Source of the DNA: Butyrivibrio sp. LC3010
Lineage (GTDB): Bacteria > Bacillota > Clostridia > Lachnospirales > Lachnospiraceae
NCBI RefSeq assembly: GCF_000424385.1
Contig: NZ_AUJU01000012.1
Coordinates: 1 to 64,000, forward strand
Length of the DNA: 64,000 nucleotides
Reading direction: 5' to 3'
The translations under genes and the position numbers were made by a program. The first letter of the stretch is position 1. Each line of letters begins with the position of its first letter. This document shows, in pieces, positions 1 to 64,000 of the stretch. A model generated the notes under the pieces. It was not told where the DNA came from, did no database searches, and was given only the letters and a program-made list of their open reading frames with translations.

Positions 1-225
1 ATACACTATACTCCCAAGCATGGAAGTTGGCTTGATATTGCCGAAATAGAACTCAATGTTATGACAAGGCAGTGCCTATCACGACGGATATCAAATATTG
101 ATTTGCTTATAAAAGAACTCAGCACTTGGGAAGATGAGCGTAATTCAAATAAAGCAACTGTAGATTGGCAATTCAAAACATCTGATGCAAGAATCAAACT
201 CAAATCGCTGTACCCTGTCCTTTAA
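1..225 (+). mobile_element. IS630-type transposase, C-terminal fragment (cut by window edge)
   Basis: The frame is open from base 1 to the TAA at 223-225 and encodes the last 74 residues of a DDE transposase. The stretch HYTPKHGSWLDIAEIEL at the start is typical of the end of the IS630/Tc1-mariner catalytic domain, where the Glu of a DDE triad lies in the GSWLDIAEIE context. The 5' part lies outside the window, so intactness cannot be judged. The element's right terminal repeat is not certain; it should lie between 226 and about 268, next to the hairpin element that follows. Confidence 0.8.
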
Positions 226-269
226 GGCAGGGAGCGACTTTGATTAATTGTCAACATGTCAGTACACTA

Positions 270-427
270 GTGTTTTGTCTGGATGACTTTTGATTTAATT
301 ACGAAGTATCATTCTCAATAGGCTAGGAATCTGAATGAGTCGTAGCGGTGGCTACGGCGATTGAAGATGACGATGCATATTGAGAATTAGACAAGTAATT
401 AAACAAATTGTCATCCAGACAAGACAC
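270..427. mobile_element. MITE-like 158-bp hairpin element flanked by TA
   Basis: Outer arms at 270-302 and 395-427 are inverted copies (GTGTYTTGTCTGGATGAC at the ends), with a nested pair attctcaata/tattgagaat (311-320 and 379-388) and an inner cgtagc/gctacg hairpin (341-356). A TA dinucleotide lies directly outside each end (268-269, 428-429), which is the target duplication of IS630/Tc1-mariner elements. There is no ORF. It sits 45 bp after the IS630-type transposase, so it may be a non-autonomous derivative of the same family (inference), or part of that IS end. Confidence 0.6.
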
Positions 428-454
428 TAGCCTTTCGCAAAGCGAAAGGCTAGT
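426..454. terminator. Perfect 29-bp palindrome, possible bidirectional terminator
   Basis: Two 13-nt arms (actagcctttcgc and its complement) flank a 3-nt loop. No long T tract follows on either strand, so termination is only a possibility. It overlaps the right end of the hairpin element by two bases and could instead be a boundary structure of the IS/MITE. Confidence 0.4.
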
Positions 455-759
455 TATATAGAATCTCTAATTTAAATTTGAGAAATTGAATAATTATTTA
501 AGCATTAATTAATATAAAAAATAAAGCGCATAAATAATCAGATATATCACATTAAAACCTGGAATCAAGCATATTCTGATATTTAAATATAGCGTATGTT
601 ATCTATAATTAAGATTAATTATCACAATCTTCATTCAAATATTATATATACACTTAACTATTGTATATTAATCTGGTATTACGGCTGTTAAAAATCATCA
701 TAACAACTGTTATATATAGGTATTAGTGCCGCTTGTGTCCTTCAAATTAAATGCTATGA
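455..759. other. AT-rich intergenic stretch, no gene seen
   Basis: This stretch separates the IS/MITE remnant from the 3' end of metF. No ORF, RNA structure or clear terminator for metF was found in it. Confidence 0.5.
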
Positions 760-1626
760 TTACCTAACTGCATTTATCATAGTTTCTGCAAGATCTGGTT
801 TATTCATAATGTAAAAATGAAGCCCGTCTACACCTTCCTGCTTTAATTCCAGAGCCTGTCTTATTGCGTAATCTATACCATATTTCTTCATTTCTTCCGG
901 TTTGTCCCCATATTTCGCAATAATCTCTGATAATTCTTCAGGCACAGTTGTGCCTGATAATGTAACTGTCGTGCCCAATTGTTTTGCGCTGGTAATTGGC
1001 ATTATTCCTGCTGAAATTGGCACTGTAACCCCAATTTTTGATAGTTTTTCTCTTAATCGTCTAAAATAGTCATTATCAAAAAATAATTGTGAAATGAGCA
1101 CCTCACAGCCATTCTCTACTTTTATTTTTGTATTACGTACATCATCTTCTTCAGAAATTGCTTCAGGATGTTTATGCGGATAACATGCTCCAAGAAGAGT
1201 AAAATCCATACCTTTATCCTTTATGAATTTCGCCATATCACTCGCATGAATAAAATCTCTGGAATTAAATTCATCATCGGTCATTATCTTAGGTCTGTCT
1301 CCCCTAAGTACTAGTATATTATCTATTCCAATTGCTTTGAACTTATCAAGACCTTCTTCCAGCTTTTCCTTGGTAAATCCTACGCTTGTAATATGAGATA
1401 CAACTTCCAGCCCAGCCTTGTTTTTTGCATAATCTGCTATTTCTACGGCTTTTCCTGCATTTGATCCCCCTGCACCATAAGTTACACTGACAAAATCAAG
1501 ATTAAGACTTGCTAAACTATCTAATTTTGAATAAATATTTACAAATTCGTCTTCCTTTTTAGGTGGATATATTTCACAAGACAATACTTGTTTTCCTTCA
1601 TTGTATAGCTTTCTTACACTTCCCAT
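760..1626 (-). CDS. metF: Methylenetetrahydrofolate reductase (MetF)
   Basis: The 288-aa protein has the full length of bacterial MetF, an FAD-dependent TIM barrel that reduces 5,10-methylene-THF to 5-methyl-THF for methionine synthesis and, in acetogenic clostridia, for C1 flow. Seen in the sequence: the N-terminal SCEIYPPK segment carrying the conserved Glu, VSVTYGAGGS, the LRGDRP motif and the GIMPI strand. The start is supported by an AAGGAGGAG site seven bases upstream. A TATAAT-like -10 (TTATAAT near 1655 on the minus strand) suggests its own promoter with a short leader. No riboswitch fold was seen. No methionine synthase or THF genes are nearby, so it stands alone on this replicon. 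Confidence 0.93.
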   Translation of the reverse strand: MGSVRKLYNEGKQVLSCEIYPPKKEDEFVNIYSKLDSLASLNLDFVSVTYGAGGSNAGKAVEIADYAKNKAGLEVVSHITSVGFTKEKLEEGLDKFKAIGIDNILVLRGDRPKIMTDDEFNSRDFIHASDMAKFIKDKGMDFTLLGACYPHKHPEAISEEDDVRNTKIKVENGCEVLISQLFFDNDYFRRLREKLSKIGVTVPISAGIMPITSAKQLGTTVTLSGTTVPEELSEIIAKYGDKPEEMKKYGIDYAIRQALELKQEGVDGLHFYIMNKPDLAETMINAVR

Positions 1627-1668
1627 TTTGCTCTCCTCCTTTTTTCATTTCATGTATTATAACACATG

Positions 1669-1698
1669 AAAACTGCCAGGGGGCAGCCTGGCAGTTTT
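1669..1698 (-). terminator. Hairpin terminator upstream of metF
   Basis: Perfect 12-bp arms (aaaactgccagg and its complement) with a 6-nt loop, ending in TTTT on either strand. It lies between the cheY-like gene and the metF promoter and would insulate metF from upstream transcription. Confidence 0.7.
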
Positions 1699-1761
1699 CT
1701 ATATGGTTATCAAGCTTGCGATCCATCCATTGATCACTGCAACGTGCCCAAAAAAGGGCAT

Positions 1762-1803
1762 AAAAAACCTGTTTCCATGTCGTTTCCCTTCCATGGAAAC
1801 AGG
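1762..1803 (-). terminator. Rho-independent terminator of the cheY-like gene
   Basis: A 12-nt stem (cctgtttccatg with its complement, 1768-1803) is followed on the minus strand by six T (1762-1767). It lies about 80 nt beyond the stop of the receiver gene. Confidence 0.8.
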
Positions 1804-1880
1804 TTGCTTTCCGTTGCTAATAAATATATCGGTGCATCTGTAAAAAAAATTAGTGCAAATTTATTGATTTATTTTATTAT

Positions 1881-2243
1881 TTATCCAATTGCTTTTTTTA
1901 CTGCCTCTAATACACGATCTGCCTGGAAAGGTTTAACAATAAAGTCTTTTGCGCCTGCCTGTATAGATTCAATAACCATCGCCTGCTGACCCATGGCTGA
2001 GCACATAATGCAACAAGCATTTGGATCTGCAGCCTTTATACCCTTTAGAGCACCAATACCATCAAGCTCCGGCATGGTAATATCAAGAGTTACAAGATCA
2101 GGCTTAAGTTCGTTATACTTGTCGATTGCTATCTTACCATTTTCGGCCTCGCCGGCAATCTCATATCCACCCTTTGTCAGAATGTCTTTCAACATCATGC
2201 GCATAAAAGCGGCATCATCTGTAATAAGTACTCTCTTAGCCAT
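1881..2243 (-). CDS. CheY-like single-domain response regulator
   Basis: This 120-aa protein is one complete receiver domain with no output domain. Acidic pair D9-D10, phospho-acceptor D54 in VTLDITMPELDG, S82 and K104 (IVKPF) are all present, and the sequence most resembles Gram-positive CheY. Phosphorylated CheY normally binds the flagellar switch, but there are no chemotaxis genes in this window, so the kinase and target are unknown. A GGAGG site precedes the ATG by six bases. The gene lies 250 bp downstream of the hypA-like gene on the same strand and ends at its own terminator. Confidence 0.88.
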   Translation of the reverse strand: MAKRVLITDDAAFMRMMLKDILTKGGYEIAGEAENGKIAIDKYNELKPDLVTLDITMPELDGIGALKGIKAADPNACCIMCSAMGQQAMVIESIQAGAKDFIVKPFQADRVLEAVKKAIG

Positions 2244-2495
2244 TATGAACCTCCATATTTTCTATTCCGGACTTCATTTGCGCTCCGGTATATCTCTCGA
2301 ATTCATATACTATTTTATCATAAAATCCATAAAAAAAACCCTAAATCGTCGCTCAAACAATTAAAAAATGATAAAATTTCGTACCGTTTCGAAATAATTT
2401 CTAAAATAATAATATACTCGTACATCATTATAATAATGTATAATAATATTATGCCATCATTATCTATATACATAAGTACATCATATCATCAAAAT

Positions 2496-2843
2496 CTATT
2501 CTTCTATTTCAATGCTTTTGATCTGTATGCCTTTACCACTTACCAGATTACCACTCCTATTATTACATTTGGGGCATCTGTACTTGAACTCTTTTTCAGG
2601 ATGGTATATATTTCCACATTCTTCGCATTTGATTTTCACTTCGATTTCATTTGTAACCAATACTGTATCATTCAGTTCTGTGCCAGCAACAACTTCCGGA
2701 TAATATTTATGAAGATAATAAGGTATTACTCCACTCATTTCTCCAACGTCAACTTCTATCTTTTTAACCTTCTTAATGCTTCTATTTTTCGTCTCGTCAA
2801 GAACTGTATTTACAATATCTATAATATAACTTAATTCATGCAA
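2496..2843 (-). CDS. hypA: HypA/HybF-type nickel-insertion protein
   Basis: The 115-aa protein begins MHE, the nickel-ligating start of HypA, and carries the zinc-binding pair CxxC (C73, C76) and CxxC (C90, C93) at the expected spacing. HypA works with HypB to load Ni into NiFe-hydrogenase. No hydrogenase or other hyp genes are in the window, so its partner must be elsewhere in the genome. The upstream region holds two copies of a TTGACT-n5-AGTCAA dyad (2892-2908 and 3017-3033) that also occurs before the rep and acetyltransferase genes. Confidence 0.85.
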   Translation of the reverse strand: MHELSYIIDIVNTVLDETKNRSIKKVKKIEVDVGEMSGVIPYYLHKYYPEVVAGTELNDTVLVTNEIEVKIKCEECGNIYHPEKEFKYRCPKCNNRSGNLVSGKGIQIKSIEIEE

Positions 2844-2891
2844 ATTAAATAATTCTCCCCTTACTGTATATACAATATCTCTTATTGTATA

Positions 2892-2908
2892 TTGACTATT
2901 TTAGTCAT
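2892..2908. promoter_or_regulatory. TTGACT-n5-AGTCAA-type dyad upstream of hypA
   Basis: Reads TTGACT-atttt-AGTCAt, with 5 of 6 arm bases paired. The same dyad occurs at 3017-3033, 7262-7278 and 10045-10061. It is a candidate operator of one regulator, perhaps the initiator itself. Confidence 0.5.
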
Positions 2909-3016
2909 TTTACTAAACTATTTTTAGTTTAATTTTAATAATGATAGCAATTGTAACCCTATATTCTTACAATTATTCTGTATATCATAATGTATATCAA
3001 TAGTTATTCTTTACTA

Positions 3017-3033
3017 TTGACTATTACAGTCAT
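3017..3033. promoter_or_regulatory. TTGACT-n5-AGTCAA-type dyad, second copy
   Basis: Reads TTGACT-attac-AGTCAt. It lies 125 bp further upstream of hypA than the first copy. Confidence 0.45.
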
Positions 3034-3244
3034 TATTTATATATTTTATTATTTTTGAATTTCATAAGTTAAATTATTTTACTAAATGCAACATGTTTTT
3101 AATGCATAACATATGTTATACTTTAATTATTGCTTACATTGTTTCTTTTGATTGTCAATTTCCCATACATATATAAATATACAGAATATTCAGTATATTT
3201 ATTTTGCCACTATTTTTCCAACGATTAGCTCATTTATTTTTCCA

Positions 3245-3590
3245 GATCCTGGCCAAGTTGTCAGGATTTTCTCTAGGATTTTTTTATATTTTCTATCTAT
3301 AAAAATATGTCCAATATTACATTTATAATCTAACTTATATATATACAATCTACTTCATCCTCAATTTTCTCGTTTTAGTGAGTAAAATTTTTTATTCCAG
3401 ATAGTATATTCATTCTGTATAAATTCATATGCTTTGTGTTTCTATTTTTATTATTATCCAGGAAAAAATCCTGGATTTTTTCCTGGCATCTATTCAATTG
3501 ATTTTATTCATCTTTCGTTGCTAAATTGCCCATTTATTTCACGATAAAATCCTGGATTTTTTTCAGGATTTTTTTCAGGATTTTTTCCGT
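3245..3590. repeat. CAGGATTTTT / TCCTGGATTTTT repeat cluster
   Basis: About seven copies of a C(A/T)GGATTTTTT core lie here, in part as inverted pairs (tccaggaaaaaatcctgga near 3457-3475) and in part as three tandem copies with about 12-bp period (3550-3588). Function is unknown; candidate protein-binding sites in the replication/partition region. Confidence 0.5.
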
Positions 3591-3994
3591 TATTGTGTGC
3601 AAAAACTACATCATACTAATTTAGTATATTTATGTATATATATAAATATATTATATCATCATTATTATATATTATCAATAAATTTTGTTCATTTCACATA
3701 ATTAAATTAATTCATATTGATATATAAATCATAATTCATTTTGATATTAAGTTATATAAATAATAATATAACTCAATTATAAATTCTAATTTTATATTAT
3801 CATTTTTATATCATATCATAATTATAACTTTATATCATACTCTTATATTATATTTATATTTTAGTAATATGTCATCATATATTTATTGTATTCTAATATA
3901 TTTTCATCTATATACTATTCTACTCATTTATATAAATATATATATACTATAATACATTTATATTATGATGTATTTATATTTTTATCATACATAA

Positions 3995-4630
3995 TGATGT
4001 TATGATGTACTTATATTATTATATTATGAAATTTATATATCATGAAATCATTGTACTTATATATAAATAAATCTATATACATTTGTAATGATATATATGC
4101 TGAAATCTATTTTTATAAAGTTATATTTGTATACTTATACATCATGATGTTAATATATTATGAAGTTCTAATCTCGTAATACAATGTTCTAGCCGGATCA
4201 TTTTCTCAGGTTTTCGAATGTTCAATTATACTATTTTGATGTCATTATGTTTTTATATCACATCATCATGTTTATATATATAACTCAATATATAGAGTAT
4301 ATTTTTATTTACTTTCTATATATTGTATATATCATGTTGTTTTGATGTCATTTAAATATGTTTTTATACAATAGCAAAATTATAAATTCTATTTCCAGTT
4401 ATTATTATAAATACATATATCATTATATATTCAATTAGTGTTATATTTTGCGTTTTATAGATTTACATCAGTACATCATTATGTAATTCTATCATTTTTC
4501 GCTATCCTGGCACCTGTGTATTTTCATATAACTATATTCTTATGTATATACATCATGATGTATTGCTATATATCATGACATCATATCTTCATTACTTCAC
4601 AGTCTCATATTTTTGATGTTACATTGATGT
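3995..4630. repeat. ACATCA/TGATGT repeats, candidate partition site
   Basis: Pairs with exact 8-bp register occur at 3995/4003 (TGATGT) and 4465/4473 (ACATCA). The palindrome ACATCATGATGT occurs at 4139-4150 and 4550-4561, and single copies lie at 4238, 4343, 4578, 4614 and 4625. Octamer-spaced sites are what many ribbon-helix-helix DNA-binding proteins recognise, and the gene after parA ends in such a domain (inference). Confidence 0.5.
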
Positions 4631-4996
4631 ATTTATATGTATATGTGCTTATATATTTATATCTATTATTATAATTATCTTTTTATATATTTATATTATT
4701 ATAATTATATATTAGTAATTTGATATTATATTATTATGTTATCTTTATATTTTTATTATATGATATATATTGATTTATATATTTTATAATCTATGTATTT
4801 TTTTAGTTTATTATATTTATATATATGTACTTTTAAATATGTGTATCATTTCATAATGAATATTTATTATATTTTGATATATATATTTCTATCCATCTAT
4901 ATCAATTAATACATATATCAATGTACTTTAATCTTTACACATCTAGTCATCAATGATATATTAATATAGTATTGTTGCTTTATAAGGGAGGAAAAA

Positions 4997-5785
4997 ATGA
5001 AAACTATATCATTTTGTAACCAAAAGGGTGGTGTAGCAAAAACCACATCAACATATGCATTAGCGTCAGGACTTGCGAAAAAAGGTTATAAAGTACTTAT
5101 GATAGATTCAGATCCACAGGAAAATCTAAGCCAGGCTGCAGGAATTGACTTATACAATATACCTGCGGCAACCTTATCTGATGTCTTTAGAACAGAAAAA
5201 GGTGAATCCGGTGCAGATATAAATGATACTTTAATTCCTATTAGTAAAAATTTGGATCTTATAATTGGGGGAATTGAGTTTACTTCTGCTGATCTAGACT
5301 ATTCTGGTGTTACTTCAAGAGAATTTATGCTGAAAAGAGCATTAGCGAAGCTAAATAAGGAATATGACTTCTGTATTATCGATTGCAGCCCTACATTGGC
5401 TTTAATTACACAGAATGTGCTGGCTATAACAGACAAAATCGTTGTTCCGATGACACCAGAAGCATTTGCTACTAATGGTGCTAATATGCTGTTTTCATGG
5501 ATCTCAGTAATGTCAGAACGATTAAATAATCCAAATCTTGATGTTGCAGGTATTTTGGTCACAAATTGTAGAAATACAAATAATGCAAGTATTTGGCTCG
5601 AAGGTATCGAAATGCTTGCAAAAGAGTATGAAATTAAAGTATATGACACAAAAATACATCAAAATGTAGCTGTGGAAGAATCTCAGACATTAAATCAATC
5701 TCTTTTTGAATATGCTCCTACAGCAAGAGCAACAAAAGACTATGCAGCATTTGTTAAGGAATTTTTGAAGGGAGAGTCTAAATGA
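4997..5785 (+). CDS. parA: ParA-type partition ATPase
   Basis: The 262-aa protein carries the deviant Walker A motif KGGVAKTT (residues 10-17), the DSDPQ Walker A' region and a FCIIDCSPTL Walker B strand, which place it in the ParA/Soj/MinD ATPase family. ParA uses ATP hydrolysis on nucleoid DNA to separate replicon copies through a centromere-binding partner. It has no N-terminal DNA-binding extension, as in small type Ib ParA. GGGAGG lies five to six bases before the ATG. The gene overlaps the next one by four bases (ATGA), so the two are translationally coupled. Confidence 0.93.
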   Translation: MKTISFCNQKGGVAKTTSTYALASGLAKKGYKVLMIDSDPQENLSQAAGIDLYNIPAATLSDVFRTEKGESGADINDTLIPISKNLDLIIGGIEFTSADLDYSGVTSREFMLKRALAKLNKEYDFCIIDCSPTLALITQNVLAITDKIVVPMTPEAFATNGANMLFSWISVMSERLNNPNLDVAGILVTNCRNTNNASIWLEGIEMLAKEYEIKVYDTKIHQNVAVEESQTLNQSLFEYAPTARATKDYAAFVKEFLKGESK

Positions 5786-6552
5786 GAAAGAATTTACAAA
5801 ATGCAATGGCAAAGAATTTCCAGAAAATGGTAAATGAACAGCCTACACAAGACACTTCAGAAAAGAATTCTACTATTAATGATGAAAAAAAAGTTGAGAA
5901 AAAGCAGAAGATTCAGGAAGAAATTGCAGAAGTAGAAGAAGAAATTAGTAATGAGGTTTCTGTAGCTGAAGAAGAAGCCGAATCAAAAGACAATAAACCA
6001 GTTCCTTCTGAACCGGAAGAACCTGTACAGGTATCGACTCAACAAGTTGCAGCTCAACCTGTTCAACCTGTTAATCAGGTTCCAACTCAAAACGTTTCTC
6101 AGCCTATAATGCAACAACCGGTACAACCAGCTCAACCAATTATTCCAGAGCCTGTACCGCAGATTCAGTATTACCAGCCACCTATTCAATCACAGCCATT
6201 ACCAACACAGCAACCTCTACCTTTATATAATACAGAGCAAATGGTATCGCCTGTTATGTATCAAAATTATGCGGCTCAGCCCATAAATAGATCTGTACAA
6301 GAAGTTCAGACTACTAAGTCTGTTAATACTAAATCCGGAAGCAAGAAATCTATACCATTGGTTCCTGACGAAAAAAGTAGTGGAGTACTTCATATAAGAT
6401 TAGGTGAGTTAAGATCTTATGTTGATTTTATGACACAATCAACAAAAATGTCTTATCAGCAGTATATTAGTAATCTTATAGAACAAGACTTTGAAAAAAA
6501 TAAAGATTTATATCTTAAATATAAGTCTTTTATGGAACAATTAAATATGTAA
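5782..6552 (+). CDS. ParA partner protein, Pro/Gln-rich with C-terminal ribbon-helix-helix-like domain
   Basis: The 256-aa protein is not recognisable as classical ParB. Residues about 1-70 are charged and rich in Glu/Lys and probably coiled or disordered. Residues 70-155 are Pro/Gln/Val-rich. The last 65 residues (LHIRLGELRSYVDFMTQS onward) read as one beta strand followed by two helices, as in ribbon-helix-helix proteins. Its position as second gene of a parA operon, with coupled translation, makes it the likely centromere-binding protein, comparable in role to ParG or omega. The candidate target is the octamer-spaced ACATCA repeats (inference). A terminator follows at 6607-6650. Confidence 0.7.
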   Translation: MRKNLQNAMAKNFQKMVNEQPTQDTSEKNSTINDEKKVEKKQKIQEEIAEVEEEISNEVSVAEEEAESKDNKPVPSEPEEPVQVSTQQVAAQPVQPVNQVPTQNVSQPIMQQPVQPAQPIIPEPVPQIQYYQPPIQSQPLPTQQPLPLYNTEQMVSPVMYQNYAAQPINRSVQEVQTTKSVNTKSGSKKSIPLVPDEKSSGVLHIRLGELRSYVDFMTQSTKMSYQQYISNLIEQDFEKNKDLYLKYKSFMEQLNM

Positions 6553-6801
6553 AACAACATTGTTGTTAACAATAAATTAATTAACAACAAATTTCTTATT
6601 AATTAGAAGTCCTGAAAAGCTGATAAATAAGCGGTTTTCAGGACTTTTTATTATAGATATAGGGTATAACTGTAGTATATAAAGGGTTAATGAATCAATT
6701 AATATAGGATAAAGCTGATAGAATAAAGGTTCTTAAAATTGCGTTAAAATGTTGAAAATATGTATAAGGTGGTAGTTAATAGGAATATTTCCCGGATTTT
6801 A
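6553..6801. other. Intergenic stretch after par operon with small palindrome
   Basis: Directly after the stop codon lies AACAAC-att-GTTGTT (about 6554-6568) and a second AACAAC at 6585-6590. The par operon terminator follows. No gene was seen. Confidence 0.4.
6607..6650 (+). terminator. Terminator of the parA operon
   Basis: The arms aagtcctgaaaa and ttttcaggactt form a stem that runs into TTTTTA. Confidence 0.8.
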
Positions 6802-7222
6802 TTAGTAGTTTTTAGGTAAGTATGTAAGAAAAAGGGTTTTATAAGGTAGTTTTTTGGGATTTTTTTCTGGTAGTTATAAGGGATATATAAAATCTGATAA
6901 AAAAAGTGTGTTTATTAGTAGATTTTGGGGTTATAAAATGTATTTCAAGTAGAAAAAAGGGAGATGAATGACTTACTTAGTAGAAAAAAGGTATATTGAT
7001 CATCAAACATAGTAGAAAAAAGGGACATAAATATCAAATCAATGTACTCCGCGAACAAAAAGGCATTTTTAAGCTATTATCCATTGACTGAAAATGAATT
7101 AATTATGAGTTACATAGTAGTTTTTAGGGATTATAAATGGTTACTTAGTAGAAAAAAGGAACATATAATCAATTATTTAGTAGAAAAAAGGTATGTTTTA
7201 TACATAGTTAGTAGTAAATAGG
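6802..7222 (+). repeat. Iteron field, consensus TTAGTAGAAAAAAGG
   Basis: Good copies start at 6802, 6915, 6946, 6977, 7009, 7114, 7145, 7177 and 7208, with weaker ones near 6843 and 6867. Neighbouring starts are 31-32 bp apart, close to three helical turns, in two groups of four separated by 105 bp. All lie on the same strand, immediately upstream of a Rep_3 initiator, which is the classic arrangement of an iteron-controlled origin. The last A/T bases vary (agaaaaaagg, agtttttagg, agtaaatagg). Confidence 0.85.
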
Positions 7223-7248
7223 TAGATAAATTATAAAATACTGGTTCG

Positions 7249-7278
7249 GTCAATAAAACGATTGACTAAATAAGTCAA
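7249..7278. promoter_or_regulatory. Inverted repeats before rep, candidate autorepressor operator
   Basis: GTCAAT (7249-7254) faces ATTGAC (7261-7266), and the second half also belongs to the dyad TTGACT-aaata-AGTCAA (7262-7278), giving three alternating half-sites. Rep_3 initiators often repress their own gene as dimers on an inverted repeat; this is the best candidate here. The motif TTAGTTGTTTTGGGGGAT follows at about 7324-7341. Confidence 0.55.
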
Positions 7279-7471
7279 TACAAAATTGTAATTACGTATT
7301 ACTTTTAATTGATATAACGATACTTAGTTGTTTTGGGGGATATTTTGTATGTAATTAGGGAAAAGATGAATAAAATTGAGTATATATATTTACAGTAGAT
7401 TAAAATAGCCTTATAATTAGATAGTATTAAAAAGGTATGAAAAGAGACCAATTGGGTTTAAGGAGGTTGTT

Positions 7472-8707
7472 TTGGGGAGAAAATCCAAAAAGCAGATAGA
7501 AGAAGAAACAACTGCTATCGAAAGTTTTTTATCAAATCAGCATTATAAAAAGGCTAATACATTGATAAATTCTAAAGGAAGATCCACTCTACTTGTTCAA
7601 AAATTATTTGCTGTAAGTATAGCAAAAGCTGAACTTAATCATGATGATAACACTTTAGAAGCAAATATATATGGAACAGATCTTAAGAAAATCTTTGGAG
7701 TTAAAGGCGGGTCTTTTTATGAACATATTAAGGCTGCTATAGAGCCGGCAAAATCAAAGCCGTCTATTCTGGACTGGCGCATTATTTATTCCAATGATGA
7801 TACTAAAGAAATTGAAGCAATTAATGTTATAACTGATGCTTCCTTTAAAAATGGAGTATTGAATGTCAGATATAATAGTAAGATTACTCCGTTTTTAGCA
7901 AATTTGCAGAATAATTATACCGTGCTTAGTTTAGCTGAAGCTGTTCAACTAAATAGTGTGTATTCATTCAGACTTTATGAAATATTAAAAGCAGAGATGG
8001 ATAAACAAAGAGCAATTACTAAGAAAGAGGGACCGTACTATATACAATATCACCTTACGGATCTTAAATTACGCTTAGGAATTATAGATTCTCAGGCTGA
8101 TCCGGCAATAATAAGTGCATTGAAAAAGGGTAATCCCGATTATGATGCAATAGAAAGACAGGCTGATAAACTGGATGGTGCCGGAAAACTAAAAACTTTC
8201 GGTAATTTTAAAAAGTTCGCATTAGATAAAGCACAGAAGGAACTTAATGAAACAACGAGTATCTGGTTTGATTATGAGCCGGTGAAAGCAGGACGTGGTG
8301 GAAGAGTAGTAAGTATAAGGTTTAAAATAGATGTTAATCCAAGAGTTAAGAGTAACAATAACATCTGTAATCAATACACACCGAAAGAAAAAGAGGTAAG
8401 TCCTGTAGAAGAGCTTGAATATATGGATCAGGTTCAGGACATTATTGATGAAAAAGTTAAAGTATCAGAGATAAGATCGATTCTTAAAGCAGCTGATTAT
8501 GATATAGAAAGAATTAAAAATGCTTATGAAGTTTACACATCTCAAAGTAGTCATGTGGATAATTTTGTAGGCTGGATGATATCCGCCATTAAGAATAACT
8601 ATACTAAGCCTTCAGGATCATTTTCAAAGGCTGTTGAAGGAGAATATGTTCAGAGTAGTTTTTCATATAATGATATGGAGTCTGTATTGCTGGATAATTT
8701 TAAATAA
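7472..8707 (+). CDS. rep: Rep_3-family replication initiator
   Basis: The 411-aa protein matches the two-winged-helix Rep_3 (RepB/RepA) initiators. Residues about 25-270 contain the conserved GRSTLLVQKLFAVSIAKAE start, the VLSLAEAVQLNSVYSFRLYEILK helix-turn-helix region and the YHLTDLKLRLGI segment of the second winged helix. The C-terminal 120 residues are a less conserved extension. The start is TTG at 7472, fixed by AGGAGG five bases upstream; no in-frame ATG fits. Upstream lie the iterons and the inverted repeat operator, so copy control by iteron binding is expected. A bidirectional terminator follows at once. Confidence 0.92.
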   Translation: MGRKSKKQIEEETTAIESFLSNQHYKKANTLINSKGRSTLLVQKLFAVSIAKAELNHDDNTLEANIYGTDLKKIFGVKGGSFYEHIKAAIEPAKSKPSILDWRIIYSNDDTKEIEAINVITDASFKNGVLNVRYNSKITPFLANLQNNYTVLSLAEAVQLNSVYSFRLYEILKAEMDKQRAITKKEGPYYIQYHLTDLKLRLGIIDSQADPAIISALKKGNPDYDAIERQADKLDGAGKLKTFGNFKKFALDKAQKELNETTSIWFDYEPVKAGRGGRVVSIRFKIDVNPRVKSNNNICNQYTPKEKEVSPVEELEYMDQVQDIIDEKVKVSEIRSILKAADYDIERIKNAYEVYTSQSSHVDNFVGWMISAIKNNYTKPSGSFSKAVEGEYVQSSFSYNDMESVLLDNFK

Positions 8708-8735
8708 AAAACGAGCTCATCTGAGCTCGTTTTTT
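8706..8735. terminator. Bidirectional terminator between rep and the HPr-like gene
   Basis: The stem acgagctca/tgagctcgt with 2-nt loop is flanked by A5 and T7, serving converging genes. Confidence 0.9.
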
Positions 8736-9008
8736 TCAACCTGCAACTAAGTTATATTCCTGATAACCATCAATCAAATCTGTTATTTTGTTTGAGTCTC
8801 CAATAACAGATACATATAAAGGCTTAAGTAAGTTAAGCGAAAGAAGTCCAATAATGGATTTTCCGTCGATGTAGCTATGACCGCTACGTACATCGACCTG
8901 GCAGGACGATTTTGAATTCATCTGCACAAACTTAATGATCTGATTTTCGTTTTCGAGACTGATTTTGATATCTTTTGTCATAGTTTTTATCGCGTGCTTA
9001 TCACGCAT
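8736..9008 (-). CDS. HPr-like phosphocarrier-fold protein without the active-site His
   Basis: The 90-aa product follows the HPr fold: an initial strand, then the DGKSIIGLLSLNL segment that matches the conserved region around the regulatory Ser46 helix of HPr. The N-terminal half shows no GxHARPA motif, so the phosphorylatable His15 is absent, while a Ser at the Ser46-like position remains. Such proteins are seen in clostridia that lack a full PTS; a regulatory rather than phosphotransfer role is inference. The start is uncertain: the AGGGGG directly abuts the first ATG, and a second ATG ten codons in has no close ribosome site. The gene ends at the terminator shared with rep. Confidence 0.65.
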   Translation of the reverse strand: MRDKHAIKTMTKDIKISLENENQIIKFVQMNSKSSCQVDVRSGHSYIDGKSIIGLLSLNLLKPLYVSVIGDSNKITDLIDGYQEYNLVAG

Positions 9009-9287
9009 CCCCCTATAAATATTTGTATTTGTAAAAAAATACAGTCATAACGATAGCATAATTAAATTTTATTTTCAATATCTATATGTAGTATGCAATG
9101 AAAAAATAAATACAATATATCGATACATGACCATACATTATTGCGTCAAAATGTGTGTAAATTGCGAATAATTGCGAAAAAAACGGTTAATTCCATAAAA
9201 AAACTATTAAATCACAGATTATTCACACTTCTTATGATATATTGAATATGTAAAAAGAGAAACTTAAGAAAGGGCCAGGTGACGCTA

Positions 9288-9941
9288 ATGAAAAAGGTTT
9301 TATTTTATGGTGATTCCAATACCTACGGGTTTGATCCTCGTGGAATGATGGGTGGTCGCTTTCCGGAATCAGAGAGGTGGACAGACATACTGGCAAGTAA
9401 AATGTATGGTGAGTGGCGGATTTTTTCAGATGGTATGAATGGAAGAGTGATACCGGACAATCCATATTCATTACTTTCTTTAGATAAATCTGTACTGGAG
9501 TATAGTCCTTTAGATTTATTTGCAGTAATGCTCGGAACCAATGATCTTATAAATATGTCGGTTCCTGACGCTGAAGCTGTTTCATCAAAAATGAGAGATT
9601 TTATAGAAAGACAACTGAATAGAACAGAATTTATAGACAATAGAACCGGATTTTTACTAATATCTCCTCCAAGAATTCTTCCACATATGGATGAAAATTT
9701 GGAAGAAGCAGAAGCTCAGAGAAAGAGATTTTCATCTGAACTGGATATAATTGCGCAGGAATTTGGTATTTTTTTTGCTGATGCAAGTGAGTGGGACCTT
9801 GATATGTCTTTTGATGGAGTACATCTTTCAGCTCAAGGTCATCAGGAATTTGCAGCGAAGATGGCAGATATATTACAGGGAATTGATCTCACTGCTGAAA
9901 GGCAGGAAGTTGATGACTATGTATGTGTTCATTTAGCTTGA
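9288..9941 (+). CDS. SGNH/GDSL-family hydrolase
   Basis: About 217 residues with all blocks of the SGNH family: GDSNTYG near the N-terminus (nucleophile Ser), DGMNGR (Gly block), MLGTNDL (Asn block) and DGVHLS near the C-terminus (Asp and His). These are serine esterases acting on acyl or acetyl esters; the closest style is the arylesterase or acetyl-esterase group found in carbohydrate-degrading clostridia. There is no signal peptide, so it is cytoplasmic. The ATG at 9288 with AGGTGA before it is preferred; a GTG at 9279 is the alternative. A strong hairpin terminator follows. Confidence 0.85.
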   Translation: MKKVLFYGDSNTYGFDPRGMMGGRFPESERWTDILASKMYGEWRIFSDGMNGRVIPDNPYSLLSLDKSVLEYSPLDLFAVMLGTNDLINMSVPDAEAVSSKMRDFIERQLNRTEFIDNRTGFLLISPPRILPHMDENLEEAEAQRKRFSSELDIIAQEFGIFFADASEWDLDMSFDGVHLSAQGHQEFAAKMADILQGIDLTAERQEVDDYVCVHLA

Positions 9942-9974
9942 GAGTTGTATTGTTATAATATAATTTAACTACTG

Positions 9975-10010
9975 AAAAATCCACGAAGTTATCGACTTTG
10001 TGGATTTTTT
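9975..10010 (+). terminator. Terminator after the SGNH hydrolase
   Basis: The arms aaaaatccac..aagt and actt..gtggattttt form a stem ending in six T. Confidence 0.85.
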
Positions 10011-10044
10011 ATTGCATAATATATAGAGAGTGGTATTGTATTAT

Positions 10045-10061
10045 TTGACCATATTAGTCAA
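10045..10061. promoter_or_regulatory. TTGACC-n5-AGTCAA dyad before the acetyltransferase gene
   Basis: Fourth copy of the dyad seen at 2892, 3017 and 7262. As before rep, it is followed by TTAACGAT and then TTTAGTAGTTTTGGGGGAT (about 10097-10115), which resembles an iteron half. Two genes thus share the same upstream module. Confidence 0.5.
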
Positions 10062-10123
10062 CTTAACGATTACTAAATATCACATGATATGGTTAATTTA
10101 GTAGTTTTGGGGGATGTAAATAG

Positions 10124-10681
10124 ATGAAAATTGGTGAGAGGAAAGTGACAATTAAGGGAGGAAAAGAGCTTAAACTGCGAACTCCTGGCAAAGAGGATGC
10201 TGAAAAGGTGCTTTCTTTCAGGAGAGAGGTTGCCGGAGAAACTATTTTTCTTACCAGATACCCTTATGAAATAGAGAATTCTATCGAAAAAGAACGAGAG
10301 ATAATAGGCAATTATTCCAGAGCAGAGCATTTGGGGATGCTGGGGATATTTGACGATGATAATATAGTTGCGATAACATCAGTAAGTCCGATCGGGTTGA
10401 CATTTAAGACAAGACATAGGGCTTCTGCTGAACTCGTAGTCAGGAAAAATTATTGGAACCTTGGTCTTGGATCTTTTCTTTTGGATATGGCTATCGAGAT
10501 GGCAGGAAATTGTGGATATGAGAGACTTGAACTTAGTGTTTTCGCAGATAATTCACGTGCAATCAGATTATATAAAAAGAAGGGATTTATAGAATGTGGT
10601 CAGATTCCGCAAGCTTTTAAAATGATGGATGGCAAGTATCACGATGAGATACTGATGTCAAAGAATTTATGGAGACATTAA
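10124..10681 (+). CDS. GNAT-family N-acetyltransferase
   Basis: The 185-aa protein has the GNAT core. The acetyl-CoA loop is YWNLGLGSFLLDMAIE (an R/QxxGxG/A variant), preceded by the ASAELVVRKNY strand and followed by LELSVFADNSRAIRLYKKKGF, the classic motif B. The substrate cannot be told from sequence. GGGGGAT lies eight to ten bases before the ATG. The next gene starts four bases after the stop, so the two form an operon with the tRNA-dihydrouridine synthase; a modification of a translation component is possible but unproven. Confidence 0.85.
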   Translation: MKIGERKVTIKGGKELKLRTPGKEDAEKVLSFRREVAGETIFLTRYPYEIENSIEKEREIIGNYSRAEHLGMLGIFDDDNIVAITSVSPIGLTFKTRHRASAELVVRKNYWNLGLGSFLLDMAIEMAGNCGYERLELSVFADNSRAIRLYKKKGFIECGQIPQAFKMMDGKYHDEILMSKNLWRH

Positions 10682-10684
10682 AAC

Positions 10685-11662
10685 ATGAGAACAACATTTG
10701 CACCGATGGAGGGGATAACAATTTATTGCTATAGGAATGCCCATCATAAGATTTTTGGTGAAGGTATTGATTATTATTACACTCCATTTTTATCGGTTTA
10801 TAAGCATCACGCTATTAAAAAGCGTGATATGCGTGAAATTCTTAAGGAAAATAATCTGGAAAAAGGTGTTAAGATTATACCCCAGATAATGACGAATAAG
10901 GCAGATGAGATAATATGGGCACTCAGGGAGCTTAAATCTCTTGGATATGATGAGATTAATCTCAATATGGGGTGTCCTGTAGGAACGGTTGTCAGCAAAG
11001 ACAAAGGATCAGGTATGCTAAGGGAACCGGATAGGTTATACGAGATATTCTCTGAAGTGTTTGAGGATGAGATCACAGAGCAGGTGAAATTTACAGTAAA
11101 AACTCGATTAGGATTAACTGATCCGTATGAATTTGAGAATATATTGCCGGTTTTAAATAAGTTTCCATTTGATGAAGTTATAATACATCCAAGGGTGAGA
11201 ACTCAAATGTATAAGGGGACGCCTGATATGGAAGTATTTCGATGGGCGTATGAAAACAGCAAAAATCCGGTTGGATATAATGGAAATATTTTTACAGGAG
11301 ACGATTATAAAAAAATTGTGGAAGAATTTCCTGATTTAGAAGAGATAATGATTGGCAGAGGACTGGTTTCAAATCCGGCATTGGCCAGGGAGATATTGAC
11401 AGGAAAAGAAATAACCATAGAAGAAATTAAGGAATTTATGGATGAGCTTCAGGTGAGATATAAGGATGAGATTTTTTCTGATGATTCAATCATGCATAAA
11501 ATGAAAGAAATATGGTTTTATGTAGGGAATCTTTTGGAAAAAAAGGATGGAACAGAAGCAGATACTTACATTCACAAAATCAGAACATCAAAAAATGTAT
11601 CAGAGTATAGAAATGCTGTCAGAACAGTCTATAAGGAGTGTAGAATTAAAAATTCACTATAA
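10685..11662 (+). CDS. dus: tRNA-dihydrouridine synthase
   Basis: The 325-aa FMN-dependent TIM barrel reduces uridines in the tRNA D-loop. Seen: the N-terminal FAPMEGIT motif, LNMGCPVGTVVSKDKGSGML with the catalytic Cys, the VKTRLG strand, VIIHPRVRTQMYKG, VGYNGNIF and IMIGRGLVSNP for phosphate binding. The length fits the bacterial Dus family. The gene is coupled to the upstream acetyltransferase. Which Dus subgroup it belongs to needs alignment. Confidence 0.93.
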   Translation: MRTTFAPMEGITIYCYRNAHHKIFGEGIDYYYTPFLSVYKHHAIKKRDMREILKENNLEKGVKIIPQIMTNKADEIIWALRELKSLGYDEINLNMGCPVGTVVSKDKGSGMLREPDRLYEIFSEVFEDEITEQVKFTVKTRLGLTDPYEFENILPVLNKFPFDEVIIHPRVRTQMYKGTPDMEVFRWAYENSKNPVGYNGNIFTGDDYKKIVEEFPDLEEIMIGRGLVSNPALAREILTGKEITIEEIKEFMDELQVRYKDEIFSDDSIMHKMKEIWFYVGNLLEKKDGTEADTYIHKIRTSKNVSEYRNAVRTVYKECRIKNSL

Positions 11663-11670
11663 GAAAAAAT

Positions 11671-11706
11671 ACATCAAAACATCATGACATCATGATGTTT
11701 TGATGT
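11671..11706. repeat. Perfect 36-bp palindrome made of five ACATCA octamers
   Basis: ACATCA starts at 11671, 11679 and 11687, and TGATGT at 11693 and 11701, so three direct and two inverted hexamers keep an exact 8-bp step. The arms are 17 bp with a 2-nt centre. It lies between converging genes and is flanked by A6 on the left, so it could also terminate transcription. The same octamer register occurs in the AT-rich region upstream of parA and at 55358-55379. Confidence 0.7.
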
Positions 11707-11718
11707 TTATAATACGCA

Positions 11719-11877
11719 CTATTCAAGCCCCTGATCTTTCATAAGCATTTCATGGATGGCTTTTGCTAAAACTTCATCCGGAGCGGCTCTGAGTTTTTTT
11801 TGTTTAACTGTTTCTTCAGATTTATTAGGGATGTCAGGCAAGGATTCCTGTTTTTGATCTTTTGTTTTTGCAGCCAT
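11719..11877 (-). CDS. Small hypothetical protein, 52 aa
   Basis: ATG at 11877 (minus) runs to TAG at 11719 and encodes a very polar 52-aa peptide rich in Lys, Glu and Gln, starting MAAKTKDQKQESLPDIPN and ending in an amphipathic helix. GGAG lies eight bases before the ATG. It resembles no family that I recognise. It lies opposite the dus operon and just before HU. Confidence 0.55.
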   Translation of the reverse strand: MAAKTKDQKQESLPDIPNKSEETVKQKKLRAAPDEVLAKAIHEMLMKDQGLE

Positions 11878-12067
11878 ATCACTACTCCAATAAAAAATTG
11901 AATCTAAAATGATTACGGTTACCTCTAATAAAATAATATCACTAATGAGATAAATAATACAGACTATAGATTTTTTTATGCGAAAAAACGTATAAATGCG
12001 TTGCTTTAACTGATAGGTAGTGGTAGAATTGCTTTAGTTTCTAAAAAATCAAAAGGGGGAATTAAAA

Positions 12068-12346
12068 ATGAATAAAACAGAACTTGTAGAAGCAATTGCA
12101 AAGGAAACAGGCCTTTCTAAGAAGGATTCAGAGAAAGCGGTTAAAGCATTTATCGATGTTGTTTCAAAAACACTTAAGAAGAAAGATAAGGTTCAGCTTG
12201 TTGGTTTTGGTACATTTGAGACATCAAAGAGAGCAGCAAGAACCGGTAAGAATCCTCAGACAGGTGACACAATCAAGATTCCTGCTTCTATTGCTCCGAA
12301 ATTTAAGCCAGGTAAGGCTTTAAAGGATCTTGTTAACAAGAAATAA
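12068..12346 (+). CDS. hup: HU-family DNA-binding protein
   Basis: The 92-aa product is full-length HU: the N-terminal helices MNKTELVEAIAKETGLSKKD, the VQLVGFGTFE hinge, and the DNA-binding arm AARTGKNPQTGD..IKIPAS with the conserved Pro that intercalates in DNA. HU and IHF often assist iteron-controlled origins, so its place 4 kb from the origin is notable, though HU is also a general nucleoid protein. AAGGGGGA precedes the ATG. A strong terminator follows. Confidence 0.95.
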   Translation: MNKTELVEAIAKETGLSKKDSEKAVKAFIDVVSKTLKKKDKVQLVGFGTFETSKRAARTGKNPQTGDTIKIPASIAPKFKPGKALKDLVNKK

Positions 12347-12365
12347 TTAAAGATATATTCTTTAT

Positions 12366-12398
12366 CCCCCGGAGTACAGATGTATTCCGGGGGTTTTT
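12366..12398 (+). terminator. Terminator of the HU gene
   Basis: The stem ccccggagtac/gtattccgggg is followed by TTTTT. Confidence 0.9.
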
Positions 12399-12501
12399 AT
12401 TTAGAGAATCATTTGGGCAGGTTCTTAAAGAGTTATTCTGAGCCATGCAAGTCCACTTAGTTAGTGGAGTTTGTTAAACATATATTTTACGAGGATTTAT
12501 T

Positions 12502-12996
12502 ATGAAAAAAATATTTCAATCTTTTATCATTACATTTGTTGTTGTATTAGCCATAGGTGGTATTTTCCTTTATAGTAAGGATACATTGTTTGGTAGCGAC
12601 GGCTCAGAAAAGGCTATTAATTCTAGTGAGAATGGAGCCAAAAGTGGAGTAACAGGTGCTATTCAGGATGCAAAAAAGGAAGTATTAAAAAGTGTTGCAA
12701 AAACCATTGTTGATAAGGCAGTTGATCAGTATGCAGGCAACGCCAGCTCAGAAGTTAAGGAGATACTTGACTCTGTATCTGAAGAGGACAAGGATAGAGT
12801 TACAGATATAATGATTGATAATATTTCTATTGAAGATATTCCGGATGTGGAATCCTATATATCAAACAAGGATGTAAACGGATTAAAAGATTATGCTAAA
12901 GAGAAGCTTACGGAAGAAGATTATTCTGAGCTTACAGGAATATTAGAGAAGTATTCTGAGGATGCTCTTAAAAAGATAGATGGAGTTTCAAAATAA
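12502..12996 (+). CDS. Membrane-anchored hypothetical protein
   Basis: The 164-aa product has one N-terminal hydrophobic helix (residues about 6-24) with no lipobox, then a mainly helical acidic domain outside the membrane, including repeated patterns such as SEEDKDRVTDIM and TEEDYSELTGIL that look like short helical hairpins. I do not recognise a family. ACGAGGA precedes the ATG by about nine bases. The MATE exporter begins three bases after its stop, so both are probably cotranscribed. Confidence 0.7.
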   Translation: MKKIFQSFIITFVVVLAIGGIFLYSKDTLFGSDGSEKAINSSENGAKSGVTGAIQDAKKEVLKSVAKTIVDKAVDQYAGNASSEVKEILDSVSEEDKDRVTDIMIDNISIEDIPDVESYISNKDVNGLKDYAKEKLTEEDYSELTGILEKYSEDALKKIDGVSK

Positions 12997-12999
12997 TAT

Positions 13000-14436
13000 A
13001 TGAGTAAAGCTGAAGTGACAATATCGGAAGCGATAAAAGTTAAGCTTCCACTTAGAGAATGCCTGATTGGAGAGCCACATTTTTACAAAAAAGTGGCTCT
13101 TGTTGTTATACCAATGATTATTCAGAACACATTATCTAATGTGGTCGGATTACTGGATAACGTTATGGTGGGCCAGGTTGGCACACTTGCTATGTCCGCT
13201 GTAGCTATAGTTAATCAGCTGATGTTTGTTTATATGCTTTGTGTATGGGGAGCATTAGCCGGTGCAGGCATATTTGGAACGCAGTATTTTGGTAAGCGGG
13301 ATTTTGAAGGTGTAAGGTTTACCATGCGGTTTAAGATGATTGTAGCTTTGGTTATAACATTTTTAGCTATGATGATCTTTTTAGTTGCAGGGGAAGGACT
13401 TATAAATCTCTACATTGCGAAGGATACACCCTTGGTGGATGCTGAACAGACATTAAAACTAGCCAGGGAGTATCTGCTTATTATGCTTATCGGAATAATT
13501 CCGTTTGGAATTACACAGGTATATGCAGGAACGATCAGAGAATCAGGAAAAACAACATTACCAATGATAGCCAGTATGTCAGCAATGGTTATCAATTTTA
13601 TATTTAATTTGCTTCTTATCTTTGGATATTTGGGCTTTCCTAAGCTTGGTGTAATCGGAGCTGCAATAGCGACTGTTATTTCTAGATTTGTTGAGTGCGC
13701 TATAGTTTGTATAAAGGGTCATATTAATCATGTGGATTATTCCTTTTTAGAAGGCTTATATAGTAATTTTCATGTACCGGTAAGCCTTGTATGGCCGATA
13801 ATGACAAAATCACTCCCACTTCTTGCTAATGAGTTTTTATGGAGTCTTGCACAAGCAACTTTGCTTCAAAGCTATTCTATAAGAGGTATAGAAGTAATTG
13901 CGGCTATGAATATAGCTAATACCATTGCACAGATATTTAATGAAGTTTTCCTGTCTCTTGGTAACTCATCTTCAATTATTGTTGGTCAGGAGCTGGGGGC
14001 AGAACACTATTTAGATGCCAGAAAATATGCGTGGAGAATGGCTAGTTTAAGTGTTGCAAGTTGTATTATCATGGGAACATTACTTAATTTGGTAGCACCT
14101 GTTATTCCTCAGGTATATAATACTGAACCTGAGATAAAAGCTTTGGCAACTGAATTTATCAGAGTTGTAGCTTTAGTAATGCCGTTAAATGCATTTGCTA
14201 ATGTTTCGTATTTCATATTGCGTTCCGGTGGTAAAACCATGATTACCTTTTTATTTGATAGCTGTTTTTCATGGCTTGTTAGTGTTACTGCGGCAAGAAT
14301 TCTTGCAGGATATACCACGATGCCGGTACAAACAGTTTATTTGTGCGTATGTTCTCTTGAATTTATTAAGTGTACGATAGGCTTTATTTTGGTAAATAAA
14401 GGTGTCTGGGTAAAGAATATCGTAAAGAAAGCATGA
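13000..14436 (+). CDS. MATE-family multidrug/metabolite exporter
   Basis: The 478-aa protein has the twelve hydrophobic helices of MATE transporters. Each half begins with the family pattern, seen at VVIPMIIQNTLSNVVGLLDNVMVGQVG in the first half and at SLPLLANEFLWSLAQATLLQSYSIRG in the second, with VGQELGAEHYLDARKYAWR at a mid-protein loop. These proteins export cationic compounds using Na+ or H+. The substrate is unknown. A weak GGAG lies about 14 bases before the ATG, so translation may be coupled to the upstream gene. Confidence 0.92.
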   Translation: MSKAEVTISEAIKVKLPLRECLIGEPHFYKKVALVVIPMIIQNTLSNVVGLLDNVMVGQVGTLAMSAVAIVNQLMFVYMLCVWGALAGAGIFGTQYFGKRDFEGVRFTMRFKMIVALVITFLAMMIFLVAGEGLINLYIAKDTPLVDAEQTLKLAREYLLIMLIGIIPFGITQVYAGTIRESGKTTLPMIASMSAMVINFIFNLLLIFGYLGFPKLGVIGAAIATVISRFVECAIVCIKGHINHVDYSFLEGLYSNFHVPVSLVWPIMTKSLPLLANEFLWSLAQATLLQSYSIRGIEVIAAMNIANTIAQIFNEVFLSLGNSSSIIVGQELGAEHYLDARKYAWRMASLSVASCIIMGTLLNLVAPVIPQVYNTEPEIKALATEFIRVVALVMPLNAFANVSYFILRSGGKTMITFLFDSCFSWLVSVTAARILAGYTTMPVQTVYLCVCSLEFIKCTIGFILVNKGVWVKNIVKKA

Positions 14437-14741
14437 GTAGGTATAGAGTATAAAATTTCTCAGAAATTCTGAACTCTATATAATATTGAATTTCTCAGCA
14501 ATTTTGAATCCAATACTAATATCGATTTCCTTAGAAATTCGATATTAGTATTGGACCAGGTTCTTGTGAAGTGAAGGCGTGTCCTGCCAGAGGCAGGATG
14601 CTTGAACGTATTTTTATCTTTGCGCTCAAGAAGTCATAAGTAATAAAACTTTTATGAATTCACGTATAAACAAATCCGGTTTTCTGTGTTACGATTTTTA
14701 TGCACGGCGATAGTCGATTGTATCAATTATGGGAGAGCAAT
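14437..14741. other. Intergenic region with nested hairpins
   Basis: It holds a 17-bp perfect inverted repeat at 14509-14525/14539-14555 (tccaatactaatatcga), repeated TTTCTCAGaAATT motifs at 14458-14470 and 14490-14504, the hairpin tcctgcc/ggcagga at 14582-14598 and the sequence TTGCGCTCAAGAAGTCATA at 14620-14638. That last motif recurs at 22941-22959 (inverted) and, less well, at 52929-52947. Confidence 0.5.
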
Positions 14742-15428
14742 ATGGATACAGAAGCACCAACTTGGATACTCACGGACAAGATTTTTTCAGAAGATCATAT
14801 GTTTACCAGAATCCTTGGATATGCTATTGAAGAAAATCTGACAGAAACATATCAGGCACTGTATTATGCTAGAGAAAAACATTCCGGACAAACAAGAAAG
14901 AAAAGTCCATTTACCCAGGAGCATATTCCGTATATAATCCACCCATTAATGATGGCATGTCATGCGCATGCCATGGGAATAAAAGATGATAGGGTTCTTG
15001 CAACAATACTGCTGCATGATGTTTGTGAGGATTGTAATGTAAAACCTGAGGATTTGCCGTTTTCTGACGCAGTAAAAACAGCTGTTATGTTACTTACAAA
15101 GCCTGTAGGATGTGCAAAATCGAAGGATAAAGTCAGGCTATACTACAAAGGTATAGCTTCTAACAGTATTGCATCAATCGTGAAAGCACTGGATAGGTGT
15201 AATAATGTTAGTCTCATGGCCCTGGCTTTTTCAACTGAAAAGATGATAGAGTATGTCGAAGAAACCCAGGAATATGTATACCCTATACTTGAGAAATTGA
15301 AATATGAGTATTCGGAATATAATGACGCATCGTTTTTAATAAAATATCAGCTAAGAAGCACGATGGAGACTATTAAAGCGTTTATTTTAAAGGCAAATAA
15401 TAAACAACAGTCTCCATCAGGTTCGTGA
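14742..15428 (+). CDS. HD-domain (p)ppGpp hydrolase-like protein
   Basis: About 228 residues from the ATG at 14742, which has GGGAGAG five bases upstream; an earlier ATG at 14700 lacks a site. The metal-binding HD signature of RelA/SpoT and Mesh1-type hydrolases is present: IIHP (H67), LLHDVCED (H92, D93) and KALDRCNN (D151). No synthetase or regulatory domain follows, so it resembles a small alarmone hydrolase. Hydrolysis of (p)ppGpp is the likely activity, but related HD proteins act on other nucleotides. A bidirectional terminator separates it from the converging cellobiose phosphorylase gene. Confidence 0.8.
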   Translation: MDTEAPTWILTDKIFSEDHMFTRILGYAIEENLTETYQALYYAREKHSGQTRKKSPFTQEHIPYIIHPLMMACHAHAMGIKDDRVLATILLHDVCEDCNVKPEDLPFSDAVKTAVMLLTKPVGCAKSKDKVRLYYKGIASNSIASIVKALDRCNNVSLMALAFSTEKMIEYVEETQEYVYPILEKLKYEYSEYNDASFLIKYQLRSTMETIKAFILKANNKQQSPSGS

Positions 15429-15496
15429 ATAACCTGATTTACTGTATCACACATGATTAGAAAGATTGCAAATCAGTTAAGATCTTTGCTCAAATG

Positions 15497-15536
15497 AAAA
15501 AAGCTCCCACAGACCTTAAATCTGTGGGAGCTTTTT
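15497..15536. terminator. Bidirectional terminator between HD gene and cellobiose phosphorylase
   Basis: A 16-bp stem (aaaaagctcccacaga and complement) with A5 and T5 at the ends, between converging genes. Confidence 0.9.
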
Positions 15537-15556
15537 AGGAAGTGATAAGTAAAGTA

Positions 15557-17989
15557 TCAGCCCATTATAGCTTCAACATTGTACTCTTTTACTGATGGAT
15601 CATGAGGTATAACATTACCCTCAATCTCTTTACCATTAACGATCAGCTTTTTAATGCCTTTTTCTGCACCATTTGTCTTAACACTAATGTTATAAGTAGA
15701 TCCTCTGTATTTTCTTGTAAGCTCAAAATCACCAAAATCAGAAGGAACACAAGGATCAACGGATAATCCTTTGTGTGTAGGGTAAATTCCGAGAATATAC
15801 TGTGAAATATTTACAAAGGTCCATGCAGCAGTACCTGTCAGCCAGCTATTTTTGCCCTGACCGAAAAACTTAGCATCTTTTCCTGCAACCATCTGAGAGT
15901 ATACATACGGTTCTGTGCAATGGATATCACTTATCTCTTCAACATAAGCAGGGCAAGTCTTTTTATAAATCTCAAAGGCTCTGTCGCCATGACCTAAAAC
16001 AGTCTCTGCGATTGAAACCCATGGGTTATTGTGACAGAAAATACCTGCATTTTCTTTATATCCCGGAGGATAAGAGCTAACCTCACCAAGTTCAAGATGA
16101 TATTCTGTGTATGCAGGCTGAAGAATCATAACACCATACTTTGTATCAAGACGCTCCTTTACACTCTTAAGAGCCTTCTCAGCAAGACCTTCTTTTACGC
16201 CAATTCCTGCAAGTACGCAGAAGCCCTGAGGCTCGATGTAGATCTGACCTTCTTTGCACTCGTGTGAGCCTACCTTATTGGAGTATGCATCATAAGCACG
16301 AACAAACCATTCTCCGTCCCATCCTGCAGTGCAAACTGCATCATACATTTTTTTAACTTCGAGACGTGCTCTGTCTGCTTCGGTCTGATCACCCTTAAGT
16401 TCGCACAGCTGAGCATATTCCTCACCATATTTTACGAACATTCCTGCAATAAATACAGATTCAGCAACAGGTCCCTCACTGGGGCCAAAGGTCTGGAATG
16501 ATTCACCGGGATGAGCAGAGAAACAGTTAAGATTAAGGCAATCATTCCAGTCTGCACGACCTATAAGCGGAAGATCATGAGGACCTTTGTGATTGACAAT
16601 ATAATCAAAGCTTCTCTTTAAATGGTTCATGAGAGGTGTTGCAACACTCATATCATTGTCGAAAGGAACTATTTCATCAAGAATAGTTGTATCCCCAGTT
16701 TCTCTGATGTAAGCACTTGTGCCGGCGATCAGCCATAACGGATCATCGTTGAAGCCTGAACCGATATCAGAGTTTCCTTTTTTGGTAAGGGGCTGATACT
16801 GATGATAAGCACTTCCGTCCTGGAACTGAGTAGATGCTATATCTATGATACGCTCTCTTGCTCTGTCGGGTATAAGATGAACGAATCCCAGGAGATCCTG
16901 ACATGAATCACGGAAGCCCATTCCACGACCGATTCCTGACTCATAATAAGAAGCGGAACGTGACATATTAAAGGTTACCATGCACTGATACTGGTTCCAA
17001 ATATTGACCATGCGATCAACCTTATCATTGCCGGACTTAATGTGATATATGGAAAGAAGGTTATCCCAGTATGAACACAGTTCTTCGAGAGCCTTCTCAA
17101 CATCTGAATCGGACTGATATTTTGCAAGGAGATCATTTGCACGCTTTTTGTTTATAATTCCGTGTGATTCCCATTTTTCATCTTCAGGGTTTTCAACATA
17201 TCCTAAAACGAAATTGAAGGTCTTTGTCTCACCGGGAGCAAGTGTTATGTTTATCTGATGAGCTGCAATGGGAGACCATCCGCTTGCTACAGAATTAGTA
17301 AGCTGTCCGGCAAATACACTGTCAGGATGATCAGGACCATTATATGCACCAAGAAATGCATCACGACTGGTATCAATTGCATCCACTTTTGAATTTACAG
17401 AATAAACAGCGTAATGATTTCTTCTCTCACGATATTCTGTCTTATGGAAAATAGTAGAATCTACGATTTCCACTTCACCTGTGCTTAAGTTACGCTGGAA
17501 GTTCTTCATATCATCGTCAGCATTCCAAAGGCACCATTCAACATATGAGAATAACTGGATGTTTTTCTCAGCTGAGCTGTTATTGGTTAATTCAACATGA
17601 GAAATTTCACAGGTATCATTCATAGGAACAAATGTCAGGACTGAAGCCTTAACAGAGTTCTTCTCAGAGGTGAATTTGCTATAACCTATGCCATGGCGGC
17701 ATTCGTAGGAATCAAGTTCAGTCTTAACAGGCTGCCAGCCGGGATTCCATACAGTATCATTATCCTTTATATAGAAATATTTACCGTTATTATCGTAAGG
17801 GACATTATTATAACGGTATCTGGTAAGTCTGAGTAACTTTGCATCTTTGTAAAATGAATAGCCACCACAAGTATTAGATATTAAAGAAAAGAAATCCTTA
17901 TTACCAAGGTAGTTGATCCAAGGTAATGGAGTCTTGGGTGTTGTGATCACATATTCGCGATTTTTATCGTCGAAAAACCCGTATTTCAT
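15557..17989 (-). CDS. cepA: GH94 cellobiose phosphorylase
   Basis: The 810-aa protein has the length and sequence of cellobiose phosphorylase, which splits cellobiose with phosphate to glucose-1-phosphate and glucose in the cytoplasm. Seen: the N-terminal beta-sandwich starting [15 protein letters not shown], the [19 protein letters not shown] loop and the catalytic region [11 protein letters not shown], whose Asp is the general acid, followed by [17 protein letters not shown]. No signal peptide. The ribosome site is AGGAGG in the leader (minus strand near 17998). A LacI-operator-like TTAAACGATTAA (18011-18022) sits just upstream, and the divergent LacI gene and ABC importer suggest a cellodextrin operon. 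Confidence 0.93.
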
Positions 17990-18306
17990 CGATATTCCTC
18001 CTAAAAATTCTTAAACGATTAAGCCTATTGTCATTCTCGATTATATAGGTTAAATACCCATATTTCAAGTAAAAATAAAATAAATAACATAATGATATGA
18101 TTTGAATATTTTCGAAAAGGTTAAGAAATAGTCTGCCTTAACATAATGATTTAGAGAAAATGTTAAATTTTTCATGTTAAAATTTGTCAAAAAACAACAA
18201 AATGATACAAATTGCACAAGAAAATAAAAAACATATATTGCTTTTATAGAAAATGTGATGTATAGTCAAGTTACGAAAACGTTTGAGGAATACATAAGGG
18301 GTATAG
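17990..18306. promoter_or_regulatory. Divergent control region with two LacI-type operators
   Basis: TTAAACGATTAA at 18011-18022 lies close to the phosphorylase start, and ACGAAAACGTTTGAGG at 18273-18288 lies just before the lacI-type gene; both carry a central CG in an A/T-rich palindrome as in LacI/GalR or cre sites. The rest is AT-rich and probably holds both promoters. Confidence 0.6.
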
Positions 18307-19335
18307 ATGTCAACACGAAAAAGAGTTTCATTAAAAGATATAGCAGCAGCGTGTAAGGTATCTGTCGCAACAGTATCGAAGGCTTTGAATGATCAGGCTG
18401 ATATTGGTCAGGAAACAAAGGATTTTGTTCGTGAGACTGCAGAGGCTATGGGATATTTCCCAAATGCTGCTGCAAAAGCACTAAAAACAAATCGCACATA
18501 TAATATAGGTCTTTTATTTATGGATGATGCTCAAAGTGGATTGACACATAACTACTTTGCAAGAGTCATCGAGAGCTTTAAGAAGAAAATTGAGGAAAAA
18601 GGATATGACCTCACTTTTATAAGCAATAATAGAAGTTCGGCTGGATATATGTCTTATCTGGCACATGCAAGATATAGAAACTTCGATGGAGTGGCAATAG
18701 CCTGTGTGGATTTTTATAAGCCTGAAGTTGAAGAGCTTGTAAGAGGAAACATACCAGTTGTTACTATTGACCATGTGTTCAATGACAGATCTGCAATTAT
18801 TTCAGATAACGTCATGGGAATAAAGGATCTGCTTACATATATATATAATCAGGGACATAGGAAAATAGCCTATATTCACGGTTCTGATTCAGCTGTTACA
18901 CAAAGTCGTCTTAAGAGCTTTTATAAAACAGCTATGGATTTGAATCTGGAGATTCCTGATGAATATATTTTGGAGGTTGAATATCGTGATACAGTAGGAG
19001 CACAAAAAGCAACAGAAAAGTTGTTACAGCTTAGTGACAGACCTACATGTATATTATATCCGGATGATTTTGCTACTTTTGGCGGAATAAATGCTATTAA
19101 GCAAAGCGGATTAAGAGTACCGGATGATATTTCAATCGCAGGTTACGATGGAATTGATATCGCTATGAAATACAGTCCTCAGCTTACTACAATTGTGCAG
19201 GATACAGATCTCTTAGGTAGGAAAGCGGCTGAAAAGTTAATTGATTCCATAGAAAATCCAAGAACAACGTTTAGTGAACAGGTAATTGTTCCCGGGCATC
19301 TAAACGAAGGCGAAACAGTTAAGAAGATTAACTGA
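18307..19335 (+). CDS. LacI-family transcriptional regulator
   Basis: The 342-aa protein has the LacI helix-turn-helix VSLKDIAAACKVSVATVSKALN (residues about 7-28), the hinge AAAKALKTNRT and a periplasmic-binding-like ligand domain (NIGLLF to the C-terminus). It probably represses the adjacent sugar genes until an oligosaccharide binds. The ATG has only a weak AAGGGG site about five bases upstream. The binding protein gene of an ABC importer starts 80 bp downstream on the same strand, and the GH94 gene is divergent; both are likely targets through the two operator-like palindromes. Confidence 0.93.
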   Translation: MSTRKRVSLKDIAAACKVSVATVSKALNDQADIGQETKDFVRETAEAMGYFPNAAAKALKTNRTYNIGLLFMDDAQSGLTHNYFARVIESFKKKIEEKGYDLTFISNNRSSAGYMSYLAHARYRNFDGVAIACVDFYKPEVEELVRGNIPVVTIDHVFNDRSAIISDNVMGIKDLLTYIYNQGHRKIAYIHGSDSAVTQSRLKSFYKTAMDLNLEIPDEYILEVEYRDTVGAQKATEKLLQLSDRPTCILYPDDFATFGGINAIKQSGLRVPDDISIAGYDGIDIAMKYSPQLTTIVQDTDLLGRKAAEKLIDSIENPRTTFSEQVIVPGHLNEGETVKKIN

Positions 19336-19416
19336 TTTGGGGTGAATTAAGACAGCATAAGCTGTTTTAAGAATATAATAACATTTCATTTTTAATGAAA
19401 AGGGAGGTACACTTTA

Positions 19417-20901
19417 ATGAAAAGAAAGATACTTGGCGTATTACTTTCTACAACAATGGTTGCTGGTATGATCGCTGGCTGTGGCGGTAACAGTGCTGCA
19501 CCTGCTGCAGAGGCTCCTGCAACAGAGGAAGCTGCTTCAGAGGAAACAGCTGCAGAAGAGACAACAGAGGACACAGCTTCAGAGGATGCTGCTTCAGAAG
19601 AGACAACAGAGGACACAGCTTCAGAGGATGCTGCTGCAGAAGAGACAACAGAAGTTGCTGCAGATGAGGGTAAAGTACTTAATGTATATGCTTGGAACGA
19701 GGAGTTTAAATCAAGACTTACAGATCACTATCCCGGATATGAAGAGGTAGATGCTACACATGGTAAGATTGGTGATGTTGATGTAGTTTGGAACATTACT
19801 CCCAGTGATGACAATGCATATCAGAACAACCTTGATGAGACACTGCTTAAGCAGGCAGATGCAGCTGCAGATGACAAGATTGACCTTTTCCTTGTTGAAG
19901 CAGACTACGCTCTTAAATATGTAGATACAGATTATACAATGCCATTGGCTGATCTTGGTATCACAGATGCAGATCTTGCAGATCAGTATTCATATACACA
20001 GTCAATCGTTACAGATAGCAACGGTAAGCTTAAGGGATCTTCATGGCAGGCTTGCTCAGCTGGTCTTATCTATAACCGTGAGGCTGCTAAAGAAGTTCTT
20101 GGAACAGATGATCCTGATGAAGTTCAGGCTGCTGTATCTGACTGGTCTAAATATGTTGAGACAGCAAAGAAGGTTCAAGAAGCCGGCTATACAATGTGCT
20201 CTGTAAACGATACATATCGTGTGTATTCAAACAATGTATCAGGTAAGTGGGTACAGGATGGCAAGCTTGTAATTGATGACAACCTTATGAACTGGGTAAA
20301 TGATTCTATGGAGCTTGTTGAAGCTAAGGCTGAGAACACCTATGATCTTTGGGGTGATGACTGGGCAAAGGGTAAGACACCCGATGGAAAGATTTTCTGC
20401 TACTTTGGACCTGCTTGGTTCTTCAATTTCTGCCTTGATGCTGATCAGGAAGGCACAATCGCTAACCAGGGTGGTTGGGGCTACTGTGTAGGACCTCAGT
20501 CATACTTCTGGGGTGGCACATGGATCTGCGCAGCAACAGGTACAGACAATGCTTCACTTGTTAAGGATATCATTCTTACAATGACAACAGATAAGGCTGT
20601 ACTTAAGGACATTGCACAGAAGGATGCAGATTGTGTAAACAGCAAGACAGTTCTTGCAGAGCTTGCTTCTGACGATTCAGGTAACCTTGAACTTCTTGGC
20701 GGACAGAACCCTTACCAGCAGCTTGCTGAAGGCGCAGAGAAGATCGATCTTTCAAACCTTTCTGCATACGATCAGGGATGTAATGAAGAGTTCCAGAATG
20801 CAGAGAAGAACTACTTCGAAGGCAATGCAACTCCTGAAGAAGCACTTGATATGTTTAAGAAGGCTGTAATGGAGAAATATCCTGAAGTAACAGTTGACTG
20901 A
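19417..20901 (+). CDS. Sugar ABC importer binding lipoprotein (CUT1 type)
   Basis: The 494-aa protein begins with a lipoprotein signal peptide ending in the lipobox IAGC (Cys22). Residues about 27-85 are an acidic Glu/Thr/Ala linker with a 14-residue unit (EETTEDTASEDAAS) repeated, encoded by a 42-bp tandem DNA repeat near 19554-19650. The rest is a family-1 type solute-binding domain. GGGAGG precedes the ATG. Two permease genes follow. No ATPase is encoded here, as usual for CUT1 systems that share MsmK-like ATPases. The substrate is probably cellodextrin, judging by the neighbouring phosphorylase (inference). Confidence 0.9.
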   Translation: MKRKILGVLLSTTMVAGMIAGCGGNSAAPAAEAPATEEAASEETAAEETTEDTASEDAASEETTEDTASEDAAAEETTEVAADEGKVLNVYAWNEEFKSRLTDHYPGYEEVDATHGKIGDVDVVWNITPSDDNAYQNNLDETLLKQADAAADDKIDLFLVEADYALKYVDTDYTMPLADLGITDADLADQYSYTQSIVTDSNGKLKGSSWQACSAGLIYNREAAKEVLGTDDPDEVQAAVSDWSKYVETAKKVQEAGYTMCSVNDTYRVYSNNVSGKWVQDGKLVIDDNLMNWVNDSMELVEAKAENTYDLWGDDWAKGKTPDGKIFCYFGPAWFFNFCLDADQEGTIANQGGWGYCVGPQSYFWGGTWICAATGTDNASLVKDIILTMTTDKAVLKDIAQKDADCVNSKTVLAELASDDSGNLELLGGQNPYQQLAEGAEKIDLSNLSAYDQGCNEEFQNAEKNYFEGNATPEEALDMFKKAVMEKYPEVTVD

Positions 20902-21062
20902 TTTAACTAAATAAGGCAAAAGCCTGAAAGATTAGATTATTAGGGGACATAGCAGGGCGCATGGAATACAAAACTCCACGCGCCCTGTATAATGAAAAAT
21001 TTTATTATTTATTATCCAAAACCCTCATATTTATTGAGGTGTAGATAGAAAAGAGGATGCTT

Positions 21063-21995
21063 ATGAAAAAAAAGAGTAAAGTAGTAAGCTACAATAAATG
21101 GGGATATATTTTCCTGATTCCTTTTGTAGTTGTTTACCTTGTTTTCCAAATGATACCTTTGGTAACTACAGTTTATAATTCATTTTTCGAAAATTATCGT
21201 TCAGGTCTTACTCAGATTGGACCGAATTTTGTAGGACTTAAAAATTACGTTACTATAATCACTAATGGCGATCTGCCAACTTATCTTGTTAATACACTTA
21301 TCATGTGGGTTATGGGCTTTGTTCCGCAGATTATTCTTTCTCTGCTTCTTGGCGCATGGTTCACAGATCCTTCCCTTAGACTTAAAGGACAGGCATTTTT
21401 CAAGACAGTTATATATATGCCTAACCTTATTATGGCATCTGCATTTTCAATGCTGTTCTTTACATTATTTGCAAACACAGGACCGATAAACTCCCTGCTC
21501 TTGCAGCTTGGTGTTATAAAGGAAGCATATCAGTTTATGTCTCATGTATGGTCGGTTCGTTCACTTGTAGCATTTATGAACTGCGTTATGTGGTTCGGTA
21601 ATACGACTATTCTGCTGATGGCTGGTATGATGGGCATTGATCCCTCGCTCTTTGAAGCAGCTCAGGTTGACGGAGCAACCGCTACTCAGATTTTCTATAA
21701 AATTACATTGCCGCTGCTTAGACCTATTCTTGTTTTTGTTATGATTACATCACTTATTGGCGGACTTCAGATGTTCGATGTTCCTCAGATTCTTACAAAC
21801 GGAACCGGAGATCCTATGCGTTCTTCAATGACACTTATTATGTATCTTAATAAGCATCTGTTCAGTAAGAACTATGGACTTGGTGGTGCACTTTCAGTAT
21901 TTATGTTCATCATTACCGGAATTCTCAGTCTTATAGTATTTAAGTTTACTGCTTCCGATAAGGTTGAAAAGAAGAGAAGCAAAAATAAGGCATAA
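21063..21995 (+). CDS. Sugar ABC permease, MalF type
   Basis: About 310 residues with six membrane helices and the EAA loop EAAQVDGATATQIFYKITLP near residue 200, which contacts the ATPase. The ATG at 21063 has AAGAGG six bases upstream; the ATG at 21057 directly abuts it and is less likely. It pairs with the following MalG-type gene. Confidence 0.92.
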   Translation: MKKKSKVVSYNKWGYIFLIPFVVVYLVFQMIPLVTTVYNSFFENYRSGLTQIGPNFVGLKNYVTIITNGDLPTYLVNTLIMWVMGFVPQIILSLLLGAWFTDPSLRLKGQAFFKTVIYMPNLIMASAFSMLFFTLFANTGPINSLLLQLGVIKEAYQFMSHVWSVRSLVAFMNCVMWFGNTTILLMAGMMGIDPSLFEAAQVDGATATQIFYKITLPLLRPILVFVMITSLIGGLQMFDVPQILTNGTGDPMRSSMTLIMYLNKHLFSKNYGLGGALSVFMFIITGILSLIVFKFTASDKVEKKRSKNKA

Positions 21996-22034
21996 ATCAC
22001 TGTTGTTATTTAATGATTTAGAGAGGAAAAATAT

Positions 22035-22931
22035 ATGTCAGCTAATATGGGCGTTTTAGAAATGAATACAAGCTTAGTGGCGGGTCAGAAGGAAAATGGA
22101 GCTTCTATACAAGCCAGAAGAATAATTGCATATGTTGTACTTGGATTGGTATCATTTCTGTGCTTATTCTGGTTCTATATTCTTTTTATCAATTCAACCA
22201 GATCGCATCAGGAATTAAGTGCAGGATTTACTGCAATACCCAGCACACATATCTTAGAGAACTGGACAAATTTGAAAAATGGTACATTACCGATATTTAA
22301 TGGCATTTTCAATTCACTTTTCATAGCAGTTGTTACAGCTGTACTGTCAACATATTTCTCAACAATGACAGCATATGCAATACATGCATATGACTTCAAG
22401 TTTAAGAACTTTATGTTCACATTTATACTTATGATTATGATGATTCCTGCACAGGTTACTGCACTTGGATTCCTGCAATTAATTGGCAAGATGGGGCTCG
22501 ATGATTCATTTGTTCCGCTTACAATTCCTGCTATTGCAGCTCCTTCTGTATTCTTTTATATGAAACAGTACATGGAATCTACACTTCCTCTTTCACTTAT
22601 TGAGGCAGCGAGAATTGATGGATCGGGTGAGTTCAGAACATTTAACAGTATTGTGCTTCCGCTTATGAAACCTGCCATTGCAGTTCAGGCTATTTTCACA
22701 TTTGTAAGCAGCTGGAATAATTACTTTACACCTGCACTTGTACTTCACACAGATACAAAAAAGACACTTCCCATTTTGATTGCACAGCTTCGTGCTGCAG
22801 ATTGGCTGAAGTTTGACATGGGACAGGTTTATATAATGATTGCTTTTTCAATCTTCCCGGTTATTGTAGTATATCTTCTTCTTTCAAGATACATCGTTGG
22901 CGGTGTTACACTTGGTGGTGTAAAGGGCTGA
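22035..22931 (+). CDS. Sugar ABC permease, MalG type
   Basis: The 298-aa protein carries six membrane helices and the EAA motif EAARIDGSGEFRTFNSIVLP. It completes the importer with the upstream permease and binding lipoprotein. AGAGG lies eight bases before the ATG. The operon ends at the terminator at 23056-23094. Confidence 0.92.
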   Translation: MSANMGVLEMNTSLVAGQKENGASIQARRIIAYVVLGLVSFLCLFWFYILFINSTRSHQELSAGFTAIPSTHILENWTNLKNGTLPIFNGIFNSLFIAVVTAVLSTYFSTMTAYAIHAYDFKFKNFMFTFILMIMMIPAQVTALGFLQLIGKMGLDDSFVPLTIPAIAAPSVFFYMKQYMESTLPLSLIEAARIDGSGEFRTFNSIVLPLMKPAIAVQAIFTFVSSWNNYFTPALVLHTDTKKTLPILIAQLRAADWLKFDMGQVYIMIAFSIFPVIVVYLLLSRYIVGGVTLGGVKG

Positions 22932-22940
22932 TGTACGAAG

Positions 22941-22984
22941 TATGACTTCTTGAACGCAATAAGGAAAAAGTGTTCAAGAATCTT
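22941..22984. repeat. Intergenic hairpin with the TTGCGTTCAAGAAGTCATA motif
   Basis: The motif (inverted, 22941-22959) shares 18 of 19 bases with 14620-14638. TTCTTGAAC and GTTCAAGAA here form a hairpin. The same motif with four changes is at 52929-52947. Confidence 0.5.
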
Positions 22985-23055
22985 TAAATACTTACTCTTT
23001 TAAAATAAGCGTAGAAATAAATAGGAGAGAAAAAATCTCACCAAGTGATCTACTT

Positions 23056-23094
23056 AAAAAGTCACGGCATTCCCCAATGTCGTGACTTTTTTTC
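23056..23094 (+). terminator. Terminator of the ABC importer operon
   Basis: The arms aaaaagtcacggcatt and aatgtcgtgacttttt form a stem ending in T7. Confidence 0.9.
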
Positions 23095-23125
23095 TTTTAG
23101 AAAATTCCGTTGGATTTCCTAAAGA

Positions 23126-23168
23126 AAAAAGCGCTCCGCTATGGTGTTTTTTCCTAGCGGAGCATTTT
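23126..23168 (-). terminator. Terminator of the esterase-GH43 fusion gene
   Basis: The stem gctccgct/agcggagc is followed on the minus strand by a T6 tract. Confidence 0.8.
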
Positions 23169-23184
23169 ACAGGTTTTCTTTTAT

Positions 23185-25953
23185 TTAGTGTAAGAATTCG
23201 AAGCTTTTAAGAGAGCAGCTTCCGTTTCCTACAAATGTCAGATAAAGCGCATTAACACCTGTTATGGGAGCAAATGAGCATTCTCCCACTGTCCAGATAT
23301 TTTGGTTTTCTATTTCTATTTCACTAAGAACTTCTCCATTCCAAGCGGTTTTAACCTGAGCTTTTCCATTAAAATAGCCTCTGGTCTGTATTCTTAAACC
23401 ATTGACATTTTTCATATCAAAGTACTTAAATCCTGCGGTTGAGTTATTGGAGAGCTGCCTGATATATCCGATGTTAGGATCACCATCACCGCCGTCCTGT
23501 ACAATTCTGGGACCGTTTGTACCAACATAAACAGCATGTTCATCTGTAAAGAGATTACATGCAATATATGATGGATATTCACCATAATCAGATAAAGGTT
23601 TTCCGTTTAATCCACAGGATGTTATCTCTGCCTGAATAATGCTGCCATCTTCATTGAAGTTCAATTTCTCTGCGCAACCTTGTCTGCAATACCATGTGTT
23701 ATTGGTGTGCCTGTGATAGAAAATATACCAGGAATCGCCAATCTGGACCATACTTCCATGATTATTTGCGCCGGCTGCCATGGCTATATCTGCATCTTTG
23801 TAGGAATCGATGTGCAGATCGCAGTTACTGACTATTACGCCACCATACTTAAAAGGACCTTCCGGTGAGTCTGAAGTAGCATAGCAAAGCTCATGCATAA
23901 CTTCGGATGAATAAATAAAGAAGTATTTGTCATCCTTTTTACGTATTGAAGGGGCTTCAAAGAAGGCGTGTCCTTCATATTCTGTTCCCTGGCTATAACA
24001 ACTGCCGGGAGCGACTATTTTGGGAGCTTTTTCTACTGTGAGCATATCTTCACCCAAGACAGTCAGCATTGCACCGGATCTGCTCTTATCGCCCTGACCA
24101 CAGAAACCTGTGAAAAGATATGTTTTTCCGTTTTCTGTAAGAACACCGGGATCAAACTGTGGTTCATCACCTTCTTTTTCTCCAAGTCTGGTTCCATCAG
24201 GATAATGAACATAACCAAGGAATTCATATTTTCCTGCAGGAGTATCACATACTGCAACAGAAACTACTGATACTTTATCAAGGACATAATACAGGTAATA
24301 TCTGCCGTCTGGACCAACTGTAACATCAGGTGCATACAGGCACATACGACCATCTTTGTTGAGAGGATCAGCAGTTTTCGGATAAATCACTCCCTCATAG
24401 TGCCAGTCACCGAGATTATCTATAGGAGCTGACCAGCAAACATAATCTCCAAGACAGAAGGTTTCTCCATTGTAAATGTCATGAGATCCATAAACATATA
24501 CTCTGTTATTAAATACATATGGTTCGCCATCCGGAATATATTCCCATGAAGGCAGATACGGATTCAATGCCTGCTTCTTACCTGTGATACCTAATCTGAT
24601 TCCACCTTCTTTCTGAAGGGTAGCGCCTCTTCCATCAAAGATCATTTCGGCACGGTTTTTATCAGTGTAGGGTTCCCAGCGAGGTAATTCGTTGTTATCC
24701 CATCCTTTTCCGTTTGGATCTCCGGTTTTTATGAAATTAGCAAACATATCGCACATCTGTCTTGCAAGTGCAAAATGGCGGCCCTGCATAGGTCTCCAGC
24801 ATTTGCCCAGTGATTCGAAGAAAAACCAAAGGTCTACTGAATGGAAAGTACCGGGGGTATCATCGCCGGGGATATCAGGATCGAATCTATAATAGTAGTG
24901 ATTCTGGTTTCTGCCATTTTTCTCAGCATTTAAAAATACTGTTTTGACGGATAACTCAACACTGCTCTCGCCGTCAATCTGGAATTCATCTGAGGTGTTT
25001 CCGGATATTACGGGAACCGGTGCATTTTTTCCTTCCATAAATAATACAGCAGGATCTTTTTTACAAAATACACCATCCTGAATAGGGAACATACGAGGAT
25101 GTGAAGCAGCATATTCTCCATATTTGGCTTTTAAGGTTTCTGAGTCAATTTTTCTTGCTTCTTCCAGTGAGCTCACTCCAAGAAATTCAAAGAATTCTTC
25201 TCCTTTCTTTTCAGCGCCGGCAAGGTCGAGAGGTCTAAAAATATCATCTGTTTGCTTTGGGTTATGTATCATTCCGCTGAATACTACAGCACCCTTTATT
25301 TTATTGAAATTATCTTCGCATGCAAGTTGATGCATTGTACTGCCGCCACCTGCTGATTGTCCGGCTATAGTAATCTGTTCCGGATTACCACCGAAAGCAG
25401 CAATATTCTTATATACCCACTCAAGACCTGCTTTTTGGTCGAGCAGACCAAAGTTGCCGGGAGCATCAGGAGCTTCTTTGGTAATTTCAGGATGTGCAAG
25501 GAAACCGAATAAATTTAATCTGTAGTTTACGCTTACAACAACTATGCCACGTCTTGCAAGCTTTTCACCATCAAATTCCATTTCAGCTGTATATCCCCAC
25601 TGAAAACCGCCACCAAAATACCACACAAGAACTGGGAGCTTTTCATCAGTTTTCTTTGCCGGTGTCCATACATTAAGGTATAAACAGTCTTCATTCATGG
25701 GTATTTCCGGGTCAACATGCCATTCTTTGCAATATATGTCGGTTCCAAGTCCCGGAGTATCCTGGACTGATATAGGACCATATTCAAAGGCATTTAATAC
25801 TCCATCCCAATCCTTACAGGGCTGGGGTGCTCTCCATCTGTTTTGATCAACAGGCGGAGCTGCAAAGGGAATTCCCTTGTATACTGTTATTCTAGGGTCT
25901 GAGCCCGGTAATCCGCGCAGGGCTCCGTTTTCTACTTTTGTCTCTCTTAGCAT
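23185..25953 (-). CDS. Carboxylesterase - GH43 - CBM6-like fusion enzyme
   Basis: The 922-aa protein joins two enzymes. Residues about 1-445 are a type B carboxylesterase with nucleophile S200 in AGQSAGG, acidic member near D322/E323 and H371. Residues about 465-780 are a five-bladed GH43 propeller with D475 (IPDGEP), D543 (YAPDVTV) and E666 (FFEAPSI) as catalytic carboxylates. Residues about 790-922 form a beta-sandwich like CBM6. No signal peptide, so it works in the cytoplasm on imported oligosaccharides. An enzyme removing ester-linked groups (acetyl or feruloyl) and the arabinose or xylose beneath them is the natural reading (inference). It is divergent from the GH43 pair. Confidence 0.88.
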   Translation of the reverse strand: MLRETKVENGALRGLPGSDPRITVYKGIPFAAPPVDQNRWRAPQPCKDWDGVLNAFEYGPISVQDTPGLGTDIYCKEWHVDPEIPMNEDCLYLNVWTPAKKTDEKLPVLVWYFGGGFQWGYTAEMEFDGEKLARRGIVVVSVNYRLNLFGFLAHPEITKEAPDAPGNFGLLDQKAGLEWVYKNIAAFGGNPEQITIAGQSAGGGSTMHQLACEDNFNKIKGAVVFSGMIHNPKQTDDIFRPLDLAGAEKKGEEFFEFLGVSSLEEARKIDSETLKAKYGEYAASHPRMFPIQDGVFCKKDPAVLFMEGKNAPVPVISGNTSDEFQIDGESSVELSVKTVFLNAEKNGRNQNHYYYRFDPDIPGDDTPGTFHSVDLWFFFESLGKCWRPMQGRHFALARQMCDMFANFIKTGDPNGKGWDNNELPRWEPYTDKNRAEMIFDGRGATLQKEGGIRLGITGKKQALNPYLPSWEYIPDGEPYVFNNRVYVYGSHDIYNGETFCLGDYVCWSAPIDNLGDWHYEGVIYPKTADPLNKDGRMCLYAPDVTVGPDGRYYLYYVLDKVSVVSVAVCDTPAGKYEFLGYVHYPDGTRLGEKEGDEPQFDPGVLTENGKTYLFTGFCGQGDKSRSGAMLTVLGEDMLTVEKAPKIVAPGSCYSQGTEYEGHAFFEAPSIRKKDDKYFFIYSSEVMHELCYATSDSPEGPFKYGGVIVSNCDLHIDSYKDADIAMAAGANNHGSMVQIGDSWYIFYHRHTNNTWYCRQGCAEKLNFNEDGSIIQAEITSCGLNGKPLSDYGEYPSYIACNLFTDEHAVYVGTNGPRIVQDGGDGDPNIGYIRQLSNNSTAGFKYFDMKNVNGLRIQTRGYFNGKAQVKTAWNGEVLSEIEIENQNIWTVGECSFAPITGVNALYLTFVGNGSCSLKSFEFLH

Positions 25954-26203
25954 TTGCTTTATCCTCCATAAGTTAGATTAAAACCTAATAATTCTCTATT
26001 TCTTCTTAAATTTTAACGATTTGTGTTTTGCATGGTCTATGCGAATCTTGCTATTTCGTTTTTAAAGATTGCTATGTACTACGCAATTTGTGCAAAAAAC
26101 TTGGCAATTAGTTTGTGGAAAGAAGTGATTAATATCAATAGAATTACATTAGATTGGGATAAATATTGGATTTTGCACATTTCGCAAGATTCGGGAGGTA
26201 ATA
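25954..26203. promoter_or_regulatory. Divergent control region with TTGTGCAAAA-type sites
   Basis: TTGTGCAAAA at 26088-26097 and the inverted ATTTTGCACATTTCGCAA at 26170-26187 resemble sites flanking the AraC-type gene and the GH10 operon (30474, 30492, 30658). A looser copy is at about 26022-26050. These are candidate binding sites of the AraC-type regulator. Confidence 0.5.
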
Positions 26204-27676
26204 ATGCAAGTAATCGAGAAGCAGACAATGGAAGAAATCTTTGAACAGATCCAGCCCTGTGAAGCTGCTAAGGCGCAGGGAGATCACAATCCTGTAATGA
26301 CACAGCGATTTGGAGCAGATCCGTATGCAATTGTTTATGATGGCAGAGTTTATTTATATATGACAGGAGATGATCCTGTTTATAACGAGCAGGGTGAATT
26401 AAAAGAAAACACTTATGGAAACATAAATACTATTAATGTAGTTTCATCAAGTGATCTTGTTAACTGGACAGATCACGGCACAATCTATGCGGCTTCCTGT
26501 ACAGGTGCAGCAAAGTGGGGAGCAAATTCATGGGCTCCTGCGGCAGCGTATAAGAAAATAGACGGTAAAGACAAATTCTTCTTATATTTTGCTAATAATG
26601 GCAATGGGATAGCTGTTCTTACTGCAGACAGCCCTGTAGGTCCATTTACAGATCCTCTGGACGGACCGCTGATTTCAAGAGAAACACCTAATTGTGCAGA
26701 AGTAACATGGCTTTTTGATCCGGCAGTGCTTATGGATGATGACGGAAGCTCATATCTTTATGTTGGAGGCGGAGTTCCGAGCCCGGATAAAGCGGCAAAC
26801 CCCGGCACAGCAAGAGTTGTAAAGCTTGGTAAAGACATGATAAGCCTTGATGGCAATCCACAGCCTATAGAAAATGTTGCTTACTTATTTGAAGATTCAG
26901 GAATAAATAAAATAGGAAATAAATATTACTATTCATATTGCTCAAATTTCAGTATGACTCCTGAAGCGGAGGAAAAGCTCGGATATCAGCAGGGAGAAAT
27001 AGTAACACTTGTTTCTGATTCCCCGATGGGACCGTTTGAACCATACAGACCGATTCTTAAGAATCCTGAGCACTTCTTTGGGCTTGGCGGTAATAACCAT
27101 CATTGTATGTTTGAGTTCAAGAATCAGTGGTATATAACATATCATTCAAGAATTCTTGAAAAAGCAATGGGAATGGATGGAGGATACAGAAGTACAAATG
27201 TTGATGTTCTTGATATCAAGGATGGAGGTCCTTCTGTTTCAATAGGAACAAGACAAGGAGTTAAACAGGTAGCTTATCTTGATCCTTATGAAGATGTCAA
27301 AGCAGTTACAATGTCGAATTCAGCCGGACTTACAACTGTTCAGTTTGGAGATGAGGCCATTAAACATGGTTCAGGTGATATGATCCTTTCCGGAATTAGT
27401 GATGGAAGCTGGAGCAGTATAAGTGGTGCTGATTTTGGATATCACTACCCGTTCGAAATTTGTGTAAAGCTGAGAAGTCGTGGAACCGGAGCCATCAGAA
27501 TAAGCCTTGACTCAATTGACGGACAGGTTTTGGCTTATGTACCGGTTGAAAAAACCAACAACGAGATGGAAGACGTGTTTGTAACACTTGATAGTGTGCC
27601 GGAAGGTGTTCATGATATCTATTTTGCATTTGCGGGATCAGATTATGATGTTATGGCATGGAGATTTGTAAAATGA
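26204..27676 (+). CDS. GH43 arabinoxylan arabinofuranohydrolase with CBM6-like domain
   Basis: The 490-aa protein has a GH43 propeller at about 30-345 with base D39 (FGADPYA), D172 (WLFDPAVL) and acid E230 (LFEDSGI), in the style of the AXH enzymes that strip arabinofuranose from xylan. Residues about 360-490 form a CBM6-like sandwich. No signal peptide, so it is cytoplasmic. GGGAGG lies six bases before the ATG. The next GH43 gene overlaps its stop by four bases, so both are made together. Confidence 0.9.
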   Translation: MQVIEKQTMEEIFEQIQPCEAAKAQGDHNPVMTQRFGADPYAIVYDGRVYLYMTGDDPVYNEQGELKENTYGNINTINVVSSSDLVNWTDHGTIYAASCTGAAKWGANSWAPAAAYKKIDGKDKFFLYFANNGNGIAVLTADSPVGPFTDPLDGPLISRETPNCAEVTWLFDPAVLMDDDGSSYLYVGGGVPSPDKAANPGTARVVKLGKDMISLDGNPQPIENVAYLFEDSGINKIGNKYYYSYCSNFSMTPEAEEKLGYQQGEIVTLVSDSPMGPFEPYRPILKNPEHFFGLGGNNHHCMFEFKNQWYITYHSRILEKAMGMDGGYRSTNVDVLDIKDGGPSVSIGTRQGVKQVAYLDPYEDVKAVTMSNSAGLTTVQFGDEAIKHGSGDMILSGISDGSWSSISGADFGYHYPFEICVKLRSRGTGAIRISLDSIDGQVLAYVPVEKTNNEMEDVFVTLDSVPEGVHDIYFAFAGSDYDVMAWRFVK

Positions 27677-29244
27677 TTAAAGAAAAGATTTCTTTGGGGA
27701 CAATAAATCCCGTAATACCGATGGATTATCCTGATCCGGACGTAATACGGGTGGGGGATACATATTATTTGGCATCAACTACTATGCATTTTTTTCCGGG
27801 ATGCGAGATACTCAGGTCATATGATCTTTTACATTGGGAGCATGCGGCCTATGTGTACGATCGTCTGGATGATACGGAAGGACAATGCTTAAAAAATGGA
27901 CAGAATATTTATGGAAAAGGAATGTGGGCTCCATGCTTGAGATTTCATAACAATTGTTTTTACTTAAGCTTTTGCGCGAATGATACTCATAAGACATATT
28001 TATATAAGGCTGAATCCATAAATGGACCGTGGAAAAAGCAATATATTGAAGGTTTTTATCATGATGCGAGTATTTTATTTGATGAAGACAGAGTTTTTAT
28101 TGCTTATGGCAATCGGGAAATAAAACTGGTAGAGCTCGATAGTGAACTTAAAGGGCCAAAAAAAGGCGGACTTCAAAGAACATTGGTAAAGGAAGAGGAT
28201 AATAACCTTTTATCATATGAAGGATGTCATTTTTATAAAATAAATGAAAAATATTATCTTTTCCTGATTCATTCACTTCCGACAAGATGGATGAGGACTC
28301 AGAACTATTTTATGGCTTCTTCGCTGGATGGAGAATTTCATGGTGGTGAGCTATTCTGTGATGATATGGGATATTTTGGACAGGGAGTAGCTCAGGGGGG
28401 AATCGTAGATACCCCGGATGGACATTGGTTTACAATGCTTTTCCAGGATAGAGGAGGAGTTGGAAGAACACCATTTTTGCTTCCGCTTCGCTGGAGAGGA
28501 GCTACACCTTATATAGAAGAAAATGGAAAGCTGCCCTCAGAAATAGAAATCTGTAATACGAAACCTGATCATGAATATATGTCTCTTGCAGGAAGCGATG
28601 ATTTTAGCAAAAAAGGCTCATTTAATAATTCCGAAGATGGCAGAACCGTCGAAGATGAAGAATTTGACAGCTTTGGAATGAAGAGTTTTTGGCAATGGAA
28701 TCATCAGCCGGAGATTTCTTTGGTTAAACAGGATACCAAAAAGAGAGAACTGCTTATTTCCACTGACAGGATCTGTGATAAATTTGATCAGGCTATAAAC
28801 ACTTTGACACAGCGAATGACTCTTCCAAGAAGCAGAGCAAGTGTTATTGTAAATACTGAAAAACTGAAAGATGGTGACAGAGCCGGACTTGGCGTGCTAT
28901 GCGAAGAGTATTGCTATCTTGCGATAGAAAAACAGAATGGTAAGAATGTACTACTTCTTGTATCTAAAGAAAATGGGGAAGAAGTGGTGAAAGTAAGAGA
29001 ACTACTTGGGAATGATAAGGCTTTTGCATTTAGAATTGATGCTAATACATTCGCTCCTGTAGGAAATACAACAGTATTTTGGAGAAGATTATCTGAAAAA
29101 GAATTCAGACCTTTACCGTTCTCAAAAAGTTTACAGTTTACACTGGCACATTTTGTGGGATGCAGATTTGCATTATTTATGTTAAGTACAAAGAAAACAG
29201 GCGGAACAGCAGCTTTTTCCGAATTTAAATACGAGGTGTACTGA
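27673..29244 (+). CDS. GH43 beta-xylosidase/arabinofuranosidase
   Basis: About 523 residues from the ATG that overlaps the upstream stop (ATGA) with GGAG eight bases before it. The GH43 propeller holds base D21 in YPDPDV, the MWAPCLR strand, FYHDASILFDED and YEGCHFYK with the likely acid Glu. The last 180 residues match the beta-sandwich found at the C-terminus of GH43 beta-xylosidases (DUF1349-like). It is a cytoplasmic exo-enzyme that would release xylose or arabinose from oligomers made available by its partner. Confidence 0.9.
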   Translation: MIKEKISLGTINPVIPMDYPDPDVIRVGDTYYLASTTMHFFPGCEILRSYDLLHWEHAAYVYDRLDDTEGQCLKNGQNIYGKGMWAPCLRFHNNCFYLSFCANDTHKTYLYKAESINGPWKKQYIEGFYHDASILFDEDRVFIAYGNREIKLVELDSELKGPKKGGLQRTLVKEEDNNLLSYEGCHFYKINEKYYLFLIHSLPTRWMRTQNYFMASSLDGEFHGGELFCDDMGYFGQGVAQGGIVDTPDGHWFTMLFQDRGGVGRTPFLLPLRWRGATPYIEENGKLPSEIEICNTKPDHEYMSLAGSDDFSKKGSFNNSEDGRTVEDEEFDSFGMKSFWQWNHQPEISLVKQDTKKRELLISTDRICDKFDQAINTLTQRMTLPRSRASVIVNTEKLKDGDRAGLGVLCEEYCYLAIEKQNGKNVLLLVSKENGEEVVKVRELLGNDKAFAFRIDANTFAPVGNTTVFWRRLSEKEFRPLPFSKSLQFTLAHFVGCRFALFMLSTKKTGGTAAFSEFKYEVY

Positions 29245-29265
29245 TGTACACCTCGTTCTTTTTAT
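29231..29265 (+). terminator. Terminator of the GH43 operon
   Basis: The stem cgaggtgtac/gtacacctcg contains the stop codon of the GH43 gene and is followed by TTCTTTTT. Confidence 0.85.
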
Positions 29266-29300
29266 AATTCAGGAAAACCTCTTGGATTTCCTGAATTATA
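29263..29300 (-). terminator. Hairpin downstream of the AraC-type gene
   Basis: Perfect 14-nt arms (tataattcaggaaa and complement), followed on the minus strand by AAAAAG rather than a clean T run. It lies 50 bp past the AraC-type stop. Confidence 0.5.
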
Positions 29301-29350
29301 GACCGTTTCGATATAGATAAAACTTATGCGCAGATTATTCTGATGCTCTG

Positions 29351-30331
29351 TTAAATAATTCTTGTAGCTACCTGATCTTCAATAGCCAGGTTATTTTCGT
29401 GGGATCCATATTTGTTTTTTCTGAAAAGAGCACGATATTCTCCGGGAGTACAGCCTTTTTTAGCCTTAAAGGTACGATTAAAGGTCGAAATGCTCGAAAA
29501 ACCTGCTTGTAATGCAACATCTGTTATTGAAAGGTCATTCTGTGAAAGTAGTATTTCGGATGCTTTTATGCGACGGCCAATTAAATAATCATAGAAAGTG
29601 CTGTTCATGTATTCCTTGAATAATCTTGTAAAATGGAATTTTGAGAAACCACTATAAGCTGCTACTTCATCAAGTGTTAAATCCTCAGTGTAATGATTGT
29701 CAATATATTCCAAAACACCATTTAATCTGGCAAAATAATCTCTTCGCTTATTAGGACTGCTCTCGGTAAACAGATGTATCTGGTTAAGCTGGCATCTTGC
29801 CAAAAGAGTGAATGCCTGCAAAAGGTTTGCATATATAGCGAATTCATAAAATTCTGTATTTTGAAAGTATTCATTCCATATCTGTGTAAACAGATCGTAA
29901 ATTTCACTGTAAACAGGAGCGTAAGTCTCAGGTGTAATATGTATGCAGCTGTCCTTTACAAATAGCATACCGGTGTAATCCTTTACCTGTGAGAAGAAAT
30001 CTACATTAAAAAGACATACAAAACGGGCACCGCTTTTAGGAGCGTGAAGATGATGCATTTTTCTTGGGGAAATCATAAGGATTTCGCCTGGCAATACATG
30101 ATGAGGTTTGTTGTCAATTTCTACATCATAATAGTTTTCAATCGGAATAATTACTTCCATAGCATCATGCCAGTGAGGAAGATAATCACTTGTTTGCACG
30201 TTATACCAGATTCTTACGGATGCATCCTTGGGAAAAATACTGTTTTCCTTCTCTGCAACCATTACTCTGTTTCGAAAGTCCGTGTTCTGGTGATAGAAGT
30301 CAAGGTTTAGATTTTCTTTTTTGTTCTTCAT
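29351..30331 (-). CDS. AraC-family transcriptional regulator with cupin domain
   Basis: The 326-aa protein has an N-terminal cupin (residues about 45-130, PHWHDAMEVIIPIEN and VLPGEILMISPRKMHHLHA) and a C-terminal double helix-turn-helix (about 220-315) with LTLDEVAAYSGFSKFHFTRLFKEY and ISTFNRTFKAKKGCTPGEYR. It lies between the GH43 genes and the GH10 locus and is the most likely xylan regulator here. Repeated TTGTGCAAAAT motifs before its own gene, the GH10 gene and the GH43 genes are candidate sites. A purine-rich leader with GGGGG precedes the ATG. Confidence 0.92.
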   Translation of the reverse strand: MKNKKENLNLDFYHQNTDFRNRVMVAEKENSIFPKDASVRIWYNVQTSDYLPHWHDAMEVIIPIENYYDVEIDNKPHHVLPGEILMISPRKMHHLHAPKSGARFVCLFNVDFFSQVKDYTGMLFVKDSCIHITPETYAPVYSEIYDLFTQIWNEYFQNTEFYEFAIYANLLQAFTLLARCQLNQIHLFTESSPNKRRDYFARLNGVLEYIDNHYTEDLTLDEVAAYSGFSKFHFTRLFKEYMNSTFYDYLIGRRIKASEILLSQNDLSITDVALQAGFSSISTFNRTFKAKKGCTPGEYRALFRKNKYGSHENNLAIEDQVATRII

Positions 30332-30827
30332 AATTCCCCCGATAAAATTAACAATATCTGATAGTCAAATTTTATTATCCAATGTGCAATAATTGCTAAA
30401 AGCAATCTTATAATTTATGAATTTATCACATCTTGCTTTATGTATCAAACGGAAATGCAGTAAAAACCTAACTTTGTGAAATGCATACAATATTTTGCAC
30501 GAAAAATTGGCTTAATAATAGCAATAACTGAGCATTAAAAAGCAAGATTTTGGAAGAAAAAAATCATAGAATAGCTTCTCAAATTTTGCTATTATAAATG
30601 AAATATGTATCCTTTATTAATTAATTATTAATAAAAGTTTTTCTCCATATTTCACAGTTGTGCAAAATGCATAAAATACCCCTTTTTAATTTGGATAGTA
30701 TATAGCAATAAGCGCGTATGGAAAAGCAAAATGTGATAAGCACAAAAGTCCATAAAAGTCTAAGCTATAGTAACAGCAAAGCTTTTTAGAGTTTTCGCAA
30801 ATTCTGAGTAGTAGAGAGGAATATTTC
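30332..30827. promoter_or_regulatory. Divergent control region between AraC gene and the GH10 locus
   Basis: No gene was seen in this AT-rich 496-bp region. It holds TTGTGAAATGCAT (30474-30486), ATTTTGCACGAA (30492-30503) and TTGTGCAAAATGCAT (30658-30672), which share a TTGTGnAAAATGCAT core and also resemble sites upstream of the GH43 genes. Confidence 0.5.
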
Positions 30828-32336
30828 ATGAAGAAATATAAGCTTATAAAGCGCCGGGGGGTAGGAACAGCAATTGTACTGGCAACAGCGGCTCTTATAG
30901 GTGCAGGTTGCGGACAACCTACTTCAAAAAGCACTGCTGAAGCAAATGTAATTGAAAATTTAAACGCAACATCTGATGAATCAAATGACAATGACACAGA
31001 AGCTGCTGACAATACTTCGGATGAAGACACACTTAATATAGAAGAAACACAAAAAGTGGAAGAAGCTTCTGAGGAAACAGCGGATGATGCATCTGATGTA
31101 AATGCCGAAGAGAGCGAGGAGAATCAAGTGCCTGCACTAAAGGACAGTGTAGAAAAAGCAATGAATTGCAGGTTTGGGTGTGAGATCACCGGTCAGGAGC
31201 CTTGGGATTTAGGTGTGTGGGATATAGTAACAAAGCATTTCAACTGCGTGACCTTGGGAAATGAGTTAAAACCTGATTCACTATTTGGTTATAGCAATGC
31301 GGTTTGTCCCGGCACCGAAGAAACCGAATTAAACGGAGAGACAATAACGGTTCCGGTGCTGAATTTCAAAAATCCTGAAAAAATCCTGGATAAAATCCTG
31401 AAATGGAATGAAACACATCCGGATCAAGCGTTACAAGTCAGAGGACATGTGCTTTTATGGCATTCCCAGACACCTGAGTGGTTTTTCCATGAAGATTATG
31501 ACAAAGAAAAGCCATATGTTACCGCAGAAGTTATGGATAAGCGACAGGAGTGGTACATAAAATCAGTTCTTGAACACTTTGTGGGAGAGGATAGCAAGTA
31601 CAAAGATCTGTTTTATGGATGGGATGTGGTTAATGAAGCAATTTCAGATTCCACAGGAACCTACAGAACGGATACAGAGAGACCTGATGAAGAGCTTTCA
31701 CAGGATACTCACGGAGGAAACTCCAGTTGGTGGCATGTATATCAAAATGAAAGCTTCATTATAAATGCTTTTAAATATGCAAATAAGTATGCGCCGGAGA
31801 GCCTGGAACTGTATTACAACGATTACAACGAGTGTGATGCGAAAAAACGCGGCGGAATCATAGAACTTCTGAAAGCTGTTAAAGCAGAAGAAGGTGCTCC
31901 GGGAGAGGGAACAAGAATTACAGCGATGGGTATGCAGGGACACTACAGCGTGACCGGACCATCAAGTACAGAATTTGAAAATGCTATTAAAGCCTATGGC
32001 GAGGTTGTGGGTAACATACAGATTACAGAGTGGGATTTGGCAGCAAGTGATCAGTATGACAGCTCGGATCCTGAATCAGTAGAAGCAGAGTATGAAAAGG
32101 AAAGAAAGCAATATAACCTTCTATATTATGCACTTAAGTCAGCGCAGAATTCCGGAGCGGCAAAAGTTACAGGCATGACGTTCTGGGGGACGATAGATAA
32201 GTACTCATGGCTTCAGTTCCGTTCAAACGTTGGCGGAGGTAATAAATCAGGACAGGCACAATGTCCATTGCTTTTTGATAGTAAATATGAGCCTAAACCG
32301 TGTTTCTGGGTTTTTGCAGAAAATAATGCGGAATAA
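30828..32336 (+). CDS. GH10 endo-1,4-beta-xylanase, lipoprotein
   Basis: The 502-aa enzyme begins with a lipoprotein signal peptide (lipobox IGAGC, Cys28) and a 75-residue acidic linker, then a GH10 barrel from about residue 105. The acid/base is E270 in WDVVNEAIS and the nucleophile is E401 in ITEWDLA; the conserved HVLLWHSQTPEWFF is also present. It is thus tethered to the outer face of the cell and would cut xylan into oligosaccharides. GAGAGGAA precedes the ATG. The next gene begins within 20 bp, so this xylanase leads the long locus. Confidence 0.95.
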   Translation: MKKYKLIKRRGVGTAIVLATAALIGAGCGQPTSKSTAEANVIENLNATSDESNDNDTEAADNTSDEDTLNIEETQKVEEASEETADDASDVNAEESEENQVPALKDSVEKAMNCRFGCEITGQEPWDLGVWDIVTKHFNCVTLGNELKPDSLFGYSNAVCPGTEETELNGETITVPVLNFKNPEKILDKILKWNETHPDQALQVRGHVLLWHSQTPEWFFHEDYDKEKPYVTAEVMDKRQEWYIKSVLEHFVGEDSKYKDLFYGWDVVNEAISDSTGTYRTDTERPDEELSQDTHGGNSSWWHVYQNESFIINAFKYANKYAPESLELYYNDYNECDAKKRGGIIELLKAVKAEEGAPGEGTRITAMGMQGHYSVTGPSSTEFENAIKAYGEVVGNIQITEWDLAASDQYDSSDPESVEAEYEKERKQYNLLYYALKSAQNSGAAKVTGMTFWGTIDKYSWLQFRSNVGGGNKSGQAQCPLLFDSKYEPKPCFWVFAENNAE

Positions 32337-32354
32337 GAGATATTGGTGGATAAC

Positions 32355-35300
32355 ATGAAAAAGAATACCAAAACAATTTTATTAGTAGTTGTCGTTCTGG
32401 CAGTAATCGTTGGGGTAAGCGTACTACTGTCGATGAGAGGGATAGAAACCTTCCATGATAAATACGAAGGTGCTGACCTGACAAAAGACGTTGAAGGCAT
32501 GGAGAGGACAGGAACATATACCAATTACCTTGATGACCATGCAGATGCCGAAATACCGGCTGAGTCAATAGAAGTTGATGTTTTTGATAATCAGGCAGAG
32601 GGAGATGTTCATGAAGAGAGCAATCCTGAAGGAGATGTTGATAAAGCTCTTTATACCGGAACAGGATCAAAAGTGACCTGGAAGGTCAATGTTCCAAAAG
32701 CTGGATTTTATAATCTCTATTTAAATTATTATCTTCCTGAATCAAGAGGAGTTGCAGCTGAAAGATCAGTACTTATAAATGGAGAAACACCTTTTGAAGA
32801 TGCAAAGAACATCACTTTCACAAGAATCTGGGCAGATGGCGGAGATGTAAAGGTTGATAACCAGGGCAATGAAATAAGACCTACTCAGAAAGAGGTTTTT
32901 GACTGGCAGACAGCATATTTTAGAGATGACATGGGATTCATCACAGAGCCTTATCGCTTCTATTTTGAACAGGGTGATAATGATCTTGCTTTAGAAGCAG
33001 TAAATGAGCCAATGCTAATTGGAAGCCTCGAACTTAAGGCAATAGAATCCATAAAAACTTACGAAGAGTACTCAGCAGAGTATGCCGGAAAAGAAGGATC
33101 TGACGCTGCTAAAACATTTATAGAGACAGTTCAGGGCGAGGATTCAACATTAAGATCAGAATCTTCACTTTATGCAAAATATGACAGATCATCACCTACA
33201 ACTGTTCCGAATAGCGTAACACACACGGTTCTCAACTATGTAGGAGGAGATACCTGGAGAAGCTCAGGACAGTGGATTGAATGGAACTTCGATGTACCTG
33301 AGGATGGATTTTACAACATTATGATAAAGGGACGTCAGAACTATTCACGAGGAATAGTATCAAGCAGAAAAGTTCTGATTGACGGAGAAGTGCCTTTTCA
33401 GGAACTGAGTGTAGTATCCTTCCCCTTTGAGAATGAATGGAACAGTCTGACACTTGCAGATGATAATGGAACACCTTACAACATCTACCTCACCAAGGGA
33501 ACACATAAAATAAGACTTGAAGCTACACTTGGTGGTGTCGGTGGAATTCTTGAAGAACTTGAGGATTCAACCTTCAGACTTAACCAGATTTACAGAAGAA
33601 TCCTTGTTTATACAGGCGTTAATCCTGATATTTACAGAGATTATCATATTGAAAAGACATATCCTGAAATTATGGAAGCTATGGATCTTGAATCAAAGCG
33701 TCTTTACAGGATAGTTGATGAGATGACCGAGTACACAGGTCAGAAAGCTGATCAGATTGCATCAGCACAGACAGTAGCACAGCAGCTTGAGAGATTCGTA
33801 GAAAAACCTCAGAAAATAACTACTGAGTTTGTATCCTTTAAGGATAACATAACAGCACTTGGTACAGCTTCACTTAATATGAGTGATACAAAGCTTGATA
33901 TAGATTATCTGGTAGTATCCGGAACAGGAGTTAATCCTAAGAAGGATAAAGCTAATTTCTTTACCAAGTCAGCACATGAGATCAAATCTTTCGTAGCATC
34001 ATTCTTTGTAGACTATAACTCAGTCGGTGATGTATATGATGCAAACAGTAAAGATCAGGTCGTAAAGGTTTGGATACTTACAGGTCGTGATCAGGGTACA
34101 ATCCTTAAGTCAATGGTTGATGATACTTTCACACCTGAGTCCGGAGTTAAGGTTAACGTAGAAATCGTTGCACCTGATGCACTTCTTAATGCAGTACTTG
34201 CAGGAAGAGGACCGAATGTAGTTCTTTCAGTAGGCGCTGACCAGCCTGTAAACTATGCACTTCGTGGTGCAGCTGAGGATATTACTCAGTTCCCCGGCTG
34301 GGAAGATGTTATGGCACATTACTCCAAGAGTTCTTATGAACAGTATGGACTTGACGGACATATCTATGGTGTACCTGAGACACAGACTTTTAATGTTATG
34401 TTCTATAGAAAGGACGTACTTGAAGAACTTGGACTTGAGCCTCCGCAGACATGGCAGGAGCTCATAGAGATGCTTCCTACAATTCAGGGACACAACCTTT
34501 CAGTAGGTATTCCTACTGCAGCAGGTAGTAGCGGAGCTGCAACAGCTTCAACATCAATAATGTCAAATGCTCCTGATCTTTCAATGTACTTCTCGCTTCT
34601 GTATCAGAATGGCGGTGACATGTACAACGAAAACGGAACAAAGACAACTGTTAATACAGAAGCCGGTGTTAAAGCATTTGATGAATATGTAAGATACTTT
34701 AACGATTACAATCTACCTACAATTTACGATGTAGTAAGCAGATTCAGATCCGGTGAGATGCCTATAGCAGTTGCTCCTTATTCAACATACAACACACTTA
34801 TGGTATCAGCTCCTGAGATTAGAGGATTATGGGACTTCACACTGATACCCGGAACCGAGAAATCTGACGGATCAATAGACAGATCAGACTTCATCACAGG
34901 TAGTGCGACAATGATGATAAGGACAAAGAATGATGAACTTCGAAACAATGCATGGGAGTTCATGAAGTGGTGGGCAGAACCTGATACACAGGTAAGATTC
35001 GGTCGAGAAATCGAGGCTCTCCTTGGATCATCAGCAAGATATGCTACAGCAAACAGAGATGCATTCAGAAATCTGTCCTGGAGCACAAATGATATAGAAG
35101 TACTTGATGCACAATGGGATCAGACAGTTGGAATCAGAGAGGTTCCCGGCGGATACTTCACCGGACGCCATATTGCAAACGCAATTCGTAAGGTTATAAA
35201 CGATAAGATTGATTCCCGAGAGGCAATCATCGATTACTCAATCTTCATAGATGAAGAAATTACGAAGAAGAGGAAAGAGTTTGGAATGCCGCTTGAATAA
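32355..35300 (+). CDS. TM-anchored fusion: two carbohydrate-binding-like repeats plus solute-binding domain
   Basis: About 981 residues from the ATG at 32355 (GGTGG five bases upstream; a TTG at 32343 is less likely). One N-terminal TM helix (residues 7-28) has no lipobox Cys. Two related beta-rich modules follow: in the first VNVPKAGFYNLYLNYY and SVLINGETPF, in the second FDVPEDGFYNIMIKGR and KVLIDGEVPF. A helical linker (about 430-500) leads to an extracellular solute-binding domain over the last 400 residues (VNVEIVAPDALLNAVLAGRGPN, then GIPTAAGSS and MKWWAEPDTQ). The next two genes are its permeases. A binding protein with its own glycan-binding modules is unusual. Confidence 0.85.
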   Translation: MKKNTKTILLVVVVLAVIVGVSVLLSMRGIETFHDKYEGADLTKDVEGMERTGTYTNYLDDHADAEIPAESIEVDVFDNQAEGDVHEESNPEGDVDKALYTGTGSKVTWKVNVPKAGFYNLYLNYYLPESRGVAAERSVLINGETPFEDAKNITFTRIWADGGDVKVDNQGNEIRPTQKEVFDWQTAYFRDDMGFITEPYRFYFEQGDNDLALEAVNEPMLIGSLELKAIESIKTYEEYSAEYAGKEGSDAAKTFIETVQGEDSTLRSESSLYAKYDRSSPTTVPNSVTHTVLNYVGGDTWRSSGQWIEWNFDVPEDGFYNIMIKGRQNYSRGIVSSRKVLIDGEVPFQELSVVSFPFENEWNSLTLADDNGTPYNIYLTKGTHKIRLEATLGGVGGILEELEDSTFRLNQIYRRILVYTGVNPDIYRDYHIEKTYPEIMEAMDLESKRLYRIVDEMTEYTGQKADQIASAQTVAQQLERFVEKPQKITTEFVSFKDNITALGTASLNMSDTKLDIDYLVVSGTGVNPKKDKANFFTKSAHEIKSFVASFFVDYNSVGDVYDANSKDQVVKVWILTGRDQGTILKSMVDDTFTPESGVKVNVEIVAPDALLNAVLAGRGPNVVLSVGADQPVNYALRGAAEDITQFPGWEDVMAHYSKSSYEQYGLDGHIYGVPETQTFNVMFYRKDVLEELGLEPPQTWQELIEMLPTIQGHNLSVGIPTAAGSSGAATASTSIMSNAPDLSMYFSLLYQNGGDMYNENGTKTTVNTEAGVKAFDEYVRYFNDYNLPTIYDVVSRFRSGEMPIAVAPYSTYNTLMVSAPEIRGLWDFTLIPGTEKSDGSIDRSDFITGSATMMIRTKNDELRNNAWEFMKWWAEPDTQVRFGREIEALLGSSARYATANRDAFRNLSWSTNDIEVLDAQWDQTVGIREVPGGYFTGRHIANAIRKVINDKIDSREAIIDYSIFIDEEITKKRKEFGMPLE

Positions 35301-35347
35301 CAGCAGGCATTGGCACAGCATCACGAGAAATTTTTTAGGAGAAAAAA

Positions 35348-36286
35348 ATGAAAGATTATCTTCAGAAATATATCACCTTGCGCAAACACAATGCGAAGGT
35401 GGCATATAAAAAGGCTAAAAATCGAAAAATGTGCTATCTCTTTCTTGCACCCTACGCGATTTTGTTTACCATGTTTTACATTTTTCCGGTTTTGGCATCC
35501 ATATACTTTAGTTTTACGTATTACAACGTATTGGAAGCGCCGCGATTTATCGGACTGCAGAATTACATCAGCCTGATTCTGCAGGATGATATCTTCCTGG
35601 TCGGTGTTAAAAACACTTTGATAATTGCGATAGTAACAGGACCCCTTGGTTACATAATGTCCTTCCTTTTTGCCTGGCTGATAAATGAATTACCAAGATG
35701 GGTCAGAAGTATTGCGGTCATGGTGTTTTATGCACCGTCAATCGCGGGAAACTGCTTCGTTATCTTCTCTGTACTGTTCAGAGGTGATGCATATGGTCAT
35801 GTAAATGCACTTTTAATGAAGTGGGGAATAATTGATACACCTATCCTTTGGCTTATAAATCCTCAGTATATGCTTCCTATTTGTATGCTGGTTATCTTAT
35901 GGATGAGCCTTGGATCCGGATTCCTTTCCTTCGTAGCCGGTCTTCAGGGCGTTGATAAATCACAGTTCGAAGCCGGATACATGGATGGCGTAAAGAACCG
36001 CTGGCAGGAGCTGTGGTTCATAACACTTCCCAACATGAAGCCGATGCTTATGTTCGGTGCTGTTATGTCAATAACACAGGCATTTAACGTAGCTGATGTA
36101 ACTATGCAGCTTTGCGGATTCCCCAGTACGGATTACGCAGCAAGAACAATCGTAGCACACCTTATTGACTACGGTTCAATGAGATATGAAATGGGATACG
36201 CTTGTGCAATAGCAACTATCCTGTTCCTGATGATGATTTTATGCAACAAAGCAATACAAAGTCTCTTGAGGAGAGTGGGAACCTGA
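35348..36286 (+). CDS. Sugar ABC permease, MalF type
   Basis: The 312-aa protein has six membrane helices and the EAA motif EAGYMDGVKNRWQELWFITLP. An N-terminal basic segment of about 30 residues precedes the first helix. TTAGGAGA lies before the ATG. It starts 47 bp after the fusion binding protein and its stop is directly followed by the MalG-type gene. Confidence 0.92.
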   Translation: MKDYLQKYITLRKHNAKVAYKKAKNRKMCYLFLAPYAILFTMFYIFPVLASIYFSFTYYNVLEAPRFIGLQNYISLILQDDIFLVGVKNTLIIAIVTGPLGYIMSFLFAWLINELPRWVRSIAVMVFYAPSIAGNCFVIFSVLFRGDAYGHVNALLMKWGIIDTPILWLINPQYMLPICMLVILWMSLGSGFLSFVAGLQGVDKSQFEAGYMDGVKNRWQELWFITLPNMKPMLMFGAVMSITQAFNVADVTMQLCGFPSTDYAARTIVAHLIDYGSMRYEMGYACAIATILFLMMILCNKAIQSLLRRVGT

Positions 36287-36287
36287 C

Positions 36288-37205
36288 ATGAGTAAAGAAA
36301 ATACCAAGAAAAAAATTGAAAAAGCAGAAAAAGAACAGGTTTACCGTAAGAAGCTGATTAAAAAGAGGAAACCTAACAGATCAATATGGGGTGACTTTTT
36401 CCTGTATCTGTTCCTGATCCTGGTGGCTGTTATCATGGCATTTCCGATTGTGTATGCAGTAAGTAGTGCCTTGAAGCCTTTGGATGAACTGTTTAAGTTC
36501 CCACCTACGATTTTCCCTAAGCATCCTACAATGGATAACTTCTCAGATTTGTTTGTAACAATGGGTAAATCATGGGTAACATTCTCAAGATATCTGTTTA
36601 ATACAGTATTTATCACATTCGTAGGAACTTTTGGACATCTGATCATTTCCTCTATGGCGGCATTCGTACTTGCTAAGTATGAGTTCCCGGGAAATCAGAC
36701 ATTCTTCAAAATCGTTACGGTGGCAATGATGTTCACGGGATATGTTACAGCAATCCCGAACTATATCATATTAAATAAACTGGGATGGATCGATACCTAC
36801 TGGGCAATAATAATCCCGGCATTCGCAGCACCTATGGGACTTTTCCTTATGAAACAGTTCATGGAAGGTCTTCCGACTTCACTTATTGAGGCAGCTAAGA
36901 TCGACGGTGCAAACGAATGGAAAGTATTTGCGGGAATAGTAATGCCGAACGTTAAACCCGCATGGATGACACTTATCATCTTCTCGGTACAAAGACTCTG
37001 GAATGACAGAGCAGCAACCTTTATCTATTCAGAAGAGAAAAAGACACTTGTATTTGCACTTCAGCAGATTCAGAGTGGTGGTATTGCAAGAACAGGTCAG
37101 GGTGCAGCCGTACTGGTTGTAGTAATGATCGTTCCGATTATCATCTTTGTATTCTCTCAGAGTCAGATTCTTGAGACAATGGCTAGTTCAGGTCTTAAGG
37201 ATTGA
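36288..37205 (+). CDS. Sugar ABC permease, MalG type
   Basis: The 305-aa protein has a highly charged N-terminal 30 residues, six membrane helices and the EAA motif EAAKIDGANEWKVFAGIVMP. It pairs with the preceding permease; the ATG follows its stop by two bases. No ATPase gene is present in the locus. Confidence 0.92.
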   Translation: MSKENTKKKIEKAEKEQVYRKKLIKKRKPNRSIWGDFFLYLFLILVAVIMAFPIVYAVSSALKPLDELFKFPPTIFPKHPTMDNFSDLFVTMGKSWVTFSRYLFNTVFITFVGTFGHLIISSMAAFVLAKYEFPGNQTFFKIVTVAMMFTGYVTAIPNYIILNKLGWIDTYWAIIIPAFAAPMGLFLMKQFMEGLPTSLIEAAKIDGANEWKVFAGIVMPNVKPAWMTLIIFSVQRLWNDRAATFIYSEEKKTLVFALQQIQSGGIARTGQGAAVLVVVMIVPIIIFVFSQSQILETMASSGLKD

Positions 37206-37235
37206 TGAAATACCACATTTGGAAAGGTGTTAGTT

Positions 37236-38759
37236 ATGCATACTATGAAAAAAATCGTAAAAGGAGCTGCTGCAATATTTGCGGGAATGATGATAGTTAC
37301 TGCCACTCCTTTAACGGCATACGCAGGTGAATATGGATACACCTATAATTACGATTACTGGGGAGATGTTCAGGAAAGTCCCGATTTCTACAATGTTTGT
37401 AAGGTGTTTACCGGTTCAGATTTAGGACTGGATACAAATTTGAATAATCCTGATGGAATATTCACATACGGGGACCTGATATATCTTTGTGACAGTGGAA
37501 ATAACAGAATTCTGGAGTTAAAGAGAGATTCTGCTGAGAAACTTGAAGTTGTCAGAATAATTGATTCATTTGAGGGAAATACAGATGTAAAGACATTTTC
37601 AAATCCCACAGATGTAGCAGTTTCTGAAGAAGGGGATTTCTACATTGCAGATCAGGGAAATGCAAGAGTATTAAAGCTTGATAAGGACTTAAATTACGTT
37701 ATGGAGTTTAACAAGCCCGTCGACAATACTTTGGATCCCAGCCTTGTATTTCAGCCTAAAAAGCTTGCAATCGACACCGCAGGGCGTGTGTATTGCATAG
37801 CTACAGGAATTAACAAAGGTCTTATAAAGTATGAGAGTGATGGAACATTTTCAGGATTTGTAGGAGCTACCAAGGTAAAATTCGACTGGACAGATTATAT
37901 CTGGAAAAAGTTCGCTTCTCAGGAACAGAGAGCAAAGATGGAATCCTTCGTTCCTACAGAGTATGAAAATATTTACATGGATTATGAAGGTTTCATATAT
38001 GCAACAATGGCTCTTAATGAGGATAAGGCATCCGATACTGATTGTGCAGTAAGAAAGCTTAACCTCTTAGGTAATGACATTCTCGTCAACAACGGAGAAT
38101 GGGGAGTAATGGGTGATCTCTACTGGGGATCCGGCGGTGGTTACGAAGGTCCTTCAATCTTCACTGACGTAACTGTCATGGACAACGACATTTATGTCTG
38201 CCTTGACAGAAACAGAGGAAGATGCTTCGGATACGACGATCAGGGAAATATCGTGTTCTGCTTTGGTGGAAACGGTAACATGAACGGTTATTTCAGAAGA
38301 CCTACAGCCATTGACCACATTGGTAAAGACCTTTATGTAGTAGATGCCCTTGATAATTCCATTACAGTATATGTTCCTACAGAGTTTGGACAGACAGTAT
38401 TTAACGCTATTGATCAGTTTGATGAAGGCCAGTATGAAGAATCCGGTGCATCCTGGGAAAGCGTAATGAAGCAGAACGGCAACTATGATCTTGCTTATAT
38501 TGGAATAGGAAGAGCACTCCTTAGACAGAAACAGTATAAGGAAGCAATGAGATATTTTGAGCTTAAGTATGATGAGGATAACTACTCAAAAGCTTATAAG
38601 CAGTATCGAAAGATATGGGTTGAAGATCATATTGTAGTGATTGTTTTGGTTCTTCTTGCACTATTCCTTATACCAATGACAATTGGAAGAGTTAAGAAAA
38701 TCAGACATGAGATTGACACTGCAGATATTTTCATGAATACACAGGACGGAGAAAAATAA
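37236..38759 (+). CDS. Secreted NHL-propeller protein with TPR-like segment and C-terminal TM helix
   Basis: About 507 residues from the ATG at 37236 (GGAAAGG upstream). A signal peptide ends near TAYAGEYG. Residues about 60-385 are repeated NHL-type blades (GIFTYGDLIYLCDSGNNRILEL, VAVSEEGDFYIADQGNARVLKL, AIDHIGKDLYVVDALDNSITVY), forming an extracellular beta propeller. Residues about 390-460 look like two TPR helices (QFDEGQYEESGASWESV, ALLRQKQYKEAMRYFE). A TM helix lies at about 467-488, with a short basic tail inside. Enzyme motifs are absent, so a scaffold or ligand-binding role is inferred from its place between permease pairs. Confidence 0.8.
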   Translation: MHTMKKIVKGAAAIFAGMMIVTATPLTAYAGEYGYTYNYDYWGDVQESPDFYNVCKVFTGSDLGLDTNLNNPDGIFTYGDLIYLCDSGNNRILELKRDSAEKLEVVRIIDSFEGNTDVKTFSNPTDVAVSEEGDFYIADQGNARVLKLDKDLNYVMEFNKPVDNTLDPSLVFQPKKLAIDTAGRVYCIATGINKGLIKYESDGTFSGFVGATKVKFDWTDYIWKKFASQEQRAKMESFVPTEYENIYMDYEGFIYATMALNEDKASDTDCAVRKLNLLGNDILVNNGEWGVMGDLYWGSGGGYEGPSIFTDVTVMDNDIYVCLDRNRGRCFGYDDQGNIVFCFGGNGNMNGYFRRPTAIDHIGKDLYVVDALDNSITVYVPTEFGQTVFNAIDQFDEGQYEESGASWESVMKQNGNYDLAYIGIGRALLRQKQYKEAMRYFELKYDEDNYSKAYKQYRKIWVEDHIVVIVLVLLALFLIPMTIGRVKKIRHEIDTADIFMNTQDGEK

Positions 38760-39409
38760 TGGCAGCTATCACAAAAGAGAAATATGATCGTTATATTGAC
38801 TCGCTGAAGTTTGCATTATATTGCATCTCTCATCCGCTAGACGGATTCTGGGATTTAACCCATGAAAAGAGAGGAACATATGCGGCAGCCAATACAATAC
38901 TAATCGCAACTGTTCTTATAAGAATACTTAAACTAAGATATACAAGTTTTATTTTCATGACAGTTTATTGGGAAGACCTGAACATCTTCCTGTATGTAGC
39001 AAGTATCCTGTTCCCTTTAACTCTTTGGGTATTAGGAAACTGGGGACTTACAACACTGTTCGATGGAAAGGGAAGGCTTGGACAGGTATATATGGCAACC
39101 TGCTATGCACTTACGCCATATCCGCTGATCCAGTTCCCGCTGATGATTTTCAGTAATTTCGTTACTGTAGATGAAGCTGAATTCTATGCAATGGTAAGTA
39201 CCATATCGCTTGTATGGGCAGCACTTCTGGTTATAGCAGCAATGGGACAGATTCATGAATATGCAGCAGGAAAAAACCTTTTATTCACAGTGGCAACACT
39301 TTTTGCAATGCTTGTTATGATCTTCATACTGATGATTTTCTTCAGTATGATATCTCAGGGAGTTTCCTATTTTATATCTCTGGGTAAGGAATTATTGTTC
39401 CGACTATAG
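38759..39409 (+). CDS. Yip1-domain integral membrane protein
   Basis: The 216-aa protein has about five hydrophobic helices and the Yip1-like opening YISHPLDGFWDLTHEKRGT, a pattern found in bacterial Yip1 family proteins. The biochemical role of these is unknown. The ATG shares one base with the stop of the NHL gene, so the two are translationally coupled and the products probably sit together in the membrane. Confidence 0.75.
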   Translation: MAAITKEKYDRYIDSLKFALYCISHPLDGFWDLTHEKRGTYAAANTILIATVLIRILKLRYTSFIFMTVYWEDLNIFLYVASILFPLTLWVLGNWGLTTLFDGKGRLGQVYMATCYALTPYPLIQFPLMIFSNFVTVDEAEFYAMVSTISLVWAALLVIAAMGQIHEYAAGKNLLFTVATLFAMLVMIFILMIFFSMISQGVSYFISLGKELLFRL

Positions 39410-39430
39410 GAATTACGGATGGGAGCAGAC

Positions 39431-42007
39431 ATGAAAAATATGAAGAACGAAAAAATACGGCAGGTAATAAAAAGCTTGATAGGACCTGTTATCATATGTG
39501 TTTTGATACTGGTTGCCGTGCTTTTCATAATAAATCATAAAAATGCCAGTGATACAGAGGAAGCTATCGCACCGTATTCTTATGATGGCGGAGAAGATAC
39601 AGTAGTAATTGAAAACGACAAGTTGAAACTGGAGATGGATCCACTTACTACTCAGTTTTCCGTAACAGTTAAGGAAACCGGAAAGGTGTGGAAGTCAAAT
39701 CCCGATAATGCAGCAAATGATGCTATTGCATTACCTGAGGAAAAAGCAAATCTTCAGTCACCTCTGATCATGTCATATTCAGTGGTTACAGGACTTGAAA
39801 CAACATACAATACATATGCATACAGTACAGCAAACCAGATTTACAACATTACTACAGAGGGTGATTCCATAAGAGTTGACTACTCACTGGGTGATGTGAT
39901 CAAGGAATATGTAATACCGCCTGTTATTACAAAAGATGAGCTTGATTCCTGGTTTGAGAAGATGGATAAGGATTCAGTTAACTTTGTCCAGCAGTATTAC
40001 AAAAAGTATGACATCAACAAGCTTGGCAAAAAAGACAACAAAGATGAGCTTCTTGCCAGCTACCCTATTCTGGCAGATAACGTAATCTATGTTCTTAGAG
40101 ATAAGACAAAAGAGAATGTCAGAAAGAAGATGGAAACAGCTTTTGCTGATGCAGGATATACTTATGATAACTATCTTGCAGATAAGGCTCAGGACCTTTC
40201 AGTTTCCAGCTCAGATAAGCCTATCTTCAATGTAAGCGTAGTTTACAAGCTTGATGGAAATGATCTTGTGGTAGAAATACCTATGCAGGATCTGAAGTAT
40301 AAGAAGGATTCACCGATTTACACAATTACACCTCTTCCGTACTTTGGAGCTGGAGACAGTGAACAGGATGGTTACATGTTTGTTCCTGAAGGTGGCGGTG
40401 CAACCATTAACTTCAATAATGGTAAGGTTTCACAGAGCAGCTACTATACAAACGTTTACGGCTGGGATATGTGCCTTAGCAGAGACGCAGTAGTACATAA
40501 TACCAGAGCTTATTACGGAGTATTCGGTGTTTCAGAAGGAAATGATTCCTTTATCTGTGTACTTGAGGACGGAAGCCCTTATGCATCAATTCAGGCAGAT
40601 ATAAGTGGAAAGAACAACAGCTACAATTATGTAAATGCTGTATATAGCATTTGTCAGAGAGAAAAATATGACGTAGGTGATATCGCTAACAGTGAAGTAT
40701 ACGAGTATGTTCCTTCACTTCCCGATGAAACACTTACAAGAAGATACAGCTTTATCAATTCCGGAAGCTATGTAGATATGGCTAAGGAATATGGTTCTTA
40801 TCTTCAGAACAAATACGGCGATTCCCTGGCATTGAACTCAGATACCAGCGCCCCTGTAGCTATAGAGGTGGTAGGAGCAATCGACAAGGTTAAGCAGATA
40901 CTTGGTATACCTGTTAAGAGACCTCTTAAGCTTACAAGCTACAAAGAAGCAAGCGACATTGTTAAGGATCTTAGCAATAACGGTGTTGAGAATATGTCAG
41001 TAAAACTTACCGGATGGTGTAATGGTGGTGTTGACCAGAGACTTCTCAAATCAGCTAAAACCATTGGAGCCCTGGGAAGTAAGAATGACTTGAAGAACCT
41101 TGTAAAAACCGGAGAAGAAACAGGTTCAAAGGTTTATCTCGATGGTATAACACAGTATGCAAATGATTCAAACTTACTTGATGGATTCTTCTCTTACAGA
41201 GATGCAGCCAAGTTTATAAGTAAGGATCAGGCTAAGCTTTATGAGTACAGCCATGTTACATATGCTCAGAGAGAAAACTCAGATCATCTGTATTATCTCT
41301 TGCATACAAAGCTGGCTATGAACATTGCAGATAAGTTTGCTGATACAGCAGCATCATATGGTGCAGGTGTTTCATATAAAGATATAGGTAAAGATCTTTC
41401 ATCAGATTTTTATAGAAAGAATATTCAGAGCAGACAGAGTGTTAAGAGTCTTCAGGAAGAAGAACTTAAGAAAATTCAGGGTGAAGGCACACCGATAATG
41501 ATCAACATGGGTAATGACTATGCAGTTCCTTTTGCAAGCATGGTTACAGACATGGATCTTAGAGGCAGTGAGTACACAATACTTGATCAGTGCGTACCTT
41601 TCTATCAGATAGCAGTTCATGGAAGAGTAAATTATACAGGTGATTCCATCAACATTGGTGGTAACCAGGCTAATGAAGTTCTTTACAGTGCTGAATATGG
41701 TGCAGGTTTACACTTCACCTTCATGAATGAGACATCATTTGCAACACAGAAGACACTTTACACCGAATATTACGGTGCAAACTATGATTCCTGGAAAGAT
41801 AAGATGATCGAGATCTATACAAGATATAACAAAGAACTCGGACATACCTTCAATCAGGAGATGGTTGATCACGAAAACATAACAGAAGATTTGTCCCGTA
41901 CAGAGTATGCGGATGGAACAAATGTCTACGTTAACTATGGATATAGTGATGCGCAGACACCGGACGGAAAGACAGTTCCTGCCAGAGATTATCTGGTTGT
42001 CAGATGA
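39431..42007 (+). CDS. Large membrane-anchored DUF5696-like protein, putative glycosidase
   Basis: About 858 residues from the ATG at 39431 (GGGAG five bases before it). One TM helix (about residues 14-34) anchors an extracellular body. Residues 50-500 are beta-rich (DTVVIENDKLKLEMDP, then FVPEGGGATINFNNGK), like the super-sandwich of clan GH-D or GH101-like enzymes. A TIM-barrel-like part follows (about 510-760: DLSNNGVENMSVKLTGW, KVYLDGITQYA, GAGVSYKDIG) and the end has YADGTNVYVNYG. I place it in the DUF5696 group from memory. Hydrolysis is inference; catalytic residues cannot be assigned by eye. Confidence 0.65.
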   Translation: MKNMKNEKIRQVIKSLIGPVIICVLILVAVLFIINHKNASDTEEAIAPYSYDGGEDTVVIENDKLKLEMDPLTTQFSVTVKETGKVWKSNPDNAANDAIALPEEKANLQSPLIMSYSVVTGLETTYNTYAYSTANQIYNITTEGDSIRVDYSLGDVIKEYVIPPVITKDELDSWFEKMDKDSVNFVQQYYKKYDINKLGKKDNKDELLASYPILADNVIYVLRDKTKENVRKKMETAFADAGYTYDNYLADKAQDLSVSSSDKPIFNVSVVYKLDGNDLVVEIPMQDLKYKKDSPIYTITPLPYFGAGDSEQDGYMFVPEGGGATINFNNGKVSQSSYYTNVYGWDMCLSRDAVVHNTRAYYGVFGVSEGNDSFICVLEDGSPYASIQADISGKNNSYNYVNAVYSICQREKYDVGDIANSEVYEYVPSLPDETLTRRYSFINSGSYVDMAKEYGSYLQNKYGDSLALNSDTSAPVAIEVVGAIDKVKQILGIPVKRPLKLTSYKEASDIVKDLSNNGVENMSVKLTGWCNGGVDQRLLKSAKTIGALGSKNDLKNLVKTGEETGSKVYLDGITQYANDSNLLDGFFSYRDAAKFISKDQAKLYEYSHVTYAQRENSDHLYYLLHTKLAMNIADKFADTAASYGAGVSYKDIGKDLSSDFYRKNIQSRQSVKSLQEEELKKIQGEGTPIMINMGNDYAVPFASMVTDMDLRGSEYTILDQCVPFYQIAVHGRVNYTGDSINIGGNQANEVLYSAEYGAGLHFTFMNETSFATQKTLYTEYYGANYDSWKDKMIEIYTRYNKELGHTFNQEMVDHENITEDLSRTEYADGTNVYVNYGYSDAQTPDGKTVPARDYLVVR

Positions 42008-42021
42008 GAGGAAATGGTTTT

Positions 42022-42936
42022 ATGGAAAAGCAGAAGCAAAAGAAGAAAATAGTAGGACTGCAAAAGAGAAAAGCGAAAGCCGGATATGCTTTTATAGCAC
42101 CATTCATAATAGGATTTCTGGTATTCATGATAAAGCCTCTGTGGCAGTCACTGCATATGAGTTTTTCCAGCGTCGAACTTGGAGCCGGAGACTTTAAGGA
42201 GACATGGGTTGGAATTACCAATTACATTTATGCATTCAGAGTAGACCCAGAGTTCAACAGATTATTGGTTGAAGAGCTCTCAAGAATGGTAGTTTACTCA
42301 CTTGCAATCATCGTATTCAGTTTCTTTGTAGCTTTGATATTGAATCAAAAGTTCAAAGGACGTGCACTGGTAAGAGCAATATTCTTCCTGCCGGTTATCC
42401 TTTCATCAGGTGTAATCGTAGGACTTGAGTCAAACAACCAGTTGATGGCATCTCTTGCACAGACAATTGAGCAGTCAACACAGGGCGTAAGCGTAACAGC
42501 TGCCCTGGAGAGTATCCTTCGTACAGCAGGTATCGGTGTCAGAGCTTATGAAAAGGTATTTGAAGTTATCGATAACATCTATGATGTAGCAATTGCTTCA
42601 GGTATTCAGATCATCATTTTCTTGTCAGGTCTTCAGAGCATATCTTCAAGTATGTATGAAGCAGCCGATATTGAGGGATGTACAAAGTGGGAGAGTCTTT
42701 GGAAGATTACCTTCCCTATGATCAGTTCACTTTTCCTTGTTAACTGGCTTTACACTGTAGTTGATTTCTGTATGCGTTCAGACAACGGCGTTATTGAGAA
42801 AATACAGAAGGTCATGGTTGAGCAGATGCAGTATGGTAATGCTTCAGCAATGTCCTGGATCTATTTCGTAGTTGTACTTGCATTTGTGGGAATTACATCT
42901 CTTGTTATCTCGAAGGGAGTTTATTACTATGACTGA
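42022..42936 (+). CDS. Sugar ABC permease, MalF type (second pair)
   Basis: About 304 residues, with six membrane helices and the EAA-like loop EAADIEGCTKWESLWKITFP. It has a periplasmic-side insert (about residues 130-180, IEQSTQGVSVTAALESILR) longer than in the first pair. The ATG at 42022 with AGAGGA upstream is preferred over an ATG at 42004 that overlaps the previous stop. It belongs to the YteP/LplB-like style of permeases. Confidence 0.85.
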   Translation: MEKQKQKKKIVGLQKRKAKAGYAFIAPFIIGFLVFMIKPLWQSLHMSFSSVELGAGDFKETWVGITNYIYAFRVDPEFNRLLVEELSRMVVYSLAIIVFSFFVALILNQKFKGRALVRAIFFLPVILSSGVIVGLESNNQLMASLAQTIEQSTQGVSVTAALESILRTAGIGVRAYEKVFEVIDNIYDVAIASGIQIIIFLSGLQSISSSMYEAADIEGCTKWESLWKITFPMISSLFLVNWLYTVVDFCMRSDNGVIEKIQKVMVEQMQYGNASAMSWIYFVVVLAFVGITSLVISKGVYYYD

Positions 42937-43975
42937 TATGGCATTAGCACAGAAAATGAGTGCCAAAGAAAACAAAATAAAATCGAATGTCCACGCAGAC
43001 AAAGATTTCTGGGAAAGAAACAGACTTTCCGGTGGATATCTTTTAAGAAAGCGTATAATGGACGTTGGTGTGAGCATAGCAAGATTCATTCTTCTTTTTG
43101 GAATGTGCTTCATGATCCTGCAGCCTATATTAAACAAAATATCTGTCAGCTTTATGACAGAGCAGGATCTGTACAATCCCATTGTTATTGCAATACCTGA
43201 GCATTTCACTACAGCTAACTACAGACTTGCTGCAGAGCTTATGAGCTATAGTCAGGCTCTTGTTAATTCCATAATCATTGCACTTACAATAGCAATACTG
43301 CAGATTACAGTTTGTACACTTGTAGGATATGGCTTTGCAAGATTTGAATTCCCGCTTAAAAAGCTTTGGTTTGCGGCAGTTATTCTGGTAATTCTTATAC
43401 CTCCGCAGACAATTGCAAGTTCACTTCACTTGCATTTCAGATTCTTCGATATATTGGGATTGATAAAGCTTACAACAGGTACCACATTAAACCTTAGAGG
43501 ATCAGCTATTCCTTACTATCTGATGAGTGCCGGTTGTATGGGACTTAAGAATGGTCTGTACATCTTCATTATCAGACAGTTCTTCAAAGGACTTCCTGTT
43601 GATCTTGAAGAAGCTGCTTATGTTGATGGATGCGGAATGCTTAAGACCTTCGTAAGAATCATGCTTCCTCAGGCTAAGCCACCTATTACATCATGCTTCC
43701 TGTTTGCATTTGTATGGCAGTGGACAGACGGATTTTACTCAAGACTTTTCCTTGGTAATACAAAGCTTGTAAGCACAAGCCTTTCAAGAATTATCGATAG
43801 TCTCGGTGCTTATATCCAGCGTATTAACGGAGTTAAGACAACAGTTTCAGTTGCATATTCAAACTGTATCCTTGCTACAGGTACACTTATGATTATTATG
43901 CCACTGATTATCCTGTATCTCTTCGCACAGCGTGCATTCGTAGAGAGTATTGCTAATACAGGTATCAAGATGTAA
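42929..43975 (+). CDS. Sugar ABC permease, MalG type (second pair)
   Basis: About 348 residues from the ATG at 42929, which overlaps the previous gene by eight bases and has AAGGGAG upstream. It has a polar N-terminal 60 residues, six membrane helices and the EAA motif EAAYVDGCGMLKTFVRIMLP. It completes a second permease pair within the same transcript. Confidence 0.9.
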   Translation: MTDMALAQKMSAKENKIKSNVHADKDFWERNRLSGGYLLRKRIMDVGVSIARFILLFGMCFMILQPILNKISVSFMTEQDLYNPIVIAIPEHFTTANYRLAAELMSYSQALVNSIIIALTIAILQITVCTLVGYGFARFEFPLKKLWFAAVILVILIPPQTIASSLHLHFRFFDILGLIKLTTGTTLNLRGSAIPYYLMSAGCMGLKNGLYIFIIRQFFKGLPVDLEEAAYVDGCGMLKTFVRIMLPQAKPPITSCFLFAFVWQWTDGFYSRLFLGNTKLVSTSLSRIIDSLGAYIQRINGVKTTVSVAYSNCILATGTLMIIMPLIILYLFAQRAFVESIANTGIKM

Positions 43976-44052
43976 AAAAATCTCTTTGCACAACAATTTG
44001 TGGAAGAGTATAGAAATATAGTTTCTTATCAGGGAATGCCCATTTGCTCTGG

Positions 44053-44078
44053 CTGCACCCGGGAATGCGCCGGGGCAG
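44053..44078 (+). promoter_or_regulatory. GC-rich intercistronic hairpin before the binding protein gene
   Basis: CTGCaCCCGG pairs with CCGGGgCAG around a short loop. There is no T run after it, so it is not a terminator. It may stabilise the downstream message of the binding protein, as is common in ABC operons. Confidence 0.5.
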
Positions 44079-44135
44079 ATGGCTTCTATATAACAATCCA
44101 AGAGATAATAAATCTCAATTATAAGGAGGAAAAAG

Positions 44136-45680
44136 ATGAAAAGGGCATTAACCAAAAAAGTTACAGCTGCTATTACACTTGCAGCAATGACAATGAGCGC
44201 AGTTGGTTGTGGCGCTGCTTCTAATGGAACAGACGCAAATACAGCAACTGAGACAGAGACAGCTGCTTCTACAGAAGAAACAGCAGCAGAAGAGACAACT
44301 GATGCAGCAGAAGAAACAGCTGACGCTGAGGAAGCTGATGCAGAGGAAACTGAAGAAGCTGATGCTGAAGAAGCTTCTGAGGGTGGAGATCTCTATGAAG
44401 TAAAGACAGATGCTGATGGTAATCCTATCGATCTCGGCGGTATGGAAATCATTATCCGTGACTGGTGGTCAGGCGACCCGACTGAACCCGCTAACGATTA
44501 TGAGGAAGCTCTTCAGGAGTACAGAGATTGGGCTCAGGAAACATACAACTTCACAATCAAACAGCAGGCTATTTCTGACTGGGGTTCAACACCTGCTGAT
44601 TTCGTAGATTACGCTACAACAGGCGGTGATGAGAACTACCTTTGGGTCCTTCGTGCTGATCCGGCTATCACATCTGCTATGGCAAACGGTCTTATGTATG
44701 ATCTTTCTACACTTGATTGCCTTGACTTCAGCAAAGAAAAGTTCCAGAGAAATCTTCTCCATGAACAGTTCTCTAAGGACGGCAAGATTTATGCTATGTA
44801 TGCAGGCTTCTCAGAGCCCAGAACAGGTGTATACTTCAACAAGAGAATTCTTACTGATGCAGGTATCGACCCTGAGACAATTTATGATATGCAGGCTGAT
44901 GGCTCATGGACATGGGATAAGTTCGAAGAACTTCTTTCCAAGGTTCAGAGAGATACAGACAACGATGGTGTTATAGACATTTACGGTATGACACTTAACG
45001 AAGGTGTTATGACAACACAGGCTATCTTCTCAAACGGTGGAGACCTTGTTGGTAAGGATGCTAGCGGTAAGTACACATATGACCTTGAGAATCCTGAGAC
45101 TCTTGAGGCTCTTAACTGGACAGTAGATATGTTCACAAAGTATGATGCAGAAGTTGCTAACCCTGAGGGCGCTGAGTGGGATTACTACAAAGAGCAGTTC
45201 CTTAACGGTCAGGCAGCATTCCTTGTAGAGGATGAGTACGCAGGATGCCCTGGTAACTTCCTTGAGGATATGAATGATGAAGTTGGTTTCGTAATGTTCC
45301 CTAAGGGACCTAGTGGTAAGGATTACATCAACGTTTGGTCAAACAACCCGGTTGCAATTCCTGCTTGCTATGATGAAGAGAAGGCTTGGAAGCTTGCATT
45401 TGCTTGGGATCTTTGGACAAACCAGCCTGAAGGCTACGAGGATTACAACGGAAACATTTCAACAGCACGTAACGGTATCTTCGATTCAAGATCTGTAGAT
45501 GAGACAATCACAATGATGACTCAGCCTGAGCACGGTACAGTTGCTTACCACGGCATGATTCCTAACATGGATGTCGGAGCAGACTTCATTTGGAACATCA
45601 CACCTGGTTGTGTTGTATCTGAGCAGGTAGAAGCTATCGCTGATACATGGAAGTCATACGTTGACGAAGCAAATAAATAA
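44136..45680 (+). CDS. Sugar ABC importer binding lipoprotein
   Basis: The 514-aa protein has a lipoprotein signal peptide with lipobox SAVGC and then a strongly acidic Glu/Ala/Thr linker to about residue 85, much like the one at 19417. The solute-binding domain follows (GMEIIIRDWWSGDPTEPAN, GVYFNKRILTDAGIDPETIYD, GSWTWDKFEELL). AAGGAGG lies seven bases before the ATG. It is the apparent binding protein for the second permease pair. The terminator at 45713 closes the unit. Confidence 0.92.
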   Translation: MKRALTKKVTAAITLAAMTMSAVGCGAASNGTDANTATETETAASTEETAAEETTDAAEETADAEEADAEETEEADAEEASEGGDLYEVKTDADGNPIDLGGMEIIIRDWWSGDPTEPANDYEEALQEYRDWAQETYNFTIKQQAISDWGSTPADFVDYATTGGDENYLWVLRADPAITSAMANGLMYDLSTLDCLDFSKEKFQRNLLHEQFSKDGKIYAMYAGFSEPRTGVYFNKRILTDAGIDPETIYDMQADGSWTWDKFEELLSKVQRDTDNDGVIDIYGMTLNEGVMTTQAIFSNGGDLVGKDASGKYTYDLENPETLEALNWTVDMFTKYDAEVANPEGAEWDYYKEQFLNGQAAFLVEDEYAGCPGNFLEDMNDEVGFVMFPKGPSGKDYINVWSNNPVAIPACYDEEKAWKLAFAWDLWTNQPEGYEDYNGNISTARNGIFDSRSVDETITMMTQPEHGTVAYHGMIPNMDVGADFIWNITPGCVVSEQVEAIADTWKSYVDEANK

Positions 45681-45712
45681 TATCTGCTTAACTCGATAAG
45701 TGGAGAATCTGA

Positions 45713-45741
45713 GGGGCGGCTTATCCTTAGGCCGCCCTTTT
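45713..45741 (+). terminator. Terminator after the binding lipoprotein gene
   Basis: The stem gggcggc/gccgccc with 10-nt loop is followed by TTTTAT. It divides the import half of the locus from the enzyme half. Confidence 0.85.
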
Positions 45742-45857
45742 ATAAGCTTAATCAGTTTTTTAAAGCTAAATCATGTGCCACTCATTTCAGAGCGTCCATT
45801 CAGACGTTCATGGAGTCACAAATTAAGGAATTTTTTTATAAATAGGAGTAAAGTACC

Positions 45858-46814
45858 ATGAGTAACAAAGTTAAATTTCATCTGCCGGGACTTCGCTACA
45901 ACTATCCTTTAAATATGTTTTGGATAAGTCTGATGGAGCAGCACCCTGAATATTTTAGAGAAGGCGTGGAAATCGCATCATTTTTCGGAGCATTCCCACT
46001 TGCACTGTGGAATGGAGGAAGATTCTTAGGAAATGATCAATGTGATGCAGGCTTTGTTAAAAATGTCGTTAAAAGCATAAATGCAAAAGGAATACCGATA
46101 AGATACACATTTACTAATCCGCTGTTAACAGAAGAGGATCTGGACGATCCTTTTTGCAACTTCTGTATGGAGGTTGCTGATAACGGAATGAATGAAGTTC
46201 TTGTTTTTTCTGAAGTTCTGGAAAAATATCTCAGGGAAAAATATCCTTCATATCATTTCAACAGTACCACATGTAAGGAAATCCGTGATGTTGAAGAACT
46301 GAATAAAGAGATGGAAAAGGACTACAAATATGTGGTTCTTGATTACAACCTGAATAATAAATGGGATTTATTGGAGAAGGTTCAGCACAAAGAAAAGCTG
46401 GAGGTTCTGATAAACGCCTGCTGCGTTCCCGATTGTAAGCGCAGAGGAGACCATTATAAAAATATAGCCATAAATCAGAGAACAACCCTTGAGAACAGAA
46501 AGCTTCCCAAGGATAAACAAAAGCCCATAAAGCCCTGGACATGCGAATACGGAGATAAAAACTGTATTTATACTATCCAGGAATACTCTACATTTGTTTC
46601 ACCGGAGATGATCTGGGAGAAATATGTACCTATGGGAATAAATAACTTTAAGATTGAAGGAAGAACAGGTAATCTTTTCTCACTTATAGAAACCTATAGT
46701 TTTTATATGCTCAAGCCTGAAAAGGTTGGAGAAGCCAGGTTACTGCTTCTTAGAAATCTTGAGAGTTCAGGAATAATAACGGTTAATAAGCCAAGACCGG
46801 GTAGATGGCCGTGA
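45858..46814 (+). CDS. Uncharacterised protein, U32-peptidase-like TIM barrel with Cys motifs
   Basis: The 318-aa protein is not in a family I can name with certainty. It has features of the U32 group (UbiU/RlhA-like): an alternating beta-alpha pattern, a central INACCVPDCKRRGDHY with two or three Cys, a second Cys pair in CEYGDKNC, and the late NNFKIEGRTGN strand. In the U32 group four Cys bind a 4Fe-4S cluster. AGGAGTAAA precedes the ATG. It opens the enzyme half of the xylan locus, which is an unexpected place for such a protein. Function unknown. Confidence 0.55.
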   Translation: MSNKVKFHLPGLRYNYPLNMFWISLMEQHPEYFREGVEIASFFGAFPLALWNGGRFLGNDQCDAGFVKNVVKSINAKGIPIRYTFTNPLLTEEDLDDPFCNFCMEVADNGMNEVLVFSEVLEKYLREKYPSYHFNSTTCKEIRDVEELNKEMEKDYKYVVLDYNLNNKWDLLEKVQHKEKLEVLINACCVPDCKRRGDHYKNIAINQRTTLENRKLPKDKQKPIKPWTCEYGDKNCIYTIQEYSTFVSPEMIWEKYVPMGINNFKIEGRTGNLFSLIETYSFYMLKPEKVGEARLLLLRNLESSGIITVNKPRPGRWP

Positions 46815-46862
46815 TGTGCTACTTTCGCATGAAAACAAAACCATACAAATTGAAAAGAGGAC

Positions 46863-48578
46863 ATGATGAGTATTGAAGAGAGAAAGGGCCCTGTAGCCCC
46901 AAAAGACCCAACTAAAAAGAGACCATATTTCTATATTATGCAGGATAAGCAGATATTTGCAGCACCTCAGCCTGATGGAAGAGGAATTCAGTTCATATTT
47001 GAGGATATGGGCAGACTTCCTGATTCTGCAAAGCTTCAGGGCAATGTTACAGATGAAGAAATTCTCAACCTGCTTCCTACAGCAGAAGGCTTTAGAAAGC
47101 TGGTGCACAGCATAGGTGTCTGTGTAACAGAAGAGTCAGGCAAAGAGGAAGTAAACTTTGTTTTGCAGATGTATGGACAAAACCAGGGAGATCCTGCAAC
47201 TATCGTGAGCAAAAGATTTCTTGCGGATGGATCAGAGCAGATTATAGACCTTGCTGAGATCGACTGGTGCGATACTGACAAGGTTGTTGGTCAGATCAGA
47301 TTTGAATTCGATAAAGCACGCGTTCAGGCTATTGCAGATGTTTGCCTCTACTTAAATGATGGCTTTGAAGCACCTGAGCAGATAACAGATAGTGCAGTGG
47401 ATTTTGCCTCAGATGCCTATAAAGAGATGATAGAGAGATCTGTTATGCAAAAGGGCAATCTCGAAAGATTGCACAAGGTTACAGAGAAGGCGAAGAATGG
47501 TGAAGATGTAACTCTTTCCTTTATCGGAGGCTCAATTACCCAGGGCGCAGGTGCAATCCCGATTCATGAAAAGAGCTATGCACGTATTTATGCAGATGCT
47601 TTTGAGGAAAAGTACGCTAATGGCGGAAAAGTAAACCTCATAAAGGCCGGAGTTGGCGGTACTCCTTCAGAGCTTGGAATGATTCGTTTTGAGAGAGATA
47701 TTCTCAGAGATGGTAAAGAAAAGCCGGATCTTATCGTTATCGAGTTTGCTGTTAATGATGAAGGTGATGAGACCAAGGGCGTATGCTATGAGAGTCTTGT
47801 AAGAAAATGTCTTGCACTTCCCTGGAAGCCGGCAGTAGTACTGCTTTTTGCGGTATTTTCCTACGACTGGAACCTTCAGGACAGACTTGGTCCTGTAGGT
47901 GAGCGCTATGACCTTCCAATGGTTAGTGTACTTGATGCTGTATCACCTCAATTTACCTGCAAGCCCGGCGAAGGCAGAGTTATCTCAAAGAAGCAGTTTT
48001 TCTATGATATATATCATCCCAGCAACCTTGGACACCAGGTTATGTGCGACTGCCTCATGAAGATGACTGCCGAAGCTGATGCTCAGACAGAATTTGAAAA
48101 AGAGGACGATCTTCTTGGAAGAACTCCTGCCATCGGTGCTGACTTCGAAAAAGTTTATCTGCTTGATAGAAAAGATATAAGCAGTGCAACTATTGAAGAA
48201 GGTTCATTTACAGGAACCGATAATATACTGCAGATGGTTGAGATGGACAGCGAAGTAGTTCCTGTAGCACAGTTTCCCAATAACTGGCACTATGATGGAG
48301 AAAGTGACGATCCGAAGCCTTTCTGCATGAAAATCAGCTGCACAAAGCTATTGCTTGTTATGAAGGATTCAGGAGAAAATATTTTCGGAACAGCAGAAGT
48401 ATATGTTGACGGAAGAAAAGTGCTTGATGCAGACCCGCTTGTTAACGGATGGACTCACTGCAATCCACTGATAATACTCAACGGAGCAGAAGTAGCCATG
48501 CATGAAGTAGAAATCCGTATGGCAAAAGGTCACGAGCACAAAAAGTTCACTATTTTAGGATTTGGCGTTGTTTTATAA
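46863..48578 (+). CDS. SGNH-type carbohydrate esterase with N-terminal accessory domain
   Basis: The 571-aa protein has an N-terminal beta-rich domain (about 1-190), then an SGNH hydrolase with SFIGGSITQGAG (nucleophile Ser), AGVGGTPSE (Gly block), EFAVNDEG (Asn block) and DIYHPSNLGH (Asp, His). About 120 more residues form a C-terminal sandwich. The GGSIT variant of the GDS block is known from carbohydrate esterases. No signal peptide, so it probably removes acetyl groups from imported xylo-oligosaccharides (inference). AGAGG lies just before two tandem ATGs (46863 and 46866). Confidence 0.8.
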   Translation: MMSIEERKGPVAPKDPTKKRPYFYIMQDKQIFAAPQPDGRGIQFIFEDMGRLPDSAKLQGNVTDEEILNLLPTAEGFRKLVHSIGVCVTEESGKEEVNFVLQMYGQNQGDPATIVSKRFLADGSEQIIDLAEIDWCDTDKVVGQIRFEFDKARVQAIADVCLYLNDGFEAPEQITDSAVDFASDAYKEMIERSVMQKGNLERLHKVTEKAKNGEDVTLSFIGGSITQGAGAIPIHEKSYARIYADAFEEKYANGGKVNLIKAGVGGTPSELGMIRFERDILRDGKEKPDLIVIEFAVNDEGDETKGVCYESLVRKCLALPWKPAVVLLFAVFSYDWNLQDRLGPVGERYDLPMVSVLDAVSPQFTCKPGEGRVISKKQFFYDIYHPSNLGHQVMCDCLMKMTAEADAQTEFEKEDDLLGRTPAIGADFEKVYLLDRKDISSATIEEGSFTGTDNILQMVEMDSEVVPVAQFPNNWHYDGESDDPKPFCMKISCTKLLLVMKDSGENIFGTAEVYVDGRKVLDADPLVNGWTHCNPLIILNGAEVAMHEVEIRMAKGHEHKKFTILGFGVVL

Positions 48579-48605
48579 AAGGCATAGATAGTTTTGGAGA
48601 ACAAG

Positions 48606-50600
48606 ATGAATGATAAAAACTGGAGCAAACTATGGCTCGATTATGATAAAAAGCTAAGTAATGAACAGTCTGAAGATTCCTTTAGTGTAGCATTTGATGG
48701 ATTTTCTGAGGATCACCGTATTATAAAAAGTGCAAAGAACGAACTTACAGAGGTATTTTCAAAGCTTTTTAAAGGCGGGTATACAACGGAAATTGAAAAT
48801 GCCGGAAAATCAGTCTGCATTAAAAAAACAGACGAAATAAAAAATGAAGGATATCGAATATCCGCAGATGATTCAAAGCTGACAATTGAAGCATCTGATG
48901 AAAATGGCGTATTATATGGTGCCTTTCATGTAATAAAAAGTCTTTTGAGAGGAACCGGCTTTGCTGATATAAAGGCTGATGAAGTGCCTTCTAATCCTCT
49001 TAGAATGATGAATCACTGGGATAACATGGATGGAAGTATCGAGCGCGGTTATTCCGGAAGATCATTTTTCTTCGAAAATGATAATTTTTATATAAATGAC
49101 AGAACACGTGATTATGCAAGGATGATGGCAAGTATAGGCATAAATGGCATTGTTATCAATAACGTCAATGTCAAAAATGCCGCTTCTTACCTTATTACTG
49201 AGAGATATTTTGATAAGGTAAGTGAACTGTCAGAGCTGTTTGCAGATTATGGTATAAAGCTCTACTTATCTCTTAATTTTGCATCACCGATAGAACTTGG
49301 AGGACTGGAAGTATGTGACCCTCTTGATGAAAATGTAATCAGCTGGTGGGATAAGAAATTCAAGGAAGTGTATGAAAATGTTCCACTTCTTGGAGGCTTC
49401 CTTGTAAAGGCTGATTCTGAGGGAAGACCGGGACCGTTTACCTATGGCAGAAATCAGGCAGATGGTGCAAATATGCTGGCAAAAGCCATTGCTCCCTATA
49501 ATGGAATCATTATCTGGAGATGTTTTGTATATAACTGCACTCAGGACTGGAGAGATTACAAAACAGACAGAGCAAGAGCCGGATATGATTACTTTAAGGG
49601 ACTTGATGGTGAATTTCTGGATAATGTTATACTTCAGATAAAGAACGGGCCTATGGATTTCCAGATAAGAGAACCTGTTTCACCGCTTTTAGGAGGTCTT
49701 ACAAAGACCAATCAGATGCTGGAGGTACAGATTGCGCAGGAATATACAGGTCATCAGATAGATTTATGTTATTTGATGCCCATGTTCAAGGAAGTACTGG
49801 ACTTCCATACCCATTGCAAGAGCGAAGGCGACACCGTTGCTGATGTTGTAAGCGGAAGAGCTTTAAATAACAAAAATGCCGGAATGGCTGCAGTAATAAA
49901 TACCGGTGATGACGCGAACTGGACAGGTAATTATCTGGCTGCCGCAAACCTCTATGGATTTGGAAGACTGGCATATAATACAGAACTGTCTTCAGAAGAT
50001 ATTGCGAGAGAGTGGATACAGCTTAGCTTTGATTTAAGCAAAGAAAATGAAGAAAAACTGGTATCCATGCTCCTTAGATCAAGAGAAATTTATGAAAAGT
50101 ACACAAGTCCTCTTGGAATAGGCTGGATGGTAACACCTCATGAGCACTACGGACCAAGTGTTGACGGTTATGAATATTCCAGATGGGGAACCTATCATAG
50201 AGCAGATCATCTTGGACTTGGTGTTGACAGAACAGATAAGGGTACCGGCTATGCTCAGCAGTACTATCCTGAAAATGCTGATATGTACAATGATTCTGAT
50301 ACCTGTCCGGAAGAACTGTTACTGTTTTTCCATCATATAGCCTACGACAGGAAGTTAAAAGACGGAAGAACACTGATACAGTATATCTATGACAGCCACT
50401 TCGAAGGAGAGGCACAGGCAGAGGAATTGTACGAAAACTGGAAGAGCATGGAAAAGGAAATTCCTTCTGAGGTTTTTGCGCTTGTATGTCACAGATTTGA
50501 AATGCAGATAGCAAATGCAAAGGAATGGAGAGATCAGGTAAACTCCTATTTTTACAGAAAAAGCGGAATACCTGATGAAAAGGGAAGAGATATATTTTAA
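48606..50600 (+). CDS. GH67 alpha-glucuronidase
   Basis: About 664 residues from the ATG at 48606, with TTGGAG six bases upstream; a TTG at 48594 is less likely. The protein follows GH67 throughout: NPLRMMNHWDNMDGSIERGYSG, then GFLVKADSEGRPGPFTYGRNQADGANML in the catalytic barrel and GIGWMVTPHEHYGPSVDGYEYSRWGTYH near the end. GH67 removes 4-O-methyl-glucuronic acid from the non-reducing end of aldouronic acids, the products of GH10 on glucuronoxylan. No signal peptide. It sits directly before the GH3 gene. Confidence 0.95.
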   Translation: MNDKNWSKLWLDYDKKLSNEQSEDSFSVAFDGFSEDHRIIKSAKNELTEVFSKLFKGGYTTEIENAGKSVCIKKTDEIKNEGYRISADDSKLTIEASDENGVLYGAFHVIKSLLRGTGFADIKADEVPSNPLRMMNHWDNMDGSIERGYSGRSFFFENDNFYINDRTRDYARMMASIGINGIVINNVNVKNAASYLITERYFDKVSELSELFADYGIKLYLSLNFASPIELGGLEVCDPLDENVISWWDKKFKEVYENVPLLGGFLVKADSEGRPGPFTYGRNQADGANMLAKAIAPYNGIIIWRCFVYNCTQDWRDYKTDRARAGYDYFKGLDGEFLDNVILQIKNGPMDFQIREPVSPLLGGLTKTNQMLEVQIAQEYTGHQIDLCYLMPMFKEVLDFHTHCKSEGDTVADVVSGRALNNKNAGMAAVINTGDDANWTGNYLAAANLYGFGRLAYNTELSSEDIAREWIQLSFDLSKENEEKLVSMLLRSREIYEKYTSPLGIGWMVTPHEHYGPSVDGYEYSRWGTYHRADHLGLGVDRTDKGTGYAQQYYPENADMYNDSDTCPEELLLFFHHIAYDRKLKDGRTLIQYIYDSHFEGEAQAEELYENWKSMEKEIPSEVFALVCHRFEMQIANAKEWRDQVNSYFYRKSGIPDEKGRDIF

Positions 50601-50612
50601 GAAAGGTAAAGT

Positions 50613-52802
50613 ATGAACAGACAAGAAGCGAGAGAAAGAGCCAAAGAATTAGTTAGTAAGATGACTGTTGAGGAAAAGGCCTCGCAGCTTAAATTTGATG
50701 CACCTGCAATAGACAGACTGGGAATACCCGCGTACAACTGGTGGAATGAAGCACTCCACGGCGTTGCAAGAGCAGGCACCGCTACAATGTTTCCGCAGGC
50801 AATAGGACTTGCCGCAGCTTTTGACGAAGAACTGATGGAATGCATTGGTGAAATCATTGCTGTAGAAGGCCGTGCAAAGTATAACGAGCAGAGTAAACGT
50901 GAGGACAGAGATATATACAAAGGACTTACTTTCTGGGCTCCAAATGTAAACATATTCCGCGATCCCAGATGGGGAAGAGGACATGAGACCTATGGAGAAG
51001 ATCCTTTCCTTACAAGCCGCATGGCTGTGCCTTTTATAAAGGGTATGCAGGGTGACGGTGAATATCTTAAGGCTGCAGCCTGCGCAAAGCATTTTGCTGT
51101 ACATTCAGGTCCTGAGGGTGAGCGCCATCACTTTAATGCCATTGCTTCCAAGAAAGACCTGGAGGAGACTTATCTTCCAGCTTTTGAAGCATGCGTTAAG
51201 GAAGCAGATGTTGAGGCAGTTATGGGTGCTTATAACAGAACAAATGATGAACCCTGCTGTGCCAACGAGCCTCTTATGAATGGATATCTTCGCGGAAAAT
51301 GGGGATTCCAGGGACACTATGTATCTGATTGCTGGGCTGTTAAGGATTTCCATGAAAATCATCATGTTACAGGTGCACCTGAGGAATCAGTTAAGCTGGC
51401 TCTTGAGACAGGCTGCGATGTAAACTGCGGCTGCACATATCAGAAGATAATGAATGCTTATCGCGCAGGAATGATAGATGAAAGCGTGCTCACAACTTCA
51501 TGTGAGAGACTGTTTACCACAAGATTCCTTCTTGGAATGTTTGATGAGACAGAATATGATAAGATTCCTTTCACCGTGGTTGAATGTAAGGACCACATTA
51601 ACGTGGCTCACAAAGCTGCAGCTGAGAGTATTGTACTTCTTAAAAACGATGGACTTTTACCTTTAAAGAAGGAAGGCATTAACACAATCGGTGTTATCGG
51701 ACCTAATGCAGATTCCAGATCAGCACTGGTTGGTAACTATCACGGAACATCTTCAAGATATGTGACAGTACTTGAGGCTATTGAGGATTATGTAGGTGAG
51801 GATGTAAGAGTATTGTATTCTGAGGGCTGTGATCTTTGGAAAGACAATATCAGTGGTCTTGCCGATCCCAATAAGCCGGACAGAATGTCAGAGGCACTTA
51901 CGGTAGTTGATTATTCTGATGTTGTTGTACTTGTAGTCGGACTTGATGAAACTCTTGAAGGTGAAGAGGGTGATACAGGTAACCAGTTCGCATCAGGCGA
52001 TAAGATTGATTTACAACTTCCGCTTCCTCAGAGACAGCTTATGCATCAGGTTCTCGAAGCAGGAAAGAAGGTTGTTGTAATAAATATGTCAGGAAGTGCT
52101 ATAGACCTTTCTGAAGCAGAGAAAAAGGCGGGTGCAATCCTGCAGACCTGGTATCCGGGCGCAAGAGGAGGAGTAGAGGTAGCAAAAATACTCTTTGGCG
52201 AGCTTTCTCCTTCAGGTAAGCTCCCTGTGACTTTTTATAACACATCAAAAGACCTTCCGGATTTCAGGGATTATTCCATGAAAAACCGCACCTACAGATA
52301 TTTTGAGGGCGAAGTATTGTATCCATTTGGATATGGTCTTACCTATGGTGACTGTGAGGTTAAGAGCGTAAGTGTTAACGAGGCTACAGGCGCTGAGTAT
52401 GGCTACAGCAGTAAGAATGAAGAACAGGAAAGAAAAACAGTTGATTCATTCAACAGAAAAAATGGAAATGCATTCAGCGGTGTGGATGTAAAAGTAACAG
52501 TAGCAAATAATGGAACAGTAGCAACTGATGATGTGGTACAGCTCTACATTAAGGATACCGGATTTGATAAGGCTATTCCTAATCCCTGCCTTTGCGGTTT
52601 TAAGAGAGTACACCTTGAAGCAGGCGAGGAGAAGGAAATCACTGTTCATGTAGCATCAAGAGCATTTACATCTGTCGATGATGATGGAAACAGAGAGATT
52701 TTCTCAGATACATTCGTACTTTATGCCGGAACCTGCCAGCCGGATAGCCGTTCAGAGCAGTTAACTGGTCATAAATGTGTATCACAGGATATCAGATTGT
52801 GA
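50613..52802 (+). CDS. GH3 beta-xylosidase
   Basis: The 729-aa protein is a GH3 enzyme with both core domains and a C-terminal fibronectin-like domain. Seen: YNWWNEALHGVARAG, RDPRWGRGHETYGEDPFL, AKHFAVHSGPEGERHHFN and the nucleophile D239 in HYVSDCWAV. The WNEALHG and SDCWA wording is typical of beta-xylosidases in this family. No signal peptide, so it would finish xylo-oligosaccharides in the cytoplasm. AAAGG lies seven bases before the ATG. A terminator follows at 52829. Confidence 0.93.
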   Translation: MNRQEARERAKELVSKMTVEEKASQLKFDAPAIDRLGIPAYNWWNEALHGVARAGTATMFPQAIGLAAAFDEELMECIGEIIAVEGRAKYNEQSKREDRDIYKGLTFWAPNVNIFRDPRWGRGHETYGEDPFLTSRMAVPFIKGMQGDGEYLKAAACAKHFAVHSGPEGERHHFNAIASKKDLEETYLPAFEACVKEADVEAVMGAYNRTNDEPCCANEPLMNGYLRGKWGFQGHYVSDCWAVKDFHENHHVTGAPEESVKLALETGCDVNCGCTYQKIMNAYRAGMIDESVLTTSCERLFTTRFLLGMFDETEYDKIPFTVVECKDHINVAHKAAAESIVLLKNDGLLPLKKEGINTIGVIGPNADSRSALVGNYHGTSSRYVTVLEAIEDYVGEDVRVLYSEGCDLWKDNISGLADPNKPDRMSEALTVVDYSDVVVLVVGLDETLEGEEGDTGNQFASGDKIDLQLPLPQRQLMHQVLEAGKKVVVINMSGSAIDLSEAEKKAGAILQTWYPGARGGVEVAKILFGELSPSGKLPVTFYNTSKDLPDFRDYSMKNRTYRYFEGEVLYPFGYGLTYGDCEVKSVSVNEATGAEYGYSSKNEEQERKTVDSFNRKNGNAFSGVDVKVTVANNGTVATDDVVQLYIKDTGFDKAIPNPCLCGFKRVHLEAGEEKEITVHVASRAFTSVDDDGNREIFSDTFVLYAGTCQPDSRSEQLTGHKCVSQDIRL

Positions 52803-52828
52803 TTTTTATCAGTATAGGCTAAAAACTT

Positions 52829-52858
52829 TAAAAGCTCTCGTTTATCGGGAGCTTTTAG
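52829..52858 (+). terminator. Terminator after GH3, end of the xylan locus
   Basis: The stem taaaagctctcg with cgggagctttta is followed by a T-poor region; the hairpin is clear, the T run short. Confidence 0.75.
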
Positions 52859-52989
52859 TCATATATAATGATATAGATTCCTGTTTTTCCTCAGAAAAAC
52901 GGGAATCGTATTGGACTCATTTTTATCTTTGCATTTAAGATGTCATAGAATTGCTAAAATGAGAAATCACAGGATTTTAAAGAGGAGTA

Positions 52990-54297
52990 ATGAGATTTAT
53001 GAAGAAAAAACTTTTGTCAGTGATGATGGCATTTTCCATCATTCTTGTAACAGGTTGTGGAAATGCTTCAAATGTATCTGATGCGACTACAGCCGTTTCA
53101 CAGGAAAATGTGGAGAATACAGCTCAAAATGATGTAAAAGAGGATACGTCTGATGAAGCAAAAAATGAAGTAAGCGTCGAAGAAGATGCTGATACGGATG
53201 CAGATGCCGAAGCGACTACTGAAGACGTAAATGAATCTGCCGATGAGAATAAGGAGGAAGATATGGAAAAGGATGAACGTAACACTCCTGCATGGGAGAT
53301 AGTAAACCAGATGACAATAGGATGGAATCTGGGAAATACGTTGGATGCACATATTGATGGATTGAAGATCACAGATCCGCCGTCAAAGCAGGAGACTTGC
53401 TGGGGGAATCCCGAAACTACCCAGGAAATAATAGATGCAGTGCTGGATCTTGGTTTTAACACTATAAGAGTGCCAATAACCTGGAAGGCTCATCTTGATG
53501 AGAACTACAACATTGATGAAGCCTGGATGGACCGAGTGCAGGAGGTTGTTGATTACGCTTATGGGAGAGGTGCATTTGTCATAATAAATGTTCATCATGA
53601 GGATTGGAATTATCCTTATTATGATAATCAGGAAAAGGCTTCCGAAGAGCTTGCCGCTATCTGGACACAGGTTTCCGACAGATTTAAGGATTATGACACA
53701 CATCTTATTTTTGAACTTCAGAACGAGCCCAGAAAGGTCGGAACAGATGTTGAATGGAATGGCGGAGATAAAGAGGGAAGAGACGTTGTTAACGCCGTAA
53801 ATATGGCTGGTTATGAGGCTATAAGGGCAGCTGAAGGAAACAATAAAGAACGCCTGATAATGTTCCCCGGTTATGCTGCAAGTTCACAGGCAAATTCCTT
53901 AAGAGCTATCCAGCTTCCTGAAAATGATGACTGTGTTGCTGTTTCAGTTCATGCATACACACCTTACGAATTTGCTTTGAATATTAACGGAAGAAGTACC
54001 TATGATAACGATCATGGCGATCTGGACAGACTTTTACAGACAATTAAAACCACTTTCTTCTTAAAAAATGTTCCTGTCATAATTGGCGAGTATGGCGCGC
54101 TTAATAAGGATAATGAAGCAGAACGCGTTGAATGGGTTACATATTATCTGAAAAAGGCCAGAGAGATGAATATTCCCTGCGTATGGTGGGATAACGGCCA
54201 GTTTAACGGAAGTGGAGAAAACTTCGGTATCATAGACAGAAGGACTTTGGAGCTTCCTTATCCGGAGCTTATAAAAGCAATGCAGGAATTCAAATAA
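52990..54297 (+). CDS. GH5 endoglucanase lipoprotein, subfamily 4-like
   Basis: The 435-aa enzyme has a lipoprotein signal peptide (VTGC, Cys23), an acidic linker to about residue 98 and a GH5 barrel. GWNLGNTLDAHID, TIRVPITW, INVHHED, acid/base E246 in ELQNEPR, VHAYTPYEFAL and nucleophile E367 in IIGEYGA are all present and fit GH5_4, a group active on glucans, xyloglucan and sometimes xylan. It would act on the cell surface. AGAGGAG precedes the ATG; a second ATG is nine bases later. A TTGCATTTAAGATGTCATA repeat lies upstream at 52929. Confidence 0.92.
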   Translation: MRFMKKKLLSVMMAFSIILVTGCGNASNVSDATTAVSQENVENTAQNDVKEDTSDEAKNEVSVEEDADTDADAEATTEDVNESADENKEEDMEKDERNTPAWEIVNQMTIGWNLGNTLDAHIDGLKITDPPSKQETCWGNPETTQEIIDAVLDLGFNTIRVPITWKAHLDENYNIDEAWMDRVQEVVDYAYGRGAFVIINVHHEDWNYPYYDNQEKASEELAAIWTQVSDRFKDYDTHLIFELQNEPRKVGTDVEWNGGDKEGRDVVNAVNMAGYEAIRAAEGNNKERLIMFPGYAASSQANSLRAIQLPENDDCVAVSVHAYTPYEFALNINGRSTYDNDHGDLDRLLQTIKTTFFLKNVPVIIGEYGALNKDNEAERVEWVTYYLKKAREMNIPCVWWDNGQFNGSGENFGIIDRRTLELPYPELIKAMQEFK

Positions 54298-54412
54298 TAA
54301 AGCAGTATATTAAATTATAAAAAAACAATTAAATTGCTATCTGTACAAAATAATGTGATAAAATATATTCATTCACACTATATCGTTTTCTAAACATGAG
54401 GGGGAAAGCAAT

Positions 54413-55111
54413 ATGCGAGGAATGAAGAATGGTTTAGCGATATTTTTTATGTCACTGATACTTTTGGGTGTTTTGCACCTGAGCGTAAGGGCAGATGGAT
54501 TTGATGCGAATTTCTATGCAAGAAAATATCCTGATGTAGTTGCCGTTGTTGGAAACAGTCCGGAAGCACTCTATAATCACTATGTGAATTTTGGTGCTAA
54601 AGAGGGAAGATCACAGAATCAGCAGGAGGATTCCGCAAAATATCAGGCAATCCTTGATGGGCAGGCTGCTCCCCCGGCATCAGCACCTGGGGCAGCTGTG
54701 GCTGTTGTTAATCAGCCTGTAAATGGCTTGCCGTACAGCACATATGTTGATATCGACATTGCATCGCAGACGATGACTTTTTATGAAAATGGACAGGTAA
54801 AACTACAGTCTCCTGTTGTTACCGGAAATCCCAATCGTGGAAATGGAACACCGACAGGTACGTTTGCCATCAATTCCCATGTTGCCGGAAAAAGACTAAT
54901 TGGACCTACATGGAATGTCTGGGTTGATACCTGGATGCAGTTCACACCTAATCCTTGCCATATAGGACTTCATGATGCAAACTGGAGAAGCTCATTTGGT
55001 GGTGACATCTATCAGTCTAATGGCTCTCACGGATGTGTTAACCTGCCACATGACATAGCAGTTTCACTTTTTAACAGCGTTGGAGTCGGAACCCCTGTTG
55101 TTGTTCATTAA
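54413..55111 (+). CDS. Exported L,D-transpeptidase (YkuD family)
   Basis: The 232-aa protein has a signal peptide (to about residue 27), then a short module DANFYARKYPDVVAVVGNSPEALYNHY ending GAKEGRSQNQ that recurs in surface proteins of Firmicutes, a Pro/Ala linker and a YkuD domain from about residue 108. The catalytic motif SHGCVNLPHD contains nucleophile C208. These enzymes make or edit 3-3 crosslinks in peptidoglycan, or attach proteins. GAGGGGG precedes the ATG. Two terminators follow. Confidence 0.92.
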   Translation: MRGMKNGLAIFFMSLILLGVLHLSVRADGFDANFYARKYPDVVAVVGNSPEALYNHYVNFGAKEGRSQNQQEDSAKYQAILDGQAAPPASAPGAAVAVVNQPVNGLPYSTYVDIDIASQTMTFYENGQVKLQSPVVTGNPNRGNGTPTGTFAINSHVAGKRLIGPTWNVWVDTWMQFTPNPCHIGLHDANWRSSFGGDIYQSNGSHGCVNLPHDIAVSLFNSVGVGTPVVVH

Positions 55112-55136
55112 AGTGCTGGTTTTTAATTGAGCAGAG

Positions 55137-55165
55137 CACCTGACCAGGTATCTCCAAGTCAGGTG
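55137..55165 (+). terminator. First hairpin after the L,D-transpeptidase
   Basis: The stem cacctgac/gtcaggtg is followed by GAGTATTTTT. Confidence 0.7.
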
Positions 55166-55189
55166 GAGTATTTTTGCTGAAAAAAAACT

Positions 55190-55235
55190 GAGCGGACAAA
55201 GTGTAAATCTTATACATTTTGTTCGCTTTTTTTGT
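55190..55235 (+). terminator. Second terminator after the L,D-transpeptidase
   Basis: The long imperfect stem agcggacaaagtgta/tacattttgttcgct ends in seven T. Confidence 0.85.
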
Positions 55236-55357
55236 TAAATACCAATATAATTATATGAAAGGGGCAAAGGGTCATGATGTGATTATACTTGTATAAAGCT
55301 TAGCATGACTTCTTACCCATTTCTGATGATAGGATGACATGAATAATTAGCAACATG

Positions 55358-55379
55358 ACATCAATACATCATAACATCA
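55358..55379 (+). repeat. Three ACATCA octamers upstream of the amylosucrase-like gene
   Basis: ACATCA starts at 55358, 55366 and 55374 with an exact 8-bp step. This is the same register as the arrays at 11671 and in the region upstream of parA. It is either a distributed partition site or an operator for the following gene. Confidence 0.6.
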
Positions 55380-55402
55380 AATAAGGTTTCAAGAGGGAAA
55401 AT

Positions 55403-57241
55403 ATGGCTAAGAAAAAAGAATCAGTTTTTGATAAAAGACTGGAAAATTACTATGATGAGCTCAAATGGCTCTACGGAGAACTGTATCACGGTGATGAGCA
55501 GGCATTTAATTACTTTATTACAATGCTCAGACATTTTTATGATACCAGAGATAAAAGTCTTAAAGAGTGGGATGAAAAGAAAGAGAAAAATCCCGGATGG
55601 TTCACAGGCTGCAACATGCTTGGCATGCTTATGTATACAGGATGCTTTGGAGGTACTCTTCAGGGCGTAAGAAGTCACCTGGATTATGTTCAATCTGTAG
55701 GCGTTAATTATATTCATCTTATGCCACTTTTAGAGAGTCCTAAGGATAGAAGTGATGGCGGATATGCTGTGGCTGATTTCAGAAAAGTGCAGCCGGAGCT
55801 TGGAACGATGGATGATTTGTACGAGCTTGCAGCTGATCTTCACAGCAGGGATATGAGTCTTTGTCTTGATTTTGTTATGAATCACACAAGTGAGGATCAT
55901 GAGTGGGCAGTTCGGGCAAGAAGAGGGGAGAAGGAATTTCAGGACAGATATTTCTTCTATGATGACTGGAATGAGCCTAATGACTACGAGGAGACAGTTC
56001 CTCAGGTATTTCCGCAGACGGCACCCGGGAATTTTATATGGTGTTCTGAAGCAGGAAAAGTTGTAATGACCACTTTTTATCCCTATCAGTGGGATCTTAA
56101 CTATAGAAATCCGACTGTATTTAACGACATGACAGCCAATATGCTGTTCTTATGTAATCAGGGCGTTGATATTATAAGGCTTGATGCGGTCCCTTATATA
56201 TGGAAGACTCTCGGAACAAGCTGCAGGAATCTTCCACAGGTGCATACTCTGGTGAGAATAATGCGCATTGCCACGCAGATAGTCTGTCCCGGTACGATTC
56301 TTTTGGGAGAGGTTGTAATGGAGCCATCCAAGGTAGTACCTTATTTTGGAACAGTCGAGAAACCGGAATGTCATATGCTTTATAACGTTACAACAATGGC
56401 GAGCACCTGGCATACGGTGGCAACTAAAGATGTAAGGCTTTTGAAACATCAGCTCGGGATAGCATTTGCTCTTCCTAAGCAGTACATATTCCTCAATTAT
56501 TTGAGATGTCATGATGATATAGGCTGGGGACTTGATTATGATTTCTTAAGAAAATTCAGCGTTGAGCAGGTCTCACATAAGAAATTTCTTAATGATACAT
56601 TAAGGGGAGCACTTCCGGGTTCATCCCACAGAGGAGAACTGTACAACGATGATCCTAAGCTCGGGGATGCAAGACTCTGCGGAACCACAGCGTCTCTTTG
56701 CGGCATTGAAGCTGCGGAATATGAGCTGGATGAGAGAAAACTGGATTGGTCAATTAAGCTTGATATCATGCTCCATGCGTTTTTATTCACGCAAAGCGGA
56801 ATTCCTGTCTTATATAGCGGAGATGAGATTGGCCAGTTAAATGATTATTCCTACCATGAAGATCCGATAAAATGCTCAGATAGCAGATATCTTCACAGAG
56901 GTAATTTTGATTGGAAAAGTGCGGCGCAAAGAAGAAAAAGCGGTACAAGGCAAAAGCGTATTTTCGATGGCATAAAAAAGCTTGCAGGACTCAGGGCAAA
57001 ACATCGTGTTTTTGATTGCGCTGCAGATGTGTGGATTGTTGAGACATGGAATGAGCATGTACTTGGCATTGGCAGATATTATAACGGAGAGAAACTGATA
57101 GCACTGTTTAACTTTGGAGATTACGAAGAAACTGCCTGGATCAATGAGGAGGGGAACTACAAAAACCTTCTGACCGGTAAAAAGTGTGAGGCAAAGGATC
57201 TGGTGGTACCTGCCCATGATTTTATCTGGCTTTTATATTAA
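55403..57241 (+). CDS. Amylosucrase-like GH13 enzyme
   Basis: The 612-aa protein resembles GH13_4 amylosucrases: an N-terminal helical part (RLENYYDELKWLYGELYHG), then the barrel with DFVMNHTSEDHEWA, PYQWDLNYRNPTVF, nucleophile D261 in IIRLDAVPYIWKTLGTSC, acid E303 in LLGEVVME and the LRCHDDIGWG motif. The family makes alpha-1,4-glucan from sucrose or hydrolyses it. There is no signal peptide. GAGGGAAA precedes the ATG. No sucrose transporter is next to it, so the substrate is uncertain; a sucrose phosphorylase-like or hydrolytic role is the alternative. Confidence 0.82.
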   Translation: MAKKKESVFDKRLENYYDELKWLYGELYHGDEQAFNYFITMLRHFYDTRDKSLKEWDEKKEKNPGWFTGCNMLGMLMYTGCFGGTLQGVRSHLDYVQSVGVNYIHLMPLLESPKDRSDGGYAVADFRKVQPELGTMDDLYELAADLHSRDMSLCLDFVMNHTSEDHEWAVRARRGEKEFQDRYFFYDDWNEPNDYEETVPQVFPQTAPGNFIWCSEAGKVVMTTFYPYQWDLNYRNPTVFNDMTANMLFLCNQGVDIIRLDAVPYIWKTLGTSCRNLPQVHTLVRIMRIATQIVCPGTILLGEVVMEPSKVVPYFGTVEKPECHMLYNVTTMASTWHTVATKDVRLLKHQLGIAFALPKQYIFLNYLRCHDDIGWGLDYDFLRKFSVEQVSHKKFLNDTLRGALPGSSHRGELYNDDPKLGDARLCGTTASLCGIEAAEYELDERKLDWSIKLDIMLHAFLFTQSGIPVLYSGDEIGQLNDYSYHEDPIKCSDSRYLHRGNFDWKSAAQRRKSGTRQKRIFDGIKKLAGLRAKHRVFDCAADVWIVETWNEHVLGIGRYYNGEKLIALFNFGDYEETAWINEEGNYKNLLTGKKCEAKDLVVPAHDFIWLLY

Positions 57242-57599
57242 AGATGATAGAGCCAGAAGTATATTTAGTACCTATCATCATATTAAATGAGGTAGGTGTC
57301 AAAAGTAAATTTTGACACCATATGATATACGAATTGCTCCGTTTCTTCGAAACTCTTGCAATTCTACAAATATTCGGAAACCGCTAATTTACTGCGTAAA
57401 TTGCTAATTCCTCATATTTGTTCGGGTCATAAAGTCAAAATGCTTAACATGCAAGCATGTACGCATTTTTGACTTTTGACACCTATATCATTAAATAAAG
57501 AAGAAACAAAAAGTAGTTGACTAAAAACCGACTAAGTGGTGTAATAGATTGAACACAACAATGTCGTATACAATTGGTTAATGAGGTTTAAGATTAATT
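57242..57599. other. Intergenic stretch holding a candidate inverted-repeat element
   Basis: No gene was seen. Most of the stretch is the inverted-repeat element listed separately; the remainder is the AT-rich leader of the amino-acid importer. Confidence 0.5.
57293..57485. mobile_element. Candidate MITE-like inverted-repeat element, 193 bp
   Basis: Ends taggtgtcaaaagt (57293-57306) and acttttgacaccta (57472-57485) are perfect inverted repeats, and the similarity extends loosely outward. Inside are GGTGTCAAAA..TTTTGACACC (57295-57319), aatttactgcgtaaatt (57386-57402) and catgcaagcatg (57449-57460). No ORF. It is either a non-autonomous element or a structured intergenic region. Confidence 0.5.
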
Positions 57600-58274
57600 A
57601 TGTTGGAACAAAGCACTATAGAATTACTTGTAAGTTCGTTCCCTAAGATACTGGAATATGGTTTAAAGGTTACTTTGCCGCTGGCAACAATAGCATTTAT
57701 ATTATCTACAATATTATCAGTGTTTGTAGCGATGGTACAATATGCGAATGTACCTGTACTCAGACAGTTCTGTAGATTTTATATATGGATCATAAGAGGA
57801 ACACCGCTTCTTGTACAATTGATGGTGGCCTTTTATGGATTACCACTTCTTGGAATTCATTCTAATCCGTTTTTGATGGCGGTTATTGTTTTTACAATAA
57901 ATGAAGGCGCATATAGTGCCGAGACCATGCGAGCTGCCATGGAGGCAGTGTCTGCGGGACAGATGGAAGCGGGATACTGCGTTGGAATGGGCTATATGCA
58001 GATTATGTGGCATATCATACTTCCACAGGCGTTCAGGACCGCTTTTCCGTCACTGTTTAATTCACTGATAAGCATGGTAAAGGACACATCTCTTGCATCA
58101 AGCATAACTGTTGTTGAAATGTTTACCAGAACTAAGCAGATAGCAGGACAGTCCTATAACTACCTTCCATTATATTTAGAAGTGGCTCTTGTTTATCTCA
58201 TTTTCTGTACTGTACTCACATACATACAGGGCAGAGGAGAGATGTTACTTGGAAGCTATGGAATAAGAAAATAA
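57600..58274 (+). CDS. Polar amino-acid ABC permease
   Basis: The 224-aa protein fits the HisMQ/GlnP family: about five membrane helices, the IIRGTPLLVQL motif and the EAA loop MEAGYCVGMGYMQIMWHIILPQA. It forms the membrane channel of the importer encoded with the next two genes. The ATG lies 12 bases before the ATPase gene's leader GGGAGGG downstream, so these are one operon. A weak GAGG site precedes it. Confidence 0.92.
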   Translation: MLEQSTIELLVSSFPKILEYGLKVTLPLATIAFILSTILSVFVAMVQYANVPVLRQFCRFYIWIIRGTPLLVQLMVAFYGLPLLGIHSNPFLMAVIVFTINEGAYSAETMRAAMEAVSAGQMEAGYCVGMGYMQIMWHIILPQAFRTAFPSLFNSLISMVKDTSLASSITVVEMFTRTKQIAGQSYNYLPLYLEVALVYLIFCTVLTYIQGRGEMLLGSYGIRK

Positions 58275-58286
58275 GGGAGGGCTTAC

Positions 58287-59027
58287 ATGTCATTACTGGA
58301 AGTTAAGAATATACACAAGACCTTTGGTACAACACAGGTACTTCGTGGAATTGATCTGAAAATAGAAAAAGGAGACGTTGTTTCAATACTTGGACCATCT
58401 GGTTCAGGAAAGACGACCCTTCTAAGGTGTATAAATTTTCTGGAAAAAGCTGATAACGGAGAGCTTATATTTGATGGTAAAAGCTATGATCTTTCCAAGA
58501 TAAGCAAAGCAGAGATCTCCGGAATCAGAAACAATACAGGTTTTGTTTTTCAAAACTATAATCTTTTTGCTAATAAGACCGTACTTCAAAATGTGACATT
58601 GGGACTTACGGCTGCAAGACATATTCCTCACAAAGAGGCTGATATGAAGGCCTACGAGGTACTCTCCAGGGTTGGAATGAAGGATCATGCATCTGCTTAT
58701 CCCAGTCAGCTCTCAGGCGGACAGCAGCAAAGAGTAGCAATTGCCAGAGCGCTTGCTACAAATCCCAAGATAATCTATTTTGATGAGCCTACTTCTGCGC
58801 TTGATCCGCAGCTTACGGCTGAAGTTCTTGAGGTTATGAGAGGACTTGCTGAGGACGGCATGACGATGATTGTTGTAACTCATGAAATCGGATTTGCGAA
58901 GGATGTTTCTTCAAAGGTGGTTTTTATGGCTGATGGCGGAATTATCGAAGAGGGAAATTCAAACGAATTCTTTGATAATCCTAAACAACCTAGAACAAGG
59001 GAGTTTTTAAGACTTACAAATTCCTGA
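58287..59027 (+). CDS. Polar amino-acid ABC ATPase
   Basis: The 246-aa protein has Walker [10 protein letters not shown], signature [15 protein letters not shown] and Walker [14 protein letters not shown], with the H-loop [11 protein letters not shown]. It belongs to the GlnQ/HisP group. GGGAGGG lies before the ATG. Confidence 0.95.
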
Positions 59028-59097
59028 TATATATTTTGCGGGTGTAAAGCCTGCTATTTCGGTTACTTAAGACTTGAATTATTACAAGGAGGACAAA

Positions 59098-59907
59098 ATG
59101 CGAAAGAAAATTGTGACAATGATGATGACAGCTGCATTGACTGTGGCGGTCGCTGGATGCGGTTCAAAGGGAGCAGCTACTGGCAGTTCTGATGACCACC
59201 TTGCAAGAATAAAGGCGGCAGGTAAGATTACAATTGCAACAGAAGGAGTATGGGCACCTTTTACCTACCACGATGAATCTACAGATGAGCTTATCGGATT
59301 TGATGTTGAGGTAGCTGCAGCAATTGCCGAAAAACTTGGTGTGGAAGCTGATTTCCAGGAGGTTGCATTTGACGGAGGTCTGACAGGTGTGTCTACCGGA
59401 ACCTTTGATATGATGGCAAATGGTGTGGATGTTACCGAGGAACGTGGTAAAACCTATGATTTTACTGATCCCTACGCTTATGATCACGCTGTAGTTGTGA
59501 CACTTGCATCAAATAATAACATTACTTCTTTTGAGGATTTAAACGGACTTACAACTGCTAATTCAGCAGGATCCACTTATGAAGCAATGGGTATTGAGTA
59601 TGGTGCTACAGTTAAAAATGTAGATACTCTTGGTGAGACAATGACACTTGTGCAAAATGGAACAGTAGATGCTACAATTAATGCAAACACATCTGCACAG
59701 GATTATTTCAACACAACAGGAACAACAGACCTTAAGGTTGCTGCTGTTGATAAAGAGGTTACAAAGTATGCAATACCGCTCTCCAAGGGCGAAGATAATG
59801 ATACCTTAAGAGCAGCTATAAATGATGCTATTAAGGAACTTAGAGAAGAAGGTAAACTTACAGAAATATCCAATAAATATTTTGGTGCAGATATAACTGC
59901 TGAATAA
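59098..59907 (+). CDS. Amino-acid ABC binding lipoprotein
   Basis: About 269 residues from the ATG at 59098 (AAGGAGG six bases before it). The signal peptide ends in lipobox VAVAGC. The family-3 solute-binding domain shows ITIATEGVWAPFTYHDES, LIGFDVEVAAAIAEKLG and FDMMANGVDVTEERGKTYDFTDPY, the typical amino-acid ligand pocket, with a cystine- or glutamine-like binding protein as likely relative. It follows its permease and ATPase. Confidence 0.93.
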   Translation: MRKKIVTMMMTAALTVAVAGCGSKGAATGSSDDHLARIKAAGKITIATEGVWAPFTYHDESTDELIGFDVEVAAAIAEKLGVEADFQEVAFDGGLTGVSTGTFDMMANGVDVTEERGKTYDFTDPYAYDHAVVVTLASNNNITSFEDLNGLTTANSAGSTYEAMGIEYGATVKNVDTLGETMTLVQNGTVDATINANTSAQDYFNTTGTTDLKVAAVDKEVTKYAIPLSKGEDNDTLRAAINDAIKELREEGKLTEISNKYFGADITAE

Positions 59908-59927
59908 ATTTTGAAAAGGATATCAGA

Positions 59928-60818
59928 ATGAACAAAGAGGGGTTAGTTGAAGAACAAAAGCTTGCAACATTGCTGGTGATATGGCGTCTTCCGGATTTTA
60001 TCACATCTTTTCTTGCGGCGCTTGCAAGTGGATACATGATAATCTGGATGGAGTTTGTAGAGAGCGCCAGTATAATCATTCCCGGAATAATTCTGATAAT
60101 ACTTTCTGTTAAGCTTAACAGAAATCTGAAATTCCAATTTAATTATGGTACAGGAAAAGTGGAAGCAATAACAGCAATGTGCTGTGAGATATTTGATATT
60201 GCCGGACTTTGCTGCATAGTTCTCTTTTCAATAAGAGAGCTGATAAAGCCTGAGGAGGAACACCACTTTATACTTACGGCTCTTTTATTAAAACTTGTCG
60301 GGCTTGTGATAGATTTATTCCTGCTCAACAAGCAAAAGAAGCTGGCGCATGAAGTAAAAAGCAGAATGTTTCACTCAGCCTATGTTGGAGCAAAAAAAGA
60401 GTTTGTATTTGATATAGTTGCTTCACTTGCCCTGATTTTTAGCTATGTATATAGAAAAAGTAAATGGATTAATTATTTTTCCCCGATTCTGTGTCTGATA
60501 TTTGTAATACCATTCTTTGTTATTTGTTTTCATCATCTGACAGATGCAATTTATGAGCTTGTGGATTTGACACTGGATGAGGATACGCAGCTTAAACTAT
60601 TAAAGGTTTTGTCCTCATATTATGAAGAATATGAGCAGCTTATAGAAGTTAAAAGCAGAAGAAACGGTAATCTTTTATATGTTGATCTTGAGCTCATGTT
60701 TGATGAAGATAAAAGCTTTAAAGAGATAAAAAAAGCTGCAGAAAATATTGCTTCCGGAATTGAAAAAGAGATAGGAGACTGTAAGGTCAACATCATTATC
60801 AATTCAAATAAGACTTAA
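59928..60818 (+). CDS. Cation diffusion facilitator-like protein with altered metal site
   Basis: The 296-aa protein follows the CDF plan: five or six membrane helices, FNYGTGKVEAITAMCCE after helix 2 (CDFs have YGxGRxE here), and a C-terminal alpha-beta domain (about 215-296, LLKVLSSYYEEYEQLIEVKSRR). The DxxxD and HxxxD zinc sites of helices 2 and 5 are not evident; the helix 5 region reads EFVFDIVASL. Metal transport is therefore not assured. AAAAGGA precedes the ATG at a suitable distance, 20 bases after the binding protein. Confidence 0.7.
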   Translation: MNKEGLVEEQKLATLLVIWRLPDFITSFLAALASGYMIIWMEFVESASIIIPGIILIILSVKLNRNLKFQFNYGTGKVEAITAMCCEIFDIAGLCCIVLFSIRELIKPEEEHHFILTALLLKLVGLVIDLFLLNKQKKLAHEVKSRMFHSAYVGAKKEFVFDIVASLALIFSYVYRKSKWINYFSPILCLIFVIPFFVICFHHLTDAIYELVDLTLDEDTQLKLLKVLSSYYEEYEQLIEVKSRRNGNLLYVDLELMFDEDKSFKEIKKAAENIASGIEKEIGDCKVNIIINSNKT

Positions 60819-60931
60819 AACATTTACAAATATGTAAATGAGAAAAGAAAAAAGCCTTCCCTGAAACAAAAGTTTATACTTAGTTTATATTTTTGTTGGA
60901 CTTTTGTTGGACAAAGATACTTATAATGAAA

Positions 60932-60963
60932 ACATGATAAATGAAAAACACTTATCATGTTTC
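60932..60963. promoter_or_regulatory. Inverted repeat near the small peptide promoter
   Basis: AAACATGATAA and TTATCATGTTT are perfect 11-bp arms. A TATAAT-like sequence (60924-60929) lies just upstream, after a direct repeat TTGTTGGAC. Candidate operator or attenuator of the small peptide gene. Confidence 0.45.
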
Positions 60964-60999
60964 TTATGAGGACAATTTCTTTGAGGGGGAGATAGTTTT

Positions 61000-61143
61000 A
61001 TGGAAGCAAAAAAGTGCGTAATTATTATGTTTATTTGCCTTGTAGTAACTTTTTTTGCAGGCTATGGAAACACACAAAATGTTCGGGCTGAGCAGGCTCT
61101 TCAGAACTATGTAGGTGTGTGGAGCGATATTTACTGTAGATAA
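61000..61143 (+). CDS. Small secreted peptide, 47 aa, possibly frameshifted
   Basis: ATG at 61000 is preceded by GAGGGGGAG at a good distance. The product has a signal peptide (MEAKKCVIIMFICLVVTFFA..) and a short mature part ending YVGVWSDIYCR. After the stop the +1 frame is open for about 27 codons (IFTVDKGITRNEYISTN..) and ends at the TAG just before the terminator, which suggests that a longer exported protein has lost frame near 61127-61143. Either reading is possible. Confidence 0.55.
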   Translation: MEAKKCVIIMFICLVVTFFAGYGNTQNVRAEQALQNYVGVWSDIYCR

Positions 61144-61187
61144 AGGAATTACGAGAAATGAATATATTAGCACTAATAGAGAGCTGA

Positions 61188-61228
61188 ATCCCGGATGCAC
61201 GACATAGTCACATGTATCCGGGATTTTT
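61188..61228 (+). terminator. Terminator after the small peptide gene
   Basis: The stem tcccggat/atccggga is followed by TTTTTAT. Confidence 0.85.
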
Positions 61229-61278
61229 ATGTTTATTCGAAAGATATTTAGTTGTTTTTAGTTGTAAGAGGTAAAGAT

Positions 61279-63090
61279 ATGTTGTTTTTATTATTGATTC
61301 TTGCTATTGCCTATCTGTTCTTCCTTGAGATTTCGAAGAACCTTATTATAGGCTGGTGCATAGGAATAGTTCTATTTATTATTGCATTTTGTGTAAGGCA
61401 CACTCTTAAGAAGAAAAACAAGTGGAGTGGAATTAGTGCCGTATGCACAATGATCATCATTTTGATATGCCTTGCGTTCAACTATAAGGCTACAGAACCG
61501 CCTTATAAGCAGGTTCCTGCAGTTACTTATAAAAATCCTGTGGTAACAGCACCAATTCACGTTGAGCAGGGAGACATTACAGGTGTTTATGACAAGGATC
61601 ATTTAACAGAGATTTATGCAGGAATTCCCTATGCAAAAGCGCCTGTGGGAGATCTTAGATGGAAAGAACCCCAGGATACTGAAGGCTGGAAAGGCGTAAG
61701 AGCCTGTGATACCTATGCTCCTATGGCTATGCAGCCCACACAGCAGGTATGGTACTCTTCACTGTCAGATATACTTGGAACCCATGAGTATAGATTTACC
61801 ATGGGCGACGAATATAGAGAAGCCATGAGCGAGGACTGCCTGTATCTCAATGTGTACCGCCCTGCAGATTACCAGGGAGAACCGCTTCCGGTTGTATTTT
61901 ATATACATGGAGGATCTCTTAATACAGGAAAATCTTATTATACAAAGTACAGAGGAGAGAGCTTTGCAAAAAAAGGAGTTATTTTAGTTAACTTTGCATA
62001 CAGACTTGGTGTTTTTGGATATATGGCAAATGATGAGCTTATGGCTGAGTCTCCTAATAATACCACCGGTAATTACGGACTTTTGGATCAGATCAAGGCA
62101 CTTAAGTGGGTTCATGAAAATATCGGAGCCTTTGGCGGGGATCCCGATAACATTACAATAGCCGGTGAATCAGCAGGTTCATCTTCTGTAAATGCTCTTT
62201 GTGTATCACCTCTTTCAGAGGGGTTATTTGTAAGAGCAATAGCAGAGAGTAGTGGAATAAATGCTTACAAGCCCTATCATACCTTCAGAGAGATGGAAAA
62301 AGCCCTTTCAACAGGTGAAGAGGTAATGCAGGAGTTTTCTGCTAATAATATTGAAGAATTAAGAGATATTGATGCAACAACTATTCTCACCACAAAGTCT
62401 GTCAATGACAGTATGTGCGTTGACGGCTATGCCATTACGGAACAGCCTTATCTTACTTATGAAAAAGGTGAAAATCACGAACAGGCTCTTCTTAACGGGT
62501 CTAACATGAAAGAAGCAGATGCCTTTGTTATGCCAAGAAAAGTGACTAAGGAGAACTATGAAGAGGAGCTTTCAAAGATTCTTGGTCCCTACGCAGCAGA
62601 AGCGGCAGAGCTGATACCTGCAGGAAGTGTAACAAGAGATCAGACATTTATAGTAGATGCCGGAGGAGATGCCAAGGGAAGCATGGCATTTGTTTATAGT
62701 GATGCATGGTTTTCCTACAGCCATAATGTTTGGAGCAGATACATGGAGGCGCAGAATAAGCCGGTTTATCAGTATTTCTTTACCAAAACCAACAATCATC
62801 TGAGTAATCATCACGCGGGTGAACTCATATATGCTTACGGCAATCTGGATTATTATCCCGGATTATATGATGAGGATGACTACAAGGTTTCTGAAGCCAT
62901 GCAGGAATACTGGACAAACTTTGCAAAATACGGAGATCCCAACGGCACAGGCAGCGAACTTCCTAATTGGCCTGTGTGGAACTCTTCAGAGGATAAACTC
63001 TTAGAATTAAATGATGAGATAAAACTCATAGACAATCCATATCATGAGCTTAACAAAATCATAGATAAATATCAGGAAGAGCTTAAGTAA
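61279..63090 (+). CDS. Membrane-anchored type B carboxylesterase
   Basis: About 603 residues from the ATG at 61279 (AGAGG seven bases before). Three N-terminal hydrophobic helices (within residues 1-70) anchor an extracellular esterase. ITGVYD..YAGIPYAKAPVGDLRWKEP, SEDCLYLNVYRP, the oxyanion hole YIHGGSLNTG and nucleophile S298 in AGESAGS mark the family; the His region HLSNHHAGELIYAYGNL lies near the end. It would cleave esters, possibly plant cell-wall acyl groups, at the cell surface (inference). Confidence 0.88.
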   Translation: MLFLLLILAIAYLFFLEISKNLIIGWCIGIVLFIIAFCVRHTLKKKNKWSGISAVCTMIIILICLAFNYKATEPPYKQVPAVTYKNPVVTAPIHVEQGDITGVYDKDHLTEIYAGIPYAKAPVGDLRWKEPQDTEGWKGVRACDTYAPMAMQPTQQVWYSSLSDILGTHEYRFTMGDEYREAMSEDCLYLNVYRPADYQGEPLPVVFYIHGGSLNTGKSYYTKYRGESFAKKGVILVNFAYRLGVFGYMANDELMAESPNNTTGNYGLLDQIKALKWVHENIGAFGGDPDNITIAGESAGSSSVNALCVSPLSEGLFVRAIAESSGINAYKPYHTFREMEKALSTGEEVMQEFSANNIEELRDIDATTILTTKSVNDSMCVDGYAITEQPYLTYEKGENHEQALLNGSNMKEADAFVMPRKVTKENYEEELSKILGPYAAEAAELIPAGSVTRDQTFIVDAGGDAKGSMAFVYSDAWFSYSHNVWSRYMEAQNKPVYQYFFTKTNNHLSNHHAGELIYAYGNLDYYPGLYDEDDYKVSEAMQEYWTNFAKYGDPNGTGSELPNWPVWNSSEDKLLELNDEIKLIDNPYHELNKIIDKYQEELK

Positions 63091-63161
63091 TAGATATTCC
63101 CTTTAACCCTTTAGTGTGATAAAATCATAAAGTATATATAAAAAAATGAAAAAAGAGGACT

Positions 63162-63200
63162 GACCTAAGGAATCCATCGCAATCGGTACCCCTTAGGTCG
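63162..63200 (+). promoter_or_regulatory. Hairpin leader of the symporter gene
   Basis: GACCTAAGG and CCTTAGGTC form a stem shortly before the ribosome site AAGGGGAG. In addition CCCTTTAGT (63107-63115) is complementary to ACTAAAGGG (63204-63212) covering that site, if both are transcribed. Confidence 0.4.
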
Positions 63201-63220
63201 AAGACTAAAGGGGAGTAAAT

Positions 63221-64000
63221 ATGACAACAGCACAAATAGGTATTATCATCTCAATTTTGGCATACTTAGCTATGATGTTGCTGGTGGGATTTGTAAGCGC
63301 CAGAGATACTAATGATGTCAGTGATTTTTATCTGGGAGGAAGAAAGCTTGGACCTTTTGTGACAGCCATGAGTGCAGAGGCCTCAGATATGAGTTCTTAT
63401 CTGCTCATGGGTCTGCCGGGTCTGGCTTATTTTTCAGGAATAGCAGATGCAGGATGGACTGCAATCGGGCTTATTGTAGGAACATATCTGAACTGGCTCT
63501 TCACAGCAAGGAGACTCAGGAATTACACTGAAAAGCTTGATGCTATTACCATTCCTGATTATTTCAGAAAGAGATTTCGCGATAATAGCAACATTTTACT
63601 GTGTCTCGGAGCTATATTTATCATTATTTTCTTTATTCCTTACACAGCTTCAGGATTTTCAGCCTGCGGAAAATTGTTCTCATCACTTTTTGGTGTGAAT
63701 TATCAGCTTGCGATGATCGTTTCGGCTGTAATCATTATCGGCTACACTACAACGGGAGGCTTTCTTGCAGCTTCAAAGACTGATTTTATCCAGTCAATCG
63801 TTATGACCATTGCACTGTTTTTTGTACTTGGATATGGTATATATTCTGTCGCAGGTATATCTTCCGTAATCGATATTTCAAAAAGCATATCAGGATTTTT
63901 GGAGCTCAGTGAAACTCATAACAATATAACAGATGCCGCTGATGCGTATGGCTTATTTAATAAGATTACGATGTTCTGCTGGGGACTTGGATATTTCGGA
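63221..64000 (+). CDS. Sodium:solute symporter (SSS family), 5' part, runs off window
   Basis: The frame is open from ATG at 63221 to base 64000, giving the first 260 residues. The helices and the motif DFYLGGRKLGPFVTAMSAEASDMSSYLLMGLPG are diagnostic of the PutP branch of sodium:solute symporters, and TTGGFLAASKTDFIQS is the conserved helix 5-6 segment. It most resembles the sodium/proline symporter PutP. AAGGGGAG lies five bases before the ATG. The 3' part is outside the window. Confidence 0.92.
   Translation, partial: MTTAQIGIIISILAYLAMMLLVGFVSARDTNDVSDFYLGGRKLGPFVTAMSAEASDMSSYLLMGLPGLAYFSGIADAGWTAIGLIVGTYLNWLFTARRLRNYTEKLDAITIPDYFRKRFRDNSNILLCLGAIFIIIFFIPYTASGFSACGKLFSSLFGVNYQLAMIVSAVIIIGYTTTGGFLAASKTDFIQSIVMTIALFFVLGYGIYSVAGISSVIDISKSISGFLELSETHNNITDAADAYGLFNKITMFCWGLGYFG

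Follow-up and report, generated by a model that had tools for sequence, protein, structure and literature searches.

A conserved gene cassette with two ABC importers, an NHL protein, a Yip1 protein, and a probable GH129-fold pseudo-glycosidase beside xylan enzymes in Butyrivibrio

The uptake of long, decorated oligosaccharides by Gram-positive bacteria is usually pictured as the work of one binding protein and one pair of permeases. Why, then, does a xylan locus of Butyrivibrio sp. LC3010 carry two pairs of permeases and two binding proteins, with three accessory membrane proteins beside them, in one run of genes? We addressed this question in a stretch of 64,000 nucleotides (contig NZ_AUJU01000012.1, positions 1 to 64,000; here called the window), for which an earlier note had suggested a surface complex that captures, trims, and passes decorated xylo-oligosaccharides to ABC importers.

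On the basis of the open reading frames (ORFs) of the window and their Pfam matches, the gene set named in that note is present in full between the GH10 gene and the GH67/GH3 genes, on a single strand and in the order GH10, S-a-b-N-Y-D-p-q-s, GDSL/GH67/GH3 (Table 1). We refer to the genes from S to s as the cassette. The translational overlaps that the note had described were also found: N and Y have one base in common (TAATG), D and p overlap by 4 bases (ATGA), and p and q overlap by 8 or 9 bases, provided that q starts at the ATG of that junction. This ATG, which lies ∼57 bases into the called ORF, is probably the true start of q; for S, an ATG 12 bases inside the called ORF is the likelier start. 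The s gene is flanked by gaps of 160 and 177 bases. Promoter-like sites in the window were fewer than in shuffled sequence (31 versus 46.5), and terminator-like sites were about equal (9 versus 10.9); because neither exceeds the shuffles, we claim no transcript limits. The GH10 gene lies 6 bases upstream of S, and its product has a hydrophobic N terminus, judged by eye to direct export, with no match to the lipobox pattern. GH10 likewise precedes S in a locus of the same genus (L036). We infer that the GH3 enzyme is a beta-xylosidase, and the divergent AraC-family gene is a candidate local regulator of the run. Among the loci compared, relatives of the ORF that follows s were found in three only (L041, L044, and L050).

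Table 1. Genes of the cassette and its surroundings in the window
Feature	Position	Strand	Description
AraC-family regulator	29351..30331	-	HTH_18, AraC_binding; divergent from run
GH10 xylanase	30828..32336	+	Glyco_hydro_10, 198.8 bits; accessory enzyme
S	32343..35300	+	N-terminal TM anchor (hydropathy), CBM35/CBM6-like domains, SBP domain; XloE counterpart
a (ABC permease 1)	35348..36286	+	BPD_transp_1
b (ABC permease 2)	36288..37205	+	BPD_transp_1
N	37227..38759	+	NHL propeller, TPR, one TM helix; export signal by eye
Y	38759..39409	+	Yip1-family membrane protein; Pfam Yip1, 40.1 bits (cut-off 28.6)
D	39419..42007	+	TM-anchored DUF5696 protein, DUF5696 648.5 bits; GH129 fold (modeled)
p (ABC permease 3)	42004..42936	+	BPD_transp_1
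q (ABC permease 4)	42872..43975	+	BPD_transp_1
s	44136..45680	+	Lipoprotein solute-binding protein; SBP_bac_1, 49.4 bits; lipobox pattern; AxoE counterpart
Unknown ORF	45858..46814	+	Same run, outside cassette; no Pfam/NCBIfam match
GDSL esterase	46863..48578	+	Lipase_GDSL_2; accessory enzyme; no export signal (hydropathy)
GH67 alpha-glucuronidase	48594..50600	+	Glyco_hydro_67M, 504.6 bits; accessory enzyme; no export signal (hydropathy)
GH3 enzyme	50613..52802	+	Glyco_hydro_3 and 3_C; accessory enzyme; no export signal (hydropathy)

Do these genes form one set outside this genome? We surveyed 101 D loci; of all database matches, the survey covered 60 from the same family and 40 from the phylum. 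The gene directly upstream of D was Y in 54 loci, a fused N-Y gene in 42, and N in 3 (99/101), and the gene directly downstream was a permease in 96/101. Among 80 loci with named records, at least three of which (L183, L187, and L229) are the same contigs as loci of the first sample (L128, L093, and L033), N was present in 76, Y in 73, S in 74, and a permease pair after D in 75. Because the gene order recurs in the 101 loci and in the 80 named loci, the cassette is, as judged by gene neighborhood, a conserved unit beyond chance, found in many fiber-degrading Gram-positive bacteria, and the proposal that its families belong together holds across genomes.

Comparison of genomes with and without D revealed the same association. 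Yip1 was found in 26/26 chosen family genomes with D versus 1/23 without D, and 47 of the 49 Yip1 matches in D-bearing family genomes adjoin a D; one genome (G145) has three Yip1 matches with DUF5696 beside each. Two Yip1 matches (L171 and L172) and a weak one (L173) lie in other gene contexts, and outside the family Yip1 occurred in 2/3 genomes without D. Full-length S was present in 10/10 chosen genomes with D versus 0/23 family genomes without D. Within genomes, the distances between D proteins track those between the N, p, q, S, a, and b proteins (rho 0.81 to 0.92). DUF5696 was found in 41/398 sampled genomes of the phylum and in 70/293 of the class (in five of the latter, all matches were shorter and weaker), and one genome has at least nine copies of the cassette. 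In some lineages S-a-b lies apart from N-Y-D, which counts against one fixed complex.

The glucuronoxylan role that had been proposed fits the window, where xylan enzymes adjoin the cassette, but is too narrow for the family. In a neighbor tally covering 97 of 243 ORFs, the families listed (25 of 76) included GH130, GH26, GH43, GH10, arabinofuranosidase, melibiase, GH42, and GH106. This variety rules out a xylan-only reading and points to a platform for glycan uptake in general, used for xylan in the window.

Both halves of the cassette have the traits of CUT1 importers: two permeases with BPD_transp_1 and an EAA loop, and family-1 solute-binding proteins (S and s). In a permease tree built from 20 picked loci (17 or 18 rows per permease) and usable ORFs from 27 of 49 other loci, a, b, p, and q each formed one clade (SH-aLRT 100, 99, 100, and 99), apart from the 27 other permeases of the genome. 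A strict EAA-like pattern was matched in 75/75 a, 60/75 b, 59/92 p, and 79/92 q proteins, and a search for an insertion special to p found short stretches only. The window S matches SBP_bac_8/SBP_bac_1, CBM_35 (31.5 bits; cut-off, 28), and, weakly, CBM_6 (18.6 bits; cut-off, 28.9); across the window and 43 family loci, SBP_bac_1 was present in 44/44 and CBM_35 in 16/44. No ATPase gene lies within the cassette, and the genome has a single UgpC-type ATPase match above the cut-off (501.9 bits), outside it. Like the cassette halves, CUT1 importers consist of a binding protein and two permeases, and those of Anaerocellum (Caldicellulosiruptor) bescii have no ATPase of their own and use a common MsmK/MsmX (PMC8579813). 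The cassette differs from them in having two permease pairs and two binding proteins per unit, plus N, Y, and D, and in an S that is TM anchored and carries CBM-like domains. Oligosaccharide uptake in Gram-positive bacteria is usually described as relying on one binding protein and one permease pair, and in the Xua system of R. cellulolyticum decorated xylan chains are imported and then finished by cytoplasmic enzymes (PMC9675976).

The closest published counterpart is the xylan degradation locus (XDL) of A. bescii. As described in PMC8579813, it reads xloEFG-X-"GH129"-axoFGE and encodes two ABC transporters with genes named X and GH129; it is upregulated on xylan (PMC8579813, PMC12285236), and deletion of the shared ATPase gene msmK impaired growth on xylan (PMC8579813). 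Its assigned transcription factors are XynR and AraR (PMC8579813), and the former binds the operator of the locus with a Kd of 161 nM (PMC12285236). A search of eight cassette-type stretches for this operator with up to three mismatches found a single site: in genome G361 the operator occurs without mismatch ∼150 bases upstream of S, where the stretches L114 and L177 overlap. The arrangement S-a-b-N/Y-D-p-q-s beside xylanases occurs in the window and in L114, L177, and L180 of G361, and by operator and gene order G361 matches A. bescii or a very near relative. The XDL has the same gene order and kinds of parts as the window and likewise has xylanases beside it. It differs in that N and Y are one gene (X) and other xylanases follow, and its regulators are XynR and AraR, versus an AraC-family gene beside the window run. 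In the cited sections of PMC8579813 and PMC12285236, X and GH129 are not treated as importer parts, and those of PMC12838199 and PMC6344614 contain nothing on the cassette; PMC4510573 and PMC12710961 gave no match to the terms sought. The statement in the earlier note that no function had been described thus needs amending for the importers and stands for the other parts, which have no known job. Importers of this kind are known; our literature searches found no description of a conserved unit that combines two of them with N, Y, and a probable pseudo-glycosidase.

What does D do? The AlphaFold2 model of D (pLDDT, 90.7) matches GH129 and GH129-like enzymes (NagBb 5wzn, DagB 5opq) over its whole length at a VIA Z of about 28 (NagBb 5wzq, Z 28.5, 570 residues, rmsd 4.1; DagB 5opq, Z 28.4, 581 residues, rmsd 4.0), and the profile match to 5opq has an E value of 4.2e-14. 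The nucleophile position is Asp435 in NagBb and Asp486 in DagB (PMC5698469). Alignment with hhalign places it at Asp655 of the window D, where the acid is kept; this column is D/E in 44/101 relatives. The second NagBb catalytic position, a Glu on the next barrel strand that we take to be Glu478, maps to Met697/Gly698, so that the window has no Glu there. Acids occupy column 697 in 15/101 proteins, 698 in 1/101, and 696 in 36/101, and acids at 655 together with 696 or 697 occur in 17/101 (27/101 with looser windows). The D of G361 (L114) has neither residue. The losses differ between D lineages, whereas both residues are kept in 5/5 GH129-like relatives compared (six loci, with L133 left out for a wrong-frame ORF and L135, which falls below the Pfam cut-off, used).

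These data suggest that D is a probable pseudo-glycosidase with a modeled GH129 fold, and the trimming by the DUF5696 protein that the earlier note envisaged is unsupported, because the catalytic-pair residues are not conserved. D further differs from GH129 enzymes in its N-terminal membrane anchor and its place among importers. An ordinary active GH129 enzyme lost weight once the catalytic positions were mapped; activity with other residues stays conceivable. Could D instead be an exo-glycosidase whose active site is atypical and which removes side groups at the membrane ahead of import? Beyond the fold, the kept Asp655, and the "GH129" label in A. bescii, this explanation can draw on other highly conserved acids (D/E at 350 in 97, 759 in 96, 723 in 83, and 663 in 73 of 101), of which 350 aligns by profile with Lys208 of DagB, an active-site residue (PMC5698469). 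Moreover, DagB has one of the two NagBb catalytic residues only and is active, using other acids (PMC5698469), so residue loss at these positions in D is not proof of inactivity. Set against the sparse acids at the catalytic columns, the lineage-specific losses, and the D of G361, an active D seems to us rather unlikely, if the strongest of the alternatives. Literature searches for the name DUF5696 and for GH129 as a pseudoenzyme found no paper.

N and Y are accessory proteins of another kind. N matches Pfam NHL (41.1 bits), with TPR below the cut-off; Foldseek of a fused-homologue model matched the NHL domain of 6d69 (E value, 1.2e-15). Like NHL-repeat proteins it has a propeller, and it differs from them in that this is joined to TPR and a TM helix and often fused to Y, which itself passes the Yip1 cut-off. 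The state of N and Y, fused or separate, changed seven times on the tree (at least five changes forced by well-supported branches); it was unclear in 8/101 loci, and contig ends truncate some of the fused genes (L109 and L121). The products of the cassette may form a physical complex; these gene fusions are the sole hint of contact between proteins. To our knowledge, neither the NHL nor the Yip1 family has a known function in glycan uptake, and literature searches found nothing on Yip1 in this process.

Might N, Y, and D work as a sensor in the membrane, either telling the cell of glycan outside or gating the importers, and not as a scaffold for capture? Among the PDB structures matched by N is the NHL domain of PknD, a kinase with a sensor role, and the solute-binding protein CuaD is reported to have a signaling role (PMC10384115). 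Domain scans of N, Y, and D found no kinase, response-regulator, or DNA-binding domain, the A. bescii locus is assigned to XynR and AraR (PMC8579813), and the conserved neighbors are permeases; we regard a sensor as improbable. To the same low degree we credit mere co-regulation of two separate importers for different oligosaccharides with unrelated, unassembled accessory proteins: in A. bescii the counterparts of S-a-b and s-p-q carry the names of two transporters (PMC8579813), and S-a-b sometimes lies apart, but S and D co-occur even when apart, N-Y fusions exist, Yip1 is almost missing from family genomes without D, and the distances of the parts match within genomes.

The reading that we favor, at somewhat short of even odds, is a platform for glycan uptake at the outer surface of the cell membrane, made of two CUT1-type ABC importers and three accessory proteins inherited together, with a noncutting D and an N-Y scaffold. 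The CBM-like domains of S would hold long or decorated chains close to the membrane, D would be a lectin-like receptor, fixed in place, that holds on to or presents the ends of chains but does not cut them, and N-Y, as a membrane scaffold, would link D to the importers. Either permease pair or both would admit the products, with energy from a putative MsmK/UgpC-type ATPase common to both and encoded elsewhere, and the substrate would be set by the neighboring enzymes. In the window, the exported GH10 would cut xylan outside, and the GH67, GH3, GH43, and GDSL enzymes without export signals would finish the imported decorated oligosaccharides. A bolder version of this platform, in which both permease pairs, both binding proteins, the glycosidase-fold receptor, and the N-Y scaffold form a single composite machine for large or decorated glycans, we hold to be doubtful, at clearly longer odds.

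If true, such a composite importer would do in Gram-positive bacteria what the complexes that capture glycans at the outer membrane do in Bacteroidota, with no common descent. A "GH129" label on a DUF5696 gene may point to an activity that the protein lacks. Gene deletion has been achieved in A. bescii (PMC8579813), which offers a direct test system. Two dedicated permease pairs with three accessory membrane proteins, and the incidence of DUF5696 in the sampled genomes, suggest that a common part of the uptake machinery has been overlooked, and they give a concrete role to seek for three families without one in this setting.

The gene cassette first seen in the window is real and conserved. 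It runs S-a-b-N-Y-D-p-q-s, where S is an anchored CBM-like/solute-binding protein, a/b and p/q are two permease pairs, N is an NHL-TPR-TM protein, Y is a Yip1 protein, D is a DUF5696 protein, and s is a lipoprotein binding protein. DUF5696 exceeded the Pfam cutoff in 56/200 genomes of the window's family, a count that takes in weak GH129-like matches; at E values up to 1e-20, it was found in 41/398 genomes of the phylum and 70/293 of the class, 5 of the 70 by shorter, weaker matches only. To the window we added 100 loci around strong DUF5696 matches (family, 60; phylum, 40). In these 101 loci, the gene directly upstream of D was Y (54 loci), a fused N-Y gene (42 loci), or N (3 loci), 99 in all, with an opposite-strand gene in the remaining 2; the downstream gene was a permease in 96. 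Reading frames overlapped in 40/51 unfused N/Y pairs and in 52/96 D/p pairs. A second sample of 80 loci from named records, at least 3 of them contigs also present in the first, spanned Paenibacillus, Cohnella, Gracilibacillus, Bacillus, Lederbergia, Ruminococcus, Ruminiclostridium, Lachnospiraceae, Oscillospiraceae, and others. Of these 80 loci, 76 carried N, 73 carried Y, 74 carried S, and 75 had D followed by a permease pair; the four genes S, N, Y, and D occurred together in 61/67 loci longer than 20 kb. Twelve loci lacked some part; 6 of these were shorter than 20 kb, and several others had an opposite-strand open reading frame (ORF), by simple gene calling, where the part was expected. 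The gene order pointed out in the earlier note recurs in both samples.

Features of the window, with coordinates and strand
Feature	Position	Strand	Observation
GH10, S-a-b-N-Y-D-p-q-s, unknown ORF, GDSL esterase, GH67, GH3	30828-52802	+	listed in gene order
AraC-family regulator		divergent	directed away from the GH10-to-GH3 run
ORF between lipoprotein binding protein and GDSL esterase	45858-46814	+	318 aa
Esterase/GH43 protein	23185-25953	-	carboxylesterase-type and GH43 domains in a single protein
Further upstream glycan locus	15557-17989; 18307-22931	-; +	GH94, LacI-family regulator, another permease pair
Protein in the upstream glycan locus	19417-20901		494 aa; no clear family match

The cassette is also inherited as a unit. 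A permease tree that also included 27 further permeases from the window's genome resolved each of a, b, p, and q as a clade of its own (SH-aLRT, 99 or 100). Distances between D proteins tracked those of N, p, q, S, a, and b (rho, 0.81 to 0.92; 19 to 37 same-genome cassette pairs, which are not independent of one another). Because cassettes were compared within one genome, species history does not explain these matched distances. Yip1 was found in 26/26 chosen family genomes with D versus 1/23 without D, the single match being below the cutoff, and in 2/3 genomes without D from other families; 47/49 Yip1 matches in the 26 genomes lay beside a D. Full-length S was present in 10/10 chosen genomes with D, 8 of which come from three other family groups, and in 0/23 family genomes without D. 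In 5 of the 7 other-group genomes whose loci were read, no S stood beside N-Y-D in the stretch read, some stretches ending at contig ends. On the D tree, built by a quick method, N and Y switched between fused and separate 7 times, with at least 5 changes forced by well-supported branches, and the tree does not give their direction (fusion versus split). One genome carries nine or more DUF5696 cassettes (L037, L048, L052, L079-L081, and L168-L170), and these include both fused and separate N-Y arrangements.

Hydropathy gave window S and D a strong N-terminal anchor, as in 70/82 S and 91/101 D proteins across the loci read; s has a lipobox, and visual inspection suggests export of N and GH10. 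Hydropathy gave no export signature for GH67, GH3, the GDSL esterase, or the two GH43 proteins tested. The 318-aa ORF had no match in Pfam and NCBIfam scans, and only three other cassettes among the loci compared (L041, L044, and L050) had a relative of it alongside. The esterase/GH43 protein is likely bifunctional.

A model of a natural N-Y fusion (pLDDT, 87.4) has propeller strands at residues 39-353, TPR-like helices, one long helix read as a transmembrane anchor, and a helix bundle for Yip1. The propeller matched NHL domains by structure, and the N sequence profile matched NHL and TPR structures. We infer that the cassette parts form one complex; the fusion alone hints directly at contact between them. 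Next to the cassette at L083 lies a second NHL-matching protein of very large size (1346 aa).

The AlphaFold2 model of D was confident (pLDDT, 90.7), and its best structural matches, over nearly the whole length (Z about 28), were NagBb (GH129) and the GH129-like enzyme DagB, which a sequence profile search also retrieved; Foldseek matched the model to 5opq (E, 2.6e-34). GH129-like proteins of related genomes (about 620-730 aa; L132, L134-L137) retained, in 5/5 cases, an Asp and a Glu spaced as expected, and we take the Glu, judged by its spacing and by NagBb, to be the second catalytic residue. Aligned with these relatives, only 44/101 D proteins had an acid in the nucleophile column, and acids at 696, 697, and 698 (window numbering) occurred in 36, 15, and 1. 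Both catalytic-position acids (655 plus 696 or 697) were present in 17/101, or 27/101 under looser windows; the residues lost differ between lineages, and D of the genome matching Anaerocellum bescii has neither. D may instead be an active enzyme with moved catalytic residues: acids are conserved at 350 (97/101), 759 (96/101), 723 (83/101), and 663 (73/101), position 350 aligns with Lys208 in the active site of DagB, and DagB is active with just one of the NagBb catalytic pair retained (excerpts of PMC5698469). Poor conservation of the catalytic columns speaks against such activity. Because the fold matches, the catalytic columns vary, and other acids are conserved, D is probably a pseudo-glycosidase with a binding pocket likely kept, and the trimming of oligosaccharides ascribed to it earlier is unsupported.

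In the literature searched, the cassette as a unit is mostly undescribed, with one member inside a known xylan-regulated locus. Excerpts of PMC8579813 give the A. bescii xylan degradation locus as xloEFG-X-GH129-axoFGE followed by xylanases, the same gene order as the cassette. Proximal genes there rise about 10- to 100-fold and distal genes 4- to 9-fold on xylan versus cellobiose, and good growth on xylan requires the shared ATPase MsmK. XynR binds the locus operator with a Kd of 161 nM (excerpt of PMC12285236). We found an exact copy of this 20-base operator at one site in the matching genome, roughly 150 bases ahead of S and covered by both L114 and L177, which overlap; the order of the genes and the xylanases that follow also agree there. 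In Caldicellulosiruptor saccharolyticus, transporters Csac_2412 and Csac_2417-2419, presumably the same genes as in the cassette, respond to biomass type and are up in some comparisons, and most xylan-responsive genes, including the locus ABC transporters, are repressed on cellulose-reduced tissue (excerpts of PMC5658599). Outside the cassette, a single UgpC-type ATPase in the window's 4.6-Mb genome scored above the curated cutoff.

Among 97 neighboring ORFs scanned of 243 picked, we found GH130 (7), GH43 (6), an arabinofuranosidase C-terminal domain (5), GH3 (4), melibiase (3), and GH10, GH26, GH5, GH42, and GH106 (2 each). The xylan role proposed earlier is therefore too narrow for the cassette in general. 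Importer components like these are already known; the new feature is their doubling together with N, Y, and a protein that is probably a pseudo-glycosidase. Given the varied neighbor enzymes, the most fitting view of the cassette is that of a platform for uptake, with the neighbors determining what is taken up, decorated xylan in the window.
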